Of a DNA stretch of 61,773 nt, positions 1-61,773 are shown in pieces. Position numbers and translations under genes: made by a program. Below the pieces are notes generated by a model. That model made no database searches, was not told the DNA's origin, and saw only the letters and a list, made by a program, of their open reading frames with translations. Source of the stretch: Dysgonomonadaceae bacterium PH5-43 (GTDB lineage: Bacteria > Bacteroidota > Bacteroidia > Bacteroidales > Azobacteroidaceae); the NCBI GenBank assembly GCA_029916745.1, contig JARXWK010000021.1, positions 1 through 61,773 of the forward strand. The letters run 5' to 3'. How positions within the stretch are numbered: the first letter of the stretch is position 1; each line of letters opens with the position of its first letter.

Positions 1-74
1 CTTTTAGAAGACAATTCAGAGGTGTCAAAGACAAAGCATTCTTCCTGTTTAGATTAGCTAAAATTTATGCATAA
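1..74 (+). pseudogene. C-terminal end of an ISL3-like transposase (cut by window start)
   Basis: Reading from base 3, 23 codons run to a TAA at 72-74. The peptide contains FRGVKDKAFFLFRLAKIYA, which resembles the extreme C-terminus of ISL3-type DDE transposases of Bacteroidetes as I remember them. Only the tail lies in the window, so I cannot tell whether the element is intact. The segment TCCCTCATGTTTTGTCGG at about 83-100 could belong to the right inverted repeat, but the other end is outside the window. The family is recognised by motif resemblance only. Confidence 0.5.
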
Positions 75-275
75 TAATCAAATCCCTCATGTTTTGTCGG
101 TGATCCATTATTATTGGGGTCTTCATAACTTTTTCCTTCAAGAGAAATGTTTTGTCCGAACCAATTCAATGGATATTGAGTTTCAAATGCTAGACTACTT
201 TATAACAACCACAACTTACACTTTTAGCCCAAAAAGAAAAAGGAGCTACAGTATTCTGCAACTCCTTTTCTTTGT

Positions 276-349
276 CGAGGTACCAGGATTCGAACCTGGG
301 ACCCCCTGCTCCCAAAGCAGGTGCGCTAACCGGACTGCGCTACACCTCG
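276..349 (-). tRNA. tRNA-Pro (anticodon TGG)
   Basis: The reverse complement folds as a 74-nt tRNA. The acceptor arms are CGAGGTG and TACCTCG with one G-T pair. The anticodon stem CCTGC/GCAGG encloses the loop TTTGGGA, giving anticodon TGG. The T arm carries GGTTCGAATCC. CCA is not encoded. An open frame on the opposite strand across this region is a by-product of the tRNA and is not a gene. Confidence 0.96.
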
Positions 350-444
350 TTTCGTTTACGAGTGCAAAGGTAAAGCTTTTTTTTAATATACAAAATTTTT
401 TGAGGAAAAATATCAAGAAATATTTAACTAACCATTCTTTTGTG

Positions 445-452
445 TAACTTTG
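445..452 (+). promoter_or_regulatory. Putative Bacteroidetes -7 box for aspS-rnf
   Basis: TAACTTTG matches the TAnnTTTG -7 consensus of Bacteroidetes housekeeping promoters, 32 nt upstream of the aspS start. No clear TTG -33 element is seen at the expected distance, so this is a moderate call. Confidence 0.5.
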
Positions 453-483
453 TCCTCATTATAACAAGAAATAAGTTTTAATT

Positions 484-2241
484 ATGTATAGAACGAATAC
501 TTGCGGAGAACTCCGCATCGCTAATCTTAATCAAGAAGTAGTATTATCTGGCTGGGTACAAAAAACTCGCCGACTTGGAGGTATGATTTTTGTAGACCTT
601 CGCGACAGATATGGTATAACTCAAATAGTTTTTAACCAAGAAGTAAATGCCGATTTATGCGCACAAGCGGAAGAGCTGGGTCGCGAATGGGTAATACAGG
701 TTAAAGGTAGTGTTGCCGAACGTTTTAACAAAAACAACAAGATACCTACTGGAGATATAGAAATTATAGCTTCTGAACTTACGGTGCTTAACCCTTCGGA
801 AGTACCTCCGTTTACTATCGAAGACGATACAGATGGTGGCGACGATATTCGTATGAAGTATCGTTACTTGGATTTAAGAAGAACCCCTGTTCGTTCTAAT
901 CTTGAACTTCGTAATCAGATGACTTTCCTTACTCGTAGTTATCTTAACAACCTTGAGTTTATGGAAGTAGAAACTCCCGTATTGGTAGCCTCTACTCCTG
1001 AAGGCGCAAGAGACTTTGTTGTGCCTTCAAGAATGAATCCGGGTGAGTTTTACGCTCTTCCTCAATCGCCACAAACTCTTAAGCAACTTTTGATGGTGTC
1101 GGGGTTCGACCGTTACTTCCAAATAGTTAAATGTTTCAGAGATGAAGACTTAAGAGCCGACCGTCAACCTGAGTTTACTCAAATCGACTGCGAAATGTCG
1201 TTCGTTGAACAAGAAGATATTCTTAACATCTTTGAAGGACTTACAAAATATCTTTTCAAATCTATAAAAGGTTTAGATATTGCCGACTTCCCTCGCCTAT
1301 CTTATTATGATGCGATGAGACTATATGGTTCTGACAAACCAGACACTCGCTTTGGAATGCAGTTCGTTGAAATAAAAGATTTAACCATAGGTAAAGGCTT
1401 TTCGGTATTCGACAACTCTGAATATGTTGGTGCTATCTGTGTTGAAGGCTGCGCATCTTACACTCGCAAACAATTAGACGAGATAACTAACTTTGTTAAA
1501 CGTCCACAAATAGGTGCTACTGGTTTAATTTATGTTCGTTACGAAACTGATGGCTCTGTAAAGTCGTCGGTAGATAAATTTTATTCTGCTGAAGAATTAA
1601 AAACTTGGCTCGATAGAGCTAATGCTAAACCAGGCGACTTACTTCTTGTTTTGTGTGGTGGCACTGAAAAGACACAAAAACAATTAGGAGAACTTCGTCT
1701 TGAAATGGGTTCTCGCTTAGGCTTAAGAGATAAAAACACATTTAATTGTTTATGGGTTGTTGACTTCCCTCTATTGGAGTTCGACGAAGAACTAAATCGT
1801 TACTTTGCCAAACACCACCCATTCACAAGCCCTAAGAAAGAAGACATTCCTTTATTAGATACAGACCCTGCAGCAGTTAGAGCAAACGCTTACGATATGG
1901 TTATCAATGGAGTTGAAATAGGCGGTGGTTCTATTCGTATATTTGATAGCGAGCTACAACAAAAGATGTTTTCTACTTTAGGTTTCTCTAAAGAAGAAGC
2001 TCAAAAACAATTTGGATTCTTAATGAATGCCTTTAAGTATGGTGCACCTCCTCACGGCGGTATAGCATTCGGGTTAGATCGTTTTGTTTCTATCTTTGCT
2101 GGTTTAGATTCTATTCGCGACTGTATTGCATTCCCTAAAAACAATTCGGGAAGAGATGTTATGCTCGACGCTCCTTCAACTGTTGCTCCTGAGCAATTAA
2201 AAGAATTACATTTGAAAATAGACTTAGAAAATAAGGGCTAA
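484..2241 (+). CDS. aspS: Aspartyl-tRNA synthetase
   Basis: 585-residue class II aminoacyl-tRNA synthetase that charges tRNA-Asp in the cytoplasm. An N-terminal OB-fold anticodon-binding domain (about 1-110, with [20 protein letters not shown]) is followed by the catalytic core. Motif 2 appears as [18 protein letters not shown]. An inserted GAD-type domain lies in the middle. Motif 3 is [15 protein letters not shown] near the end. Length fits the bacterial-type enzyme. It is the first gene of a co-directional run with the RseC-like and Rnf genes (6-nt gap to the next gene), so it may share their transcript. That linkage of translation and Rnf is positional only. Confidence 0.97.
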
Positions 2242-2247
2242 CAAACA

Positions 2248-2664
2248 ATGAGCAACACGATTACTCATAGTGGCAAAGTAAAAGAGATAAATACAGATTA
2301 CATAAAGATAAGCATTCAGCAAAGCACTGCTTGTGCTGAATGCCACGCCAAAAGCGCGTGCAATGTTTCCGACACTAAAGAAAAGGAAATAGACGTTCCA
2401 AACATCTACCCTTCTATTAAAACAGGAGACAATGTTACTGTAATGATTTCTACCTCTTTAGGCTTAAAAGCTGTAATGTATTCGTTTGCCATTCCTTTGT
2501 TTTTAGTTTTTGGGAGTTTAATACTCTCTGTAAGTTTCATTAACAACGAATACGTATCGGCAATTATAGCTTTGTTGGTATTAGCTGTGTATTACTTTAC
2601 ACTTTGGTTGTCTCGAAACTTATTTAAGAAAAAGTTTGTATTTACATTAAAGCTCAACGATTAA
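2248..2664 (+). CDS. RseC/MucC-like membrane protein of the Rnf locus
   Basis: 138 residues. The N-terminal soluble part carries a cysteine cluster (CAECHAKSACNVSD, about 29-42), typical of RseC/MucC (SoxR-reducing system) proteins. Two hydrophobic segments follow at about 75-97 and 102-122. Genes of this family often precede rnfB in Bacteroidetes, and here it lies 6 nt before rnfB. A role in assembly or redox maintenance of the Rnf complex is plausible but inferred from position. The family name reflects the E. coli sigma-E regulator, and that role should not be assumed here. Confidence 0.8.
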   Translation: MSNTITHSGKVKEINTDYIKISIQQSTACAECHAKSACNVSDTKEKEIDVPNIYPSIKTGDNVTVMISTSLGLKAVMYSFAIPLFLVFGSLILSVSFINNEYVSAIIALLVLAVYYFTLWLSRNLFKKKFVFTLKLND

Positions 2665-2670
2665 ACAATT

Positions 2671-3516
2671 ATGAATATTATATTATTAGCAATAGTATCT
2701 TTGGTAAGTATCGGAATACTCGCTGCTATTATCTTATACTTTGCTTCAAAGAAGTTTTACGTATTTGAAGACCCAAGAATAGCTCAAATACAAGAAGTAC
2801 TACCTTCTGCCAACTGTGGGGCTTGCGGTTTTGCCGGCTGTAGCGGTTTTGCTACGGCTTTAGTTAATTCAAATACAATGGACGGACTTAATTGTCCTGT
2901 TGGCGGAAACTCAACAATGAGTTTAGTTGCCGAAATATTAGGACAAAATGCCGAAACTGCTGTTCAACAAATAGCGGTAGTAAGATGTAACGGTAGTTGT
3001 GATAATCGTCCGAAGACTAATCTTTACGACGGTGCAAGTTCTTGCGCCATTGCGTCTAATCTGTATGGTGGAGAAACAGCGTGCTCTTATGGTTGCTTAG
3101 GCTACGGCGACTGTGTTAATGTTTGTCCTTTCGACGCTATACATATTAATAAGGAAACAAACCTACCAGAAGTAGACGAAGATAAATGTACGGCTTGCGG
3201 TAAATGTGTGAAAGCTTGTCCTAAACTTATTATTCAATTAAGAAACAAAGGACCTAAGTCGCGCAGGATTTATGTTAATTGCGTAAACAAAGACAAACCT
3301 GCTGTTGCAATGAAGGCTTGTAAAGTTTCTTGTATTTCTTGCAAGAAATGCGTAAAGGCTTGTCCCTTCGAGGCTATAACAATAGAAAACAACTTAGCTT
3401 ATATTGATTATAATAAATGTAGACTTTGTAGGAAATGCGTCCCAGAATGTCCTAATTCTACAATTACCGAATTGAACTTTCCTGTAAAAAAGCAAAATGA
3501 AACTGAAAACATTTAA
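2671..3516 (+). CDS. rnfB: Rnf electron transport complex subunit B
   Basis: 281 residues. One N-terminal transmembrane helix (about 3-25) is followed by the Fe4S4 domain CGACGFAGCSGFA, then several ferredoxin-type CxxCxxCxxxC motifs (CLGYGDCVNVCPF, CTACGKCVKACP, CISCKKCVKACPF, CRLCRKCVPECP). RnfB passes electrons from ferredoxin into the membrane complex that reduces NAD and pumps Na+ or H+. The start follows the RseC-like gene by 6 nt and the 3' end overlaps rnfC by 20 nt, which suggests translational coupling. Confidence 0.96.
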   Translation: MNIILLAIVSLVSIGILAAIILYFASKKFYVFEDPRIAQIQEVLPSANCGACGFAGCSGFATALVNSNTMDGLNCPVGGNSTMSLVAEILGQNAETAVQQIAVVRCNGSCDNRPKTNLYDGASSCAIASNLYGGETACSYGCLGYGDCVNVCPFDAIHINKETNLPEVDEDKCTACGKCVKACPKLIIQLRNKGPKSRRIYVNCVNKDKPAVAMKACKVSCISCKKCVKACPFEAITIENNLAYIDYNKCRLCRKCVPECPNSTITELNFPVKKQNETENI

Positions 3517-4825
3517 GATAGGAGGAATACATCCTCCCGAAAACAAACTATCTGCTGGCAATAAAGTCGAAAGATTACCTTTGCCAACACAAGCTATCAT
3601 TCCCTTAGGGCAATCTTTGGGTGCGCCTTCAACTCCTTTGGTAAAAAAAGGTGACGAAGTTAAAGTTGGAACTTTAATTGCGAAATCTTCAGGATTTATT
3701 TCTGCCAACATACACTCTTCTGTTTCAGGAAAAGTATTAAAGATAGACCAAGTAGTAGATGCTTCCGGTTATAAAAGAGATGCTATTGTTATAGATGTTG
3801 TTGGAGACGAATGGGAAGAAAGTATAGATCAAACAGACACACTTGTTGAAGAATGCAACCTTCCGTCTGAAGAAATAATATCGAAGATTGAAGCCGCTGG
3901 TATAGTAGGCTTAGGTGGTGCCACTTTCCCTACTAATGTAAAGTTATTGTCGGGCAGCGGAAAGGTTGACACTTTAATTATCAACGCTACCGAGTGCGAG
4001 CCATACTTAACCGACGACCATTCTCTTATGCTTATCAAAGCTCCTGAAATATTTGTAGGCATAAGCATACTAATGCGCGCTCTAAAAGTAGAGAAAGCCA
4101 TTATAGGAATAGAAAACAACAAGAAAGATGCAATAAAACTATTCTCAGATATTGCTTCTAAACACATGGGAATATCTGTTGTTGCTCTGAAAACACAATA
4201 CCCTCAAGGTGGAGAAAAGCAATTAATAGATGCTCTTACGGGAAGACAAGTCCCAAGCGGCAAGCTGCCTGCTGACGTTGGCACTGTTGTTCAAAACATC
4301 GGTACTACTTTTGCTGTTTACGAAGCCGTTCAGAAAAACAAACCTTTGTTCGAAAGATTAGTTACTGTTACTGGTAAAAGCATAAACAAACCTGCCGACC
4401 TTTGGGTAAGAGTGGGAACTCCTATTAAAAATCTTATAGAACATCAAGGCGGATTACCAAATAATGTGGGTAAAGTTATTGCCGGCGGACCAATGATGGG
4501 TAAGGCGTTGGTTAATATCGACGTTCCTGTTACTAAAGGAGTATCGGGAGTACTTATTATGAGCAAGGAAGAATCTCAGCGCAAAGAATCACGAGTTTGT
4601 ATACGATGTGGAAAATGCGTACAGGTTTGTCCTATGGGATTAGTTCCTTCATTTTTAATGACAGTTTCAGAACTTGAAGAATGGGATAAAGCTGAGAGTT
4701 TCAATATTACAGACTGTATGGAGTGCGGTTCGTGTTCTTTTACTTGTCCGTCTAACCGTCCTATTTTGGATTACGTACGACTTGGCAAAACAAAGGTTAA
4801 TAATATAATAAGGAGTAGAAAGTAA
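3497..4825 (+). CDS. rnfC: Rnf electron transport complex subunit C
   Basis: 442 residues. An N-terminal barrel-sandwich region (FKIGGIHPPENK onward) is followed by an NADH/FMN-binding Rossmann-like domain with GLGGATFPTNVKL, then two Fe4S4 motifs near the C-terminus (CIRCGKCVQVCP and CMECGSCSFTCPS). RnfC is the peripheral NADH-oxidising or NAD-reducing subunit. Its ATG lies inside the rnfB 3' end and its stop overlaps the rnfD start by one base, so the genes are tightly coupled. Confidence 0.96.
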   Translation: MKLKTFKIGGIHPPENKLSAGNKVERLPLPTQAIIPLGQSLGAPSTPLVKKGDEVKVGTLIAKSSGFISANIHSSVSGKVLKIDQVVDASGYKRDAIVIDVVGDEWEESIDQTDTLVEECNLPSEEIISKIEAAGIVGLGGATFPTNVKLLSGSGKVDTLIINATECEPYLTDDHSLMLIKAPEIFVGISILMRALKVEKAIIGIENNKKDAIKLFSDIASKHMGISVVALKTQYPQGGEKQLIDALTGRQVPSGKLPADVGTVVQNIGTTFAVYEAVQKNKPLFERLVTVTGKSINKPADLWVRVGTPIKNLIEHQGGLPNNVGKVIAGGPMMGKALVNIDVPVTKGVSGVLIMSKEESQRKESRVCIRCGKCVQVCPMGLVPSFLMTVSELEEWDKAESFNITDCMECGSCSFTCPSNRPILDYVRLGKTKVNNIIRSRK

Positions 4826-5781
4826 TGGAGAACAAACTTATAATATCACCTTCGCCACACATTCACAGTGGCGACACCATAGAAAACAAAATGTATGGAG
4901 TATTGATTGCTCTTATTCCTACATTTATTGTTTCTTTAATATTCTTCGGTCTTGGAGCTTTAATAGTTACTACCGTATCTGTATTATCTTGTGTACTATT
5001 TGAATTTCTTATTCAGAAATACATATTAAAGATAAAACCGACAATTAAAGACGGTTCTGCAATATTAACGGGAGTACTCTTAGCCTTTAATCTTCCTTCT
5101 AACCTTCCTATATGGATAATAATTATAGGAGCTTTAGTTGCTATAGGAATAGGAAAGATGACTTTTGGTGGATTAGGAAAGAATATCTTTAACCCTGCTT
5201 TAGTAGGTCGTGTGTTTTTATTAATATCTTTTCCCGCACAGATGACTACTTGGCCTCTTCCAAGTATCTTCAATATGCAATATCTTGATGCAACAACAGG
5301 AGCCACAACTCTTAATTTGATACATTTTGGTACGCCTCCTGATACTATATCTTTATTATTAGGCAATATGGCAGGTAGCTTGGGCGAAGTTAGCGCTTTA
5401 GCAATTCTGTTAGGCTTTGCATTTATGCTCTGGAAAAAGATTATCCAATGGCATATTCCTGTTTATATGGTATTAACCGTGTTTGCTTTCACAGGAATAA
5501 TGCACCTTATTAACCCCGCCGAGTACGCCTCTCCTATTATACACACTTTGTCGGGAGGTTTACTTTTGGGAGCTGTATTTATGGCTACCGACTATGTAAC
5601 ATCGCCTATGACTAAACCAGGTATGATAATCTATGCAATAGGTATCGGACTTATAACTTCAATAATTCGTTTATGGGGAGCTTATCCCGAAGGAGTTTCT
5701 TTCGCAATTCTTATTATGAATGCTGTTACTCCTTTAATAAACACATATATCAAACCTAAAAGATACGGAGACAATGGCTAA
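4825..5781 (+). CDS. rnfD: Rnf electron transport complex subunit D
   Basis: 318-residue polytopic membrane protein of the NqrB/RnfD family, with about eight to nine hydrophobic segments. The motif DATTGATTL (near residue 155) contains the threonine expected to carry covalent FMN in this family. The GGLGKNIFNPALVGR stretch is also typical. It starts at the rnfC stop and overlaps rnfG by 8 nt. Confidence 0.95.
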   Translation: MENKLIISPSPHIHSGDTIENKMYGVLIALIPTFIVSLIFFGLGALIVTTVSVLSCVLFEFLIQKYILKIKPTIKDGSAILTGVLLAFNLPSNLPIWIIIIGALVAIGIGKMTFGGLGKNIFNPALVGRVFLLISFPAQMTTWPLPSIFNMQYLDATTGATTLNLIHFGTPPDTISLLLGNMAGSLGEVSALAILLGFAFMLWKKIIQWHIPVYMVLTVFAFTGIMHLINPAEYASPIIHTLSGGLLLGAVFMATDYVTSPMTKPGMIIYAIGIGLITSIIRLWGAYPEGVSFAILIMNAVTPLINTYIKPKRYGDNG

Positions 5782-6400
5782 ATTAGAATCAACATTCAAG
5801 AATATGATACTCTCTCTGGGTATTATCTGTTTGCTATCGGCAACAATATTGGCAGGAGTCAACAATTTCACTCAAGAACCAATAGCTAAAGCCAAGAAAG
5901 ATAAGCTTGAAAATGCAATAAGAGAGGTTGTTCCCGGCTTCGATAACAATCCAGCATCTGAAATGTACAAAGTGGGACTGGCAGAAAGCGATACTGCTAT
6001 TGTTTATCCTGCTAAAAAAGGCGATAAGTTAATCGGTGCTGCCATAGAAACAGTATCGATGAAAGGTTTTAGTGGTGAAATAAGAATACTTACAGGCTTA
6101 ACTCCCGAAGGTAAGATTATTAATTATGCAGTACTGTCTCACGCCGAAACACCAGGCTTAGGTGATAAGATGGACCCTTGGTTTAAGACCGACAAAAACA
6201 ATCAGAGTATTATTGATAAAAGTCTGCAAGGTGTAACTCTAAAATTAAAGAAAAATGGTGGCGACATAGACGCTATAACAGCGGCAACTATTACGTCTAA
6301 TGCTTTTCTTGATGCAGTAAACAAAGCATACAGTGCTTTAGCAAATAACTCCGATGCAGAATCGGGAGCTACAGACGCTTCTTCCGGAGCAACAAATTAA
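5774..6400 (+). CDS. rnfG: Rnf electron transport complex subunit G
   Basis: 208 residues. One N-terminal transmembrane helix is followed by an extracytoplasmic FMN-binding domain. DAITAATITSNAF fits the Dxx(S/T)xAT motif in which a threonine is flavinylated. HAETPGLGDKM is also characteristic of RnfG/NqrC. The last ~20 residues are a low-complexity tail rich in D, S, G and A, which is unremarkable for the family. The ATG overlaps the rnfD end. Confidence 0.95.
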   Translation: MAKLESTFKNMILSLGIICLLSATILAGVNNFTQEPIAKAKKDKLENAIREVVPGFDNNPASEMYKVGLAESDTAIVYPAKKGDKLIGAAIETVSMKGFSGEIRILTGLTPEGKIINYAVLSHAETPGLGDKMDPWFKTDKNNQSIIDKSLQGVTLKLKKNGGDIDAITAATITSNAFLDAVNKAYSALANNSDAESGATDASSGATN

Positions 6401-6422
6401 CACAAAATTATTAATTACAATT

Positions 6423-7004
6423 ATGAGTAGTAAAATAAAAACTCTAACCAATGGTATTCTAAAAGAGAATCCGGTATTTGTATTGTTATTAGGAATGTGT
6501 CCGGTATTAGGAACTACAAGTTCTGCAATTAATGGACTTGCAATGGGATTAGCTACCACCTTTGTATTAGTATGCTCTAACTCCGTTGTATCTTTAGTAA
6601 AGAACTTAATACCCGATAAAGTCCGTATCCCTGCATTTATAGTTATCATAGCATCTTTTGTAACTTTAGTTCAAATGCTTATGGAAGCTTATATCCCTGC
6701 TCTTTACGACAGTTTAGGATTATTCATTCCTCTTATTGTTGTAAACTGTATAGTATTAGGGCGAGCAGAAGCTTTTGCTGCTAAAAACAATTTAATATCA
6801 TCAGCTTTAGATGGGTTAGGTATGGGATTAGGCTTTTCCCTTGCTCTTACTCTTTTGGGAGCAATTAGAGAATTTTTAGGCACAGGAAAACTCTTCTCTA
6901 TAGGAATATACCCTGAGCAATACGGTTCGCTTATATTCGTACTCGCTCCAGGAGCTTTTATAGTATTAGGCTTTTTAATCGCAATAATAAATAAAAACAA
7001 ATAA
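6423..7004 (+). CDS. rnfE: Rnf electron transport complex subunit E
   Basis: 193-residue integral membrane protein of the RnfE/NqrD family with about six hydrophobic helices. The frame is open further upstream (to about 6354), but that extension lies inside rnfG and would add residues absent from the family. The ATG at 6423, followed by a short polar N-terminus and then NPVFVLLLGMCPVLGTTSSA, matches the usual start. RnfE and RnfA are homologous, opposite-topology membrane subunits that hold a membrane-embedded iron-sulphur cluster. The CP motif is visible here. Confidence 0.95.
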   Translation: MSSKIKTLTNGILKENPVFVLLLGMCPVLGTTSSAINGLAMGLATTFVLVCSNSVVSLVKNLIPDKVRIPAFIVIIASFVTLVQMLMEAYIPALYDSLGLFIPLIVVNCIVLGRAEAFAAKNNLISSALDGLGMGLGFSLALTLLGAIREFLGTGKLFSIGIYPEQYGSLIFVLAPGAFIVLGFLIAIINKNK

Positions 7005-7006
7005 AT

Positions 7007-7579
7007 ATGAGTTACTTCTTAATATTCGTAGGAGCTGTATTTGTAAACAATATAGTATTATCTCAATTCTTAGGTATATGTCCGTTCTTGGGTGTATCTA
7101 AGAAGACCGAAACAGCAGTTGGAATGGCTGCCGCAGTAGCCTTTGTTATGACTATTGCTACTTTATTTACTTTTATAATTCAGAAAACAGTATTAGAACC
7201 TTTCGGTCTTGACTTTTTACAAACCATTACATTTATATTAGTAATAGCCTCATTGGTACAAATGGTTGAAATTATATTAAAGAAAATCTCTCCTGCACTA
7301 TATCAAGCCTTAGGAGTATTTCTCCCCTTAATAACTACAAACTGTGCAATATTAGGAGTCGCAATATTAGTTATACAGAAAGATTTCACTTTAGTTTCTT
7401 CATTGGTTTATGCGGTATCCACAGCTATTGGATTTGGTTTAGCCTTAATATTATTCTCTGGCATAAGAGAACAACTGTCTTTAACATCGGTTCCAAAAAC
7501 TATGCGCGGAACTCCTATTGCTTTAATCACTGCTGGTATATTAGCTATGGCTTTTATGGGCTTTAGCGGAATAGTCTAA
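7007..7579 (+). CDS. rnfA: Rnf electron transport complex subunit A
   Basis: 190-residue membrane protein of the RnfA/NqrE family with about six helices. FVNNIVLSQFLGICPFLGVS at the N-terminus and TTNCAILG in the middle are signature segments, and their cysteines are the likely cluster ligands. It starts 2 nt after rnfE and is the last gene of the operon. A strong hairpin begins 9 nt after the stop. All six Rnf subunits are therefore present in order B-C-D-G-E-A. Confidence 0.96.
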   Translation: MSYFLIFVGAVFVNNIVLSQFLGICPFLGVSKKTETAVGMAAAVAFVMTIATLFTFIIQKTVLEPFGLDFLQTITFILVIASLVQMVEIILKKISPALYQALGVFLPLITTNCAILGVAILVIQKDFTLVSSLVYAVSTAIGFGLALILFSGIREQLSLTSVPKTMRGTPIALITAGILAMAFMGFSGIV

Positions 7580-7587
7580 AAAACAAA

Positions 7588-7616
7588 ACAGTCGTAATCG
7601 AAACGATTACGACTGT
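7588..7616 (+). terminator. Rnf operon terminator hairpin
   Basis: A perfect 13-bp stem (7588-7600 pairs with 7604-7616) has a 3-nt AAA loop and lies just after rnfA. No strong T-run follows on the plus strand. It lies between convergent rnfA and rplT and could act in both directions. Confidence 0.75.
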
Positions 7617-7660
7617 CATACACATAAGTGTAAGTAGGATTATGAAACAAATTAAAAAAT

Positions 7661-8005
7661 TTATTTTACTTTTGCAACGATTGCTTTGAATGCTCCTGGA
7701 TTGTTAACAGCAAGATCAGCTAAAACCTTACGATTAATTTCAATTCCATTTTTGTGTAAAGCACCCATAAGTTTAGAATAAGAAGTTCCTTCTAAACGAG
7801 CAGCAGCGTTGATACGTTGAATCCAAAGAGAACGGAAGTTACGCTTTTTGTTTCTTCTATCGCGATAAGCGTAAGTTAAACCTTTTTCCCAAGTATTCTT
7901 AGCTACGGTCCATACGTTCTTTCTTGCACCGTAATAACCTCTTGTAAGTTTGAGGATTCTTTTTCTTTTAGCTCTTGAAGCTACATGATTTACCGATCTA
8001 GGCAT
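7661..8005 (-). CDS. rplT: 50S ribosomal protein L20
   Basis: 114 residues, standard length for bL20. It is highly basic at the N-terminus ([20 protein letters not shown]) and has the conserved [12 protein letters not shown] segment. bL20 binds 23S rRNA early in 50S assembly. It is the last gene of thrS-infC-rpmI-rplT. In some bacteria L20 autoregulates this operon through an mRNA structure, but I see no obvious copy of that structure in the 96-nt rpmI-rplT gap. Confidence 0.97.
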
Positions 8006-8101
8006 AATAATTAATTGTTTTGAAACTTAGCGCCGCACTTACGGACTTTTAGGCTAAAGTTTCTGTTAATAAAATCTTTTAGAAAATCGCTTAATAATTG
8101 A

Positions 8102-8299
8102 TTATTTCATTGCTAATAATTCCTTAACATTAGTTTCGTTACTTTTGTCAAGAATTGCGAAATGAGTTAATCTTCTCTTTTGCTTTTTAGTCTTCTTTGT
8201 AAGAATGTGACTTTTGTAAGCGTGTTTTCTTTTGATCTTCCCTGATCCGGTAAGAGTAAATCTCTTTTTTGCACCGGAATTAGTCTTCATTTTAGGCAT
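8102..8299 (-). CDS. rpmI: 50S ribosomal protein L35
   Basis: 65 residues and very basic. [14 protein letters not shown] and [16 protein letters not shown] are the bL35 signatures. It lies between infC and rplT in the classic order, with gaps of about 60 and 96 nt. Confidence 0.97.
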
Positions 8300-8359
8300 T
8301 GTACTTTTTATTTATTTTGTTTATACTTAGCAGGTCTTTTTACAGACCATTTTATTTCT

Positions 8360-8986
8360 TTATTCTTCTGTATTTTCTTCGACAGAACCAGACTCTTTTA
8401 AATCTTTAACCTTAACTACTTTAAGAGTTTCAGCCTTTTCCTGTTTTTTAGCAGGAGATGCTGTTGCCTTCTTAGGAGCTAACATTATAATCATTTTTTT
8501 ACCTTCTAATGATGGTAAAGATTCTACCTTAGCATAATCTTCCAAATCATTAGCAAATCGAAGTAACAATACCTCTCCTTGCTCTTTGAACAAGATAGAA
8601 CGTCCCTTAAAGAATACATACGCTTTAACTTTTGCACCTTCGTCTAAGAAGCTTTTTGCGTGTTTCAACTTAAAGTTATAATCGTGGTCGTCGGTTTGTG
8701 GTCCGAATCTTATTTCTTTTACCACAATTTTCACAGACTTTGATTTCTGTTCTTTCTGACGTTTCTTTTGTTGGTAGATGAACTTCTGATAATCAGATAT
8801 TCTACAAACAGGAGGAGCAGCATTAGGTGAGATTTCGATTAAATCCAAGCCTTGTTGTTGTGCCATTCGTAGAGCTTCAGCCGTTGGATAAACTCCTTGC
8901 TGAACGTTATCGCCTACAAGACGAACCTCTTTTACTCGAATTTTATCATTTACTCTGTACTGATCTTTTAGATTGTCTTTCTTCAT
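8360..8986 (-). CDS. infC: Translation initiation factor IF-3
   Basis: 208 residues. The N-terminal domain (INDKIR-type opening, here [16 protein letters not shown]) and the C-terminal domain ([21 protein letters not shown]) are both present, joined by a lysine-rich linker. It has a C-terminal tail of about 35 residues rich in K, E and V beyond the usual end, as is common in Bacteroidetes. It starts with a normal ATG and not the AUU used for autoregulation in E. coli, so that control mechanism is not indicated here. Confidence 0.96.
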
Positions 8987-9022
8987 TAAAAATTGTTTGT
9001 TCTCCTATTATTAAGTTATTTG

Positions 9023-10969
9023 TTACTGCCATTGAGTCATCTGTCTCTCTACCTCTTCATTCAAAAGCGCGGCAAAGTTAGTAATTTTCATTGAACCAAC
9101 ATCACCTTCTCCGTGTTTTCTTACAGAAATTTCATTATTTTCGGCTTCTTTCTCTCCAACGATGAGCATATAAGGTATTTTTTTCATTTCATTGTCCCTT
9201 ATTTTACGCCCTATCTTTTCATTTCTATCATCTACAGTAACTCTAATATCGTTATCTCTCAACTCTTGAGCTATTTTTTCGGCGTATGCATTAAACTTTT
9301 CACTAATTGGAAGTATAACTGCTTGGTCGGGTATTAACCACAAAGGGAAATTACCTCCTGTATGTTCTATCAACACAGCAACAAAACGTTCCATTGAGCC
9401 AAAAGGCGCACGGTGAATCATTACTGGGCGGTGTTTTTGATTGTCCGCTCCAACGTATTCAAGTTCAAAACGTTCTGGCAAATTATAATCTACCTGAATT
9501 GTCCCTAACTGCCATCTTCTACCTAAAGCATCTTTCACCATAAAGTCTAACTTAGGTCCATAGAAAGCAGCTTCGCCAAGCTCTACTCTTGCTTTTATGC
9601 CTTTTTCTTGACATACTTCTATAATTGCATTCTCTGCGCTTTCCCAGTTTTCGTCAGAGCCTATGTATTTTTCTCTGTTTTCGGGGTCGCGTAAAGAAAT
9701 CTGAGCTTCGTAATCGGTAAAGTTAAGAGCTCTGAATATTATATGAATAATTTCCATTACCTTAACAAATTCTTCTTTTACTTGTTCAGCCGTACAGAAA
9801 ATATGTGCATCATCTTGAGTAAAGCCTCTAACACGAGTCAATCCGTGTAGCTCTCCACTTTGTTCGTAACGATAAACAGTTCCAAACTCAGCCAATCGAA
9901 GTGGCAATTCTTTATACGAACGAGGAAATGCTTTGTAAATCTCACAGTGGTGAGGGCAATTCATAGGTTTCAACAAATACTCTTCACCTTCTTCTGGTGT
10001 ATGTATAGGTTGAAAAGAGTCTTTGCCATATTTAGCGTAGTGCCCCGAAGTAACGTATAACATTTTGCCTCCAATATGAGGAGTCATTACTTGTTGATAA
10101 CCATATTTTTGTTGAATTTTTTTCAGAAATTCTTCAAGTTTTAGTCGCAACTGAGTTCCCTTAGGCAACCAAAGAGGGAGTCCGGCTCCTACATTCTGAG
10201 AGAATGTAAATAGCTCCATTTCTTTACCTACCTTACGGTGGTCTCTCTTTTTAGCTTCTTCAAGAATTACAAGATACTCATCAAGCATCTTCTTTTTAGG
10301 GAAAGTAATACCATAGATGCGAGTTAATTGTTTTCTTTTTTCATCGCCTCTCCAGTAAGCTCCTGCTACCGACATTAGTTTTATTGCTTTGATAGACGAA
10401 GTGTCTTGCAAGTGAGGACCGCGACAAAGGTCGGTAAAGTTACCCTGTGTATAAGTTGTAATTGTTCCGTCGGCTAACTCATTTATTAATTCGGTTTTAT
10501 AAACTTCATTTTTATCACCGAAAAACTTCAACGCATCTTGCTTTGTTATATCTCTACGATTGATTGTTAGTTTTTTAGAAGCAAGTTCTTGCATTTTCTT
10601 TTCTATTGTTGCAAGGTCTGAGTCTTTAATTGTTACACCTTCTCCCGGATCTACATCATAATAGAAACCGTTTTCTATAGCCGGACCTATTCCGAATTTA
10701 ATATTAGGATACAATTCTTGCAAAGCTTCAGCCAACAAGTGCGCCGATGTATGCCAAAAAGCGTGCTTACCTTCTTCGCTATCCCATTTAAATAGTGTTA
10801 CGCAAGCATCTTGGTTAATTTCACGGGTTAAATCCCAAGCTTCACCGTCGACATCTGCCACTACTACGTCCTGCGCTAAGCGAGAACTAATACTTTCTGC
10901 TATTTTTAATGGAGTGATTCCTTTCGCATATTCGCGAACGGAACCGTCCGGAAATGTTATCTTTATCAT
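9023..10969 (-). CDS. thrS: Threonyl-tRNA synthetase
   Basis: 648 residues. The N-terminal TGS domain (1-60) is followed by the editing domain with [12 protein letters not shown] (HxxxH zinc-type motif), the class II catalytic core with [11 protein letters not shown] (zinc-binding Cys) and the HGxxA-type anticodon-binding domain at the C-terminus. It heads the thrS-infC-rpmI-rplT operon (36-nt gap to infC). In Bacteroides genomes, as I recall, a TPR gene and def lie directly upstream of thrS. Here about 940 nt of repeat-rich DNA and two extra genes intervene. Confidence 0.97.
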
Positions 10970-11001
10970 ATTATTATAAAAAAAGAGCTACAAATAAGAT
11001 G

Positions 11002-11009
11002 CAAAGATA
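11002..11009 (-). promoter_or_regulatory. Putative -7 box for thrS operon
   Basis: CAAAGATA on the plus strand reads TATCTTTG on the minus strand, matching TAnnTTTG. It is 33 nt upstream of the thrS ATG. The -33 element is unclear. No T-box-like leader is evident between it and thrS. Confidence 0.55.
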
Positions 11010-11087
11010 CAATAAAAATCACATATTACATCATTTGCCCTCGAAAATGGATATTACAAAAACAGAAAATAGTATTTCAACGCCAAG

Positions 11088-11300
11088 CAACTATTCAGCC
11101 ATTCGATTGAATTATTGAAAGTCCCCGTAGGCAATGCTTCGCTCGCTATACAACTATTGAAGTAACGTTAACTTTTAACTACGAGTTTGCTCGCTTGTCG
11201 CCTTATCTCTGGAGACGCGGCACACCACGTCTCTACTGTGCATTGCGATTGGCTTCGCTTTGCGCTAACTTTTAGTTTTTATCTTTTAGTTTTTAACTTG
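11088..11300. repeat. Palindrome-rich intergenic mosaic sharing modules with the 34.8-35.1 kb element
   Basis: This stretch has no plausible gene. Bases 11125-11151 are nearly the same as 34888-34914 (core TAGGCAAYGCTTCGCTCGC). A hairpin with arms GAGACG/CGTCTC lies at 11212-11233. Near the end, reiterated TTTTAGTTTTTA blocks (about 11269-11295) are partly inverted relative to 11168-11182. GC-richer islands in AT-rich DNA and repeated modules point to dispersed extragenic palindromic elements and not to decayed coding sequence. Confidence 0.6.
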
Positions 11301-11307
11301 TGAAACA

Positions 11308-11806
11308 CAAAGCTTCACTTAGGGGCTTCTCTCTACTAAGAGACCCCTTGACTCTCTACTAAGAGAGGAGAGGTCTCTCTACTAAGAACGGCGGGGTGTC
11401 TTAAGTATAAAGACGGGGAGGTTCTACTAAGAGCTGCATCGGGTCTCTAATAAGAAGCAGCTCGCCTATCTACTAAGAACGAACGGGGGTATCTAGTAAG
11501 AAACAACTCGCCTATCTACTAAGAGCGATGAGGGTGTTCTTCTAAGAAGCGGAGAGAGAGCTCTATTAAGGGCGACGAAGTGCTTCGCAAGAGAGATAGA
11601 GCCGTACATTTGTCCACTCGCTCACTTTTACGCTCTTCTCCGAGAGTTAAGCAATTACGGATAGTTGCCTATTGATGCGGTTTGCTTACTCTCTTGCCTC
11701 TTCTCTTAAATGACACAAAGGGTCGATAATATCAAAATAACATCAAAAATAGAAGTATTGCGAAAATAAGTAAGTCGAGAAAATGTCAAGAATTTGGGTG
11801 AAATAG
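11308..11806 (+). repeat. Copy A of 23-bp phased array element (full length)
   Basis: The element begins with CAAAGCTTCACTT. Units based on CTACTAAGAR start at 11333, 11356, 11379, (degenerate ~11401), 11424, 11447, 11470, 11493, 11516, 11539 and 11563, so the spacing is 23 bp with very little drift. Spacers alternate between types ending GGGTAT and CGCCTAT, giving a 46-bp super-repeat in the middle. All leading units have core ACTA. After about 11583 a non-array 3' half follows, which is shared with copy C up to about 11806. It has stops in every frame and no coding potential. It lies between the thrS promoter and the end of the C10 protease operon. Confidence 0.9.
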
Positions 11807-11912
11807 AAAAAAGAAAGATAAAGCTTTCGCCGAATAGTGACTAAAACCACACATTCTATATAGGAACTCAAACAGTTAAAGAGCCCAAAATATGGTTAAA
11901 GCTACCAGACAA

Positions 11913-12059
11913 TTACTCTCCCAACATTCTCTCCTGACGTGTAGGTTCAGGAGCTTGTTTTTCGTTTTCTTTATCACTACCCGAAGTTTTACTTCCTTTA
12001 CAAGCAAATATACCTACCGTAATAAATATAAAAACAAACAATTTACTTATAGTATTCAT
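11913..12059 (-). CDS. Tiny lipoprotein downstream of the C10 protease
   Basis: A 48-codon gene read from the ATG at 12059. A hydrophobic signal segment (FVFIFITVGIFAC) ends in a lipobox with Cys20, followed by a short polar tail rich in K, S, E, P and R. It starts 6 nt after the C10 protease stop, so it is probably co-transcribed. Some Bacteroides C10 proteases have lipoprotein inhibitors encoded next to them, but those are much longer. This 28-residue mature peptide is too short to be called an inhibitor, and its function is unknown. Confidence 0.7.
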   Translation of the reverse strand: MNTISKLFVFIFITVGIFACKGSKTSGSDKENEKQAPEPTRQERMLGE

Positions 12060-12065
12060 ATTCGA

Positions 12066-14600
12066 TTATTTTTTATAAAATTTCCCATTGTAAACTCCCG
12101 ACGGCATCTCTACTATTATCACATAAACACCTGTAGTTAGAGAGTTTACAGGTACTGAAACAACTCCAGAAGTATTGACATTTTTATCGATAAGTTTTTT
12201 ACCCGATACGTCGAACACACTTATCGAATTAATATAATCGTCTAACGAAACATACAAGATATCTTCTACAGGATTAGGGTATATGCTAATATTCTTGTCT
12301 TCTACTTCAACGGTTTCTATATCCAGCATTGGATCGGCATTATATTTTATACTTACGAAACAATTATCCTCTGGAGTAAACCAATACGCCTTAGATTTAA
12401 ATCTATCTTCATAGTAGACACCTATCTTCAAAATTCCATATTCTTTAGCCGGTGGATTAGTAAAATAAAGCACTGTGCTTTCCGACTTTTCCAAAGTAAT
12501 AGTTTGCACGTCAAACGATGAATAATTGGTTCCACTACCCACTGCCACATATATTTTGCCTGTATATTTATCTCCAAGATTTTTTATGGGCACTTTCAAC
12601 TTAAAAGTATTAGGCGTTACATCATCATTTCCCGAAGAAAAAGATATTGGAGCTGCCAACTGAAGACTTACTATTTTATTAGAAGTCAAAACAAATTTTG
12701 CCTTAATAGGATTCTCAGCATTTAGCACTTTAGAAGCCTCCTTAAAATTGTTTGTTTCATCATATAATAAGTACAAATCATAGTTAAAAGCTGTCTTTTT
12801 GCAACTACCCGAAATCAAAAACTCTTTTGTTTCGCCTGCTGCCAAAACAATAGGCACATCTTTAACAAACGTTTCCGCCCCCGATGTATCGTACGCTATA
12901 GAGATAAAAGAGTTATACTCCCCTCCTCCTGTATTTTTAAGAGTAAACTTCAAGTAATCTGTTTCAAGTTTATATATTTCTTGAACTTCCGAACTTGACA
13001 CAAATTCAAGCTTAGGAATATCCGTTGGCTCTGTAAATTTAATATTCAAAGAAGAAACTTCTACATTATAGTATCCTATAGCACCCGATTTCCCTGTTAC
13101 AATAGTCCAATCCGACTGATCTTTTGCTTTACAAACCACATACATTTTGTATTTTCCATCTGTAAGATTCGTTAATTTATCTGAGAATTCTAAACTTGTC
13201 CAACCGAAACCACTTGGCAAACCTTCAACGCTCTGAGACGCCATTGTTACAACCGTATTATTTGAACTCACAAAGCCTAATGCAACATGTCCGTAAAAAG
13301 AAGCAATACCATTATTTGTAAGAGTATTTGCCACTACACTTATAGAAGACATTCTGGTTGTTTCTTTAGCGGTGTTTAATTTTAGAGTTTCTAAGCCTAA
13401 CTGACTTACAGGAGTTGCACTTCCTTTATTTGGTTGAATACCTGTATATATTTGTTGTCCTCTGTTATAAGAACCGGCTCCTGCTCCTATACCCGAAGTT
13501 CCAGGAGACAAAGCCGACAACTCATAGTAACCATCGGCATATCCCGCCCAGCCCCAATTAAAATGGAATAGTCCGTTTTCGTCATAACCGTCACAAACAA
13601 AAGCGTGACCTGATTTATAGTCGTCGCTATACCCCGAATACAAAACAGGACGAGCAGCACTCAATTCTTTTTTAATAATATTTTCCCATTCTGATTTTGT
13701 AAGAGAATTTCTAACATACGATAAAATGTTTTTATCGTAATCGAAGTACGACACTAATGCTTTCATCATATTACTACCATACGCCCCACTTGTTGAACCG
13801 TAAGTTGTCTGAGCTGAAAAACTAACGTGATACATTAATTTGGCTATTTCCAAAGCCTGTTCGTTCGCTTTATCAATCGAAGGAGAATAAACATTAGCAA
13901 GCTGACTCCAGTCGTAAGTTGCATTTGCAAAGTTAATAGTCCTGTTACTTCCCGCTACTTCATAAGTTAACGAACCGTTACCTTTTTTAGGCCATTGATA
14001 ATACGACATTATTTGAGCACCAGCAACCGCCGTACACCCAACTACCGCCGTTGAACCATCAATCACAGGGCAAGAATTATTATATGGTGCGCCCTGATCC
14101 CATTTTGCTTTCACCAAAGGTTTAACATAATCAGCATAAGAACGTTCATCGACTCTTAAATCTACGGGGGCTTCCAGAGACACTTCCTCTCCTACCGCAT
14201 TTTCACATAGATAATCTAACTCTGTTTCATAAACAGACAACCAATATTTAAGGTTATCAGGAATTTCATTAATGTCAAATTTATTATTATCTGAATAAGC
14301 CAACACTTGTTTAGCTCTCTCATCGCCAGAAACAATAATAAACCCACTATTATCACCAATATTATAAACATAGTAATATGGTTTTTCTATTACCGTTGGA
14401 GTCGAACTATTTTTCATAGTTGGAGCATAAACAAGCTTAACAGTCTCCAACTTGCCGTCATTATCAGCTTTCAACGTTGTAATACTTTCACTAAAAAATG
14501 ATTTAGCAATATCTCTTGCTTCATTTTCTGTTCTTAACTGAGCCTTCACACTTATGCAGCTCAACAATAACACACTGATTAAAAAAAATAGATTCTTCAT
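12066..14600 (-). CDS. Secreted C10 (streptopain-like) cysteine protease with T9SS sorting domain
   Basis: 844 residues. A signal peptide (about 1-20) is followed by a Spi-type propeptide (about 25-140) and the C10 catalytic domain with Cys189 in VVGCTAVAGAQIM and His332 in SGHAFVCDGYD. FHFNWGWAGYADGYY follows, as in SpeB and interpain. After about residue 385 there are beta-rich repeats, and the last ~75 residues form a type A T9SS C-terminal sorting domain (ISIYPNPVEDILYVS ... GVYVIIVE). The protein is predicted to cross the outer membrane by T9SS and be cell-surface attached or released. It lies 4 nt after the TPR gene in the exopolysaccharide run. The substrate is unknown. Confidence 0.92.
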   Translation of the reverse strand: MKNLFFLISVLLLSCISVKAQLRTENEARDIAKSFFSESITTLKADNDGKLETVKLVYAPTMKNSSTPTVIEKPYYYVYNIGDNSGFIIVSGDERAKQVLAYSDNNKFDINEIPDNLKYWLSVYETELDYLCENAVGEEVSLEAPVDLRVDERSYADYVKPLVKAKWDQGAPYNNSCPVIDGSTAVVGCTAVAGAQIMSYYQWPKKGNGSLTYEVAGSNRTINFANATYDWSQLANVYSPSIDKANEQALEIAKLMYHVSFSAQTTYGSTSGAYGSNMMKALVSYFDYDKNILSYVRNSLTKSEWENIIKKELSAARPVLYSGYSDDYKSGHAFVCDGYDENGLFHFNWGWAGYADGYYELSALSPGTSGIGAGAGSYNRGQQIYTGIQPNKGSATPVSQLGLETLKLNTAKETTRMSSISVVANTLTNNGIASFYGHVALGFVSSNNTVVTMASQSVEGLPSGFGWTSLEFSDKLTNLTDGKYKMYVVCKAKDQSDWTIVTGKSGAIGYYNVEVSSLNIKFTEPTDIPKLEFVSSSEVQEIYKLETDYLKFTLKNTGGGEYNSFISIAYDTSGAETFVKDVPIVLAAGETKEFLISGSCKKTAFNYDLYLLYDETNNFKEASKVLNAENPIKAKFVLTSNKIVSLQLAAPISFSSGNDDVTPNTFKLKVPIKNLGDKYTGKIYVAVGSGTNYSSFDVQTITLEKSESTVLYFTNPPAKEYGILKIGVYYEDRFKSKAYWFTPEDNCFVSIKYNADPMLDIETVEVEDKNISIYPNPVEDILYVSLDDYINSISVFDVSGKKLIDKNVNTSGVVSVPVNSLTTGVYVIIVEMPSGVYNGKFYKK

Positions 14601-14604
14601 TGTA

Positions 14605-16701
14605 TTAATTATTTGTCATTTTCTTTATTATACTGTAAGCACTTGCCAAACCCAACTCTCCTGCCTTACTTAAATCCTTAATACCTTTATCTATATTCCC
14701 CATAGATAAATACAACAATCCTCTATTGAAGTAACATTCAGCAAAGTCTGGATTAATTGTTATTGCCTTATTATAATCTTCTAAAGCTGATATATAATCT
14801 TTCTGAATAAATTTTATGTTTCCTCTATTAAAGTAGGCGTAAATAAATTCAGGGTTAAGTTTTAACACTATATTGTAATCATTTATGATAAGATTAAGTT
14901 CGTAAACAACCTTATCATCTTTACTTTGTTTTATATCTTCATTGAACTTAGATGTACTTTTTTTGTTTGTTGTCTCAAAATACACTGAGCCTCCTGTTAT
15001 ATTTCCATCATAATTATTTATTTCCAATTGTTTATAGCGAACGGCGGCTCTATTAAAGTAAGCCAATTCGAATTCAGGATTAAGAGAGATAGCTCTATTA
15101 AGATCGTTAATAGCCTCAGACAGGTCGTGCACTAACATAAAATCTATAGCTCTTCCAAATACAGAGTTAGCATCTAAAGGATTTCTATCTATTGCAAGAG
15201 AATGATTATCTATGGATTGAAAATGGTATGCCACCTGAGTATCAGTTAATGGTTCTTCACGATTAACAACCTTAAGTTGCAAAGGCAATACTTTTTTGTT
15301 ATTAAATTCAGATATAGTTTTATCTTTATTAGATGTGTATTTGTTAATTTCGTCAACCTTTTCGTAATATGTTATTAAGAATTGAGGTTCCAAATCAACT
15401 TTAACTTGTTTGTCTTGCACTCGTCCTCGTATTTCACTGTCATATTTTGATTTTATTTCCTCCTCTTTATCATAAATGACCAACTTCTTAAACTTGGCTA
15501 TATTTTTATCAGAGCTTTCGCGGACTTTATCTTCTTCAGATGCTTCATATTCATTTATATCCAAAACCTCTTTACCTGTTACTATCTTTCCTTGTTCTCT
15601 TTGTTTTCTTAAATCTTGTTCTAAATCATACGCAAACCAATAATCCTTATCGGCTCCCTTTATGTCATTAAGCTTTCGTTTAACTTCCGATCTGAAATAA
15701 TATGCCGGCACGAAGTTAGGATATTCCTCTATTATAACATTTAGATCTTTAATCGCATCTGTATTATTGTTAGTTTCTTGATTTAGGAAAGCTCTATTGT
15801 ATATAGCTTGAAAATTATCTGGCTCTAACTCTACAATCTTATTAAAATCATCTAATGCACCATACACATCTCCGACCTGCGAACGAAGTAAACCTCGATT
15901 AAAACGAGCTATTAAATTATTAGGTTCTAAATCGACAACAATATCGTAATCCGACATAGCCCCTCGTAAATCATTATTATAAAAACGAGCTAAACCTCTA
16001 TTGATATGATAACCTGCCTTATTTGTTTCGTAATATATTGCCTGATCAAAATCTCTCAAAGATTCTTCATACTTTTCAGAATGCAGATACAGTAAACCTC
16101 GTTGAGCGTATAGGGGAGCATAATATTTATCTAACTCTAATGCTGTGTCGTAATCCTTAAGTGCAGCAACAGTATCGCCCTTCTCTACATTAATCATTCC
16201 TCGAGTAAAGTAGGCCTGCATATACTTAGAGTGATAGTTTATTAGTGTTTTTATGGTTTGTAATGCGTTGTCATAATCTTCCATTTGAGCATAAGCTATT
16301 GCTTTATTCAAGAGCATATATTTATCTTCAGGACGAGACTCTAATCCTTTGTCATAATCTTCTATCGCTCCTTGATAATTCTTCAGACTTTGTCGCGCAG
16401 CTCCTCTATATTGATAAGCATATACATAAAAAGGGTTTATTCCCAAACATACTGTAAGGTCATTTTCGGCACCACTGTAATCATCTAAATAGAATTTAGC
16501 CATAGCCCTGTATAAGTAAGGCTCTGCTAAGTATGGTTTTGATTTTATAACTTGATTGAAGTATTGAATAGAAAGCACATAATCTTCGAAATACAAGGCA
16601 TTTTTACCTATAGCAATCACTCTATTAGTGTTTACTTGTGCTGTTACTGGTACTAACACCGAAGTTAGTAAAACGAAGATTAGTGTTTTGAATATCTTCA
16701 T
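14605..16701 (-). CDS. Secreted/periplasmic TPR-repeat protein
   Basis: 698 residues with an N-terminal signal peptide (MKIFKTLIFVLLTSVLVPVTAQ) and about 9-10 TPR units in the first 390 residues (for example AEPYLYRAMAKFYLDDYSGA). A charged linker without TPRs lies at about 390-500, and three to four more TPRs are near the C-terminus. In Bacteroides a TPR protein of similar size lies between def and thrS, as I recall, so this is probably its orthologue in a disrupted neighbourhood. TPR arrays bind protein partners. Involvement in exopolysaccharide assembly is suggested only by the operon. Confidence 0.88.
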   Translation of the reverse strand: MKIFKTLIFVLLTSVLVPVTAQVNTNRVIAIGKNALYFEDYVLSIQYFNQVIKSKPYLAEPYLYRAMAKFYLDDYSGAENDLTVCLGINPFYVYAYQYRGAARQSLKNYQGAIEDYDKGLESRPEDKYMLLNKAIAYAQMEDYDNALQTIKTLINYHSKYMQAYFTRGMINVEKGDTVAALKDYDTALELDKYYAPLYAQRGLLYLHSEKYEESLRDFDQAIYYETNKAGYHINRGLARFYNNDLRGAMSDYDIVVDLEPNNLIARFNRGLLRSQVGDVYGALDDFNKIVELEPDNFQAIYNRAFLNQETNNNTDAIKDLNVIIEEYPNFVPAYYFRSEVKRKLNDIKGADKDYWFAYDLEQDLRKQREQGKIVTGKEVLDINEYEASEEDKVRESSDKNIAKFKKLVIYDKEEEIKSKYDSEIRGRVQDKQVKVDLEPQFLITYYEKVDEINKYTSNKDKTISEFNNKKVLPLQLKVVNREEPLTDTQVAYHFQSIDNHSLAIDRNPLDANSVFGRAIDFMLVHDLSEAINDLNRAISLNPEFELAYFNRAAVRYKQLEINNYDGNITGGSVYFETTNKKSTSKFNEDIKQSKDDKVVYELNLIINDYNIVLKLNPEFIYAYFNRGNIKFIQKDYISALEDYNKAITINPDFAECYFNRGLLYLSMGNIDKGIKDLSKAGELGLASAYSIIKKMTNN

Positions 16702-16727
16702 AAAAAAGACATAGTTACTTTATAATA

Positions 16728-19091
16728 CTATTCCTCATGATAATACGAATTATGTTTTAGATAATAAGAGCTTTTACCATAATATCTCTTCATTCCGTAA
16801 TAACCATCTTTTATATTAACATCATTATAAACAACAGCAATATTCTCGACATTATCTTCTTTCAATTCTTTTATAGTATACTTCAAGAAGTTTCTATTTG
16901 TTTTTTGATTTCTCACAACAAAAAGAAGCACATCTACAAGTTTAGCTAAATAATGAGCATCAGACACTAAACCTACAGGGCTACAGTCTAAGATTACATA
17001 GTCGTATCTTTCCAACAGAGTATTTATTAACTCTTTAGTTTTATCTGTCCTTACAAGCTCACTCGGATTAGGAGGAATAACTCCTGCAGGTAAAATATCA
17101 AAATTATATTCTTCTGAATGAACTATAATATCATCTAAATCCACTTGCCCAATAAGATAATTAGAAACCCCTTTATTCTTATCTACACCTAACGAACGAG
17201 AAAGAGCAGGACGACGTAAGTCAAAGTCAACAACAACTGTTCGAGCATTGCTTATCTCATAGATTGAAGCCATATTCAAGGCTATAAAAGTCTTACCATC
17301 TTGAGGCTCAGTAGATGTAAGTAGCATTGATATTGGCTTTTCTTTCTGAGCTATATATTCCATTCTTGAACGCAAATTTCTAAATCCTTCAGTAAAACTT
17401 GAACGAGGGAAATGCTTAACAACAATTTCTTCTTTCTTTTTAGACTTCTCTATAGTTCCTATAATCGGTAATTGAGTTATTTTCTCTACTTCTTCTCTCG
17501 ATTGAACCGAATACTTAAACAATAACTCTTTGCATATTATATACACTAAAGGTATAAGGAAGCCTATAAGAAGATAAAATACATAAACAGATTGTCTATC
17601 TCCAGCATTAGTAACACCAATAAGTCTAGGGTTATCAATTACCAGATTATCTGCAGTATTCGATGCCTTTTGTATTTGACTTTCCGTTCTCTTTTGCAAC
17701 AAATAGTTATGATAGGTTTCATTAATTTGATATTTCTTCTCCCTAGTCATTAATTCTCGTTCTTGTTTTGGACGATTTTTTAATTCCGCATAAACTTTAT
17801 TATATCTACCATTAACATCTTTTGCTTCCAAGTCTATTGTAGATTCCAGAGTCCTCAATAAATTTTTTATATTTCCTTTAACCTCCGCTATTCTTGTCTT
17901 ATTCTTTGAATATCTGGGATTACTCTCACCTAATAGATTCATTTCTCTTACAAGCATATTATACTCTGTTATAAAAGCTACAAGTGGAGGACTTGACACA
18001 TTAAAAGCCGTAGGATCAGCAGTTATTTCTCCGTCAGAAGTATCTAACGATTTAGACAAAGACGATAGATGTTTACGACGTAATTCGAGTTGACTAATTT
18101 GATTTGCCAAATCCTGTAAAGATTTATTCTTACTTGTCGATTCGTCTTGAGTGGAATATAAACCAGTGGAAGCCTGAAATGAATTAAGAGCCGAACCTGA
18201 CGAATCAATTGAATCTTGCATTATTGATATTTGTTCAGCTAAAAAATCTATAGACTGTTCAGCTGTAGTATTTTTACGCTCTAAATTTTCCTCAAAAAAT
18301 TTATTGTTTAATATATTTAAGAAATCTAAATCACGTTCTGCAACTTTGCCCACAACAGCTATTTCAATAACAGAAGCTCCCTCCATTATTATTTTAGAAG
18401 ACATACTCCCTCTATAAAGATTCACTAATTGATTTTTAGATATAAATCTAAAATGGTATTCATAAGTAGGATAAACAAAAAAGTTTGTTTTACTTATAGT
18501 GGCATAGAATAAAGCATGTTGTATTTCTTCGTCATACTTACCATTCAAGGCAAACGGTTGAATATAATCATTGCCCATAAATGACACTTCATAATTTTCT
18601 TCATCTATTCCTTTTATCTTAAATTCTAAGCCATAAGCATTAGATGCTATATAATCCGTATTTATAGCTACTGGAGCATTTTTATAAAGAACTGTATTTT
18701 TGAATTTATGTTTAATATATATTTCATTAGTAATCTTCATTGAATCAACCACCCTCGAAATAAAATCATAGGATTGATACATTAACATTTGATTGTTAAA
18801 TGTTTTATTATTTGCACTCACCATTGAGTTATTCGCAAAATTTGTACCTAATCCATTTTTACTCGTTTCTATTAAAACTGTAGTAGTGGTTATATACGTT
18901 GGAGTCCAAGATTTATTTTTCACATAGGCTAATCCTAACGCTATAAACCCTGCTATAACAAACCAATACCAATACTTTGCTATACTAATTATGAGTGTAA
19001 CAATATCAAATGAGTTAGAACTAGTCTGATTAAATAATTGTTCAATAGACTGCTCTTCTGTATTTTTTTCTGTTTTATTTTTGATAGCCAT
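16728..19091 (-). CDS. Wzc-like polysaccharide co-polymerase with BY-kinase domain
   Basis: 787 residues. A Wzz domain lies between transmembrane segments near 39-57 and about 505-525, with coiled-coil in the periplasmic part. The cytoplasmic BY-kinase domain (about 560-787) has a Walker A-like TEPQDGKTF, A' motif VVVDFDLRRPALSR and Walker B YVILDCSPVG. A C-terminal tyrosine cluster (YYGMKRYYGKSSYYLKHNSY) provides autophosphorylation sites. Such proteins set chain length and drive export of exopolysaccharide together with Wza-like outer-membrane lipoproteins, two of which are encoded just upstream. No cognate low-molecular-weight phosphatase is seen in the window. Confidence 0.94.
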   Translation of the reverse strand: MAIKNKTEKNTEEQSIEQLFNQTSSNSFDIVTLIISIAKYWYWFVIAGFIALGLAYVKNKSWTPTYITTTTVLIETSKNGLGTNFANNSMVSANNKTFNNQMLMYQSYDFISRVVDSMKITNEIYIKHKFKNTVLYKNAPVAINTDYIASNAYGLEFKIKGIDEENYEVSFMGNDYIQPFALNGKYDEEIQHALFYATISKTNFFVYPTYEYHFRFISKNQLVNLYRGSMSSKIIMEGASVIEIAVVGKVAERDLDFLNILNNKFFEENLERKNTTAEQSIDFLAEQISIMQDSIDSSGSALNSFQASTGLYSTQDESTSKNKSLQDLANQISQLELRRKHLSSLSKSLDTSDGEITADPTAFNVSSPPLVAFITEYNMLVREMNLLGESNPRYSKNKTRIAEVKGNIKNLLRTLESTIDLEAKDVNGRYNKVYAELKNRPKQERELMTREKKYQINETYHNYLLQKRTESQIQKASNTADNLVIDNPRLIGVTNAGDRQSVYVFYLLIGFLIPLVYIICKELLFKYSVQSREEVEKITQLPIIGTIEKSKKKEEIVVKHFPRSSFTEGFRNLRSRMEYIAQKEKPISMLLTSTEPQDGKTFIALNMASIYEISNARTVVVDFDLRRPALSRSLGVDKNKGVSNYLIGQVDLDDIIVHSEEYNFDILPAGVIPPNPSELVRTDKTKELINTLLERYDYVILDCSPVGLVSDAHYLAKLVDVLLFVVRNQKTNRNFLKYTIKELKEDNVENIAVVYNDVNIKDGYYGMKRYYGKSSYYLKHNSYYHEE

Positions 19092-19101
19092 AAAAAATAT
19101 A

Positions 19102-19863
19102 TTAATTATTAAATAAACTAACAGCCATTATTATTAAAGATAAAGGCGTTACTACAAACGACACGAAAGACGTAAACGAATCTATACGAAAGAATGAATT
19201 AGAATTAGTTGGTATATATATTACATCGTTAGGTTTGATGTAATAATATTCCGAACCTATAATCGACTCACTTCTCAAGTCGAAAGTCTTCACATGATCT
19301 AAACCATCACTACCTTGTCTTATTATTTTTATATGTTTTTTATCCCCAGTGTTAGAAATATCTCCTGCCATAGCCAAAGCTTGAAAAATATTCAAATTCT
19401 CTCTATAGAGATAAAATTGTCCTTTACCGCCATCTCCTTGTATATAAAAATAGTTATTTGATAACGAAATTTTAACCTCTGCGTCAAATATTATTTTCTT
19501 AAACTCAGATGTAAGTATTCTTTCTGCCTCTTTTAAAGTCTTTCCTACAATATTAATTTTACCCAAAGTCGGTAAATCAACACAACCATCATTATGAATT
19601 TGGTAGGTCATTGCATTATTAGATTGAACAGATGACGCTCCTCCTTGAGAACCATTAAATAAAGCCTGTGTTTCTTCATCTGATGTCATAAGATAATAAA
19701 TAATCTCATCATTCACACAAAGTTTATATTCTTCAAAAGGGACAGATGGATATACAACATTAGTATCCTGAAGATATAATTTTTGCTTATTAGTTATACA
19801 AGAGGGTAATAACAGCGTTGTTATTATTATTAATAGAATATTACGATACAATTTTCCCATCAT
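19102..19863 (-). CDS. Wza-like polysaccharide export lipoprotein (second of pair)
   Basis: 253 residues. A signal sequence with lipobox LLPSC (Cys22) is followed by a Poly_export domain (KLCVNDEIIYYLMT ... GCVDLPTLGKINIVGKTLKEAE) and an SLBB-type domain. A hydrophobic helix near the C-terminus (FVVTPLSLIIMAVSLF) would span the outer membrane as in Wza. It lies 3 nt after its paralogue and 10 nt before the Wzc-like gene. Having two tandem paralogues is unusual. They may form a mixed channel or serve two glycans. Confidence 0.92.
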   Translation of the reverse strand: MMGKLYRNILLIIITTLLLPSCITNKQKLYLQDTNVVYPSVPFEEYKLCVNDEIIYYLMTSDEETQALFNGSQGGASSVQSNNAMTYQIHNDGCVDLPTLGKINIVGKTLKEAERILTSEFKKIIFDAEVKISLSNNYFYIQGDGGKGQFYLYRENLNIFQALAMAGDISNTGDKKHIKIIRQGSDGLDHVKTFDLRSESIIGSEYYYIKPNDVIYIPTNSNSFFRIDSFTSFVSFVVTPLSLIIMAVSLFNN

Positions 19864-19866
19864 TCA

Positions 19867-20649
19867 TTATTTAGTTAAGTTGTAAATCATAATGCCTAAA
19901 GATGCTACTGATGATACTATTGCAAAAATAGCTCCAAAAGAATTTATTCCGAAGAATTGTTTCTTCATTGGTTGAATGTATATTATATCATTAGGCTGTA
20001 TATAATAAAACTCTGAATTAACCACATCTGAACTTCTTAAATCAAATGTTTTAATAAGAGTACCTTCTTTAGTTTCTCTAATTATTTTTACGATGGAACG
20101 GTCTCCATAAGGTTTTATATCGCGACTTTGCGAAAGAGCTTGAAATATAGTCAAATGTTCTTTATTTATATTATAACGTCCAGAGTTCGACTCTCCAATA
20201 ACACTATAATATCTATTGGATAAATTAACATAAACATTACAACCTTCGTCTGTTAGTATTTCTTCTTTTATTCTTTTTTCAAGAGTTCCTTGAACTTCTT
20301 GTACCGTTTTATTGATTACTTTTATATCTCCAAGATAAGGAAAATAAATAGTCCCATCTGAAGAAACAGACAGAGTTCTTAATCTATCACCACTATCGGA
20401 ACCATAACCTCCTCCCGTTCCTGAAAACAGACTAAACATAGCCGCTGCTTTTCTGCTATCAACAGGAACTGTTATTCTGACCATCAATTCATCTCCTTCT
20501 TTGATTGTATATTCCTCTATTTTCACATCTGAAGAACCTGAAATATTCCCTTTCCCTTCTTGCAATAAGTTAGTCTGTTTGGTTGTCAAACAAGATGTTA
20601 AAGAAAAGACAAACAGCAAAGCAAGTATTATATTTTTTATATTCCTCAT
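19867..20649 (-). CDS. Wza-like polysaccharide export lipoprotein (first of pair)
   Basis: 260 residues. The lipobox SLTSC puts the acylated Cys at position 20. The Poly_export domain reads EEYTIKEGDELMVRI ... GTIYFPYLGDIKVI, followed by an SLBB domain and a final hydrophobic helix (IFAIVSSVASLGIMIYNL). It shares layout and several segments with the next gene (YYIQPNDIIYIQP versus YYIKPNDVIYIPT), consistent with tandem duplication. It starts 14 nt after def. Confidence 0.92.
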   Translation of the reverse strand: MRNIKNIILALLFVFSLTSCLTTKQTNLLQEGKGNISGSSDVKIEEYTIKEGDELMVRITVPVDSRKAAAMFSLFSGTGGGYGSDSGDRLRTLSVSSDGTIYFPYLGDIKVINKTVQEVQGTLEKRIKEEILTDEGCNVYVNLSNRYYSVIGESNSGRYNINKEHLTIFQALSQSRDIKPYGDRSIVKIIRETKEGTLIKTFDLRSSDVVNSEFYYIQPNDIIYIQPMKKQFFGINSFGAIFAIVSSVASLGIMIYNLTK

Positions 20650-20663
20650 TAAAGATTTACAGT

Positions 20664-21227
20664 TTAAATAGTTTTCTTAGAACGTTTAATTTTATACGAA
20701 CAATTTACATTACCCGACATTATTTTGTTTAGCTTTGAACGTATCATTTGTTTTCTTATTCCACTGATATGATCTACAAACATAAGCCCTTCTAAATGGT
20801 CATATTCGTGTTGTATAACTCGAGCTTTATAACCTTCATAAACTTCGTCGTGGGGTTCTAAATTCTCATCTAAATACTGAATACGAATACGATTAGAACG
20901 TGCTACTTTTTCGTGAATATTAGGAATAGACAAACAACCTTCTTCCATAATTGCAGTTTCGTCGCTCTTTTCTATTATTCTTGCATTAATAAATGCTTTC
21001 TTAAAATTAGCACAAGAAGGGTCTTGCTCTTCACAAGGGGTTAAATCAATCACTAATATCCTATCCTCCAATCCTATTTGAGGAGCAGCTAAACCAACTC
21101 CATCTGCTCTGTACATTGTTTCATACATATCTTCTAACAGTTTAACCAAATTAGGATAATCAACAGAGATGTCTTTTGTCTCTTTTCTTAAAACGGGATG
21201 TCCGTATAAATAAATAGGGTATATCAT
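20664..21227 (-). CDS. def: Peptide deformylase
   Basis: 187 residues. The three zinc-site motifs are intact: GVGLAAPQIG, EEGCLSIP and QHEYDHLEG. The enzyme removes the formyl group from nascent protein N-termini. Its ATG overlaps the yqgF stop by one base. It has a short basic C-terminal tail (KIKRSKKT). Confidence 0.96.
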   Translation of the reverse strand: MIYPIYLYGHPVLRKETKDISVDYPNLVKLLEDMYETMYRADGVGLAAPQIGLEDRILVIDLTPCEEQDPSCANFKKAFINARIIEKSDETAIMEEGCLSIPNIHEKVARSNRIRIQYLDENLEPHDEVYEGYKARVIQHEYDHLEGLMFVDHISGIRKQMIRSKLNKIMSGNVNCSYKIKRSKKTI

Positions 21228-21643
21228 TATCTTTTCGTTTCCAAATACGTTTGTAATAAAATAGTGGCACTTAACATATCTACCAATCCTTTATTTTCTT
21301 CTTTTTTCTTTTTACCTATACCACTCTCTGCTATAGCGTGGTTTGCCAACACCGACGTAAAACGCTCATCAACCATTACAATATTTATATGTGGTATTGC
21401 TCTTTGTAATTTATCTTTCAGTTTACTAACACCTTCAATACTTTCCGAATATTCGTAATTCATCTGGCGAGGCTCCCCTAATATAAATAAGTCTACTTCG
21501 TTTTCTTTTATATAGTTCAATAAAAATGGGATAACTTTATGTGTTGGAATTGTATCTAAACCGCCTGCAATAATCCTTAAGGGGTCTGTAACTGCCAATC
21601 CCGTACGCTTTTTACCATAATCTATCGCCAATATTCGTCCCAT
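21227..21643 (-). CDS. yqgF: YqgF/RuvX family Holliday-junction resolvase-like nuclease
   Basis: 138 residues with the RNase H-like fold motifs ILAIDYGKKRTGLAVTD at the N-terminus and VMVDERFTSVLA toward the C-terminus. The family is implicated in 16S rRNA 5' end processing and possibly recombination. It is the first gene of the long minus-strand run that continues through def into the exopolysaccharide export genes, so those genes probably share a housekeeping promoter. Confidence 0.93.
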   Translation of the reverse strand: MGRILAIDYGKKRTGLAVTDPLRIIAGGLDTIPTHKVIPFLLNYIKENEVDLFILGEPRQMNYEYSESIEGVSKLKDKLQRAIPHINIVMVDERFTSVLANHAIAESGIGKKKKEENKGLVDMLSATILLQTYLETKR

Positions 21644-21651
21644 TGAACTCG

Positions 21652-21685
21652 CAAAGGTATAAAAAAATATTTATATTCTATACAA
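21652..21685 (-). promoter_or_regulatory. Putative promoter of yqgF-def-export operon
   Basis: On the minus strand a TTG (21683-21685) is followed, after 23 nt, by TACCTTTG (21652-21659), which fits TAnnTTTG. It lies 9 nt upstream of the yqgF ATG and overlaps the 3' end of the FemAB-like gene. The spacing is at the long end of normal. Confidence 0.55.
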
Positions 21686-22684
21686 TGGAAAAAAAGAACC
21701 ATTAGGTCTTTCGTCTCCAAACCTATCATTTAACAAATTATTATACTTTTTCTCATCACACACATAATTCCATTGCTTAAAAGAAAATACAGATTCAGAA
21801 AATTTCATCTTAAAATCGAAAAGAGAATCATTCTTTCCATCTCTTCCTCCACCCAAGTGAAACCATTTAATATTACGACCAACACCCAGCTTACGAGCCT
21901 CATCCCAAACCAGCTTTGAAGGACTCATAAACAAATACTCTGTTTTAGTTGCACTTAAATGGGCTTGCATTATCGAATTACAGAAAGAACACAAAATGCC
22001 TGAAATCGCCTCTCCCTTATAATATGCCAATAACACTACAGAGTCTATCTCTTTCAAAAATGTATAAAAGTATTCATTAGGAAAGAAATATTTAGACGAC
22101 GCCGACACTCTTTTCATATTTTCCCTATACATACTCACAAATAAGTCCACGTCCTCTTTGCTTGTGGCTTCTCTAACCTCTACATTCATTTTCTTTAAGC
22201 GAGAAATCTGGTATCTCAACGAGTACGAATATTGTTTAACTTGCTGATCTTCGTTCTGCTCTAAATCTATAGCTATTGTTTTATTAGATTCTATCACCTC
22301 ACCCAGCCCTTTAATAAGCGTAGGCTGCATTGTAATAATAGGATGTAACGACGAATAAACTGATACTATTTTATTTTCTTCAAAGAAGGTTTTAAGTGCA
22401 TTTTGGAAATATAAAATATTCTCTTGAGAATTAATTTCTTTTGAAGACAAAGGTCCTCCATACCCATAAACCGATGTTATGTCATAATAATCGGTATTGT
22501 TTATTTTTCTTTTAATAAAAGGAAAAGAGAAAGACGACGTTTCATTAGAATAATGAAACAAAAGAGGCTCGCCCGATTTATCCAGATTATGATATGAAGC
22601 TAAATGATAGAAATCATAATCACTCATCGACCGAATCACTTCATTCCATTTATTTTTATTATTAGCTGGTATGACTTCAATCAT
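21671..22684 (-). CDS. FemAB/GNAT-like acyltransferase of exopolysaccharide locus
   Basis: 337 residues. The C-terminal half (about 150-320) fits the FemAB-like GNAT fold (SLRYQISRLKKMNVEVREA ... WFHLGGGRDGKNDSLFDFK). This family occurs in many exopolysaccharide and peptidoglycan-related clusters and may transfer an amino-acyl or acyl group onto a glycan or lipid intermediate. The substrate is unknown. The ATG overlaps the stop of the preceding sugar-transferase gene by one base, so the two are probably translationally coupled. Confidence 0.75.
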   Translation of the reverse strand: MIEVIPANNKNKWNEVIRSMSDYDFYHLASYHNLDKSGEPLLFHYSNETSSFSFPFIKRKINNTDYYDITSVYGYGGPLSSKEINSQENILYFQNALKTFFEENKIVSVYSSLHPIITMQPTLIKGLGEVIESNKTIAIDLEQNEDQQVKQYSYSLRYQISRLKKMNVEVREATSKEDVDLFVSMYRENMKRVSASSKYFFPNEYFYTFLKEIDSVVLLAYYKGEAISGILCSFCNSIMQAHLSATKTEYLFMSPSKLVWDEARKLGVGRNIKWFHLGGGRDGKNDSLFDFKMKFSESVFSFKQWNYVCDEKKYNNLLNDRFGDERPNGSFFPLYRI

Positions 22685-24087
22685 TAATAAGCGTTTTTTT
22701 CTCCTTTAAACATATTAATAACAGTAACAAACATAATCTTCAAGTCTAATAAAAATGACCAATTTTCTATATACCATACATCTAAACGCACACGCCCCTC
22801 CATCTGCTCTGTATTTTTAGTTTCACCTCTGTAACCATTAACCTGAGCCCAACCGGTTATTCCGGGCTTAACCAAGTGGCGAACCATATATTTATCTATT
22901 ATAGAAGAATACAGTTCTGTATGTTTCAACATATGAGGACGAGGCCCTACAACACTCATATCTCCTTTCAATACATTATAAAACTGAGGCAATTCATCAA
23001 AGTTAGACTTACGAAGGAAATTTCCAATTTTAGTAGTACGAGGATCATCTTTTACGGCTTGCTTTTCATCAGAGCTATCATTCAATCTCATAGATCGGAA
23101 TTTATAACAATTAAATTCTCGTCCGTATAGACCAGTGCGTTTTTGCACAAAAAACACAGGACCCGGAGACGACAACTTGATTAAAACACCTACAACGACA
23201 AATATTAAAGGGAAGAGAGTACACAAAAAAAGCAAAGAGAAGGTTATATCAAACACTCTCTTTATAAATTGATTATACACAAACTGTAAAGGCTCTGAGC
23301 GAACCCCCATAACGGGCATCGATTCTATACTTTCCAGCGTTAGTTTCTTTTTTACATACCTCGAAAATTCAGGAATCAAATAAAATCGTATCATATTCTT
23401 TTCCGCAAAATTAAGGAGATTAAGTATCTTTCCATCTTGCGAATTGGGCAATGTACAATATATTTCATCTATAGAATTCTCGCTAACATAATCATTAACC
23501 TCGTGAGTCATTCCCAGATAATTAGGAAGAGTGTCCTTTAATAATATATTATCATCAAAAAAGCCACAAACATGATAACCATAAGCTAAATCTTTTTTCA
23601 TTTCAGCGTATAGGTTAAGTCCATTTTTACCAGCTCCTATTATTATAACTTTTTTGTAATTTTTTCCGTATCTTCGGTATGCTTTCAGAACTTCACGAGC
23701 CAACACTCGCCATACAGTAAACAGAACAAACAATGCAAAATAGTAACCAACAACAAACGACACTGGATAGCTACTGCCCAATTTGATAAAGAAAAGACAG
23801 CAAATAAAAATCACAGCATGGACAGCAACTAAATACAACGAACGTTGGACTACTTTATCCGTAAATATTACAGGCTCGTATAGTTTTACAGGCACCATAG
23901 ATACCGAAAACAAATAGCTAAAATTAAGAAACAGAACTATTACATTCAATTTCGATGCAAATTCAACAACATCATAAGTAGCAGTCAAATTATACAATAG
24001 AAAGAATAAGCCATTGATAATAATTAAATCACATATAATTATTATCCACTTAATTAAAAATCCATATCCGTCCTTTGTCTTTACCAT
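22684..24087 (-). CDS. Initiating undecaprenyl-phosphate sugar phosphotransferase (WcaJ/WbaP type)
   Basis: About 467 residues. Four N-terminal transmembrane helices precede a CoA-binding-like Rossmann domain (VIIIGAGKNGLNLYAEM). A fifth membrane segment precedes the C-terminal bacterial sugar transferase domain (GPVFFVQKRTGLYGREFNCYKFRSMR; VGPRPHMLKH; VKPGITGWAQVNGYRGET). It attaches the first sugar phosphate to undecaprenyl phosphate. The frame is open to a TTG at 24111, but that codon lies inside the predicted -7 box (24109-24116). The ATG at 24087 (MVKTKDGYG) is therefore the better start. Confidence 0.93.
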   Translation of the reverse strand: MVKTKDGYGFLIKWIIIICDLIIINGLFFLLYNLTATYDVVEFASKLNVIVLFLNFSYLFSVSMVPVKLYEPVIFTDKVVQRSLYLVAVHAVIFICCLFFIKLGSSYPVSFVVGYYFALFVLFTVWRVLAREVLKAYRRYGKNYKKVIIIGAGKNGLNLYAEMKKDLAYGYHVCGFFDDNILLKDTLPNYLGMTHEVNDYVSENSIDEIYCTLPNSQDGKILNLLNFAEKNMIRFYLIPEFSRYVKKKLTLESIESMPVMGVRSEPLQFVYNQFIKRVFDITFSLLFLCTLFPLIFVVVGVLIKLSSPGPVFFVQKRTGLYGREFNCYKFRSMRLNDSSDEKQAVKDDPRTTKIGNFLRKSNFDELPQFYNVLKGDMSVVGPRPHMLKHTELYSSIIDKYMVRHLVKPGITGWAQVNGYRGETKNTEQMEGRVRLDVWYIENWSFLLDLKIMFVTVINMFKGEKNAY

Positions 24088-24108
24088 TCCTAAAACTAAA
24101 GAGATATA

Positions 24109-24139
24109 CAAAAGTAAGTTATAAAACTAAAATAGACAA
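24109..24139 (-). promoter_or_regulatory. Promoter of the sugar-transferase/FemAB pair
   Basis: On the minus strand a TTG (24137-24139) is followed, after 20 nt, by TACTTTTG (24109-24116), a full TAnnTTTG match. Its position decides the start of the downstream gene in favour of the ATG at 24087. Confidence 0.7.
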
Positions 24140-24187
24140 TACAATTCATATTTTATTTAGATATAAAGCAAATACATTCCATTCATC

Positions 24188-24218
24188 TTGGCTGAAAATA
24201 TATTTTTTTGTACGTTTG
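24188..24218 (+). promoter_or_regulatory. Promoter of the rhomboid-rhomboid-EEP operon
   Basis: TTG (24188-24190) is followed, after 20 nt, by TACGTTTG (24211-24218), a full match to the Bacteroidetes -33/-7 pattern, 20 nt upstream of the first rhomboid ATG. Confidence 0.72.
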
Positions 24219-24238
24219 CAGGTTAAATAATATAATCT

Positions 24239-24868
24239 ATGACAGACAATAATAGTTTCATCAATTCAATACCCCCAGTTACAAAAAACATTTTAATTAT
24301 TAATTTAATTGTTTTTGCGGCGTGCAATCTATTGAAAGCAGTTCCTTTAAGTTTGATATTAGCCATCAAACCCATAGGTTTAGGTTTTTCCGCATATCAG
24401 TTAATAACATATATGTTCACTCACGTCGATTTCGGACATTTCTTCTTTAATATGTTTGCCGTTTTTATGTTTGGACGCATAATAGAAAGTTACTGGGGAA
24501 CTAAAAGATACATAATCTATTATTTAGTTACTGGTATTGGTGCCGGTCTTATCCAATTATTAGTATGTTTTCTAACTGGAAGTTTTGCTTACACCATTGG
24601 CGCATCTGGTGCTGTATTCGGGTTACTGCTTGCTTTCGGAATGCTATTCCCCAATGCACCTATATACATAATGTTTATACCAATACCTATTAAAGCTAAG
24701 TATATGGTTATTGGATATGGAATTTTAGAACTTCTTTTCGGAATTTCAGATAGAGCAGGAGACAATGTTGCTCATTTTGCCCATTTAGGAGGAATGTTAT
24801 TCGGCATTTTATTAATCTTTTATTGGAAAAAGAAAGGAGCAAACAATGGCAACGGATTTTATTACTAA
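24239..24868 (+). CDS. Rhomboid intramembrane serine protease 1
   Basis: 209 residues with about six transmembrane helices. The catalytic serine is Ser123 in TIGASGAVFG and the histidine is His182 in AHLGGMLFG. The oxyanion residue Asn71 lies in HFFFNMF. Rhomboids cleave transmembrane substrates within the membrane. It overlaps the second rhomboid by 23 nt, so the pair is coupled. The substrate is unknown. Confidence 0.95.
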   Translation: MTDNNSFINSIPPVTKNILIINLIVFAACNLLKAVPLSLILAIKPIGLGFSAYQLITYMFTHVDFGHFFFNMFAVFMFGRIIESYWGTKRYIIYYLVTGIGAGLIQLLVCFLTGSFAYTIGASGAVFGLLLAFGMLFPNAPIYIMFIPIPIKAKYMVIGYGILELLFGISDRAGDNVAHFAHLGGMLFGILLIFYWKKKGANNGNGFYY

Positions 24869-25733
24869 TATAGAACGCTTTTTCAAACAGAAATCTGTTT
24901 TATCAAACTTAATAGCCATAAACATTATTATCTTTTTGGTTATTAAGATAGTAAGTGTCATTCTGCTTTTATTTAGAATAGATGCTTTTGCATTTTTACA
25001 ACTATTAGAATTGCCTGCATCTATAACCTCTGTACTATACCGACCTTGGACTCTCATAACCTATATGTTTACGCATTTAGATTTTTTTCACATATTATTT
25101 AATTTACTGTGTTTATATTGGTTCGGACAAATATTCCTTCTGTTTTTCAAACCCAAACAACTTGGAGGATTATATATATTAGGTGGAATAATGGGTGGAC
25201 TATTGTTTATCTTATCCTATAATCTTTTCCCTTATTTTAATCTTTTAATTAAATGGTCTTTTTTGAAGGGAGCCTCTGCTTCTGTTATGGCTATAATATT
25301 TGCTTGCGCTATTTACAAAAAAGATTTCGAAGTTCGACTTATGTTTATAGGAAATGTAAAACTGATATACATAGCCTCGGCTTTATTTATTTTAGATTTC
25401 ATATATATAATTTCTGATAATTCGGGAGGACATATAGCTCACATCGGCGGAGCCCTTACTGGTGTTTGGTTTGCTCTTGCATATACAAAGAAAGTTGATA
25501 TTACTCTATACATCAACAAGGCTATAGATGCTGTAGTTGATTTTTTCACTAAAAAGCCGCAAAAGACGAAAGTTAATACCAAGCACAAACGCCCCGAGAC
25601 TGATTACGAATACAACAAAAGAAAGAACGACGAAAAAAAAGAAATAGATATTATTCTTGGAAAGATTAAAAAATCTGGATACAATAGCCTTAGCGAAAAA
25701 GAGAAAAAGACTTTGTTCGACGCTAAAAAATAA
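24846..25733 (+). CDS. Rhomboid intramembrane serine protease 2 with cytosolic tail
   Basis: 295 residues. The rhomboid core has Ser144 in KGASASVMA and His199 in AHIGGALTG, with HILFNLLC for the oxyanion site. After about residue 215 there is a ~80-residue charged tail (KKPQKTKVNTKHKRPETDYE ... KIKKSGYNSLSEKEKKTLF). That tail resembles the small C-terminal motif found in many Bacteroidetes rhomboids. Its divergence from its neighbour suggests an old duplication and not a recent copy. Confidence 0.94.
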   Translation: MATDFITNIERFFKQKSVLSNLIAINIIIFLVIKIVSVILLLFRIDAFAFLQLLELPASITSVLYRPWTLITYMFTHLDFFHILFNLLCLYWFGQIFLLFFKPKQLGGLYILGGIMGGLLFILSYNLFPYFNLLIKWSFLKGASASVMAIIFACAIYKKDFEVRLMFIGNVKLIYIASALFILDFIYIISDNSGGHIAHIGGALTGVWFALAYTKKVDITLYINKAIDAVVDFFTKKPQKTKVNTKHKRPETDYEYNKRKNDEKKEIDIILGKIKKSGYNSLSEKEKKTLFDAKK

Positions 25734-25736
25734 AAT

Positions 25737-26834
25737 ATGAAAACATTCAAAAAGTTTGCTCTAACAGTTATAACTTTAGTATTTATATTAAGTATTATCG
25801 TTTTATTAATATCTGCTTTTTCCGATAGAATATCCCCTCTCAGGAATGTATATATATCTTTCTTTGGTCTATTTTTCCCTTTCATTTTAGGTTTCAATAT
25901 TTTATTCTTGATAATATGGGCTATATTTAAGAAATGGAAGTATGTCGCAATATCCTTTTTAGTATTAATTATATGTAGTGGATCAATAAGAGCGTATTTC
26001 CCGATTAACTTCCCTAATAAAGAGATTCCACAAAACAGCATCAAGGTATTGACATACAATGTTATGAGATTTGAACATCTGAGAAAACATTCTACAAAAG
26101 AACCAAACCCGATTTTAGAATACGTAAAAGAACAAGACCCTGATATAGTTTGCTTTCAAGAGTTCGCCTTTTCTGAGCAAGATAATTTTCTGACAAAAAA
26201 AGATATTATCAAGGCTATTGATATGCCATATCATAGTATTTTATTTCCGAAACAACATAGTTCCAACGGATTAGCAATATTTTCTAAATACCCTATCCTG
26301 TCCGCCAGACTATTACCTATAAGTAGCGAATACAATGGTGCCGGAGTATACGATTTAGACATAAACGGCAAAAAGGTTACACTGGTTAATAACCATTTAG
26401 AATCTAACAAGCTATCAGGAGAAGATAGAACCACTTACTACAATATGACGACTAAAGACATTAACTCTCAGAAATTAGAAGCTTTCACTCATTTAATGTT
26501 CAGGCGATTAAGACCTGCATTCAAGAAAAGAGCAAGGCAAGCAATAGCTGTTAGAGAATATCTCGATAAAACAGAAAATGAATATATTATTGTATGCGGA
26601 GATTTTAACGACACTCCTGTATCTTACGCTAAACACAAAATAAAAGGAAACTTAAAAGATGCTTTTGTCGAAAGTGGCTCTGGAATGGGAATTACATTTA
26701 ACCGTAATCGCTTTTACTTTAGAATAGACAATATTTTATATAGTAAAAATATGAAAGCTTATAACTGCTCTGTAGGAACTCTGAAAAATTCAGATCACTA
26801 CCCCATAGTTACTCATCTCGAATTTTCTGAATAA
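25737..26834 (+). CDS. Membrane-anchored endonuclease/exonuclease/phosphatase (EEP) family protein
   Basis: 365 residues. Two to three N-terminal transmembrane segments (about 8-30, 38-60 and 68-85) are followed by an EEP domain: VLTYNVMRF, DPDIVCFQEF, VTLVNNHLESN, IIVCGDFNDTPVSYA and LKNSDHYPIV. The catalytic Asn, Glu, Asp and His positions of the fold are all present. The domain would face the periplasm. The substrate could be nucleic acid, lipid or a sugar phosphate and cannot be told from sequence. It follows the second rhomboid by 3 nt. Confidence 0.88.
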   Translation: MKTFKKFALTVITLVFILSIIVLLISAFSDRISPLRNVYISFFGLFFPFILGFNILFLIIWAIFKKWKYVAISFLVLIICSGSIRAYFPINFPNKEIPQNSIKVLTYNVMRFEHLRKHSTKEPNPILEYVKEQDPDIVCFQEFAFSEQDNFLTKKDIIKAIDMPYHSILFPKQHSSNGLAIFSKYPILSARLLPISSEYNGAGVYDLDINGKKVTLVNNHLESNKLSGEDRTTYYNMTTKDINSQKLEAFTHLMFRRLRPAFKKRARQAIAVREYLDKTENEYIIVCGDFNDTPVSYAKHKIKGNLKDAFVESGSGMGITFNRNRFYFRIDNILYSKNMKAYNCSVGTLKNSDHYPIVTHLEFSE

Positions 26835-26951
26835 AAAACATCACCGTTAGACAAAAGATTTCTGTTATTACGAAATTAAGCTAAGAAACTGTTTCTAAGC
26901 CATTTTATTGAGAGTTTAACCTCGTGTTATTGTTGTATTTTTATCTTAAAA

Positions 26952-27196
26952 ATGCAAAGCTTCACTTAGGGTCGTCTCTCTTAGTAGAGACCCCTTGTCT
27001 CTCTACTGAGATAGGCGAGGTGTCTCTACTAAGAACGGCGGGGTGGTTCTACTGAGAGAGATTAGGCGGTTCTACTAAGAGAGACATCGGGTATCTCCTA
27101 AGAAGCAGCTCGCCTTTCTACTAAGAGCGACAGGGGGTATCTACTAAGAAGCAACTCCCCTATCTACTAACAACGACAAGGGGTTTCTTATAAGAA
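26952..27196 (+). repeat. Copy B of 23-bp phased array element (array half only)
   Basis: It opens with AATGCAAAGCTTCACTTAGG, then has ten units starting at 26978, 27003, 27026, 27049, 27072, 27095, 27118, 27141, 27164 and 27187. The spacing is 23 bp throughout except a 25-bp step between units 1 and 2, where the core switches from TAGT to ACTA. The 3' half seen in copies A and C is absent. The array runs directly into the A-run that serves the fhs terminator. It lies between convergent genes. The rest of 26835-26951 shows nothing recognisable. Confidence 0.9.
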
Positions 27197-27203
27197 AAAA
27201 AAA

Positions 27204-27231
27204 AGGTTGCAAAGAACAACCTCTGCAACCC
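27204..27231 (-). terminator. fhs terminator
   Basis: Arms GGTTGCA (27205-27211) and TGCAACC (27224-27230) form the stem. On the minus strand it is followed by a run of T (plus-strand A-run at about 27194-27204). This is a classic intrinsic terminator for the GH31-uvrB-fhs operon. Confidence 0.85.
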
Positions 27232-27254
27232 TTTCTACTTTATCCTAACTATTC

Positions 27255-28925
27255 TTACGAAAGTCCTTCTATTTCTCCATTAACTATATCTATATGTACA
27301 GCTTGCGGAACTTTAGGCAATCCTGGCATACGCATTATTTCTCCCGCTATGGCTACAATAAATTCAGCTCCGTTATTTATTACGATATCATTTATTGTTA
27401 GTTCGAAATCCTTAGCTACACCATAAGCTTTGGCATCTCCAGAGAAAGAATATTGAGTTTTTGCTATACATACAGGATAATGTTCTATATCCATAGCACT
27501 AACTATCTTTAATTTCTTATTTGCCTTACTACTAAACTGAACCGATTTAGCACCGTAAACCTCTTTGGCTATTTTCTCTACTTTAAGTCTGATAGGATCA
27601 TTTTCTTCATAAGTAAACTTAAGCTTAGCTGAAGGATTATTCTTGATTGTATCTACAACTACATTAGCCAACTCTACAGCACCCTTGCCTCCTTCAACAA
27701 ATGCATTGTTAACCGCAAAACCTACACCTTTTGATTTACAATATTCGCCAACCAATGCTATTTCGTCATCTGTATCAAAAGCATATTTATTGAAGGCAAC
27801 AACTATGCTTTGTCCTAAATTACTTATATTTTCAATGTGTTTACCTAAATTTTCAAAACCTTTGGTCAAACCGTCTTTGTTAGGATTTTTAATATCTTCA
27901 ACAGAAACACCACCGTGCATCTTCAAAGCCTGAGATGTAACCACAATTACTGTAAGTTTAGGTTGTAATCCCGCTTTACGACATTTAATATTAAAGAATT
28001 TCTCTGCTCCCAAATCAGCTCCAAAGCCCGCCTCAGTAACAACATACTCTCCGAAAGAAAGTGCCATTTTAGTTGCAATAATAGAATTACAACCATGAGC
28101 AATATTCGCGAACGGTCCACCGTGAACAAAAGCAGGAGTATTTTCTGTTGTTTGTACCAAATTAGGATTTATCGCATCTTTAAGAAGTACAGCTATTGCA
28201 CCCTCAATCTTTAGATCTTTAACTTTAAAAGGTTCATCATTGTAAGTTATACCAAGAAGAATTTCTCCTATACGACGTTTCAAATCCTCCATATCTTTAG
28301 ACAAACACAGGATAGCCATAATTTCAGAAGCAGGAGTAATATCAAATCCTGTTTCTGTAGGTATTCCGTTAGTGCGAGCTCCTAATCCTGTAACTATTTT
28401 ACGTAAACTTCTATCATTAACATCAACCACACGTTTCCAGAACACACGCTTTAATGCCACATCACACTTACCTTGATTCTGATAAAGATAATTATCTAAG
28501 AGAGCAGTAATCATATTATGAGCCGAAGTGATAGCGTGAAAATCTCCTGTAAAGTGAAGATTTATACTTTCCATAGGTAACACTTGTGCATACCCACCGC
28601 CTGCAGCACCACCTTTCATACCAAAACAAGGGCCTAAAGAAGGTTCTCTAAGAGCAACTATTGCCTTTTTACCAATCTCTTTCAAACCCAAAGCCAAACC
28701 TATTGACACTGTTGTTTTACCTATACCTGCCTTTGTAGGAGTAATAGCTGTTACAAGAATAAGATTATTATCTTTAATCTTCTCTTCATCAATCAGAGAA
28801 ATAGGAACTTTAGCTATATACTTACCATAGTTAAATATTTCTCCAACAGGAATATTAATATTCTCAGCTACTTCGTTGATTTGTTTAAGCTCTGCCTCTC
28901 GAGCAATTTCAATATCAGTTTTCAT
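27255..28925 (-). CDS. fhs: Formate-tetrahydrofolate ligase
   Basis: 556 residues, the normal length. The P-loop [16 protein letters not shown] and the segments [20 protein letters not shown] and [18 protein letters not shown] are family signatures. It makes 10-formyl-THF from formate and ATP for purine and initiator-tRNA synthesis. The ATG overlaps the uvrB stop by 11 nt. Confidence 0.97.
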
Positions 28926-30936
28926 CTTTATAATTGTTTAATATTTCTTCAAGTTTTAATAATTCGTCTCTATATTGAGCTGCCTCTAAAAAGTCTAAAC
29001 GCTTAGAAGCCTCCATCATCATCTTTCGAGTTTTATCAATAGCTTTAGATAATTGTTTCTTGTTCATCATACTAACAACAGGTTCGGCAGCAAGGTTCGA
29101 CTTTTCTTCTTTTATTTCGTAAAGCTTTTTATTCTCACCTGTGTTTTTAATTAACGTTGATTGAGTAGTCTTTCTTATTTGTTTAGGAATAATACTATGT
29201 TCTTCGTTGTATTTTAATTGCTTCTCTCTCCTTCTTGTTGTTTCATCTATGGTTTTTTGCATACTATCGGTAATTTTATCGGCATAGAAGATAACTTTAC
29301 CGTTGATATTACGCGCCGCACGTCCTGCTGTTTGTGTTAAAGAACGATGAGAACGCAAAAAGCCTTCCTTATCGGCATCTAAGATAGCAACAAGCGACAC
29401 TTCGGGTAAGTCTAAACCCTCACGAAGAAGATTTACACCTATAAGCACATCAAATATTCCTTGACGAAGCTTTTCCATTATCTCTATTCTTTCCAAAGTA
29501 TCTACGTCGGAGTGTATGTAAGCAGTGCGTATTCCCAACCTTGAAAAATAAGAATTTAGCTCTTCCGCCATACGTTTAGTAAGAGTAGTAACCAAGACTC
29601 TCTCTTCTTTTTCTGTTCTAATCTGAATTTCCTCCATTAAATCATCAATCTGATTTAAACTCGGACGAACTTCTATTATAGGGTCTAACAAGCCCGTAGG
29701 TCTTATAACCTGTTCAACAACAATTCCCTCACTCATCTCCAATTCAAAATCGGCAGGAGTTGCACTTATAAATATCTTTTGAGGAGTTAGCGACTCAAAC
29801 TCGTCGAACGTAAGCGGACGATTGTCTATAGCAGCAGGCAAACGAAAACCATATTCTACCAAGTTTATCTTTCGAGAATGATCACCGCCATACATTGCTC
29901 GTATCTGAGGCACTGTAACGTGACTCTCGTCTATTATAGTTAAGAAATCTTTGGGAAAGTAATCTATCAAACAGAATGGACGACTACCTGCTGGTCGTCT
30001 ATCAAAATATCTCGAATAGTTTTCTATACCCGAACAATAACCAAGTTCGCGTATCATTTCAAGGTCATAGGTAACTCTTTCGTATAATCGTTTAGCTTCC
30101 TGTTGCTTACCTATATCATTTAAGAATCTCACCCTTTCGCCTAAATCAACATCTATTTCTTGCACGGCAGAGTTTATCCTTTCTTGAGTTGTAACAAACA
30201 AGTTAGCCGGATATATATTATACTCATCAAATACTTCTAAAGATTGACCATCAAGAGGGTCGAAAGTATATATTTCTTCTATTTCATCTCCCCAGAAAAC
30301 AATTCTAAGTGCCGTATCACTGTATGACAAGAAAACATCAACGGTATCTCCCTTCACTCTGAACTTACCTCTTGTAAACTCAATCTGATTTCTCGAATAC
30401 AGTCCGGCAACCAATTTACGAAGAAATTCATTTCTTGAGAAAGTCATACCTCTTTTTATATAGGTAACATTCTCCTTAAAGTCTTCTGGATTTCCAATAC
30501 CATATAAACAAGAAACAGAAGAAACTATGATAATATCCCTTCTCCCCGAAAGAAGAGAAGAAGTAGCAGACAACCGTAGTTTCTCTATTTCATCATTTAT
30601 TGATAAATCTTTTTCTATGTAAGTATTTGAAGTCGGAATATATGCCTCTGGCTGATAATAATCGTAATAAGAAACAAAATACTCAACAATATTATCAGGG
30701 AAGAAAGCCTTAAACTCACTATACAACTGAGCAGCTAAAGTTTTATTATGACTCAACACCAATGTAGGTCTGTTAAGTTCATTAATAACATTAGCAGCAG
30801 TAAAAGTTTTACCAGAACCAGTAACTCCCAATAATGTTTGATATGGGAGTTGCTGGTTAATACCTTTTACTAATTCCTGTATAGCTTGAGGCTGGTCGCC
30901 CGTTGGCTTATAATCCGAAGTTAGTTTGAACTTCAT
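28915..30936 (-). CDS. uvrB: Excinuclease ABC subunit B
   Basis: 673 residues. Walker [11 protein letters not shown] and the beta-hairpin segment [12 protein letters not shown] are present, as are helicase motifs and a C-terminal UVR motif (about 630-665) that binds UvrC. It is the damage-loading helicase of nucleotide excision repair. The ATG overlaps the GH31 stop by 4 nt, so this repair gene is embedded between a surface glycosidase and fhs. Confidence 0.97.
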
Positions 30937-33900
30937 TTAACAACATTGAGCCTCTTATCCACCAAGATAATATCTTCGGCTTTAAGATCGAACTTAATAT
31001 TTTTCTTTGCTTTCAATTTGATAACAAATAAATCTTCAGAACCTTCAAGAGCATCTTTTTCGCCCATATTTACGAAAGTAGGATATAAAGCTTTTACACC
31101 ATTAGAATGCAGACGGTCTTTTGTAAGATTTACCATCTCTTTCATATTCAAAGCTTCTATAGCAACAAATTCATAACTTTGAGCATCATAAGTAAGCGCA
31201 AAACTTAAAGCATTTACCGATTTAAGGTCTTTACCTTTAACAGTAATTTCCACATCATCGTTTGCCGAGTAATTTTGTTTTGATGCGCTTAACTCTATCA
31301 CACCACTAAGAGAATCGATACGAGTATTTTCTACTCCGCCATCTAATTTAACAGCAACGTTAGAAATATCGTAAGCATCTATCAATCCGTTTTTGTTAAT
31401 ATCTCCTATACTTACATACTCAAAATCAGAGTCTACAGTTCTTAAACCTGTATAGTTCATATAAGAAGTAAGGTCGTTTTCGTCAACTTTCTTATCGTTA
31501 TTAATATCTCCTGGTATATAGCTTTCAGTTCCTGGAACTTTGAATACATATATTTCTCTTCCAGAGCCATAATTACCTACACCTTCAGTAACCGAAAGTT
31601 TTATATAACGAGCTGTCGGACGGTCTTCAAAAGTAAACACCTTAGTTTCATTATCACGTTTCCATTCAAACTCACTAACCTCAGTCCAGTTTTCTTTATC
31701 CATACTATAAGAAACACTACCCTTAAGGATTGTTCCGTTAGAAGCATTTTCACGAGGAAGATAATGGAATTTATCTAACTGATTAACTGATTTCAAGTCC
31801 ATTACAAGATCGAAAGGAATAGCATTAACACTATAACGAGTATGCCACAAGTCGTCTCCTTCTTCAAAGTCGAAAAGTTTAAGCAATGAGCGACCTTGAT
31901 TTTCTACCGAAGTCTCTCCTACTATACCTGTTATTGCAAACTCAAGAGGATTAGATTTAGTAGTTGCCATAAATGTATTCCAATCAGAGTTCCCATCTTT
32001 ATTAACAGCTCTAAGTTTGAAAGTATATTCAGTAACTGGCTCTAAGTTTTCGAACAATAATATTGGTTCTTTAATAGTAGAGTAAAGCATACCATCGAAC
32101 TCTATTTCATAGAAATCAGCATTGTTTACAATATCCCAACTTGGAGCAAGAGTATAAGCAGTTGCATTTTCGTCTGTTACTTTTGCACTAATAGGAGCAG
32201 AAACAGCACCTGTTTTAGCAAGAAGCGTATTAGCTGGAGCAAACTTAAATCCTTCTACTTCCACTACAGTTGTATTAGCAGTAATATCAGTAGACGCTAA
32301 CTTAACCAATACCTGAGCATTTTTAGTTATAACTACTTTCTCGAACTCACTACCCTTAGTTGCATATTTATTTAAGTTAGGAGTTGCATTATAGAAATAA
32401 ACATTATTACCATTATTAAAGTCTTCTATAGAATTAACCTCAGTAAGTTTAATCTTGTTCTTACCTATTTTAGCAGAAAGTTTTTTAGGTTTTTCAGTAA
32501 CATTAATAATTAATTCAGTTGCTTTATCTTTAACCAAACCATTATATTCTCCAACTGTAGGGTTGATAGTGATTGTTACCTTATCTTTATTTACCGAAGA
32601 TTCGATAAGAGTAGAAGTTTCTTTACCTGCAATATATTCAGTTGTTTCTCCATCATCATCATATTCAGTAAACGAACTTTGTCCGTAAGGATACACTTCA
32701 TACATACGAAGATTTTTATCAATATCTGCTAAATTATTGTTAGACTTTATAACAGGAATAATAGCACCGTTTTTAACAAATACAGGAAGTTTCCAAAGTG
32801 GAGCTTCAAAATTATTTATTATACAATTACCTTTATATATTTCTCCTGTAAAATAGTCTACCCATTCACCTTCAGGAAGATAAATACCATTACGAATATC
32901 ATTACCAATAGTATCTGCTTTAGTTTCTTGATAGATAGGAGCAACCAAGAAATTAGGTCCGTACAAGAATTGATATTGAGTTGCCTTACCAAGAGTATAA
33001 GTATTAGGATATTCCAAGAACATTGCTCTTATCATAGGTAGTCCATCAACCGATTCTTTGGCTACACTATAAGCATAAGGCATAATTTCTGATTTCATTT
33101 TCAAGTACCAACGATTTATAGATGCTGCAGGTTCTCCTAAAGCTTGAGGATATTTAGGATTCGAGCCCCAACCGTCCATATTAAGTTGCATTGGAGTAAA
33201 CGTTTTCCATTGGAAATCACGAACATTAACTGGTACGTTTTTACCTCCGAAAATACCGTCCATATCAGAAGATATATTTGGATTACCCGACAAGCCCGAA
33301 CCTATATAAGTTGGGATATGAAAACGAATATATTCCCAAAGTCCACCTGTTTGGTCGCCCGACCAAATACCAGCATAACGTTGAGTACCAGCCCAACCAT
33401 CTAAAGAAATAATAAACGGACGAGCATTATCGCCGTAGTATGTCATTATATTTGCAGCATCAGTGATACCATTTAATCCGAAAGAATAACCTGGACCAAC
33501 CCACGCCACATCAGTTTTTAATACTCTAACTCCAGCATCGCGCACTTCTTTAACTATATCTCTTTGAAGTAAAGCCTCAATTTCTGGCTTAGGGTGAAGG
33601 TCTGACTGAGTCCACAAACCTATTTTAACTCCTTTGCTCTGAGCATAATCTGCCAAACTTCTTAAATTCTGAATATTACCATCAATAGTGCCTGTTTGTC
33701 CGTAACCAGCACCATAACCATCATTAGGTAAAATCCAACCTAAAGGCATATCATTATCTAAATAACGGTCGATAACTGCACGAGCCGAAAACTGATAATT
33801 ATTTAGTTCTCCATTTAAAGACTCTTTTACTCCTCCATTATCTTTTTGACTTTCTTTATAACGCTTTCCATCTTCAAATAAGATGCCTGTACCTGTAGTA

Positions 33901-34751
33901 TCCGCGACCCAATAGTCTCTATTATAAGCATTAAGGTGTCCTTGGTATAAACCAAACTTAGGGATTAAGGCTGGTCTTCCCGTTAACTGATAATAATCAT
34001 TCAACAATGGCACAGCACCTTCGTTCACCATAAAGAATACATCTAAGTAAGTCGTTTCGTGATAAAGTTTAACAATACCTTTCTCTTCTGCTCCGAAATC
34101 GTATTTACCTTTTTTGAAAGTGTACCACATCATTGCATATCCGTTGGTAGACCAGTAATAAGGATTTGGCGAAGCAACACCACCATCAGTCCAACTATTT
34201 TGATTTTCTATAGCGATAGCTTTTCCTTTGTGCGAGAAACGTCCGTTTTGCACACCTCCACCATAAAAATACTCATCAGCATTTTCTTTTATAGTTATTG
34301 TAACTTTATTTTTCTGAAACAATACAGGTTCTGTAGTTTCAAACACTGTCTTGTTTGTCTTTTTATCTAACACCTTAATCAATAAAGTATTCTTATCTAT
34401 ACTTATTTCTACCGCCGATGTAGATATAGAAATTGCCTCACTACCATTATTAACGTCTAATTGAGTAAGGTTTTTTCTTGGATTATTAACTAAAATCTTA
34501 GCCTCTGGCTTAGCTTCCGGATCTCTTAAGATACCTCCCGCATTATCTTGAAATAAACGGAAGATATTATCTCCATAAAAATCAAACGTCATTCGTTGAT
34601 TTCCATCAAGAACAACTTCTACTGTTGTCGGATTAATTGCTCGCGCACTAACAACTTTTGCATTTGCCACCTCTAAAGAAGATGCAAAAACAAGTCCACA
34701 GATTAACAAAGCAATAGTTTTTTGCTTTAAATCTTTAATTATATTCTTCAT
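30933..34751 (-). CDS. Secreted multidomain GH31 glycosidase with F5/8C, dockerin-like and cohesin-like domains
   Basis: 1272 residues with a signal peptide (about 1-31). The GH31 catalytic domain (about 40-760) has the nucleophile Asp414 in VLKTDVAWVG and the acid/base Asp466 in GIWSGDQTGG, consistent with an alpha-glucosidase or alpha-xylosidase. It is followed by a fibronectin III-like domain (about 860-940) and an F5/8 type C carbohydrate-binding domain (about 945-1080). A dockerin-like pair of calcium loops (GDINNDKKVDENDL and GDINKNGLIDAYDI, about 1085-1145) and a C-terminal cohesin-like domain (about 1150-1272) complete it. No T9SS sorting domain is visible. Specificity is not determined by the sequence. 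Confidence 0.88.
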   Translation of the reverse strand: MKNIIKDLKQKTIALLICGLVFASSLEVANAKVVSARAINPTTVEVVLDGNQRMTFDFYGDNIFRLFQDNAGGILRDPEAKPEAKILVNNPRKNLTQLDVNNGSEAISISTSAVEISIDKNTLLIKVLDKKTNKTVFETTEPVLFQKNKVTITIKENADEYFYGGGVQNGRFSHKGKAIAIENQNSWTDGGVASPNPYYWSTNGYAMMWYTFKKGKYDFGAEEKGIVKLYHETTYLDVFFMVNEGAVPLLNDYYQLTGRPALIPKFGLYQGHLNAYNRDYWVADTTGTGILFEDGKRYKESQKDNGGVKESLNGELNNYQFSARAVIDRYLDNDMPLGWILPNDGYGAGYGQTGTIDGNIQNLRSLADYAQSKGVKIGLWTQSDLHPKPEIEALLQRDIVKEVRDAGVRVLKTDVAWVGPGYSFGLNGITDAANIMTYYGDNARPFIISLDGWAGTQRYAGIWSGDQTGGLWEYIRFHIPTYIGSGLSGNPNISSDMDGIFGGKNVPVNVRDFQWKTFTPMQLNMDGWGSNPKYPQALGEPAASINRWYLKMKSEIMPYAYSVAKESVDGLPMIRAMFLEYPNTYTLGKATQYQFLYGPNFLVAPIYQETKADTIGNDIRNGIYLPEGEWVDYFTGEIYKGNCIINNFEAPLWKLPVFVKNGAIIPVIKSNNNLADIDKNLRMYEVYPYGQSSFTEYDDDGETTEYIAGKETSTLIESSVNKDKVTITINPTVGEYNGLVKDKATELIINVTEKPKKLSAKIGKNKIKLTEVNSIEDFNNGNNVYFYNATPNLNKYATKGSEFEKVVITKNAQVLVKLASTDITANTTVVEVEGFKFAPANTLLAKTGAVSAPISAKVTDENATAYTLAPSWDIVNNADFYEIEFDGMLYSTIKEPILLFENLEPVTEYTFKLRAVNKDGNSDWNTFMATTKSNPLEFAITGIVGETSVENQGRSLLKLFDFEEGDDLWHTRYSVNAIPFDLVMDLKSVNQLDKFHYLPRENASNGTILKGSVSYSMDKENWTEVSEFEWKRDNETKVFTFEDRPTARYIKLSVTEGVGNYGSGREIYVFKVPGTESYIPGDINNDKKVDENDLTSYMNYTGLRTVDSDFEYVSIGDINKNGLIDAYDISNVAVKLDGGVENTRIDSLSGVIELSASKQNYSANDDVEITVKGKDLKSVNALSFALTYDAQSYEFVAIEALNMKEMVNLTKDRLHSNGVKALYPTFVNMGEKDALEGSEDLFVIKLKAKKNIKFDLKAEDIILVDKRLNVVK

Positions 34752-34779
34752 TATATCTAAATTAAGTAATTAATTAGCG

Positions 34780-34787
34780 CAAAGATA
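34780..34787 (-). promoter_or_regulatory. Putative -7 box for GH31-uvrB-fhs
   Basis: The minus strand reads TATCTTTG, 28 nt upstream of the GH31 ATG. A possible TTG lies about 24 nt further upstream, near 34812, which is a loose fit. Confidence 0.5.
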
Positions 34788-34815
34788 ATGATAATATAGG
34801 AAAGTTAAAAACAAA

Positions 34816-35051
34816 AAGAACTAAGAGTGAAGAACTAAGAATTGCGACAAGCGCGGCAAATCGCAATGCGGCACTATACATCAACAACCGTAGGCAACGC
34901 TTCGCTCGCCATACGGCTATGAAACTGCTACCCTTTGGGTAGGCGGTAGCCCGAATGGGCTATACACCCATAACCTTAGGTGAGCGTAGCGTTACCTAAG
35001 GAGATAAGGTGTCGCTTCGCGCCAGTTCTTAGTTCTTCACTCTTAGTTCTT
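34816..35051. repeat. 236-bp element: 26-bp perfect inverted repeat enclosing five hairpins
   Basis: Bases 34816-34841 are the exact reverse complement of 35026-35051. Both consist of reiterated GAACTAAGA / TCTTAGTTC units. The 184-bp interior holds successive hairpins: ATTGCG/CGCAAT (34841-34867), CCGTAGGC with partner ending TACGG (34888-34916), CTACCC/GGGTAG (34928-34942), TAGCCC/GGGCTA (34947-34962) and CCTTAGGT/ACCTAAGG (34974-35001). The interior is much richer in GC than its surroundings. No open frame is present. It could be a non-autonomous mobile element or a multibranched RNA. Confidence 0.85.
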
Positions 35052-35059
35052 AGTTCTTA

Positions 35060-35189
35060 GTTTCATACTTTGAAACGATCCGTTTCTTGGTTTGATATAA
35101 TTCGTTTCTCAGTTTGAAACTACTTGTTTCATACGGGTGAAACACTTTGTTTCGTACTAATGAAACTACCTGTTTCATACGGGTGAAAC
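35060..35189. repeat. 22-23-bp array of short palindromes (GTTTC...GAAAC)
   Basis: Six units start at 35060, 35082, 35104, 35126, 35149 and 35172. Most have arms GTTTC and GAAAC around a 7-8-nt centre, with 5-nt linkers. Two units (35126 and 35172) are identical, with GTTTCATACGGGTGAAAC. The remaining intergenic DNA to 35436 includes a small hairpin AGTTGG/CCAACT (35223-35241) and otherwise nothing recognised. Confidence 0.85.
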
Positions 35190-35384
35190 AACAGGCAAGA
35201 AAGTTAAAAGCTAAAAACTAAAAGTTGGCACAAACCCAACTGGTAGTCGCCGTTTTTATGTATAGAAGTAAAAGATATGATAGATTGCAGCAGTGTAAGT
35301 GTAGTTGTTGTTTCTGTAGTCCCATCTACACAATAACCTGTTGTAAAACATAAATAAAAACATTAAAAAGACTTACAAAAAGAA

Positions 35385-35392
35385 TACCTTTG
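35385..35392 (+). promoter_or_regulatory. Putative -7 box for the 35.4-kb lipoprotein
   Basis: TACCTTTG matches TAnnTTTG, 44 nt upstream of the ATG. The -33 element is not clear. Confidence 0.5.
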
Positions 35393-35436
35393 TAAATAAA
35401 CAGGTTCATTACTTTAATAATTAAATTTCAGGTGTT

Positions 35437-36057
35437 ATGAAAAAGTTCTTTTTGTGTTTTATTTGTGTACTGAGCATATATGCTTGTAACACTCAAAGTA
35501 GTATCTCTAATTTTACAAAGATAAGTGATACGTACAGTAAATTAGTTGAACAACCTAACAACTTAGATTGTCAACAAGCCTTTTTTGATGCTTTCCCTAA
35601 TTCGTGGAATGAATTTAATATTACTTACGGATATTTCCCCGAAGATAAGTATGGCTCTACTTTACACTCAAATCTATATTCTCATTCGTACGACCATATT
35701 AAAGCATTGGGTAATCTAACTCTTATCGACGAATCGTTGTATTGTGAGAAATTAGTAGATATAGCTATAGGTGGAAGATGGGACGCCGACGGACCTAATC
35801 ATTTCCAAGCACTTCTACATAATACTATGAAAAGTAAAGGCAACTTACTATTCGAGACAGTAACAAAAGAATACTTGAACACTTCTAAAGTTCTTTTTTG
35901 GCAATTCTACTGGTCGAGCCTTCTTAAAGTAAAAGAATACGAAGAAGAATTTAATTATCTATACAACTCAAACAAAGAAAAATACCCACAAGAAGTCGAA
36001 ACAATGAAAGCTGCGTTTGATTTGTTTCACGGAAAAGTTGGAGGCACTCTTCCTTAA
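35437..36057 (+). CDS. Lipoprotein of unknown function
   Basis: 206 residues. The signal sequence ends in lipobox SIYAC with Cys17, so the protein is probably anchored to the outer membrane. The mature part is predicted mostly helical, with aromatic and acidic residues (FFDAFPNSWNEFN; ALGNLTLIDESLYCEKLVDI), and I do not recognise a named domain. It stands alone with its own -7 box. The 140 nt between it and speA hold no strong signal beyond an imperfect -7-like TAATTTCG. Confidence 0.75.
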   Translation: MKKFFLCFICVLSIYACNTQSSISNFTKISDTYSKLVEQPNNLDCQQAFFDAFPNSWNEFNITYGYFPEDKYGSTLHSNLYSHSYDHIKALGNLTLIDESLYCEKLVDIAIGGRWDADGPNHFQALLHNTMKSKGNLLFETVTKEYLNTSKVLFWQFYWSSLLKVKEYEEEFNYLYNSNKEKYPQEVETMKAAFDLFHGKVGGTLP

Positions 36058-36197
36058 TAGTTACAAGTTTATGTGATGTAAAAAACAAAAATTAAACAGT
36101 TTCTAATAGAGGTGCGTTTTTTATTATCAGTTTTTATTACTAATTTCGCCCGATATTTTATTAATTAATTTATTTACTCACAAATACTTTATATTAA

Positions 36198-38090
36198 ATG
36201 AGAAAATGGAGGATTGAAGACTCTGCCGAACTGTATAACATTCACGGTTGGGGACTTGATTATTTTTCTATTAACGACAAAGGGCATATAACTGTAAATC
36301 CTAAAAAAGATGCCGCCTCTGTTGATCTTAAAGAGCTGATGGACGAGCTTACTTTGAGAGATGTTTCAAATCCTGTATTAGTACGCTTTTCTGACATATT
36401 AGATAATCGTATCGAAAAGATTTCTAATTGTTTTAAAATTGCAGCAGAAGAATATAACTATACTGCTAAAAACTTTATCATCTACCCTATAAAGGTTAAC
36501 CAAATGAGACCTGTGGTAGAAGAGATTGTTAGTCACGGCAAGAAATTCAACATTGGTCTTGAAGCGGGTTCTAAACCTGAGCTTCACGCCGTACTTGCAA
36601 TAAATACAAGCTCCGATTCTCTTATCATTTGCAATGGATATAAAGACGAAGATTATATTAAACTTGCCCTACTCGCTCAAAAGATGGGTAAAAGAATATT
36701 TATTGTTGTAGAAAAACTAAACGAATTAAAGTTAGTCACTGAACTTGCTAAAAAACTAAAAATAAGACCTAACATTGGCATACGCATTAAGTTGGCAAGT
36801 TCGGGAAGTGGCAAGTGGGAAGATTCAGGAGGCGATGTAAGTAAGTTCGGTTTATCTTCGAGCGAGCTTCTTGATGCTTTAGATTTTCTGAACAAACAAA
36901 ATATGAACGACTGCCTAAAACTCATTCATTTCCATATAGGTAGTCAAATTACTAAAATTAGAAGAGTAAAGAATGCTCTTAGAGAGGCTTCTCAATTCTA
37001 TGTTCAGCTTCACAACTTAGGATATGCTATTGACTTTGTTGATATTGGCGGTGGCTTAGGTGTTGATTATGATGGAACTCGTTCTTCAAGCAAAGAGAGT
37101 AGCATGAACTATTCTATTCAAGAATATGTAAACGACTCAATATCTACATTAGTTGATGCTTGTAACAAAAACAATATTCCTCAACCTAATATAATTACAG
37201 AATCTGGAAGATCTCTTACGGCTCATCACTCGGTTCTGATATTTCAAGTATTGGGCACCGCTACCCTACCCGAGTGGAACGATAATGAAGAAGTGCCTCA
37301 AGATGCACACGAATTAGTTGTTGAAATGCACAAACTATGGGACGAGATGAACCAACCTCGACTTATAGAAACTTGGCACGATGCACAACAAATACGTGAA
37401 GAATCTTTAGACTTATTCAGTCTCGGAATGCTCGACCTTAAAACAAGGGCTCAAGTAGAAAAACTGTATTGGTCTATCGCTCGTGAAGTTTATCAAATGG
37501 CTATGGATATGAAACACGCTCCTGAAGAGCTTCGTAAAATATCTAAAATGCTTCCCGATAAATACTTCTGCAACTTCTCTTTGTTTCAGTCGCTACCAGA
37601 CTCTTGGGCTATAGATCAGGTATTCCCTATTGTTCCAATATCAAGACTGGAAGAAAAACCAAATCGCACAGCAACTCTTCAAGATATAACTTGCGACTCT
37701 GATGGCAAGATAGATAACTTCATTAATATGAAGAACTATACCTACCATCTACCAGTTCACGCTCTTAATAAAAAAGAACCTTATTATATAGGTGTATTTT
37801 TAGTTGGAGCTTATCAAGAAATATTAGGCGACTTACACAATCTTTTCGGAGATACTAATGCTGTGCATATATCTGTTAATAAAGACAGTTATCAGATAGA
37901 GCAAGTTATTGACGGTGAAACAGTAGCCGATGTATTGGAGTATGTACAATACAACCCTAAAAAGTTGGCTCGCACAGTTGAATCGTGGGTTATGTCATCT
38001 GTAAAAGAAGGAAAAATAAGCGTAGAAGAAGGACGTGAGTTTCTATCAAACTATCGTTCTGGATTGTATGGTTATACTTACTTAGAGTAA
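36198..38090 (+). CDS. speA: Biosynthetic arginine decarboxylase
   Basis: 630 residues, the length typical of the SpeA alanine-racemase-fold decarboxylases. The PLP lysine lies in FIIYPIKVNQMRPVVEE. The PLP phosphate-binding segment VDIGGGLGVDYDGT and the LITESGRSLTAHHS-type motif (here IITESGRSLTAHH) are intact. It makes agmatine from arginine for polyamine synthesis. It is separated by 1 nt from the exonuclease gene, so the two are co-transcribed. Confidence 0.95.
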   Translation: MRKWRIEDSAELYNIHGWGLDYFSINDKGHITVNPKKDAASVDLKELMDELTLRDVSNPVLVRFSDILDNRIEKISNCFKIAAEEYNYTAKNFIIYPIKVNQMRPVVEEIVSHGKKFNIGLEAGSKPELHAVLAINTSSDSLIICNGYKDEDYIKLALLAQKMGKRIFIVVEKLNELKLVTELAKKLKIRPNIGIRIKLASSGSGKWEDSGGDVSKFGLSSSELLDALDFLNKQNMNDCLKLIHFHIGSQITKIRRVKNALREASQFYVQLHNLGYAIDFVDIGGGLGVDYDGTRSSSKESSMNYSIQEYVNDSISTLVDACNKNNIPQPNIITESGRSLTAHHSVLIFQVLGTATLPEWNDNEEVPQDAHELVVEMHKLWDEMNQPRLIETWHDAQQIREESLDLFSLGMLDLKTRAQVEKLYWSIAREVYQMAMDMKHAPEELRKISKMLPDKYFCNFSLFQSLPDSWAIDQVFPIVPISRLEEKPNRTATLQDITCDSDGKIDNFINMKNYTYHLPVHALNKKEPYYIGVFLVGAYQEILGDLHNLFGDTNAVHISVNKDSYQIEQVIDGETVADVLEYVQYNPKKLARTVESWVMSSVKEGKISVEEGREFLSNYRSGLYGYTYLE

Positions 38091-38091
38091 T

Positions 38092-38859
38092 ATGAAAATA
38101 ATATCGTTCAACCTAAACGGAATACGGGCAGCTATAAGCAAAGGACTTTTTGACTGGTTAGAAACAGAAAGTCCTGATGTGTTTTGCATACAAGAAACCA
38201 AAGCTCAACCCGAACAGATAGACGTAATGACTTTCAAAAGTTTAGGTTATGAATACAACTTAATACATTCGGCACAGAAAAAAGGATATAGTGGCGTTGC
38301 TATATTTAGCAAAAACAAACCCGACAACTATTCCATCGGTATGGGACACGAATTGTTCGATAGCGAAGGAAGAGTTATTCGTGCCGACTTTGGCGACATC
38401 ACTGTTGTTTGTGTTTATATACCCTCTGGCACAACTGGAGATATAAGACAAGCTGTTAAGATGGAGTTTCTCGAAGCTTTCACTCAATATTTATTGGAAT
38501 TAAGGAAGGAAAGACCTAACCTTATTATATGTGGAGATTATAATATTTGCCACAAAGCAATAGATATTAACCACCCTGAGCGACATACTAAAACATCTGG
38601 ATTTCTACCTGAAGAAAGACAATGGTTTGACGAACTAATAGAGTATGGTTTTGTAGATTCGTTCAGAGAATTTAATCAAGAAGCCGAACAATATAGTTGG
38701 TGGAGCTACAGAAGCAATGCCAGAGAAAAAAACTTAGGCTGGAGAATAGATTATCATATAGTAACAGACGCTCTTAAAGAGCGACTAAAGCACGCTGAAA
38801 TACAACCGCAGATTATGTTCTCCGACCATTCTCCTGTAATCGTAGAAATTAAAGATTGA
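38092..38859 (+). CDS. xth: Exodeoxyribonuclease III
   Basis: 255 residues, the usual length for the XthA/ExoA family. Signature segments are ISFNLNGIRAAISKG, PDVFCIQETKA, LIICGDYNICH, LGWRIDYHIV and FSDHSPVIVEI, covering the metal ligands and catalytic His. It is an AP endonuclease and 3'-5' exonuclease in base excision repair. Its stop codon overlaps the TTG start of the histidine kinase. Confidence 0.96.
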   Translation: MKIISFNLNGIRAAISKGLFDWLETESPDVFCIQETKAQPEQIDVMTFKSLGYEYNLIHSAQKKGYSGVAIFSKNKPDNYSIGMGHELFDSEGRVIRADFGDITVVCVYIPSGTTGDIRQAVKMEFLEAFTQYLLELRKERPNLIICGDYNICHKAIDINHPERHTKTSGFLPEERQWFDELIEYGFVDSFREFNQEAEQYSWWSYRSNAREKNLGWRIDYHIVTDALKERLKHAEIQPQIMFSDHSPVIVEIKD

Positions 38860-40043
38860 AAGAAAAGAGATTCAAATATTTTTTCATAATCACGGCAATA
38901 GTAATTTCTATTGCCTCTATGTGGATTACTAATGTTCTTGTAAGCGAATTAAAAGAAGAAGAACGCAAGAAGATGGAGCTATGGACTGAATCGGTTGCTC
39001 TTATTTCTAAACAAGCAATAAAAGAAGCTTCCAGCACCAGCTCAAGCACGGCAGACCAAGATGCGTTTAATAACTACGATAAGCTTATCACTAAATTCAT
39101 AGAAGACAACACAACTATCCCCGTCATACTCGCTGACGAATATGGCAATGCTATTTCTGTAAGAAATATTGAATCGGACAAATTAAACGACCCTGATTTT
39201 ATAGAAAAGAAAATAAAAAGCTTTCAAAAGAAAAGAGAACCTTTAGTTATTGAGTTTGACGAAGACTTTATCAACTATGTTTATTACGACGACTCAAGCG
39301 TATTAAAACAACTACAATGGTTCCCTTTTGTACAATTAGGAGTAGTTGGCATATTTATTATTGTTTCGTTTTTAGCCCTAAACAGCACAAAGAAAGCAGA
39401 ACAAAACAAAGTTTGGGTGGGTTTATCAAAAGAAACAGCACATCAATTAGGAACTCCAATATCTTCTCTTATGGCTTGGGTGGAGTATCTAAAAACTAAA
39501 GACACCGACATAACTCTCTTGAACGAAATGGATAAAGACGTTCAGAGATTAAGCATTATAGCAGAAAGATTTTCTAAAATAGGTTCAAACCCTGAGCCTG
39601 AGGCTATGAATATACAAGAAGCTCTTGCAAATGCAGTAGGATATATTGAACGTAGAATATCTTCTAAAGTTGAGATAACAATAAACTACCCACAAGAACC
39701 TATAGATGTATTATTAAACGAATCTTTATTTGGTTGGAGCATAGAAAACATAATAAAAAATGCCGTTGATGCAATGGACGGACAAGGTAAAATTAATATA
39801 GATACACACATAAAAGGCAAGAAGTTAATTATAGACATATCGGACACAGGAAAAGGAATACCTAAATCTAAATTCGACACAATATTCAAACCTGGATATA
39901 CAACCAAAAAACGAGGTTGGGGATTAGGTTTATCTTTAGTAAAACGAATTATAGAATCATATCTCAAAGGAAATATATACATATACAAATCAGAATTAGG
40001 CAAAGGAACAACTTTTAGAATAGAACTTAATCGCTATCTTTAG
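38856..40043 (+). CDS. Membrane sensor histidine kinase (orphan)
   Basis: 395 residues. Two transmembrane helices (about 7-28 and 160-180) flank an extracytoplasmic sensor of about 130 residues. The phospho-acceptor His is in KETAHQLGTPISSLMAW. The HATPase domain has NIIKNAVDAMDG, DTGKGIP and KRGWGLGLSLVKRI. I choose the TTG at 38856 because it overlaps the xth stop and keeps the first membrane helix complete. The next ATG would cut that helix. No response regulator is nearby, so the partner is encoded elsewhere. Confidence 0.88.
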   Translation: MKEKRFKYFFIITAIVISIASMWITNVLVSELKEEERKKMELWTESVALISKQAIKEASSTSSSTADQDAFNNYDKLITKFIEDNTTIPVILADEYGNAISVRNIESDKLNDPDFIEKKIKSFQKKREPLVIEFDEDFINYVYYDDSSVLKQLQWFPFVQLGVVGIFIIVSFLALNSTKKAEQNKVWVGLSKETAHQLGTPISSLMAWVEYLKTKDTDITLLNEMDKDVQRLSIIAERFSKIGSNPEPEAMNIQEALANAVGYIERRISSKVEITINYPQEPIDVLLNESLFGWSIENIIKNAVDAMDGQGKINIDTHIKGKKLIIDISDTGKGIPKSKFDTIFKPGYTTKKRGWGLGLSLVKRIIESYLKGNIYIYKSELGKGTTFRIELNRYL

Positions 40044-40061
40044 CAAGTAATTTGTTTTTGT

Positions 40062-40092
40062 TTTGTTTATATTGTATTTTTTCTTACCTTTG
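40062..40092 (+). promoter_or_regulatory. Promoter of yceD-rpmF
   Basis: TTTG (40062-40065) is followed, after 19 nt, by TACCTTTG (40085-40092), a full -33/-7 match 29 nt upstream of the GTG start. Confidence 0.72.
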
Positions 40093-40121
40093 CGCAGTTT
40101 TAGCAGAAGCACTTTATAATA

Positions 40122-40712
40122 GTGGGAAAGTTTGATAAATATAAGATAGACTTAAAAGGTATTCGACAAGACTCTGTTGAGTATGAATACTTATTGGATA
40201 GTCAGTTCTTTACAGACATAGAAGGAGAAGACATACAGAAAGGAAAAGTAGAAACTTTACTTACCATTAGTAAGATAGACGAATTTTCATTTAGTTTCGA
40301 CTTTCAATTCAATGGCTCTATAGCAATTAGTTGTGATAGATGTTTAGATGATATGAACTTCCCCATCGACACCACATCAAGGCTGGTTGTTAAATTAGGA
40401 GAAGATTACTCCGAAGAAAGTGATGATATTGTTACTATCCCAGAGAAAGAGGGAATAATAAACATCGCTTGGTTTTTGTATGAGTTTATAGCACTCGAAA
40501 TACCTATTAAGCACGTTCACGCTCCAGGTAAATGCAATAAACAAATGGCTGCAAAACTAAAAAAACATACAGCTAAATCTGTAGATGAAGACGATGAAGC
40601 TTTTGACATAGATGAAGATGTAATAATTACAGACAATGATACAGAGGATACAGATCCTCGTTGGGACGAATTAAAGAAATTAAAAGACAATAATAACTTA
40701 AAAAACAAATAA
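40122..40712 (+). CDS. DUF177 (YceD-like) protein
   Basis: 196 residues starting at GTG ([14 protein letters not shown]). The DUF177 core includes [15 protein letters not shown] and the downstream acidic tail (about 150-185). In many bacteria this gene precedes rpmF and is linked to 23S rRNA accumulation. Here it lies one base before rpmF. GTG is accepted because it sits 29 nt after a good promoter and no earlier in-frame start exists. Confidence 0.88.
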
Positions 40713-40713
40713 A

Positions 40714-40905
40714 ATGGCACACCCTAAACGAAGAGTCGGTAAAACGAGAAGAGACAAAAGAAGAACTCATTACAAAGCAGAACTTCCTCAGTTGGCTTTA
40801 GACCCAACAACAGGAGAATATCACTTATATCATAGAGCTCACTGGTACGAAGGAAAGCTATATTACAAAGGAAAAGTAATTATAGACCAAACGGTTGAAG
40901 CTTAA
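40714..40905 (+). CDS. rpmF: 50S ribosomal protein L32
   Basis: 63 residues. [20 protein letters not shown] is the bL32 N-terminus. The zinc-binding CxxC pairs of many L32 proteins are absent, as in zinc-independent forms. It is coupled to the DUF177 gene and followed by a strong hairpin. Confidence 0.96.
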
Positions 40906-40929
40906 GCGTTTTGTTTGAAATAATAAAGA

Positions 40930-40973
40930 GCCCTAAAAGAAGATATTGTGATTATAAGTCTTCTGTTTAGGGC
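40930..40973 (+). terminator. Hairpin after rpmF
   Basis: GCCCTAAA (40930-40937) pairs with TTTAGGGC (40966-40973), and inner arms AGAAGA/TCTTCT extend the stem. ATTTTAT follows. It may terminate or attenuate transcription into fabH, which starts 24 nt later with no convincing promoter of its own. Confidence 0.75.
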
Positions 40974-40996
40974 ATTTTATATTAATAATTTTTCTT

Positions 40997-41995
40997 ATGA
41001 GTAAACTTCATGCAACAATAACAGCCGTTGGAGGATATGTACCAAACTATCGTCTGACTAATGAAGAAATATCAAAAAAAGTTGATACTTCTGATGAGTG
41101 GATAACTAAACGTATCGGTATTAAAGAACGAAGAATATTAAAACCTGAAGAAGGTTGTGGTGTTACTTATCTTGCCGAGAAGGCATTAGAAAACTTAAAG
41201 CTAAAACACGATTTTAATCCTCTTGAAATTGAAGCTGTTGTTTTCGCAACATCTACCCCAGACTATATTCTTCCTAATTCATCTTCTTTAATTGCCGCAA
41301 AAGCAGGTATGACTAATGCTTTTGGAATTGACGTAAGTGCTGCTTGTAGTGGTTTCTTATACGGACTTGAAGTGGCTGAAAGCTTTATAGCTTCAGGTAA
41401 ATATAAAAAAGTTATGGTTTTTGCAGGAGATGTTTTATCTACTGTAACTGACGAATTAGACCGTAACACTTGTGCTATATTTGCAGATGGTTGTGGCTGC
41501 GCTTTATTAGAAGCAACTACCGAAGATTATGGATTTATAGATTCTATTCTTCGCTCAGAAGGAAATGTAGAACATCTTCATTTATATGCTGGAGGTTCTG
41601 TTAATCCTGCTTCTCACGAGACTGTAGACAAACGTCTTCACTACATAGAACAAGACGGCAAGGTTGTTTTCAAACATGCTGTATCAAGTATGGCTGACAC
41701 TTGCGATGAGTTGATAAAAAGAAATAATCTTTCAAAAGAAGATATTACTTGGATTGTTCCTCACCAAGCCAACTTACGCATAATAGATGCTGTTGCTAAT
41801 AGATTAGGGGTATCTACCGACAAGGTAATGATAAACATTGAAACTTATGGCAACACAAGTGCTGGCACAGTTCCTCTTTGCTTGTGGGATTGGGAAGACA
41901 AACTTCGCAAGGGAGACAATATAATACTTACAGCATTTGGTGCAGGCTTTACTTGGGGAGCAACATTTATAAAATGGGGATATGACCCAGCATAA
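40997..41995 (+). CDS. fabH: 3-oxoacyl-ACP synthase III
   Basis: 332 residues. The catalytic Cys117 lies in DVSAACSGFLYG. The His is in WIVPHQANLRII and the Asn in ETYGNTSAGTVP. It condenses an acyl-CoA primer with malonyl-ACP to start fatty acid synthesis. Substrate preference (acetyl or branched) cannot be read here. It overlaps era by 14 nt. Confidence 0.96.
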   Translation: MSKLHATITAVGGYVPNYRLTNEEISKKVDTSDEWITKRIGIKERRILKPEEGCGVTYLAEKALENLKLKHDFNPLEIEAVVFATSTPDYILPNSSSLIAAKAGMTNAFGIDVSAACSGFLYGLEVAESFIASGKYKKVMVFAGDVLSTVTDELDRNTCAIFADGCGCALLEATTEDYGFIDSILRSEGNVEHLHLYAGGSVNPASHETVDKRLHYIEQDGKVVFKHAVSSMADTCDELIKRNNLSKEDITWIVPHQANLRIIDAVANRLGVSTDKVMINIETYGNTSAGTVPLCLWDWEDKLRKGDNIILTAFGAGFTWGATFIKWGYDPA

Positions 41996-42872
41996 GTCAG
42001 GTTTTGTAAATATTGTAGGCAACCCAAATGTGGGAAAATCTACATTAATGAATTTACTTGTTGGAGAGAAGATTTCAATAATAACTTCTAAAGCTCAAAC
42101 TACGCGCCATCGTATTATGGGTATAGTTAATACCGACGATATGCAAGTGGTATACTCCGACACTCCTGGCGTATTACGTCCGAATTATAAACTACAAGAG
42201 AATATGCTGAACTTCTCTGAGTCGGCTCTTAACGATGCCGATGTTCTGGTTTATGTTACAGATGTAATAGAAAAAATAGATAAAAACAATTTCTTCCTTC
42301 AAAAAGTAGCTAAAGTTGAGTCGCCTCTATTTTTAGTTATTAATAAGATAGATCTTCTTTCAGGACAAAAAGACCTTGAAAAGAAGGTTGATGAATGGAA
42401 AGAAATTTTCCCTAAAGCAGAAATTGTTCCTATATCGGCAACTAATAAGTTCAATGTCGATTATTTGAAGAAAAGAATAGAGACTCTTATTCCTGAGTCT
42501 CCTCCTTACTTCGACAAAGATGCAATGACCGATAAACCTGCACGCTTCTTTGTTACTGAAATAATAAGAGAGAAAATTTTCCTTTATTATCAAAAAGAGG
42601 TTCCCTACTCTACCGAAGTTATAGTAGAGTTATTCAAAGAAGCAGAAGAACTTATTCATATTAAAGCCGTTGTGATTGTTGAACGCAACTCTCAAAAGGG
42701 TATAATAATAGGCGACAAAGGGCAAGCCTTAAAGAAAGTTGGCTCTATGGCAAGAAAAGACATAGAACGCTTTTTCGACAAGAAGGTTTTCCTTGAAATT
42801 TTTGTAAAAGTTGAAAAAGACTGGAGAAGCAGAGATAATATGCTTCGCAGTTTTGGATATAAACTTGAATAA
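41982..42872 (+). CDS. era: GTPase Era
   Basis: 296 residues. The G domain has [19 protein letters not shown] and NKIDLL. A C-terminal KH domain (KGIIIGDKGQALKKVGSMAR) binds the 3' end of 16S rRNA for 30S maturation. The ATG lies inside fabH's end. Confidence 0.97.
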   Translation: MTQHKSGFVNIVGNPNVGKSTLMNLLVGEKISIITSKAQTTRHRIMGIVNTDDMQVVYSDTPGVLRPNYKLQENMLNFSESALNDADVLVYVTDVIEKIDKNNFFLQKVAKVESPLFLVINKIDLLSGQKDLEKKVDEWKEIFPKAEIVPISATNKFNVDYLKKRIETLIPESPPYFDKDAMTDKPARFFVTEIIREKIFLYYQKEVPYSTEVIVELFKEAEELIHIKAVVIVERNSQKGIIIGDKGQALKKVGSMARKDIERFFDKKVFLEIFVKVEKDWRSRDNMLRSFGYKLE

Positions 42873-42930
42873 ACTAAGAATTAAGACGTACTGAATTTGT
42901 CTTAGTTCAAGGTTACAACTCTAAAAAGAT

Positions 42931-44244
42931 ATGGGTAATATAGTAGCAATAGTAGGTCGTCCTAACGTAGGGAAGTCTACATTATTTAATAGATTAACTA
43001 AAAGTCGTCAGGCTATTGTTAATGAAGAAGCAGGAACTACTCGCGACCGCCAGTACGGCAAGTCGGAATGGTGTGGGCAAGAGTTTTCTGTAATAGATAC
43101 AGGCGGTTGGGTTCTTAACTCTGAAGATGTATTTGAAGAAGAAATAAACAAACAAGTTAAGATAGCCATAGAAGAAGCTGATGTAATTCTTTTCTTAGTT
43201 GATGTAGCAAACGGCATTACCGATTTAGATATGCAGGTGGCTTCTATGCTTCGCAGAGGCAAGAAACCTGTTATAGTTGTATCTAATAAGGCAGACACTT
43301 TTGAAATGCATTCTCTATCTGCCGAGTTTTATTCTTTAGGCTTAGGCGATCCTTATAATATTTCAGCCATCAATGGTTCTGGAACTGGTGATATGCTTGA
43401 CGTTCTTGTTACCAAATTTACAAAAAAGGCAGAAGAAATTGTAGAAGAAGATGTTCCTAAGATTGCTATTGTAGGTCGTCCTAATGCAGGAAAGTCGTCG
43501 CTTCTCAATGCTTTTATTGGCGAAGAACGTAATATAGTAACTGATATAGCGGGCACTACCCGTGATTCTATCTATACTATGTATGATAAGTTTGGCTTAA
43601 AGTTTTACTTAGTTGATACTGCTGGTATTCGTAAAAAAGGGAAAGTTAATGAAGACTTAGAGTACTACTCTGTTATTCGTGCTATTCGCTCTATTGAAAG
43701 CTCTGATGTTTGTGTGCTAATGATTGATGCAACAAGAGGAGTAGAAGCTCAGGATATGAATATCTTCTCTTTGGTACAGAAAAACAAGAAAGGTTTGGTT
43801 ATTGTAATCAACAAATGGGACTTAGTAGAGAATAAGGGAAACAATACTATCAAGACTTTCGAGAACGCAATATTAGAACGTATAGCTCCGTTTACTGATG
43901 TGCCTATTATCTTTTCTTCGGCATTAAACAAGCAACGTATCTTCAAAATTCTGGAGGTAGCCAAAGAAGTTTACGATATTCGCAAAACAAAGATTTCTAC
44001 ACATAAACTCAACGAAACTCTTCTTCCTATTATAGAGAGAACTCCTCCTCCAATGAATAAGGGCAAAGTGGTTAAGATTAAATATATTACTCAGTTACCC
44101 AACACTGCGGTACCAAGTTTTGTATTTTTCTGTAATTTACCACAATGGGTAAAAGAGCCTTACAAACGATTTCTTGAAAATCAGATAAGAAAACATTGGG
44201 ACCTTAAAGGTACTCCAATAAATATATTTATGAGAGAGAAATAA
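42931..44244 (+). CDS. der: GTPase Der (EngA)
   Basis: 437 residues. Two tandem G domains ([14 protein letters not shown] at about 8-21 and [14 protein letters not shown] at about 180-193) precede the C-terminal KH-like domain. It is needed for 50S maturation. The era-der pairing with fabH and rpmF gives a ribosome-assembly and lipid operon. Confidence 0.97.
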
Positions 44245-44284
44245 TAAAGCATAGTGCTTAAACGCACTTTGTTTACCAAATAAG

Positions 44285-44317
44285 AACGTCATTACTACTA
44301 AATACAGTGATGACGTT
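44285..44317. terminator. der terminator
   Basis: AACGTCAT (44285-44292) pairs with ATGACGTT (44310-44317), extending to 11 bp with a T-G wobble. TTTG-TTTTATTT follows on the plus strand. It lies between convergent der and the LysE-family gene. Confidence 0.82.
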
Positions 44318-44369
44318 TTTGTTTTATTTCCAAGACAGAAGAGTGCAGTCTTCGCACAAAAAAAAGAAG

Positions 44370-45008
44370 TTAGTAAAGACTATTCATATCCCATATAGAA
44401 TAGAATAAACCTATAAGAGATAGTATCATTATTATAGTTCCTATTATTCTGTTCATAATCCAAAGACCGCGAACATTAAATACCGAGCGTAACTTACTAA
44501 CAAAATAAGTGATTATAAACCACCAAAGCAAAGCTCCTGAAACTATTCCTAACAGTCCTAATATCATAGAGTATAGTTTGTCGTCTGGAATAATAAAGTT
44601 AAAGCGCGCAAACAAAGCTATATAAAGGAATATTATAAAAGGATTTGATAACGTCAGAAAAAAAGCGGTTACAATGTCTTGATAATATGTTGAACTTGAA
44701 AGATTAGGCTTTTTCAAATTTCGAGAAGGATTTGATCTAAAAGTATAAATACCAAAAACCATTAGCAGTATACTTCCTATTATTTGCAATACCGACTGAT
44801 GGTTTTCTATAAAGCTAATTACAAACCCCATACCCATACAGGTTATAATAGCATAGATAAGATCTGAAAAGGTAGCCCCTATTCCGGAACAGAAACCGTG
44901 CCACCTACCTTTGTTTAATGTTCGCTGAATACAAAGCAAGCCTATAGGACCCATTGGAGCCGAAACAAATATGCCTATAATTATCCCTTTATATATAATG
45001 TCGAACAT
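44370..45008 (-). CDS. LysE/RhtB family exporter
   Basis: 212 residues with about six transmembrane helices. The N-terminal GIFVSAPMGPIGLLCIQRTL and FFLTLSNPFIIFLYIALFA segments are typical of LysE/RhtB amino-acid exporters. The substrate cannot be told. It is separated from mdh by a hairpin, so it may have its own promoter or rely on read-through. Confidence 0.88.
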   Translation of the reverse strand: MFDIIYKGIIIGIFVSAPMGPIGLLCIQRTLNKGRWHGFCSGIGATFSDLIYAIITCMGMGFVISFIENHQSVLQIIGSILLMVFGIYTFRSNPSRNLKKPNLSSSTYYQDIVTAFFLTLSNPFIIFLYIALFARFNFIIPDDKLYSMILGLLGIVSGALLWWFIITYFVSKLRSVFNVRGLWIMNRIIGTIIMILSLIGLFYSIWDMNSLY

Positions 45009-45020
45009 AAAAATAAATAA

Positions 45021-45048
45021 AGAGTGAAGAACCGAAGTTCTTCACTCT
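45021..45048 (-). terminator. mdh terminator
   Basis: A perfect 12-bp stem AGAGTGAAGAAC / GTTCTTCACTCT has a 4-nt CGAA loop. On the minus strand T-rich sequence follows. The same 12-nt arm occurs inside the 26-bp inverted repeat at 34816-34841 and 35026-35051. Confidence 0.82.
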
Positions 45049-45055
45049 TGTTTTT

Positions 45056-45997
45056 TTATAGTGCTTTAATTTCTTTCAACACTTCATTTGTTTTGCGAAC
45101 TGCGTCTGCACTCTTTTCGAACAAAGCTTTTTCTTCGTCGTTAAGTTTCACGTCTACGATAGCTTCTACTCCGTTGCGACCTATAATAGCAGGAACTCCG
45201 ATACAAATATCGTTTTGTCCGTATTCTCCTTCTAAGTAAACACAAGAAGGTATTAAACGTTTGTAGTCGTTAATGATAGCTTCTGCAACATAAGCTCCTG
45301 AAGCACCTGGCGCATACCAAGCTGAAGTTCCTAATAAACCTGTAAGAGTAGCACCACCTACCATTGTGTCGGCAGCAACTTTGTCTAAAGTAGCTTCGTC
45401 AAGTATTTCAGAAACTGGAATACCGTTATATGTAGCTAAACGTTTTAGAGGAATCATTGTTGTATCGCCGTGTCCACCGATAACCATACCTTCAACTTGA
45501 GAAGGATTAGCCTTCAAAGCTTCTTTCAAATAGTATTTGAAACGAGAGCTATCTAAAGCACCTCCCATACCAATAACTCTATTCTTAGGAAGACCAGTAG
45601 CTTTAAGAGTTAGGTAAGTCATTGTATCCATAGGGTTAGAGATTATCACAAACACTGCGTTTGGAGAATACTCTAAACACTGAGACACTACACTTTTAAC
45701 GATGTTAGCGTTAGTTCCGATAAGCTCTTCGCGAGTCATACCTGGTTTACGAGGAATACCTGAAGTTACGATAACTACATCAGAGTTTGCAGTAGCTGCA
45801 TAATCGTTTGTAACACCAACAACATTAGTCTCAAAACCTAAAGTTTGAGCAGCTTGTTGCATATCTATTGCTTTACCTTCTGCTACTCCTTGCTTAACGT
45901 CAAGCATCACTACAGTATCAGCTATTTTCTTATAAGCTAATACATCTGCGCAGGTTGCACCAACATTACCTGCTCCAACAACGGTTACTTTTGCCAT
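45056..45997 (-). CDS. mdh: Malate dehydrogenase
   Basis: 313 residues. The NAD motif GAGNVGATCAD is followed by substrate arginine in GIPRKPGMTRE, NPMDTMTY and catalytic His in GGHGDTTM. The LDH-like MDH type is common in Bacteroidetes. A possible -7 box (minus-strand TATTTTTG, plus 46060-46067) lies about 60 nt upstream of the ATG. Confidence 0.96.
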   Translation of the reverse strand: MAKVTVVGAGNVGATCADVLAYKKIADTVVMLDVKQGVAEGKAIDMQQAAQTLGFETNVVGVTNDYAATANSDVVIVTSGIPRKPGMTREELIGTNANIVKSVVSQCLEYSPNAVFVIISNPMDTMTYLTLKATGLPKNRVIGMGGALDSSRFKYYLKEALKANPSQVEGMVIGGHGDTTMIPLKRLATYNGIPVSEILDEATLDKVAADTMVGGATLTGLLGTSAWYAPGASGAYVAEAIINDYKRLIPSCVYLEGEYGQNDICIGVPAIIGRNGVEAIVDVKLNDEEKALFEKSADAVRKTNEVLKEIKAL

Positions 45998-46113
45998 AAT
46001 AAATTTATTAATGATTTATATATAAATGAATTTTTCTTCTCTCCTTATTAATAGAACAACAAAAATACTATTTTGATGGGAATAAAGGAACTATTTTTAG
46101 AATTATTATAGAA

Positions 46114-49100
46114 TTACATATCCCCAAGCCACCTTTTCACTTCGTCTTCTGATACATTTTTACTCTTTGCATACTCTTTCAACTGCTCTTCATCTATGCG
46201 TCCTACTCTAAAGTAGTTAGATTCGGGGTGAGCGATAAACATTCCTGCCGTAGTAGAATTAGGAAACAAAGCTCCATTACTTGTAATCTCTACATCTATA
46301 TCCGACATTTTCAAGAAATCGTTTATCAAAAAGTTGAAAGACAAGTCGGGCATAATAGGATAACCCGATGCAGGACGAATACCAAAAGCTTCTTCGGGTG
46401 CATATCCCCAATATTCTTTTCTTACCTTTTCGTGAATATATTCTGTTGTAGCCTCAACCAAGCGGTCGCGAAGAGTTTGTTCGAGAATACTTTCGTACGA
46501 GTCATCTTCATTGATAAGTTTTCCTGCCGTAACAACAAATAAACCAACATAATCTCCTTTAGGATTTATAAAGTCGACTAATGATTTGTAAGTATTATCT
46601 TCTCTCTTCTCTTGCTGACGCAGCATCGGAAACTTATAATCTCCTATGATTATAGATTCTTTCTCCGACTTTGCAGGATAAAAACTTATTATTGCTTTTA
46701 AATCTCTTCTCCCCTCTTCTATCCATTTACTAAGAAGTTGTTTCGCTTCTAATACAATATCATCTCCAACTCTTCCTGATTTTGAGACCGAAAGACTCCA
46801 AGCTGAAAGAAACGCAGACCAATTAATATAAGGTATAACTTCTTCCAAAGAAATATCTTCTATAATTAGACGGTCTTTTGTTTTAGGCTCAGGAGTATTG
46901 TACTTAACGTGGTCGACAGTTAGTTTATGTTTGCGTGCATAATCTAAAGAAACTAATTCTTTTGAGTTATCGGTTTCTCTTAAAGATGCGTATTCTCTTT
47001 TTAACTCTGCAATAAATTGTTTGTTGATGTTAGGATTAAGTAGTTTATTTACTACTGGCACCGACTGCGAAGCATCTTTAACGTGAGCTACAGCTCCTTT
47101 GTATAAAGTATCTATTTTAAGAGCAGTATGTTGCTTTGAAGTGGTAGCTCCTCCTATTATTAAAGGAATAGTAAAGCCTGCCTTCTCCATTTCAGATGCA
47201 ACAAACGACATCTCTTGCAAACTTGGAGTGATAAGTCCACTTAAAGCTATTACATCAACATTGTGTTCTTTAGCTTTCTGAATAATATCTTCTGGGGGAA
47301 CCATTACTCCTAAGTCTATAATCTCGTAGTTGTTACAAGCTAAAACTACAGAAGTTATATTCTTTCCAATATCGTGAACATCGCCTTTAACTGTTGCGAA
47401 AAGTATTTTGCCTGCTTTAGTTACTCCTCCGTCATTAGCTGCCTCGATATAAGGTTGAAGCACAGCCACAGCTTTCTTCATTGTTCGAGCAGTTTTCACA
47501 ACCTGAGGTAAAAACATCTTACCTTCTCCAAACAAAGCACCTACGGTATTCATTCCTTCCATCAAAGGACCGTCGATAATATCTAACGGGCGACTATAAA
47601 TCTTTAGAGCCTCCTCAATATCTTGTTCGAGATATTCGGCATTTCCTTTAACTAAAGCGTACTTTAATCTTTCTTCTATTGATAGATTACGCCAAGCGTC
47701 TTTCTTTTCTTCCTTTTGAACAAGTGTTTCATTGACTGATTGAGCGTATTCTATAAGTTTATCAGCAGCATCTTTGTTGCGATCCAATATTACATCTTCT
47801 ATTAAGGGCAATAAATCGGACGGAATATCTTCGTAAAGTATAGTAGTTGAAGGGTTAACAATCCCCATATCCATACCTTTTTGTATAGAATGATAAAGGA
47901 ATACACTGTGCATCGCCTCTCTCAAATAATTATTCCCTCTGAAAGAGAACGAAAGATTACTTATCCCTCCGCTTACCTTAGCCCCTTTAAGATTTTTCTT
48001 AATCCATTCTACTGTGCGAATGAAAGCCAAAGCATAAGAGTTGTGTTCTTCTATCCCTGTTGCAACAGCAAGTACATTAGGGTCGAAGATTATATCGGTA
48101 GGTTTGAAACCAACTTCGTCAACAAGTAAACGATACATTCTTTTACAAACGGCTGTCTTTCGTTCGTAAGTGTCTGCCTGTCCTGTTTCGTCGAACGCCA
48201 TAGCAATAACAGCAGCGCCGTAAGACTTTATCTTCTCTGCCTTACGCAAGAAATCATCTTCTCCATTCTTAAGACTGATAGAGTTAACTATAGATTTACC
48301 TTGAAGGACTTTTAGTCCCGCCTCAATGATATTCCAATCTGAGCTATCTATCATTACAGGGACAGAGGCAATATCGGGCTCGGAAGCAATAAGATTAAGG
48401 AAAGTAGTCATCTCTTCTACTCCATTTAAGAGTCCGTCGTCTACATTTACATCTAATATCTGTGCCCCATCTTCTACTTGTTTCCTTGCAATTTGGAGAG
48501 CCTCCTCGTAATTCTTTTCTTTTATTAATCTTAAAAACTTGCGAGAGCCTGCAACGTTACACCGTTCGCCTACATTAATAAAGTTACTATCTGAGTTTAT
48601 TACTAACGTGTCTAAGCCCGACAAGATTAAATTATCTTTAACTCCTGAACAACAAGCACGAGGCTTAGCATCTTTTACTATATCCGAATAAGCAGCAATA
48701 TGAGACGGAGTAGTTCCACAACAACCGCCAATAATATTTACTAAGCCTTCTTCTATGTATTCTTTTATTTGTAACGACATAACTTCTGGAGTTTCGTCGT
48801 ACTGACCAAGATTATTAGGAAGTCCAGCGTTAGGATATGCACTTATATAATAAGGTGAAGTTCTTCCAAGCTCCTTGATAAAAGGCTTCATATCTCTTGC
48901 ACCGAAAGAACAATTAAGTCCGACACTCAATAAGTCGACGTGAGCTATAGATGCCAAAGCTGCATCTAAGGTTTGACCCGAAAGTATTCTGCCGCTCTTT
49001 CCTGCTATTGTGAAAGATACCATTATAGGTATTCTTTCTCCAAGTTCGCACATAGAATCTTCGGCAGCCATAAGAGCCGCCTTAAGGTTAAGCGTATCGA

Positions 49101-49638
49101 ATACTGTTTCTATTAATAAAACATCAACGCCTCCTTCTATCAAAGCATCTATTTGTTCTTTGAAAGACTTATATAAATCATCGAAAGTTATATTTCGGTA
49201 AGCAGGATTAGAGACATCGGGAGATATAGATGCCGTTTTATTTGTCGGACCAACAGAGCCAGCAACAAAGCGAGGCTTATCGGGATTCTTTTTCGTATAA
49301 CTATCAGCAACTTCGCGAGCTATCTTAGCACCTTCGAGGTTTAACTCTTTTACATAATCTTGTAAGTCGTAGTCAGCCAAAGAAATACTCGTAGAGTTAA
49401 AAGTATTAGTTTCTATAATATCAGCTCCTGCATCAAGATACTTACTATGTATTTCTTTAATAATATGCGGCTGTGTTAGGTTGAGAGCATCATTATTCCC
49501 TTTCATTTGACACGAAAGGCTCTTAAACCGCTTACCTTTATAATCTTCTTCGGTAAGATTATACTGCTGAATCATCGTACCCATTGCTCCATCAAGAACA
49601 AGGATACGTTCTTTTAGGATTTGTTCAAGCGTAATCAT
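46114..49638 (-). CDS. metH: Cobalamin-dependent methionine synthase
   Basis: 1174 residues. All four modules are present: homocysteine/zinc domain ([13 protein letters not shown]; zinc ligands in the GLNCS and GGCCGTTP segments), pterin-binding domain (about 350-620), cobalamin domain with [10 protein letters not shown] (lower-ligand His), and C-terminal reactivation domain with [11 protein letters not shown]. It is full length, and activity depends on vitamin B12. No cobalamin riboswitch is visible in the 9-nt gap to smpB. Transcription probably comes from upstream of 51459 through the whole run. Confidence 0.97.
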
Positions 49639-49647
49639 ATATAGATA

Positions 49648-50103
49648 TTATTTCTTAAAAGCTCTATCCATATCCCTTTTGTCGTCTTTTTCTCGAAGAG
49701 ACTGTCGTTTATCGTAAGCTTTCTTTCCTTTAGCCACTGCGATAACCAACTTAGCGTATCCCTTTTCGTTAATAAACATTTTGGTAGGGATAATTGTAAA
49801 GCCTGTATTTTTAGAAAGATTTTCTATTTTGCGTAGTTCCTTTCTATTTAGTAGTAGTTTGCGGTCTTTTCTTGCTTCGTGATTGTTATACGTTCCATAA
49901 AAATACTCTGCTATATACATATTGCGCACCCATAGTTCGTTATTGATTATAAGGCAATAACTATCTACAAGACTTGCTTTACCTAAGCGAATAGATTTTA
50001 TTTCCGTTCCTGTTAAGACTATTCCCGAAACAAAAGTTTCTATAAATTCATAGTCAAACGAAGCCCTTTTATTTTTTATTATTATATTGTTTTGTTTTGC
50101 CAT
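49648..50103 (-). CDS. smpB: SsrA-binding protein
   Basis: 151 residues. The OB-fold segments [20 protein letters not shown] and [18 protein letters not shown] and the basic C-terminal tail ([20 protein letters not shown]) are the SmpB signature. It loads tmRNA on stalled ribosomes. No tmRNA gene is seen nearby. Confidence 0.96.
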
Positions 50104-50110
50104 AAAGAAT

Positions 50111-50683
50111 CTAAGTTCTCATTCCTGGCATTAGCAGACTAATCAACCACTTAAGCAGGAATGGTGTAATCATTATTATAATACTCGTAATAGTTGTAAA
50201 CCTCACCCAATAGTCTTCTTCAATTTTCAGATAGTTAACTGCGCCTACCCATATTACATATATTGTGTATATAGATAATAATTGAAGAACAAACAACGAA
50301 GGAAACAAAGCTCCGAGCATTGCTATTGCATAAATAACCACCGACGAATAACCAACAAACTTTTCTGATAATACCTTATCCTTTTTTATTTCGAAACGAG
50401 GGAATACAAATTCTTTTATCAGAAACGAAGCTAAATAAAAACCTCCACCATAAATCATAACCTCTTTAAGAACAACCTTAAGAGCTAATTGCACATCAAA
50501 AGTTTTTTCTGATAGTAACACTCCTATAAACGACAACAAAGCTATTATCCCTATAATTGGAAATAAATATTCTTTGTAAAACTCTTCGCCGTTTTTATCT
50601 TTTTCTTTTTCAAGATTACCCCAAGCAGAAACAGGCTCTACTATGAGTTTATATAGCAGTATGAAAAGTTTTTTATACATCAA
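50111..50683 (-). CDS. Yip1-like multispan membrane protein
   Basis: 190 residues with about five transmembrane helices. [17 protein letters not shown] near the N-terminus and the helix pattern fit the Yip1 family common in Bacteroidetes near smpB/metH. The function is unknown. It overlaps the upstream lipoprotein by 4 nt. Confidence 0.72.
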
Positions 50684-51459
50684 TATCTTTTAAGTAATAA
50701 TTCCTCTGGTTTTCCGTCTTCACCAATTAGGTCTGTCCAGTTATAATTGCCAGTCTCCGCATCTTGAGAAGAGCAATATTTAAGATTTACATTTAGTTTT
50801 TTATACTTTGCACCAGTTGAAGCGATAGTTGTGTCTTCTCCCAAATCAAACAAATCTTCAAGATTAAACACATCTACTGAAGTTCCTCTATCTCTTTTAG
50901 GATAATTGGCATCGCCTACTTCGGCATACAAATAAAGTTTAACTGTGTCTGTTACATTTTCTTCTGGAACATACACCATATTATATTTAACTTTATCGTT
51001 ACTCATAACTTCATCTACTTCGGTAAACATAAAAATTCGTCCTAAATGATGAGTATAAAAACTATATTTAACCTCCGACAAAGGATAAGTGTTTTGAGTT
51101 GCCACAAGTGGGTCGAAACTTTTATTTTCCGAATAATTATGATTAGGCAATTCTGCTATAGAGTTAAACTCGGTAACACTCACATACTTATCTTGATATA
51201 GTTTATTATAATCAATTTTGAAAGAAGCTCCTATCCCTGTTCCTACTGCATAGGCTGAAAGTTGAGGTGCTATAATTTCTGAACATAATTTTCTATAACC
51301 ATCATAAAAATTCAGCGTAGGTAAATTCACCGTATTATCATAACCAACTACTGCTATACAATTAGAAAAATTATCGACATTCTCTCCTTCATCAGAACCT
51401 ATACACGATGTAAAAACTACACCAACACATAGGCTAAGAACCACAAACCACTTTTTCAT
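50680..51459 (-). CDS. Lipoprotein, possibly NigD-like
   Basis: 259 residues. The signal sequence ends in lipobox VFTSC with Cys19. The mature part is beta-rich (YDNTVNLPTLNFYDGYRK; VKLYLYAEVGDANYPKRD). The size and pattern are reminiscent of NigD-like proteins of Bacteroidetes, but I cannot confirm the family. It heads the run to metH and has a well-formed promoter at 51491-51521. Confidence 0.65.
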   Translation of the reverse strand: MKKWFVVLSLCVGVVFTSCIGSDEGENVDNFSNCIAVVGYDNTVNLPTLNFYDGYRKLCSEIIAPQLSAYAVGTGIGASFKIDYNKLYQDKYVSVTEFNSIAELPNHNYSENKSFDPLVATQNTYPLSEVKYSFYTHHLGRIFMFTEVDEVMSNDKVKYNMVYVPEENVTDTVKLYLYAEVGDANYPKRDRGTSVDVFNLEDLFDLGEDTTIASTGAKYKKLNVNLKYCSSQDAETGNYNWTDLIGEDGKPEELLLKRY

Positions 51460-51490
51460 ATTATTATTTTTTATGTTTACTACAACTCTG

Positions 51491-51521
51491 CAAAAGTAAT
51501 TAATAATGCGTAATTAAGCAA
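51491..51521 (-). promoter_or_regulatory. Promoter of lipoprotein-yip-smpB-metH run
   Basis: On the minus strand TTG (51519-51521) is followed, after 20 nt, by TACTTTTG (51491-51498), a full -33/-7 match 32 nt upstream of the ATG. Confidence 0.7.
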
Positions 51522-51570
51522 CTATTTGGCAAAACAACTTAGTTTGACTTTGCTGACATAAACAACGTAA

Positions 51571-52075
51571 CTATTTTACCCAAACAGAGTATAATTCTCG
51601 ACATTTTCCATACTTACTTATTTTTACAACACTGTTATTTTTTCTGTTATTTTGATATTATCGCCCCCTTGCTTAATTTAAGAGAGAAGGCAAGCGAGTA
51701 AGCAAACTACCCCCAATAGGCAACTATCTGTAATTCCTTAACTCTCGGAGAAGAGCGTAAAAGTGAGCGAGTGGACAAATGGACGGCTATATCTCTCTTG
51801 CGAAACACTTCGCCGCTTCCTAGGAGAAGCTCCTTATCATTGTTACTAAAGAGGCGAGCTGCTTCTTACAAGATACCCCTTATCGTTCTTATTAGATACT
51901 CCTCGCCTTTGTTAGTAGATAGGGAAGCTGCTTCTTAGTAGATACCCGATGTCGCTCTTAGTATAACGGTTTCGTCTTTATACTTAAGACACCCCGTCGT
52001 TCTTAGTAGAGACACCTCGCCTATCTACTAAGAGAGAGCAGGGGTCTCTACTAAGAGAGGAGGCATAAAGTGAAG
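51571..52075 (-). repeat. Copy C of 23-bp phased array element (full length, opposite orientation)
   Basis: Read on the minus strand, it opens with AAAGCTTCACTT (near 52075). Unit positions on the plus strand start at 52048, 52025, 52000, (degenerate ~51977), 51955, 51932, 51909, 51886, 51863, 51840 and 51817. The spacing is 23 bp except for a 25-bp step at the core switch between units 2 and 3. Units 1 and 2 carry the TAGT core and later ones ACTA. The non-array 3' half (about 51571-51800) matches copy A at roughly 80-90 percent by eye. It lies between the divergent lipoprotein and glsA promoters. Confidence 0.9.
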
Positions 52076-52228
52076 CTTTTATTTTGGCGCTTTATAAAGT
52101 GCTGTATTTGAGGTTGTTTATTCTAATCGGATAAGGCTCTAAATTGCCCGAAGCATCTAAGGCGAAACGATGTTAATCTCACAAAAAAGCTATCATTCGA
52201 CGAAAAACTTTCAGAGGATAGCGATAAT

Positions 52229-52257
52229 AAGAAACAAAACCATTATATTTGTTTCTT
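52229..52257 (+). promoter_or_regulatory. Palindrome overlapping the glsA -7 box
   Basis: Arms AAGAAACAAA (52229-52238) and TTTGTTTCTT (52248-52257) form a perfect 10-bp inverted repeat. The right arm overlaps TATATTTG (52244-52251), a -7 match 44 nt before glsA. It could be an operator or a 5'-end hairpin. A -33 TTG is not clear. Confidence 0.45.
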
Positions 52258-52295
52258 AATTAACGATAAGGCATAAAAACAACAGCACCAACTCT

Positions 52296-53117
52296 ATGAG
52301 TAACGATATTTTTCAAATAAATGTAAAGGACATTATAAAAAATAAAGCGCCTAAACTATATAAAAAACTACCTGCATTTGTTATCAACTGGTTGGCAAAA
52401 CTTATTTGCCAAGATGGAGTAAACGACATACTAAGAAAAAATGCCAACGTTACTGGCGTCGATTTTATGGAGAATGCCATAAAGGATTTTGGCGTTAGCT
52501 TAAACTTAAAAGGAAAAGAAAACCTACCCAGCATCAACAGTAAATGTATTTTTGTATCCAACCACCCACTCGGGGGACTTGACGGAATATGCCTTTCGGC
52601 TGTTTTAGGAAGAAGATACAACAAACAAATAAAGTATCTCGTTAACGACATTCTATACTTTCTTACGCCTTTAAGAGAAATATTTATACCGATAAACAAA
52701 CACGGCAGTCAGGCTAAGAGTGCAATAGTGGCTATTAACGATGCCTTCGCTTCCGAAAATCAGATAATAACTTTCCCTGCCGGACTTTGCTCACGTAAAA
52801 ACAATGGCAAGATAAAAGACCTTGAATGGAAAAAAATGTTCGTAACTAAAGCTATAGAATATAAAAGAGATATAGTTCCCGTATTCTTCGAGGCGCAAAA
52901 CTCTAATCTATTTTACAACATTGCTAATATTCGTAAAAAAATAGGCATAAAGTTTAACATAGAAATGTTACTTTTGCCCAAAGAAATGTTCAAAGCAAAA
53001 GGCTCTACCTTTACCATACATTTTGGTAAGCCTATATCTTGGGAAACATTAGACTCTTCTAAGTCGCATCAACAGTGGGCAGAAGAAATTAAAAACATAG
53101 TATATAATATAAAATAG
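52296..53117 (+). CDS. glsA: O-acyltransferase of glycine/serine lipid synthesis (GlsA-like)
   Basis: 273 residues of the PlsC-type acyltransferase superfamily. The His-Asp motif appears as SNHPLGGLDG, with five residues between His and Asp, as in the OlsA/GlsA branch and unlike the canonical HX4D. FPAGLCSRKNNGKI is the second motif. In Bacteroides, GlsA adds the second, ester-linked fatty acid to an N-acyl-glycine made by GlsB. The GlsB-like gene follows 18 nt later, which supports the assignment. The head-group amino acid cannot be proven from sequence. Confidence 0.82.
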   Translation: MSNDIFQINVKDIIKNKAPKLYKKLPAFVINWLAKLICQDGVNDILRKNANVTGVDFMENAIKDFGVSLNLKGKENLPSINSKCIFVSNHPLGGLDGICLSAVLGRRYNKQIKYLVNDILYFLTPLREIFIPINKHGSQAKSAIVAINDAFASENQIITFPAGLCSRKNNGKIKDLEWKKMFVTKAIEYKRDIVPVFFEAQNSNLFYNIANIRKKIGIKFNIEMLLLPKEMFKAKGSTFTIHFGKPISWETLDSSKSHQQWAEEIKNIVYNIK

Positions 53118-53135
53118 ACTAACTCTCCGTTTATT

Positions 53136-54146
53136 ATGATTATAAAAGAAATAGCTCCTAAAGTAAGCCGAAAACTTATTAAGTCGGAGCTAACACCCGA
53201 CAAACTTTTTCGTAAAACAAACAAATCAGGTAATGAGATATACCTTTTTACGGCTCACAATGCACCAAACCTAATGCAAGAAGTTGGTCGGTTGAGAGAA
53301 ATTGCTTTCCGTTTCTACGGAGGCGGTTCGGGCAACCCTGTAGACATCGACGAATTTGACTTAATGAAAAACCCTTACCGTCAGCTTATTGTATGGGATC
53401 CTCAAGAGGAAGAGATATTGGGTGGCTACCGTTTCAGACACGGCAACGAGATTACCTTTGGAGAAAACGGGCAACCAAACAATATCGCTACTTGCGAATT
53501 ATTTAATTTTTCAGAACGGTTCATAAAAGAGTTTTTACCTCGCACGGTAGAGCTTGGTCGTTCGTTCGTTTCTTTAGATTATCAATCTTCTAAATTTGGA
53601 TCTAAAGGTCTGTTCGCCTTAGACAATCTTTGGGACGGATTAGGTGCTCTATCGGTTATAGACCCTCAGGTTCGTTATTTTTTCGGAAAGGTAACAATGT
53701 ATAGCGATTACAATCCCGAAGCCAGAAATATGATATTATTCTTCTTAAACAAATATTTCAAAGATACAGACAACCTAATAACACCTATCACTCCTTTAGA
53801 AACAAATTCGGATTACGATAAACTAAACAAACTATTCAATAAAAACAACTACAAAGAAGATTACAAAGTATTAAATCAAGAGGTTAGAGCTTATGGCATA
53901 AACATTCCTCCGTTAGTTAGTGCGTATATGAATCTATCTCCAAGTATGAAAGTTTTTGGCACTGCTATAAATGAAGAGTTTGGAGAAGTTGAAGAAACAG
54001 GAATACTTATCGACTTCGAAGATGTGTTTGAAGAAAAAAAGAAACGACACATAGAATCTTTTCTTAACGAAAAGCCTTCGCAAAAACTAATGAACCACAT
54101 TAAAAAAGTTATAAGCGAAGTTAACGCAAAGAGAAGAAAAAACTAA
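53136..54146 (+). CDS. glsB: N-acyltransferase of glycine/serine lipid synthesis (GlsB-like)
   Basis: 336 residues. The GNAT-like OlsB/hemolysin-type acyltransferase fold includes MQEVGRLREIAFRFYGGG, YRQLIVWDPQEEEILGGYR and ELGRSFVSLDYQ. GlsB homologues form N-acyl-glycine (commendamide) from an acyl-ACP and glycine. Paired with GlsA it would yield the membrane glycine lipids known in Bacteroides, or serine versions in related genera. A C-terminal extension of about 60 residues is lysine-rich. Confidence 0.82.
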   Translation: MIIKEIAPKVSRKLIKSELTPDKLFRKTNKSGNEIYLFTAHNAPNLMQEVGRLREIAFRFYGGGSGNPVDIDEFDLMKNPYRQLIVWDPQEEEILGGYRFRHGNEITFGENGQPNNIATCELFNFSERFIKEFLPRTVELGRSFVSLDYQSSKFGSKGLFALDNLWDGLGALSVIDPQVRYFFGKVTMYSDYNPEARNMILFFLNKYFKDTDNLITPITPLETNSDYDKLNKLFNKNNYKEDYKVLNQEVRAYGINIPPLVSAYMNLSPSMKVFGTAINEEFGEVEETGILIDFEDVFEEKKKRHIESFLNEKPSQKLMNHIKKVISEVNAKRRKN

Positions 54147-54155
54147 GGAATAAGA

Positions 54156-54629
54156 ATGAAAATAAAATTAATAGTAATTGGCAAAACAACCCAAGATTAT
54201 GTAGAAAAGGGAATCAATGACTTTTGCAATCGCCTTAAACACTATATCCCTTTTTCTATTGATATTATTCCCGACATTAAAAACAGCAAGAACCTATCTT
54301 TCGAACAACAAAAAGAAAAAGAGGGCGAGTTAATTATAAAATCAATTAACACTGGCGATTACATTGTATTGCTTGATGAACACGGCAAAGAATTTACTTC
54401 TCTAAATTTTGCCGACTATATAGAAAAGAAAACTCATATAGTACCCAAAAACTTGGTGTTTATCATTGGCGGACCTTATGGCTTTTCTCAAAAAGTTTAT
54501 CAAATAGCTCAAGAAAAAATAGCTTTATCGAAGATGACATTCTCTCATCAGTTGATACGGCTTATCTTTGTAGAACAAATTTACAGAGCTATGACCATAC
54601 TAAACAACGAGCCATACCATCACGAATAA
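54156..54629 (+). CDS. rlmH: 23S rRNA (pseudouridine1915-N3)-methyltransferase
   Basis: 157 residues, the usual length. The SPOUT-fold knot segments LVFIIGGPYGF and LSKMTFSHQLIRLIFVEQIY and the terminal YHHE are RlmH signatures. It starts 9 nt after glsB. Confidence 0.96.
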   Translation: MKIKLIVIGKTTQDYVEKGINDFCNRLKHYIPFSIDIIPDIKNSKNLSFEQQKEKEGELIIKSINTGDYIVLLDEHGKEFTSLNFADYIEKKTHIVPKNLVFIIGGPYGFSQKVYQIAQEKIALSKMTFSHQLIRLIFVEQIYRAMTILNNEPYHHE

Positions 54630-54636
54630 AAGAATA

Positions 54637-54676
54637 AAAAAAGGCAAACTATTAGCTTTTACACTAATGTTCGCCT
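54637..54676. terminator. rlmH terminator, possibly bidirectional
   Basis: AAAAAAAGGC at the left and GCCTTTTT at the right flank an imperfect stem (CTATTAG with CTAATG). It lies between convergent rlmH and the OmpA lipoprotein gene and has A/T runs on both sides. Confidence 0.7.
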
Positions 54677-54699
54677 TTTTATGCTTAACAGAAATATAA

Positions 54700-55380
54700 T
54701 TATTTCAATGTTCCTGCTTCTGCTTCCTGAATCATTTTTGCGTTAGGAAGAATATAAACTTCAACACGACGGTTAAGAGCTTGAATACCTCTTGAGTTTT
54801 CTTCAGCAATAGGTTGAGAAGAACCCATACCTGCTGTTGCCATACGAGAAGTTCCAATACCTTGTCCTACTAAGAAGTTCTTAACTGAGTCTGCTCTCTT
54901 TTCAGAAAGAGGTTGATTTACTGCATCACCACCATTACTATCTGTATGACCATAAATCTCTACATTTGTATCTGGGTTTGATTTCAATGAAGCAGCAAAC
55001 TGAGTTAAAGAAGTTTTAGATGCAGCATTCAAAGTGCTTGAGTTTGTAGCAAAAAGAATACCTGAATCAAAAGTTACCTTAATAGCTTGTCCATCGTTCA
55101 CAGATTCTACCTGTGCATTCTGAATAGCTTCTAACTCTGCTTTTTGTTTATCCATTTTCTTACCTATAAGAAGACCAGCAGCACCACCAACAGCAGTACC
55201 AATACCAGCTCCCCAAGCAGCACCTTTACCACCATTAATTAAAGCACCAATACCTGCTCCTACAGCAGCACCACTACCAGCTCCAATCGCTGTTCCTTTT
55301 GTTGTATTACTTGCTCCACAACCTGAGAAAATAATAGCTACGCATAATAATGCGCTCATAAATAGACTTGTTCTTTTCAT
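54700..55380 (-). CDS. OmpA-family lipoprotein with glycine-zipper
   Basis: 226 residues. The lipobox IIFSGC puts Cys at 21. A glycine-zipper region (about 28-72, GAGSGAAVGAGIGALI) is followed by an OmpA C-terminal peptidoglycan-binding domain with VEIYGHTDSNGGDAVNQPLS and NRRVEVYI. It probably tethers outer membrane to cell wall. Confidence 0.93.
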   Translation of the reverse strand: MKRTSLFMSALLCVAIIFSGCGASNTTKGTAIGAGSGAAVGAGIGALINGGKGAAWGAGIGTAVGGAAGLLIGKKMDKQKAELEAIQNAQVESVNDGQAIKVTFDSGILFATNSSTLNAASKTSLTQFAASLKSNPDTNVEIYGHTDSNGGDAVNQPLSEKRADSVKNFLVGQGIGTSRMATAGMGSSQPIAEENSRGIQALNRRVEVYILPNAKMIQEAEAGTLK

Positions 55381-55412
55381 CTTTTTATTTATTAAATTAA
55401 TATATACCTACT

Positions 55413-55718
55413 TTAATCTTCAAAATCTAACGTTTCCGAATAAGCTTTTTCGGCAGTCAAGAATAAAGTTAACTCTTCTTTTGTGAAGTCTCCGATTTCG
55501 TCTTTAACCGTTTGCTCCGCAAGAAACTTAATTAATTCTTGCTCTTCTTTTTCATCGTCATCATCAGATAACCAGTTCTTATTTTCGTAGAAGTCGCAAA
55601 TAACATCTAACATATAGTAAATACTATCGTCATCGAACTTCTCTTTTAATTCTTGAGGTAGATAGTTTTGAATAAACTCTATCGCAGCCTCATCGTCGTA
55701 AATAAATTCGTCGCTCAT
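55413..55718 (-). CDS. Conserved acidic hypothetical protein
   Basis: 101 residues, strongly acidic (DDDDEKEEQE) and helical, with no signal peptide or recognised domain. It is co-directional with the DUF5606 gene (34-nt gap) and the OmpA lipoprotein. The function is unknown. Its codon use resembles its neighbours. Confidence 0.75.
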   Translation of the reverse strand: MSDEFIYDDEAAIEFIQNYLPQELKEKFDDDSIYYMLDVICDFYENKNWLSDDDDEKEEQELIKFLAEQTVKDEIGDFTKEELTLFLTAEKAYSETLDFED

Positions 55719-55752
55719 TATTTTTCTTTTTAACTATTTAAGATTATGAACA

Positions 55753-56181
55753 TTACGCGTCTTCAGACTCTACTACTTCTTCTGTTTCTTCTTCACTTAA
55801 AAAGTCGGTCAATCCTTCTTTAACTAAAAGGTTATACCAACCTATTACTTTTCTAATATCAGATGGATATACTCTATCTTTATCAAAATCAGGAAGTATA
55901 GTCTCAAAATAAGCCTTTAGTTCATCATTAGAAACTGATTTACCTAAATCTAATGGCTTAGAATCTTCCTTCTTTTTGATGCTATCTAAAACAAGTGCAA
56001 GAGCAACTTCTTCGTCTTCTGTATAGATTGAAATATCCCCTAACGAAACAACTTTATCTCTCATATAAACCGGGATTCTTTTTTTATCTATTAAAGACTC
56101 GGCTACAAACATATTTTTAGCTTTTGAAATTAATTTGAACAAACCGGGCTTTCCCGATACTGATAAAATGTCTTTTAACAT
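55753..56181 (-). CDS. DUF5606 family protein
   Basis: 142 residues. MLKDILSVSGKPGLFKLISK and VYPSDIRKVIGWYNLLVKEG are the recognisable conserved segments of this Bacteroidetes family. The C-terminal tail is acidic. A -7-like TATTTTTG on the minus strand (plus 56212-56219) precedes it, so it may start its own transcript. Function unknown. Confidence 0.82.
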   Translation of the reverse strand: MLKDILSVSGKPGLFKLISKAKNMFVAESLIDKKRIPVYMRDKVVSLGDISIYTEDEEVALALVLDSIKKKEDSKPLDLGKSVSNDELKAYFETILPDFDKDRVYPSDIRKVIGWYNLLVKEGLTDFLSEEETEEVVESEDA

Positions 56182-56225
56182 AATTCGATTTATTTATTAA
56201 AAATGAAACTGCAAAAATAAACAAT

Positions 56226-56810
56226 TTATTTGGAACTTAGCATCGAAAACACTTTTTCTACTTGAGGGATTAACGCCTGCGTTTCGTTGTTAAGCACAAT
56301 ATAATCTGCAAGCTTATTTCGCTCTTCCTCTCCTAACTGTTTATTTATCCGCCTCATCACATCTTCTACAGTTGTTTTATCTCTTTTCTGCACCCGTTGT
56401 ATTCTTAACTCTTGGGGTGCCGAAACTGCAATACTTATATCTATATATTTATATAAATCCGATTCAAATAATATAGCCGATTCTATTCCTACAAACTCTT
56501 TCGAGGCTAAGTTAGACTTCCATCTCTCAAAATCTTTGAATACTTCGGGGTGTATTAACGAGTTTACGTATTTAAGATTATCCTCATTATTAAATATAAG
56601 CGAAGCTAACTTTGCTTTATCTAACTTATCGTCTACATATAAATAAACACCAAAACGGTTAATAAGGTTTTGTTTTATAAACTCCGACGTTTCTGTTATT
56701 TTCTTTGCCTCTATATCTGAGTTATAAACAGGAATATCCATCGCACACAATATCTGAGACACAACCGACTTACCGCCGCCTATACCTCCCGTTATACCTA
56801 TAGTTGTCAT
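56226..56810 (-). CDS. coaE: Dephospho-CoA kinase
   Basis: 194 residues. The P-loop is GITGGIGGGKSVVSQ. DIEAKKITE, INRFGVYLY-type and RVQKRDKTT segments fit CoaE. It performs the last step of CoA synthesis. The ATG overlaps the ybbR-like stop by 4 nt. Confidence 0.96.
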   Translation of the reverse strand: MTTIGITGGIGGGKSVVSQILCAMDIPVYNSDIEAKKITETSEFIKQNLINRFGVYLYVDDKLDKAKLASLIFNNEDNLKYVNSLIHPEVFKDFERWKSNLASKEFVGIESAILFESDLYKYIDISIAVSAPQELRIQRVQKRDKTTVEDVMRRINKQLGEEERNKLADYIVLNNETQALIPQVEKVFSMLSSK

Positions 56811-57814
56811 AAAGCTTTTTGAAGATTGTTTTTTTCTATAAGAAACTCTATCGTTTCTGGCAAAAGTCGATAGCTAATAAGCCAATTCGGTTTTTTTGTT
56901 AAGCTAACAATTAAGTTTGGATTCAAACTATTTGCAATATCTTTATAGTCGACACTTATTTCTAAGTCTTCTTCTGTTAATTGCGAATACAAACTCAATG
57001 CTATCTGACAATTAACTTCAACTGTTGAAGGAAAGAAACGCACACTCACATCATCTGGCAGATTGTAAACTTTAACTGCAAGTTGAAATGTTTTTTCGGT
57101 ATATTCTTCTACCTTTGCTTTTATATTAATCCTATTTTCAGACAGATTAATTCTCGAAGGAGATAGTAAGTCTACATTAAAATCCAAATCTTTCCTTACA
57201 TTCTCTTGCAATATCTTTTTTGTATTTATATAAGCTATTGTGTCTAAATCTTTTTTATCGCCATAAGCCCACACTTTACACGGAGCAACCGCTATAGAAT
57301 CTACAAAAACATATCCAGAGGCTGGTGTTATTTTACCATTAATGCGAACTGGAATTTCTTTTTTAGTTAAAGGAGAATATTTAACAGAAATAACTTCTGG
57401 TCTAAAAGACAACAATCGTGTAAACGAACTTAAATTATCTACTATTGCAGCATTTACACTACTTCTACTTATGTTGTATAGAGTATCTGTTATAGGTAAA
57501 TTTGCTAAATCAGCATTTATCGACATTGAATTTTTATTCACCAAATACTTTATAAAAGCAGTTCCTTTATCCGATATTTTTATTATTATTTCTTGAGGAA
57601 GAGAATCTTTGAGAATTATCTCTTTAGGAGTATTTACATAGTTTATAGGTATGGCAATCTCTCTCTCTATTTCTTGTTGCAGGTATTGCATAACCCAGAA
57701 ACCAGAAGCGAGAATTACAAAAACAAAAAAGACCAAAAAATTCTTCCATGTTTCTCCATGAAAGAAAGCCTTGGCCTTTTTAGTAATTTCTTCTTTATTT
57801 ACTTGCTTGTTCAT
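56807..57814 (-). CDS. YbbR/CdaR-like domain protein
   Basis: About 335 residues. One N-terminal transmembrane helix (FLVFFVFVILASGFWVMQYL) precedes periplasmic YbbR-like repeats (KEIPVRINGKITPASGYVFV; VKVYNLPDDVSVRFFPSTVEV). The frame can extend to a TTG at 57826. I prefer the ATG at 57814 (MNKQVNKEE). It overlaps the yajC end out of frame. In Bacteroidetes the yajC-ybbR-coaE order is common. A link to cyclic-di-AMP synthesis, as for CdaR, is not supported by neighbours here. Confidence 0.85.
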   Translation of the reverse strand: MNKQVNKEEITKKAKAFFHGETWKNFLVFFVFVILASGFWVMQYLQQEIEREIAIPINYVNTPKEIILKDSLPQEIIIKISDKGTAFIKYLVNKNSMSINADLANLPITDTLYNISRSSVNAAIVDNLSSFTRLLSFRPEVISVKYSPLTKKEIPVRINGKITPASGYVFVDSIAVAPCKVWAYGDKKDLDTIAYINTKKILQENVRKDLDFNVDLLSPSRINLSENRINIKAKVEEYTEKTFQLAVKVYNLPDDVSVRFFPSTVEVNCQIALSLYSQLTEEDLEISVDYKDIANSLNPNLIVSLTKKPNWLISYRLLPETIEFLIEKNNLQKAL

Positions 57815-58112
57815 TAGGAGCCGCAAAAATAGAAGTTTTATCCATTTTCACTCTTACATTGTCCGCAATTTCAATTACGAAAGTTGTATCCTTAACTTCT
57901 TTAATTTTGCCGTGTATACCACCTGCTGTAACAATTTTATCGCCTACACCAAGAGCAGCTCTTTGCTTTTCTAACTCTTTCTTTTGTTTTTGTTGTGGAC
58001 GAATCATAAAAAAGTACATAATAGCAAAAAGAGCCACTATCATAATTAATCCGCTGTAAGGAGAACCTCCTGCTGCTGGAGCTTCAGCTTGTAATAAAAT
58101 ACTTAACATCAT
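57795..58112 (-). CDS. yajC: Preprotein translocase subunit YajC
   Basis: 105 residues. One membrane helix (GLIMIVALFAIMYFFMI) is followed by RPQQKQKKELEKQRAALGVG and DKIVTAGGIHGKI, the YajC signature. It is an accessory of SecDF. The ATG at 58112 gives a normal length. Confidence 0.95.
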   Translation of the reverse strand: MMLSILLQAEAPAAGGSPYSGLIMIVALFAIMYFFMIRPQQKQKKELEKQRAALGVGDKIVTAGGIHGKIKEVKDTTFVIEIADNVRVKMDKTSIFAAPNEQASK

Positions 58113-58167
58113 ATCTTCTTTTGTTTAGTTATTGAGTACAAATATACTTATTTAATTTAAAACTGTT

Positions 58168-59094
58168 TTAACTTTTGAATAAAACTCCTGTAGTTTTCAA
58201 TTCATTAACAATACTATCTAATATACCATTTATAAAATTGCTACTATTAGGCGTACTATAAAAATGAGCTAAATCTATGTATTCATTCAAAGAAACACTA
58301 ACAGGAATTGAGGGAAAGTTTTTAATTTCTGATAAAGCTGTCTGCATTATATACAAATCCATTTGAGCTATTCTATCTATATCCCAATTTTTTATTTGTT
58401 TATCTATCAAGTTTTGAGTTTCTTCGTGCTCAAGAATAGATTTATGCAACAAAGTTACAGCAAACTGCAAATCATCGTTGCTTTTATACATTGGGAGCAA
58501 CTCTTGCTCTTCGCCGTTTTCGCTATTAAAACTTTTAATAGTTTTCACAACAAACGTTGCCACTACGCCGAAATCACTATCCCAATAAATATCTTTATCT
58601 TGTAGTAAATCTTCGAGTTCTTCATTTTTAAGAATAATATTCTTGAAAATTTTTCTCCAGAACTCTTTGTCCGACTCATAAACATCTGGCGATTGTAAAT
58701 ATTCTTTGTAAATATCAGAACTTAAAATCTCTTTTAATAAGTTACGGAGCAAAAACATATCATCGTCCGACCACACACTTCCATTATTATTAATAAAAGA
58801 AACCAGCGTTTTATTTAATCTAAGCTGCTCGGCAAACTTATTGTCTATAAACCGAGTGTTGGGGTTTAACTCTTGTTCAGTAGGGAGGTATTTATATTTT
58901 AGAGCATCTAATCTTTTTTGCTCAACATCAGTAAGAACTACTATCAACTGAAGCAAGTACAAATATAAATCGTACGATCTCTGCAAACTCTTTATCAACT
59001 CCTTCTCTGCACTTTTTATATCTCCTGAACGTTTCAAATAGTAAGCATAAACTACCTGAAGAACTTTAATACGAATAAGAACACGATTAATCAT
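58168..59094 (-). CDS. nusB: Transcription antitermination factor NusB, long Bacteroidetes form
   Basis: 308 residues, about twice the E. coli protein. The C-terminal ~130 residues contain the NusB fold (DRIAQMDLYIMQTALSEIKN; VSVSLNEYIDLAHFYSTPNS). The N-terminal RVLIRIKVLQVVYAYY also looks NusB-like, with a helical insertion between. The extended form is typical of Bacteroidetes. A minus-strand TACCTTTG (plus 59125-59132) lies 30 nt upstream and heads the nusB-yajC-ybbR-coaE run. Confidence 0.92.
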   Translation of the reverse strand: MINRVLIRIKVLQVVYAYYLKRSGDIKSAEKELIKSLQRSYDLYLYLLQLIVVLTDVEQKRLDALKYKYLPTEQELNPNTRFIDNKFAEQLRLNKTLVSFINNNGSVWSDDDMFLLRNLLKEILSSDIYKEYLQSPDVYESDKEFWRKIFKNIILKNEELEDLLQDKDIYWDSDFGVVATFVVKTIKSFNSENGEEQELLPMYKSNDDLQFAVTLLHKSILEHEETQNLIDKQIKNWDIDRIAQMDLYIMQTALSEIKNFPSIPVSVSLNEYIDLAHFYSTPNSSNFINGILDSIVNELKTTGVLFKS

Positions 59095-59124
59095 TACTTA
59101 AATAACATCTTATTTATTTAGGCG

Positions 59125-59132
59125 CAAAGGTA
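59125..59132 (-). promoter_or_regulatory. Putative -7 box for nusB operon
   Basis: The minus strand reads TACCTTTG, 30 nt upstream of the nusB ATG. No clear -33 TTG at the right distance. Confidence 0.55.
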
Positions 59133-59267
59133 ATCTTTTTTTTGATTAAGTAACGCCACTAAGAACTTTTATGAATGCTAAATTTAATTTTAGCTCCGAA
59201 AATTTGTATAATTTAAGAACTATAACTAAATTTGTATAATTTGACAACTATACAATAACTTTATATC

Positions 59268-59624
59268 ATGGATAACACAAAAAGCTATTTCAAGAACGAC
59301 AAAAAAGAAAATGACATTCTTTTTTCTAAGTCTATAAACGCAGGAAAACGTATTTACTACTTAGATGTAAAACAAAATCGAAAAGGAGAGTTATTTTTGG
59401 TTGTTACTGAAAGTAAGAAAGTAAGCAAAGAAGACAATCCTAACGATGTGTTTTTCGAAAAGCACAAAATATTTCTATACAAAGAGGATTTCGATAAATT
59501 TACCGATGCCCTAACCAATGCAATAGACTATATTAAAGAAAACAACACGGTTGATTTTGTTCCAAGACAAGAAAACACAGACTTTTCCTTTGAAAATAAA
59601 ATAAACATTGACGATTTATTATAA
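59268..59624 (+). CDS. PUR-alpha-like (DUF3276) nucleic-acid-binding protein
   Basis: 118 residues of the PUR domain family (SINAGKRIYYLDVKQNRKGE; LFLVVTESKKV; KIFLYKEDFDKFTDALTNAI). Bacteroidetes and spirochaete members bind single-stranded DNA or RNA. It is monocistronic or shares a promoter with rplY. The upstream region has two TTTGTATAATTTG-type direct repeats (59203-59213 and 59230-59242), which may be promoter or operator elements. Confidence 0.9.
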   Translation: MDNTKSYFKNDKKENDILFSKSINAGKRIYYLDVKQNRKGELFLVVTESKKVSKEDNPNDVFFEKHKIFLYKEDFDKFTDALTNAIDYIKENNTVDFVPRQENTDFSFENKINIDDLL

Positions 59625-59641
59625 AAAAACAATTATCTTTG
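59608..59641 (+). promoter_or_regulatory. Promoter of rplY-pth-S4
   Basis: TTG (59608-59610) is followed, after 23 nt, by TATCTTTG (59634-59641), matching TAnnTTTG. It lies at the end of the PUR-alpha gene, leaving a ~75-nt leader before rplY. Confidence 0.6.
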
Positions 59642-59719
59642 CAGCCGCTTTTATAATTTCCGTGTGATGGGAGATTAAGAGCAATATCTTAATTTTGAGT
59701 AACACAAACAATTTAGAAA

Positions 59720-60295
59720 ATGAAAACATTTAATTTAGAAGGATCTCTAAGAGACCTAACAGGTAAAAAAGCTGCAAAAGCTTATCGTAAAGAATCATTA
59801 GTACCTTGCGTATTATACGGAGGTGAAACTGTTGTACACTTCTCTGTAGAAAAAGAAGGTATCCGTAAAATGATTTACTCTCCTGAAGTATTTATTACTA
59901 ATCTTACTATCGACGGTAAAACTTGTACTGCTATCCTTAAAGACGCTCAGTATCACCCAGTAACAGACGAATTACTTCACGCAGACTTTTTACAAATATT
60001 CGAAGACAAACCTGTGGTTTATGCTATACCTGTTGTTCTTGAAGGACTTGCAGAAGGTGTTAAAGCTGGGGGTAAACTTTCTCTTGAAATGAGAAAACTT
60101 AAAGTTAAAGGACTATACAAAAACTTCCCTGAAAAGTTAGTTATCAACATTACTAACTTAGGCTTAGGAAAAACAATCCAAGTAGGTGCTTTATCTTTCG
60201 ACAATTTAGAATTATTAAACGCTAAAGATAACGTTGTTGCAGCTGTTAAGCTTACTCGTGCTGCTCGTGGTGCTGCTGCAAAACAACAATCGTAA
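59720..60295 (+). CDS. rplY: 50S ribosomal protein L25, long (Ctc) form
   Basis: 191 residues. The N-terminal 5S rRNA-binding domain ([20 protein letters not shown]) and C-terminal TL5/Ctc beta domain are both present. The A/R-rich tail is normal. It starts about 78 nt after its promoter and is followed by pth at 5 nt. Confidence 0.95.
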
Positions 60296-60300
60296 TATTT

Positions 60301-60864
60301 ATGAAGTATTTAATTGCTGGCTTAGGAAACATAGGTCGGGAATACGAAAATACTCGCCATAATATAGGTTTTATGATATTGGACGCTTTAGCTAAAGCGT
60401 CCAATGTTGTTTTTACAGATAAACGTTATGGCGCTGTAGCCGAAATGAAAATCAAAAACAAACAGCTAATACTGCTTAAGCCTTCTACCTATATGAACTT
60501 AAGCGGAAATGCTGTTCGCTATTGGCTGCAAAAAGAAAACATTCCCGTAGAAAACCTATTAATATTAGTAGACGACATAGCTTTGCCGTTTGGCTCTTTG
60601 CGCCTAAAAACCAAAGGTAGCGATGCCGGACACAATGGATTAAAACACATTCAAGAAACTTTAGGGTCTTCGACTTATAGTCGTTTACGTTTTGGCATAG
60701 GTAACGACTACCCTACTGGCTGTCAGATAGATTATGTTTTGGGAGAATTCTCTGAAGAAGAACAAAAACTACTACCCGAAAGAATAAGCAAATCAAGCGA
60801 TATTATAAAAAGCTTTGCTCTTGCTGGCGCACAAATAACAATGAATCAGTACAATAAAAAATGA
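60301..60864 (+). CDS. pth: Peptidyl-tRNA hydrolase
   Basis: 187 residues. [19 protein letters not shown] contains the catalytic His. [15 protein letters not shown] and [14 protein letters not shown] are the other signatures. It recycles peptidyl-tRNA. The stop overlaps the S4-protein ATG by 4 nt. Confidence 0.97.
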
Positions 60865-61235
60865 ACGAAGCTCGCATCGACAAATGGCTATGGGCAACTC
60901 GCATCTTCAAAACAAGAAGTATTGCCGTTGAAGAATGCAAGAAAAACAGAGTGTTGATAAACAACACTGCCGTTAAGCCTTCGCGAATGATTAAAGTTGG
61001 CGACATTATAGATGTTAAGAAACCGCCAATAACATACAAATACAAAGTGCTTGCCCTCACCACAAATAGATTAGGCGCGAAATTAGTTCCAGAATATTTA
61101 GAAAACATTACCCCCGAAGAACAATACGAAATACTGGAACTTCAAAAAATCAATGGATTTATAAATAGAGCCAAAGGAACTGGCAGACCAACCAAGAAAG
61201 AACGCCGCGATTTAGACAGTTTTATCAACGAATAA
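60861..61235 (+). CDS. S4-domain RNA-binding protein (Hsp15-like)
   Basis: 124 residues. The S4 domain at the N-terminus ([39 protein letters not shown]) resembles Hsp15/YrfH. The C-terminal tail is basic ([19 protein letters not shown]). It probably acts on stalled 50S subunits, fitting its coupling to pth. Its TAA stop lies right at the start of repeat copy D. Confidence 0.88.
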
Positions 61236-61501
61236 TGCAAAGCTTCACTTAGGGTCGTCTCTCTTAGTAGAGACCCCTTGACTCTCTTAGTAGAGACCCG
61301 AGGTCTCTCTTAGTAGAAAGGCGAGCCCTCTCTACTATAAGAGATGAGGTGCTTTAAGTACAAAGACGATACCGTTCTACTAAGAGCGACAGGGGGTATC
61401 TAATAAGAGAGAACCCACCTCTATACTAACAACCACAAGGGGTATCTAATAAGAAACAACTCGCACTTATACTTACAACAACAAGACACTTATACCAAGA
61501 C
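61235..61501 (+). repeat. Copy D of 23-bp phased array element (array half only)
   Basis: It opens with AATGCAAAGCTTCACTTAGG immediately at the S4 gene stop. Units start at 61261, 61284, 61307, 61332, (degenerate ~61354), 61377, 61400, 61423, 61446, 61469 and 61492. The spacing is 23 bp except a 25-bp step at the core switch after unit 3. The first three units have the TAGT core. Units become more degenerate toward the right but keep phase. The 3' half of copies A and C is missing. Confidence 0.9.
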
Positions 61502-61534
61502 TTCATCAAACTACATCAAAAAAAATATTTCACT

Positions 61535-61623
<89 letters not shown>

Positions 61624-61697
61624 AAGCTTGCTCGTGTCAATTATATTAACTTTCTTTGTTGTGTATTATCTTAAAATTACGTGAGTTCGATATAAGA

Positions 61698-61773
61698 TTA
61701 GAATAAAGCAAGCTGCATGTCCTCTACATAATCAACTTTGATGGCAGGCTTCTTAGGCAGAAAGCTATATGCT
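61698..61773 (-). CDS. C-terminus of an unidentified gene (cut by window end)
   Basis: The minus-strand frame entering from the window edge reads AYSFLPKKPAIKVDYVED then MQLALF and stops at 61698-61700. Only 24 codons are visible. I do not recognise the family. It converges on the S4 gene, with copy D and the GATA tract between them. Confidence 0.55.
   Translation of the reverse strand, partial: AYSFLPKKPAIKVDYVEDMQLALF

Follow-up and report, generated by a model that had tools for sequence, protein, structure and literature searches.

The four arrays of 23-nt units studied here belong to a family which, in our judgement, is probably a dispersed non-coding minisatellite of BrickBuilt-like design, found in one species among the genomes searched. 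The window, that is, the whole stretch of 61,773 nucleotides analysed, is contig 21 of a 2.54-Mb genome in 46 contigs and carries the arrays named A to D. BrickBuilt is a minisatellite-bearing MITE of Porphyromonas gingivalis and P. gulae; for P. gingivalis ATCC 33277 its authors describe 19 intergenic copies with 23-nt units, a leader, a tail and IS5-type ends, and report that entire units are removed or added between strains (PMC4596501). The preliminary description of this DNA knew of no named element with this form; BrickBuilt, with its 23-nt units, leader, tail and intergenic sites, is such an element (PMC4596501).

The arrays and the segments attached to them are located in the window as follows.

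11309 to 11570, forward strand: array A, long form; leader (11309 to 11331) and about 10 units, unit 4 being the 22-nt form.
11571 to 11806, forward strand: conserved long-form tail following array A.
26956 to 27196, forward strand: array B; leader and about 10 units, the first inverted, without tail; it lies between the 3' ends of two ORFs.
51571 to 51822, reverse strand: conserved tail of array C, upstream of the ORF at 50680 to 51459 (no Pfam match).
51823 to 52079, reverse strand: array C, long form; diverged leader and about 10 units, the first two inverted and one of 22 nt.
61239 to 61501, forward strand: array D; leader and about 10 units, the first three inverted and one of 22 nt, without tail; it starts 4 bases past the stop codon of the ORF at 60861 to 61235.

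The arrays stand where the preliminary description had placed them. In the window we counted 40 occurrences of the core CTACTAAGAR (at most one mismatch); 100 shuffles gave 13.95 ± 3.91, with a maximum of 24. In A and C the units span only about 260 bp, and the remainder (to 11806 and down to 51571, respectively) is a separate conserved tail. The count of 10-11 units per array in the preliminary description comes to about 10 behind the leader in each of the four. Tandem Repeats Finder reports a period of 23, or its double of 46, for A, B and D, and gives no row for C.

The family extends far beyond the four copies first noted. A 26-nt leader pattern, allowing up to three substitutions, matches 84 places in the same genome, 37 of them exactly, and no place when the pattern is read backwards. 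Copy C, with its more diverged leader, was missed by this pattern and brings the analysed copies to 85, and a profile search based on the sequence of 17 copies gave three further places (C5:31169, C18:48560 and C14:76294). The total is at least 88 places, a lower bound, since contig ends truncate several copies and the profile search scored 85 of 1084 candidates in this genome. The arrays are non-coding, as had been claimed: if common start codons are allowed, ORFs that overlap B reach 43 amino acids at most and those that overlap A reach 42, and no ORF of at least 80 amino acids covers C or D. The claim that they lie only between genes also stands, none of the 85 copies being located inside an ORF of at least 240 nt as delimited by a simple ORF caller. 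Of the general traits of a MITE, the family shows many copies, a length of 50-1000 bp and an interior free of transposase (ORFs of at most 43 amino acids in A and B).

Each element is formed by a 23-nt leader, with a heterozygosity of 0.06 over 79 copies, followed mostly by 9-10 units of 23 nt and, in one form, by a tail of about 235 bp. All 85 copies have their first core exactly 23 nt from the start of the leader. This offset is due in part to how copies were selected, as the 26-nt pattern tolerates no indels and extends three bases into that core. Measured from core to core, the 85 copies contain 654 intervals, of which 596 are multiples of 23, whereas 51 fall one base short of a multiple. 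Of the 58 that are not multiples, 42 come from unit 4 in its 22-nt form (TCTTAAGTATAAAGACG / CTTTAAGTATAAAG type). One unit has 22 nt (TCTTAAGTATAAAGACG / CTTTAAGTA type) in A, C and D and in 43 of 83 scored copies, and the phase is constant thereafter. Thus the rigid 23-bp phase proposed beforehand holds for most intervals, but is broken by the 22-nt unit in A, C and D. Among the 34 copies of the long form, the number of units ranges from 6 to 11, with 10 the commonest (21 copies), and the array lengths cluster at 166, 213-214, 233-237, 257-261 and 282-287, that is, in 23-nt steps. The same unit types occur at the same ordinal position across copies, which suggests that the element was copied as a whole.

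The core had been assigned to every unit. It is indeed enriched, but the opening one to three units are often inverted (TCTTAGTAGA), as is true of B, C and D and not of A. The two orientations differ by the inversion of a central ACTA/TAGT between TCT and AGA, giving the near-palindromic forms TCT-ACTA-AGA and TCT-TAGT-AGA at one and the same position. Unit 1 is forward in 53, inverted in 23 and of another kind in 7 of 83 copies, and unit 3 is inverted in 7; flips are commoner in units 1 and 2. The flanks of unit 1 are palindromic (GTCTCT...AGAGAC), suggesting that inversion may proceed through a hairpin or a template switch. When one unit was taken from each of 11 array families, the per-unit palindromes gave a combined p = 0.007, and the single units, the main unit of this family among them, were mostly non-significant.

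BrickBuilt and the present family both have 23-nt tandem units without spacers, the units being imperfect; both have strictly intergenic sites and a narrow host range; and single copies of both are predicted to fold, as long stem-loops in BrickBuilt. Gain and loss of entire units is common to the two, and shows here in the 23-nt length steps of the 34 long copies, all from one genome. The family described here differs from BrickBuilt in its unit types, which recur at the same ordinal position, in its two core orientations and in its places, at least 88 compared with 19. BrickBuilt has leader and tail, whereas here the leader is present in all copies by the way they were selected and the tail in only 34 of 85.

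Such matching of unit length, leader, tail in one form, intergenic sites and whole-unit changes, together with six PF01609 transposase matches in the genome, might indicate that the arrays belong to the BrickBuilt/IS5-type MITE family itself and are moved by an IS5-type transposase. We consider this very improbable. The BrickBuilt end GAGACCTTTGCA (IS5-type, GAGACC...; up to two mismatches) is found at both ends of 0 of the 85 copies, at the left end of 1 and at the right end of 2. The same end gave 65 matches in one single-contig genome, presumably that of P. gingivalis ATCC 33277, in which 20 stretches included one 23-nt array of 18.9 copies without indels and two more with related arrays; the BrickBuilt 23-nt units showed 0% indels in these three stretches. 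The 18.9-copy array is bounded by both ends listed for BrickBuilt_5 (PMC4596501), and an end sequence adapted from the paper's table matched 98 stretches in the contig collection. The units themselves are unrelated, five of them matching the BrickBuilt unit at 9-12 of 23 positions, no better than shuffles (P 0.18-0.99). Furthermore, no terminal inverted repeats were found in those 15 copies, out of 85, whose right end can be recognised (mean score 13.7 vs 14.7 shuffled), which argues against membership and leaves transposition hypothetical. The outer borders of the copies are not sharp. The family would thus work like BrickBuilt as a dispersed minisatellite without being a member of it on the features compared.

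Two other kinds of repeat deserve comparison. BOX elements of Streptococcus pneumoniae are modular intergenic repeats with a variable number of an internal unit; judged by description only, they differ from this family in belonging to another phylum and in having a longer unit. Dispersed heptamer tandem repeats such as TAACTGA, short intergenic repeats of fixed period reported from some Bacteroidetes, have a 7-nt period and neither leader nor tail, unlike the elements described here (PMC4679880). Heptamer blocks that differ in sequence from this example adjoin 36 of 83 arrays. Among the open-access papers listed on BrickBuilt, on minisatellites and MITEs, on 23-bp intergenic tandem repeats of Bacteroidetes and on 22/23-nt repeats, none described this element in its title or at the start of its abstract.

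The preliminary description had attributed the regular spacing to selection. Small indels are indeed rarer in the array than in the tail: with the 22-nt form of unit 4 set aside, the 18,843 array bases of the 85 copies hold 16 off-phase intervals, and the 7,234 tail bases of 34 copies hold 17 indel events (Fisher p = 0.005). Not all of these events are independent; four 24-nt intervals at one place and four further 22-nt intervals at unit 4 look shared, and the same may be true of events in the tail. By substitutions, the long copies diverge from one another to a similar degree in the two parts (0.152 in the array, 0.147 in the tail). Counted in pairwise alignments the result was reversed, with 10.6 gap openings per kb in the array and 7.6 in the tail, and 216 of the 1386 array gaps measured exactly 23 nt; this count was discounted, since alignments of this kind are bound to acquire gaps where units have been lost or exchanged. 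Thus, the lower indel rate stands on the side of selection, whereas the opposite pairwise count and the common gain and loss of whole units weaken that claim. We regard constraint on spacing as having modest support. In-register exchange could yield the same low-indel pattern; on the other hand, a purely neutral element would not require a lower small-indel rate in the array.

A further reading of the spacing is that the units are phased DNA sites 23 bp apart for a putative nucleoid, segregation or regulatory protein, with the core as the site, whose orientation may flip; dispersed arrays of this kind would organise the chromosome or insulate genes. The rarity of small indels, the lower mean heterozygosity of cores than of spacers (0.149 vs 0.309), the position of the core, which is kept through in-place flips, and the recurrence of 22-23-nt periods in unrelated arrays of this genome and order are all consistent with binding sites. 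However, 23 bp corresponds to 2.19 helical turns, so that the sites would share no common face, the number of units varies (6 to 11 in the long form), and there is no match in the other genomes searched. In units 1 and 2, owing to the flips, the core is about as variable as the spacer, and off-phase copies could equally be removed by in-register exchange. We therefore hold a binding array to be unlikely.

Evidence on exchange was obtained from association tests over 83 copies, the two copies under 200 nt being dropped. Flipping of unit 1 showed no association with unit 3, unit 4, the left flank or the form (permutation p 0.48-0.87), and a weak one with unit 2 (p = 0.05 and 0.06). In unit 2 the flip is linked with its own spacer (p = 0.001), and the form of unit 4 is associated both with the long or short form of the element (p = 0.002) and with the spacer of unit 2 (p = 0.020), indicating that exchange is incomplete. 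Mostly, neighbouring unit alleles are weakly associated. The copies would be mosaics at the scale of one or two units, generated by conversion or recombination among dispersed copies, and recurrent flipping by mutation may be a partial alternative to exchange in accounting for this mosaic.

The tail lies behind 34 of the 85 copies and was not seen in 51, the latter being called short when it is absent within 520 nt; seven of these short copies lie less than 520 nt from a contig end. The left flank is one of several modules, all joining at the same base; in 83 copies these are heptamer repeats (36), TATAAAG-type sequences (6) and others (41). The form, long or short, is associated with the left flank (p = 0.001), and mixed combinations exist. 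In the window, heptamer tandem repeats of TTTTAGT / AGTTCTT types are located at 11266-11299 and 35024-35062. A GATA tetranucleotide repeat of 22 copies (61535-61622) is right behind array D, and a GATA run also follows copy L089. From about 61675 to the contig end runs the start of a repeat ACGTGAGTTCGATATAAG, found likewise near contig ends by copies L123 and L140, which resembles the end listed for MITE239 of P. gingivalis and is perhaps an insertion sequence at an assembly break.

In 22 of 33 long copies, the gene to the right has the same direction as the element. Between the tail and the start codon of this gene the motif TAnnTTTG, which we take to be the Bacteroidetes -7 consensus, occurs in 18 of the 22 (3.1 expected from shuffles), and it occurs within the tail in none of them; the promoter-like motif thus stays intact behind the tail. 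Pfam searches on 10 of the 22 co-directed genes matched nine, namely Phe-tRNA synthetase beta, PdxA, flavoprotein, trigger factor, phosphofructokinase, ATP synthase alpha/beta, PfkB kinase, dTDP-sugar epimerase and trypsin-PDZ protease, among which no common pathway is apparent. Relative to a small baseline of 34 element-free intergenic regions, the divergent bias of the long copies is not significant (p = 0.45). The arrays may influence adjacent genes.

The orientation of neighbours also bears on the idea of a transcribed element acting at the RNA level, whose successive hairpins would terminate or stabilise transcripts, chiefly between convergent genes. Of the short copies, 31 of 43 have a right neighbour that points at the element, compared with 11 of 33 long copies (Fisher p = 0.001). 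The single copy B gives a better fold than its shuffles do on each of the two strands (z -3.5 and -4.0), immediately to its right the minus strand carries a terminator-like hairpin, and by eye some short copies end in an inverted repeat. Yet convergent placement of the short copies is not significantly above the baseline of 34 element-free intergenic regions, a small sample (18/41 vs 9/34, p = 0.15). Across copies, the unit hairpin has no clear covariation, with 796, 650 and 808 paired against 796.7, 630.6 and 805.5 expected over 839 units (units with more than 4 mismatches being omitted), and the consensus fold is weak (-2.9 and -4.5 kcal/mol over 79 copies, the fold and the heterozygosity both omitting 6 of the 85). 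Rfam gave no match to the arrays and only a tRNA in the window. A role as RNA is distinctly unlikely in our view, and the chain of small hairpins suggested in the preliminary description is not borne out by the covariation or by the consensus fold. The tail was considered separately as a structured RNA and was not convincing, with z -2.3 on the plus strand (60 column shuffles), 5 compensatory against 53 broken cells, and z -1.0 on the minus strand.

The family has a narrow distribution in the genomes searched. A DNA search found it in 0 of 392 other genomes of the order (393 with its own; at most two candidates scored per genome) and, among 58 genomes of relatives, in its own genome only; a profile search found it in 0 of 37 other genomes of the genus (38 with its own). 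Of these 38, 10 reach a completeness of 90% or more with contamination no higher than 5%. The genus includes two near-complete genomes, in 7 and 5 contigs, that measure 1.0-1.2 Mb. Occurrence in this genome only, which the preliminary description had regarded as counting against its proposal, is what was found among the 58 relatives, the 393 genomes of the order and the 38 of the genus. Carriage by a virus was rejected: the sole viral match covers the first 16 nt of the leader, is not followed by an array and is coincidental.

The period of 22-23 nt is more widespread than the family. A second, unrelated array at about 35062-35190 has 22-23-nt units with GTTTCAT...TGAAAC palindromes and lies next to a heptamer block; about 36 places in the genome match its array part (among the best 40 of 151 candidates), and of the 12 that were read some are beside heptamer blocks. 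Other short 22- and 23-nt arrays are present in the genome we take to be that of P. gingivalis. In 671 kb of other, mostly Bacteroidetes DNA, a small and non-random sample, 5 of 22 non-redundant arrays (period 12-60, at least 2.5 copies) have a period of 22 or 23 and 4 of 22 a period of 21. In samples of 37 kb and 120 kb from two relatives, a single 22-nt row turned up in each and a 23-nt row in neither; in one of these relatives rows of period 7 and its multiples are frequent, with heptamers other than those found here. Motivated by the two families of this genome, by BrickBuilt with the short P. gingivalis arrays and by the few arrays of other Bacteroidales, one may ask whether the Bacteroidales keep several unrelated dispersed intergenic array families with a common 22-23-nt period, which one machinery builds or reads, for instance a DNA-binding protein spreading along sites 23 bp apart. 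We find such a common machinery quite unlikely.

Returning to the BrickBuilt-like minisatellite, we propose that the element spread to at least 88 intergenic places by some mobile or copying process, and that its copies would swap units in register through recombination or gene conversion. Unit exchange, rather than recurrent mutation, would build the mosaic, with entire units gained or lost and the near-palindromic core flipping in place. In this mechanism the register would be maintained mainly by homology-dependent exchange, and a weaker constraint may also act on the spacing.

The design known from BrickBuilt thus recurs in a different family of this order, where its sequence is unrelated and its copies are several times as many. 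Furthermore, 85 copies from a single genome make the origin of the 23-nt period testable, be it selection, register-keeping exchange or a binding protein.
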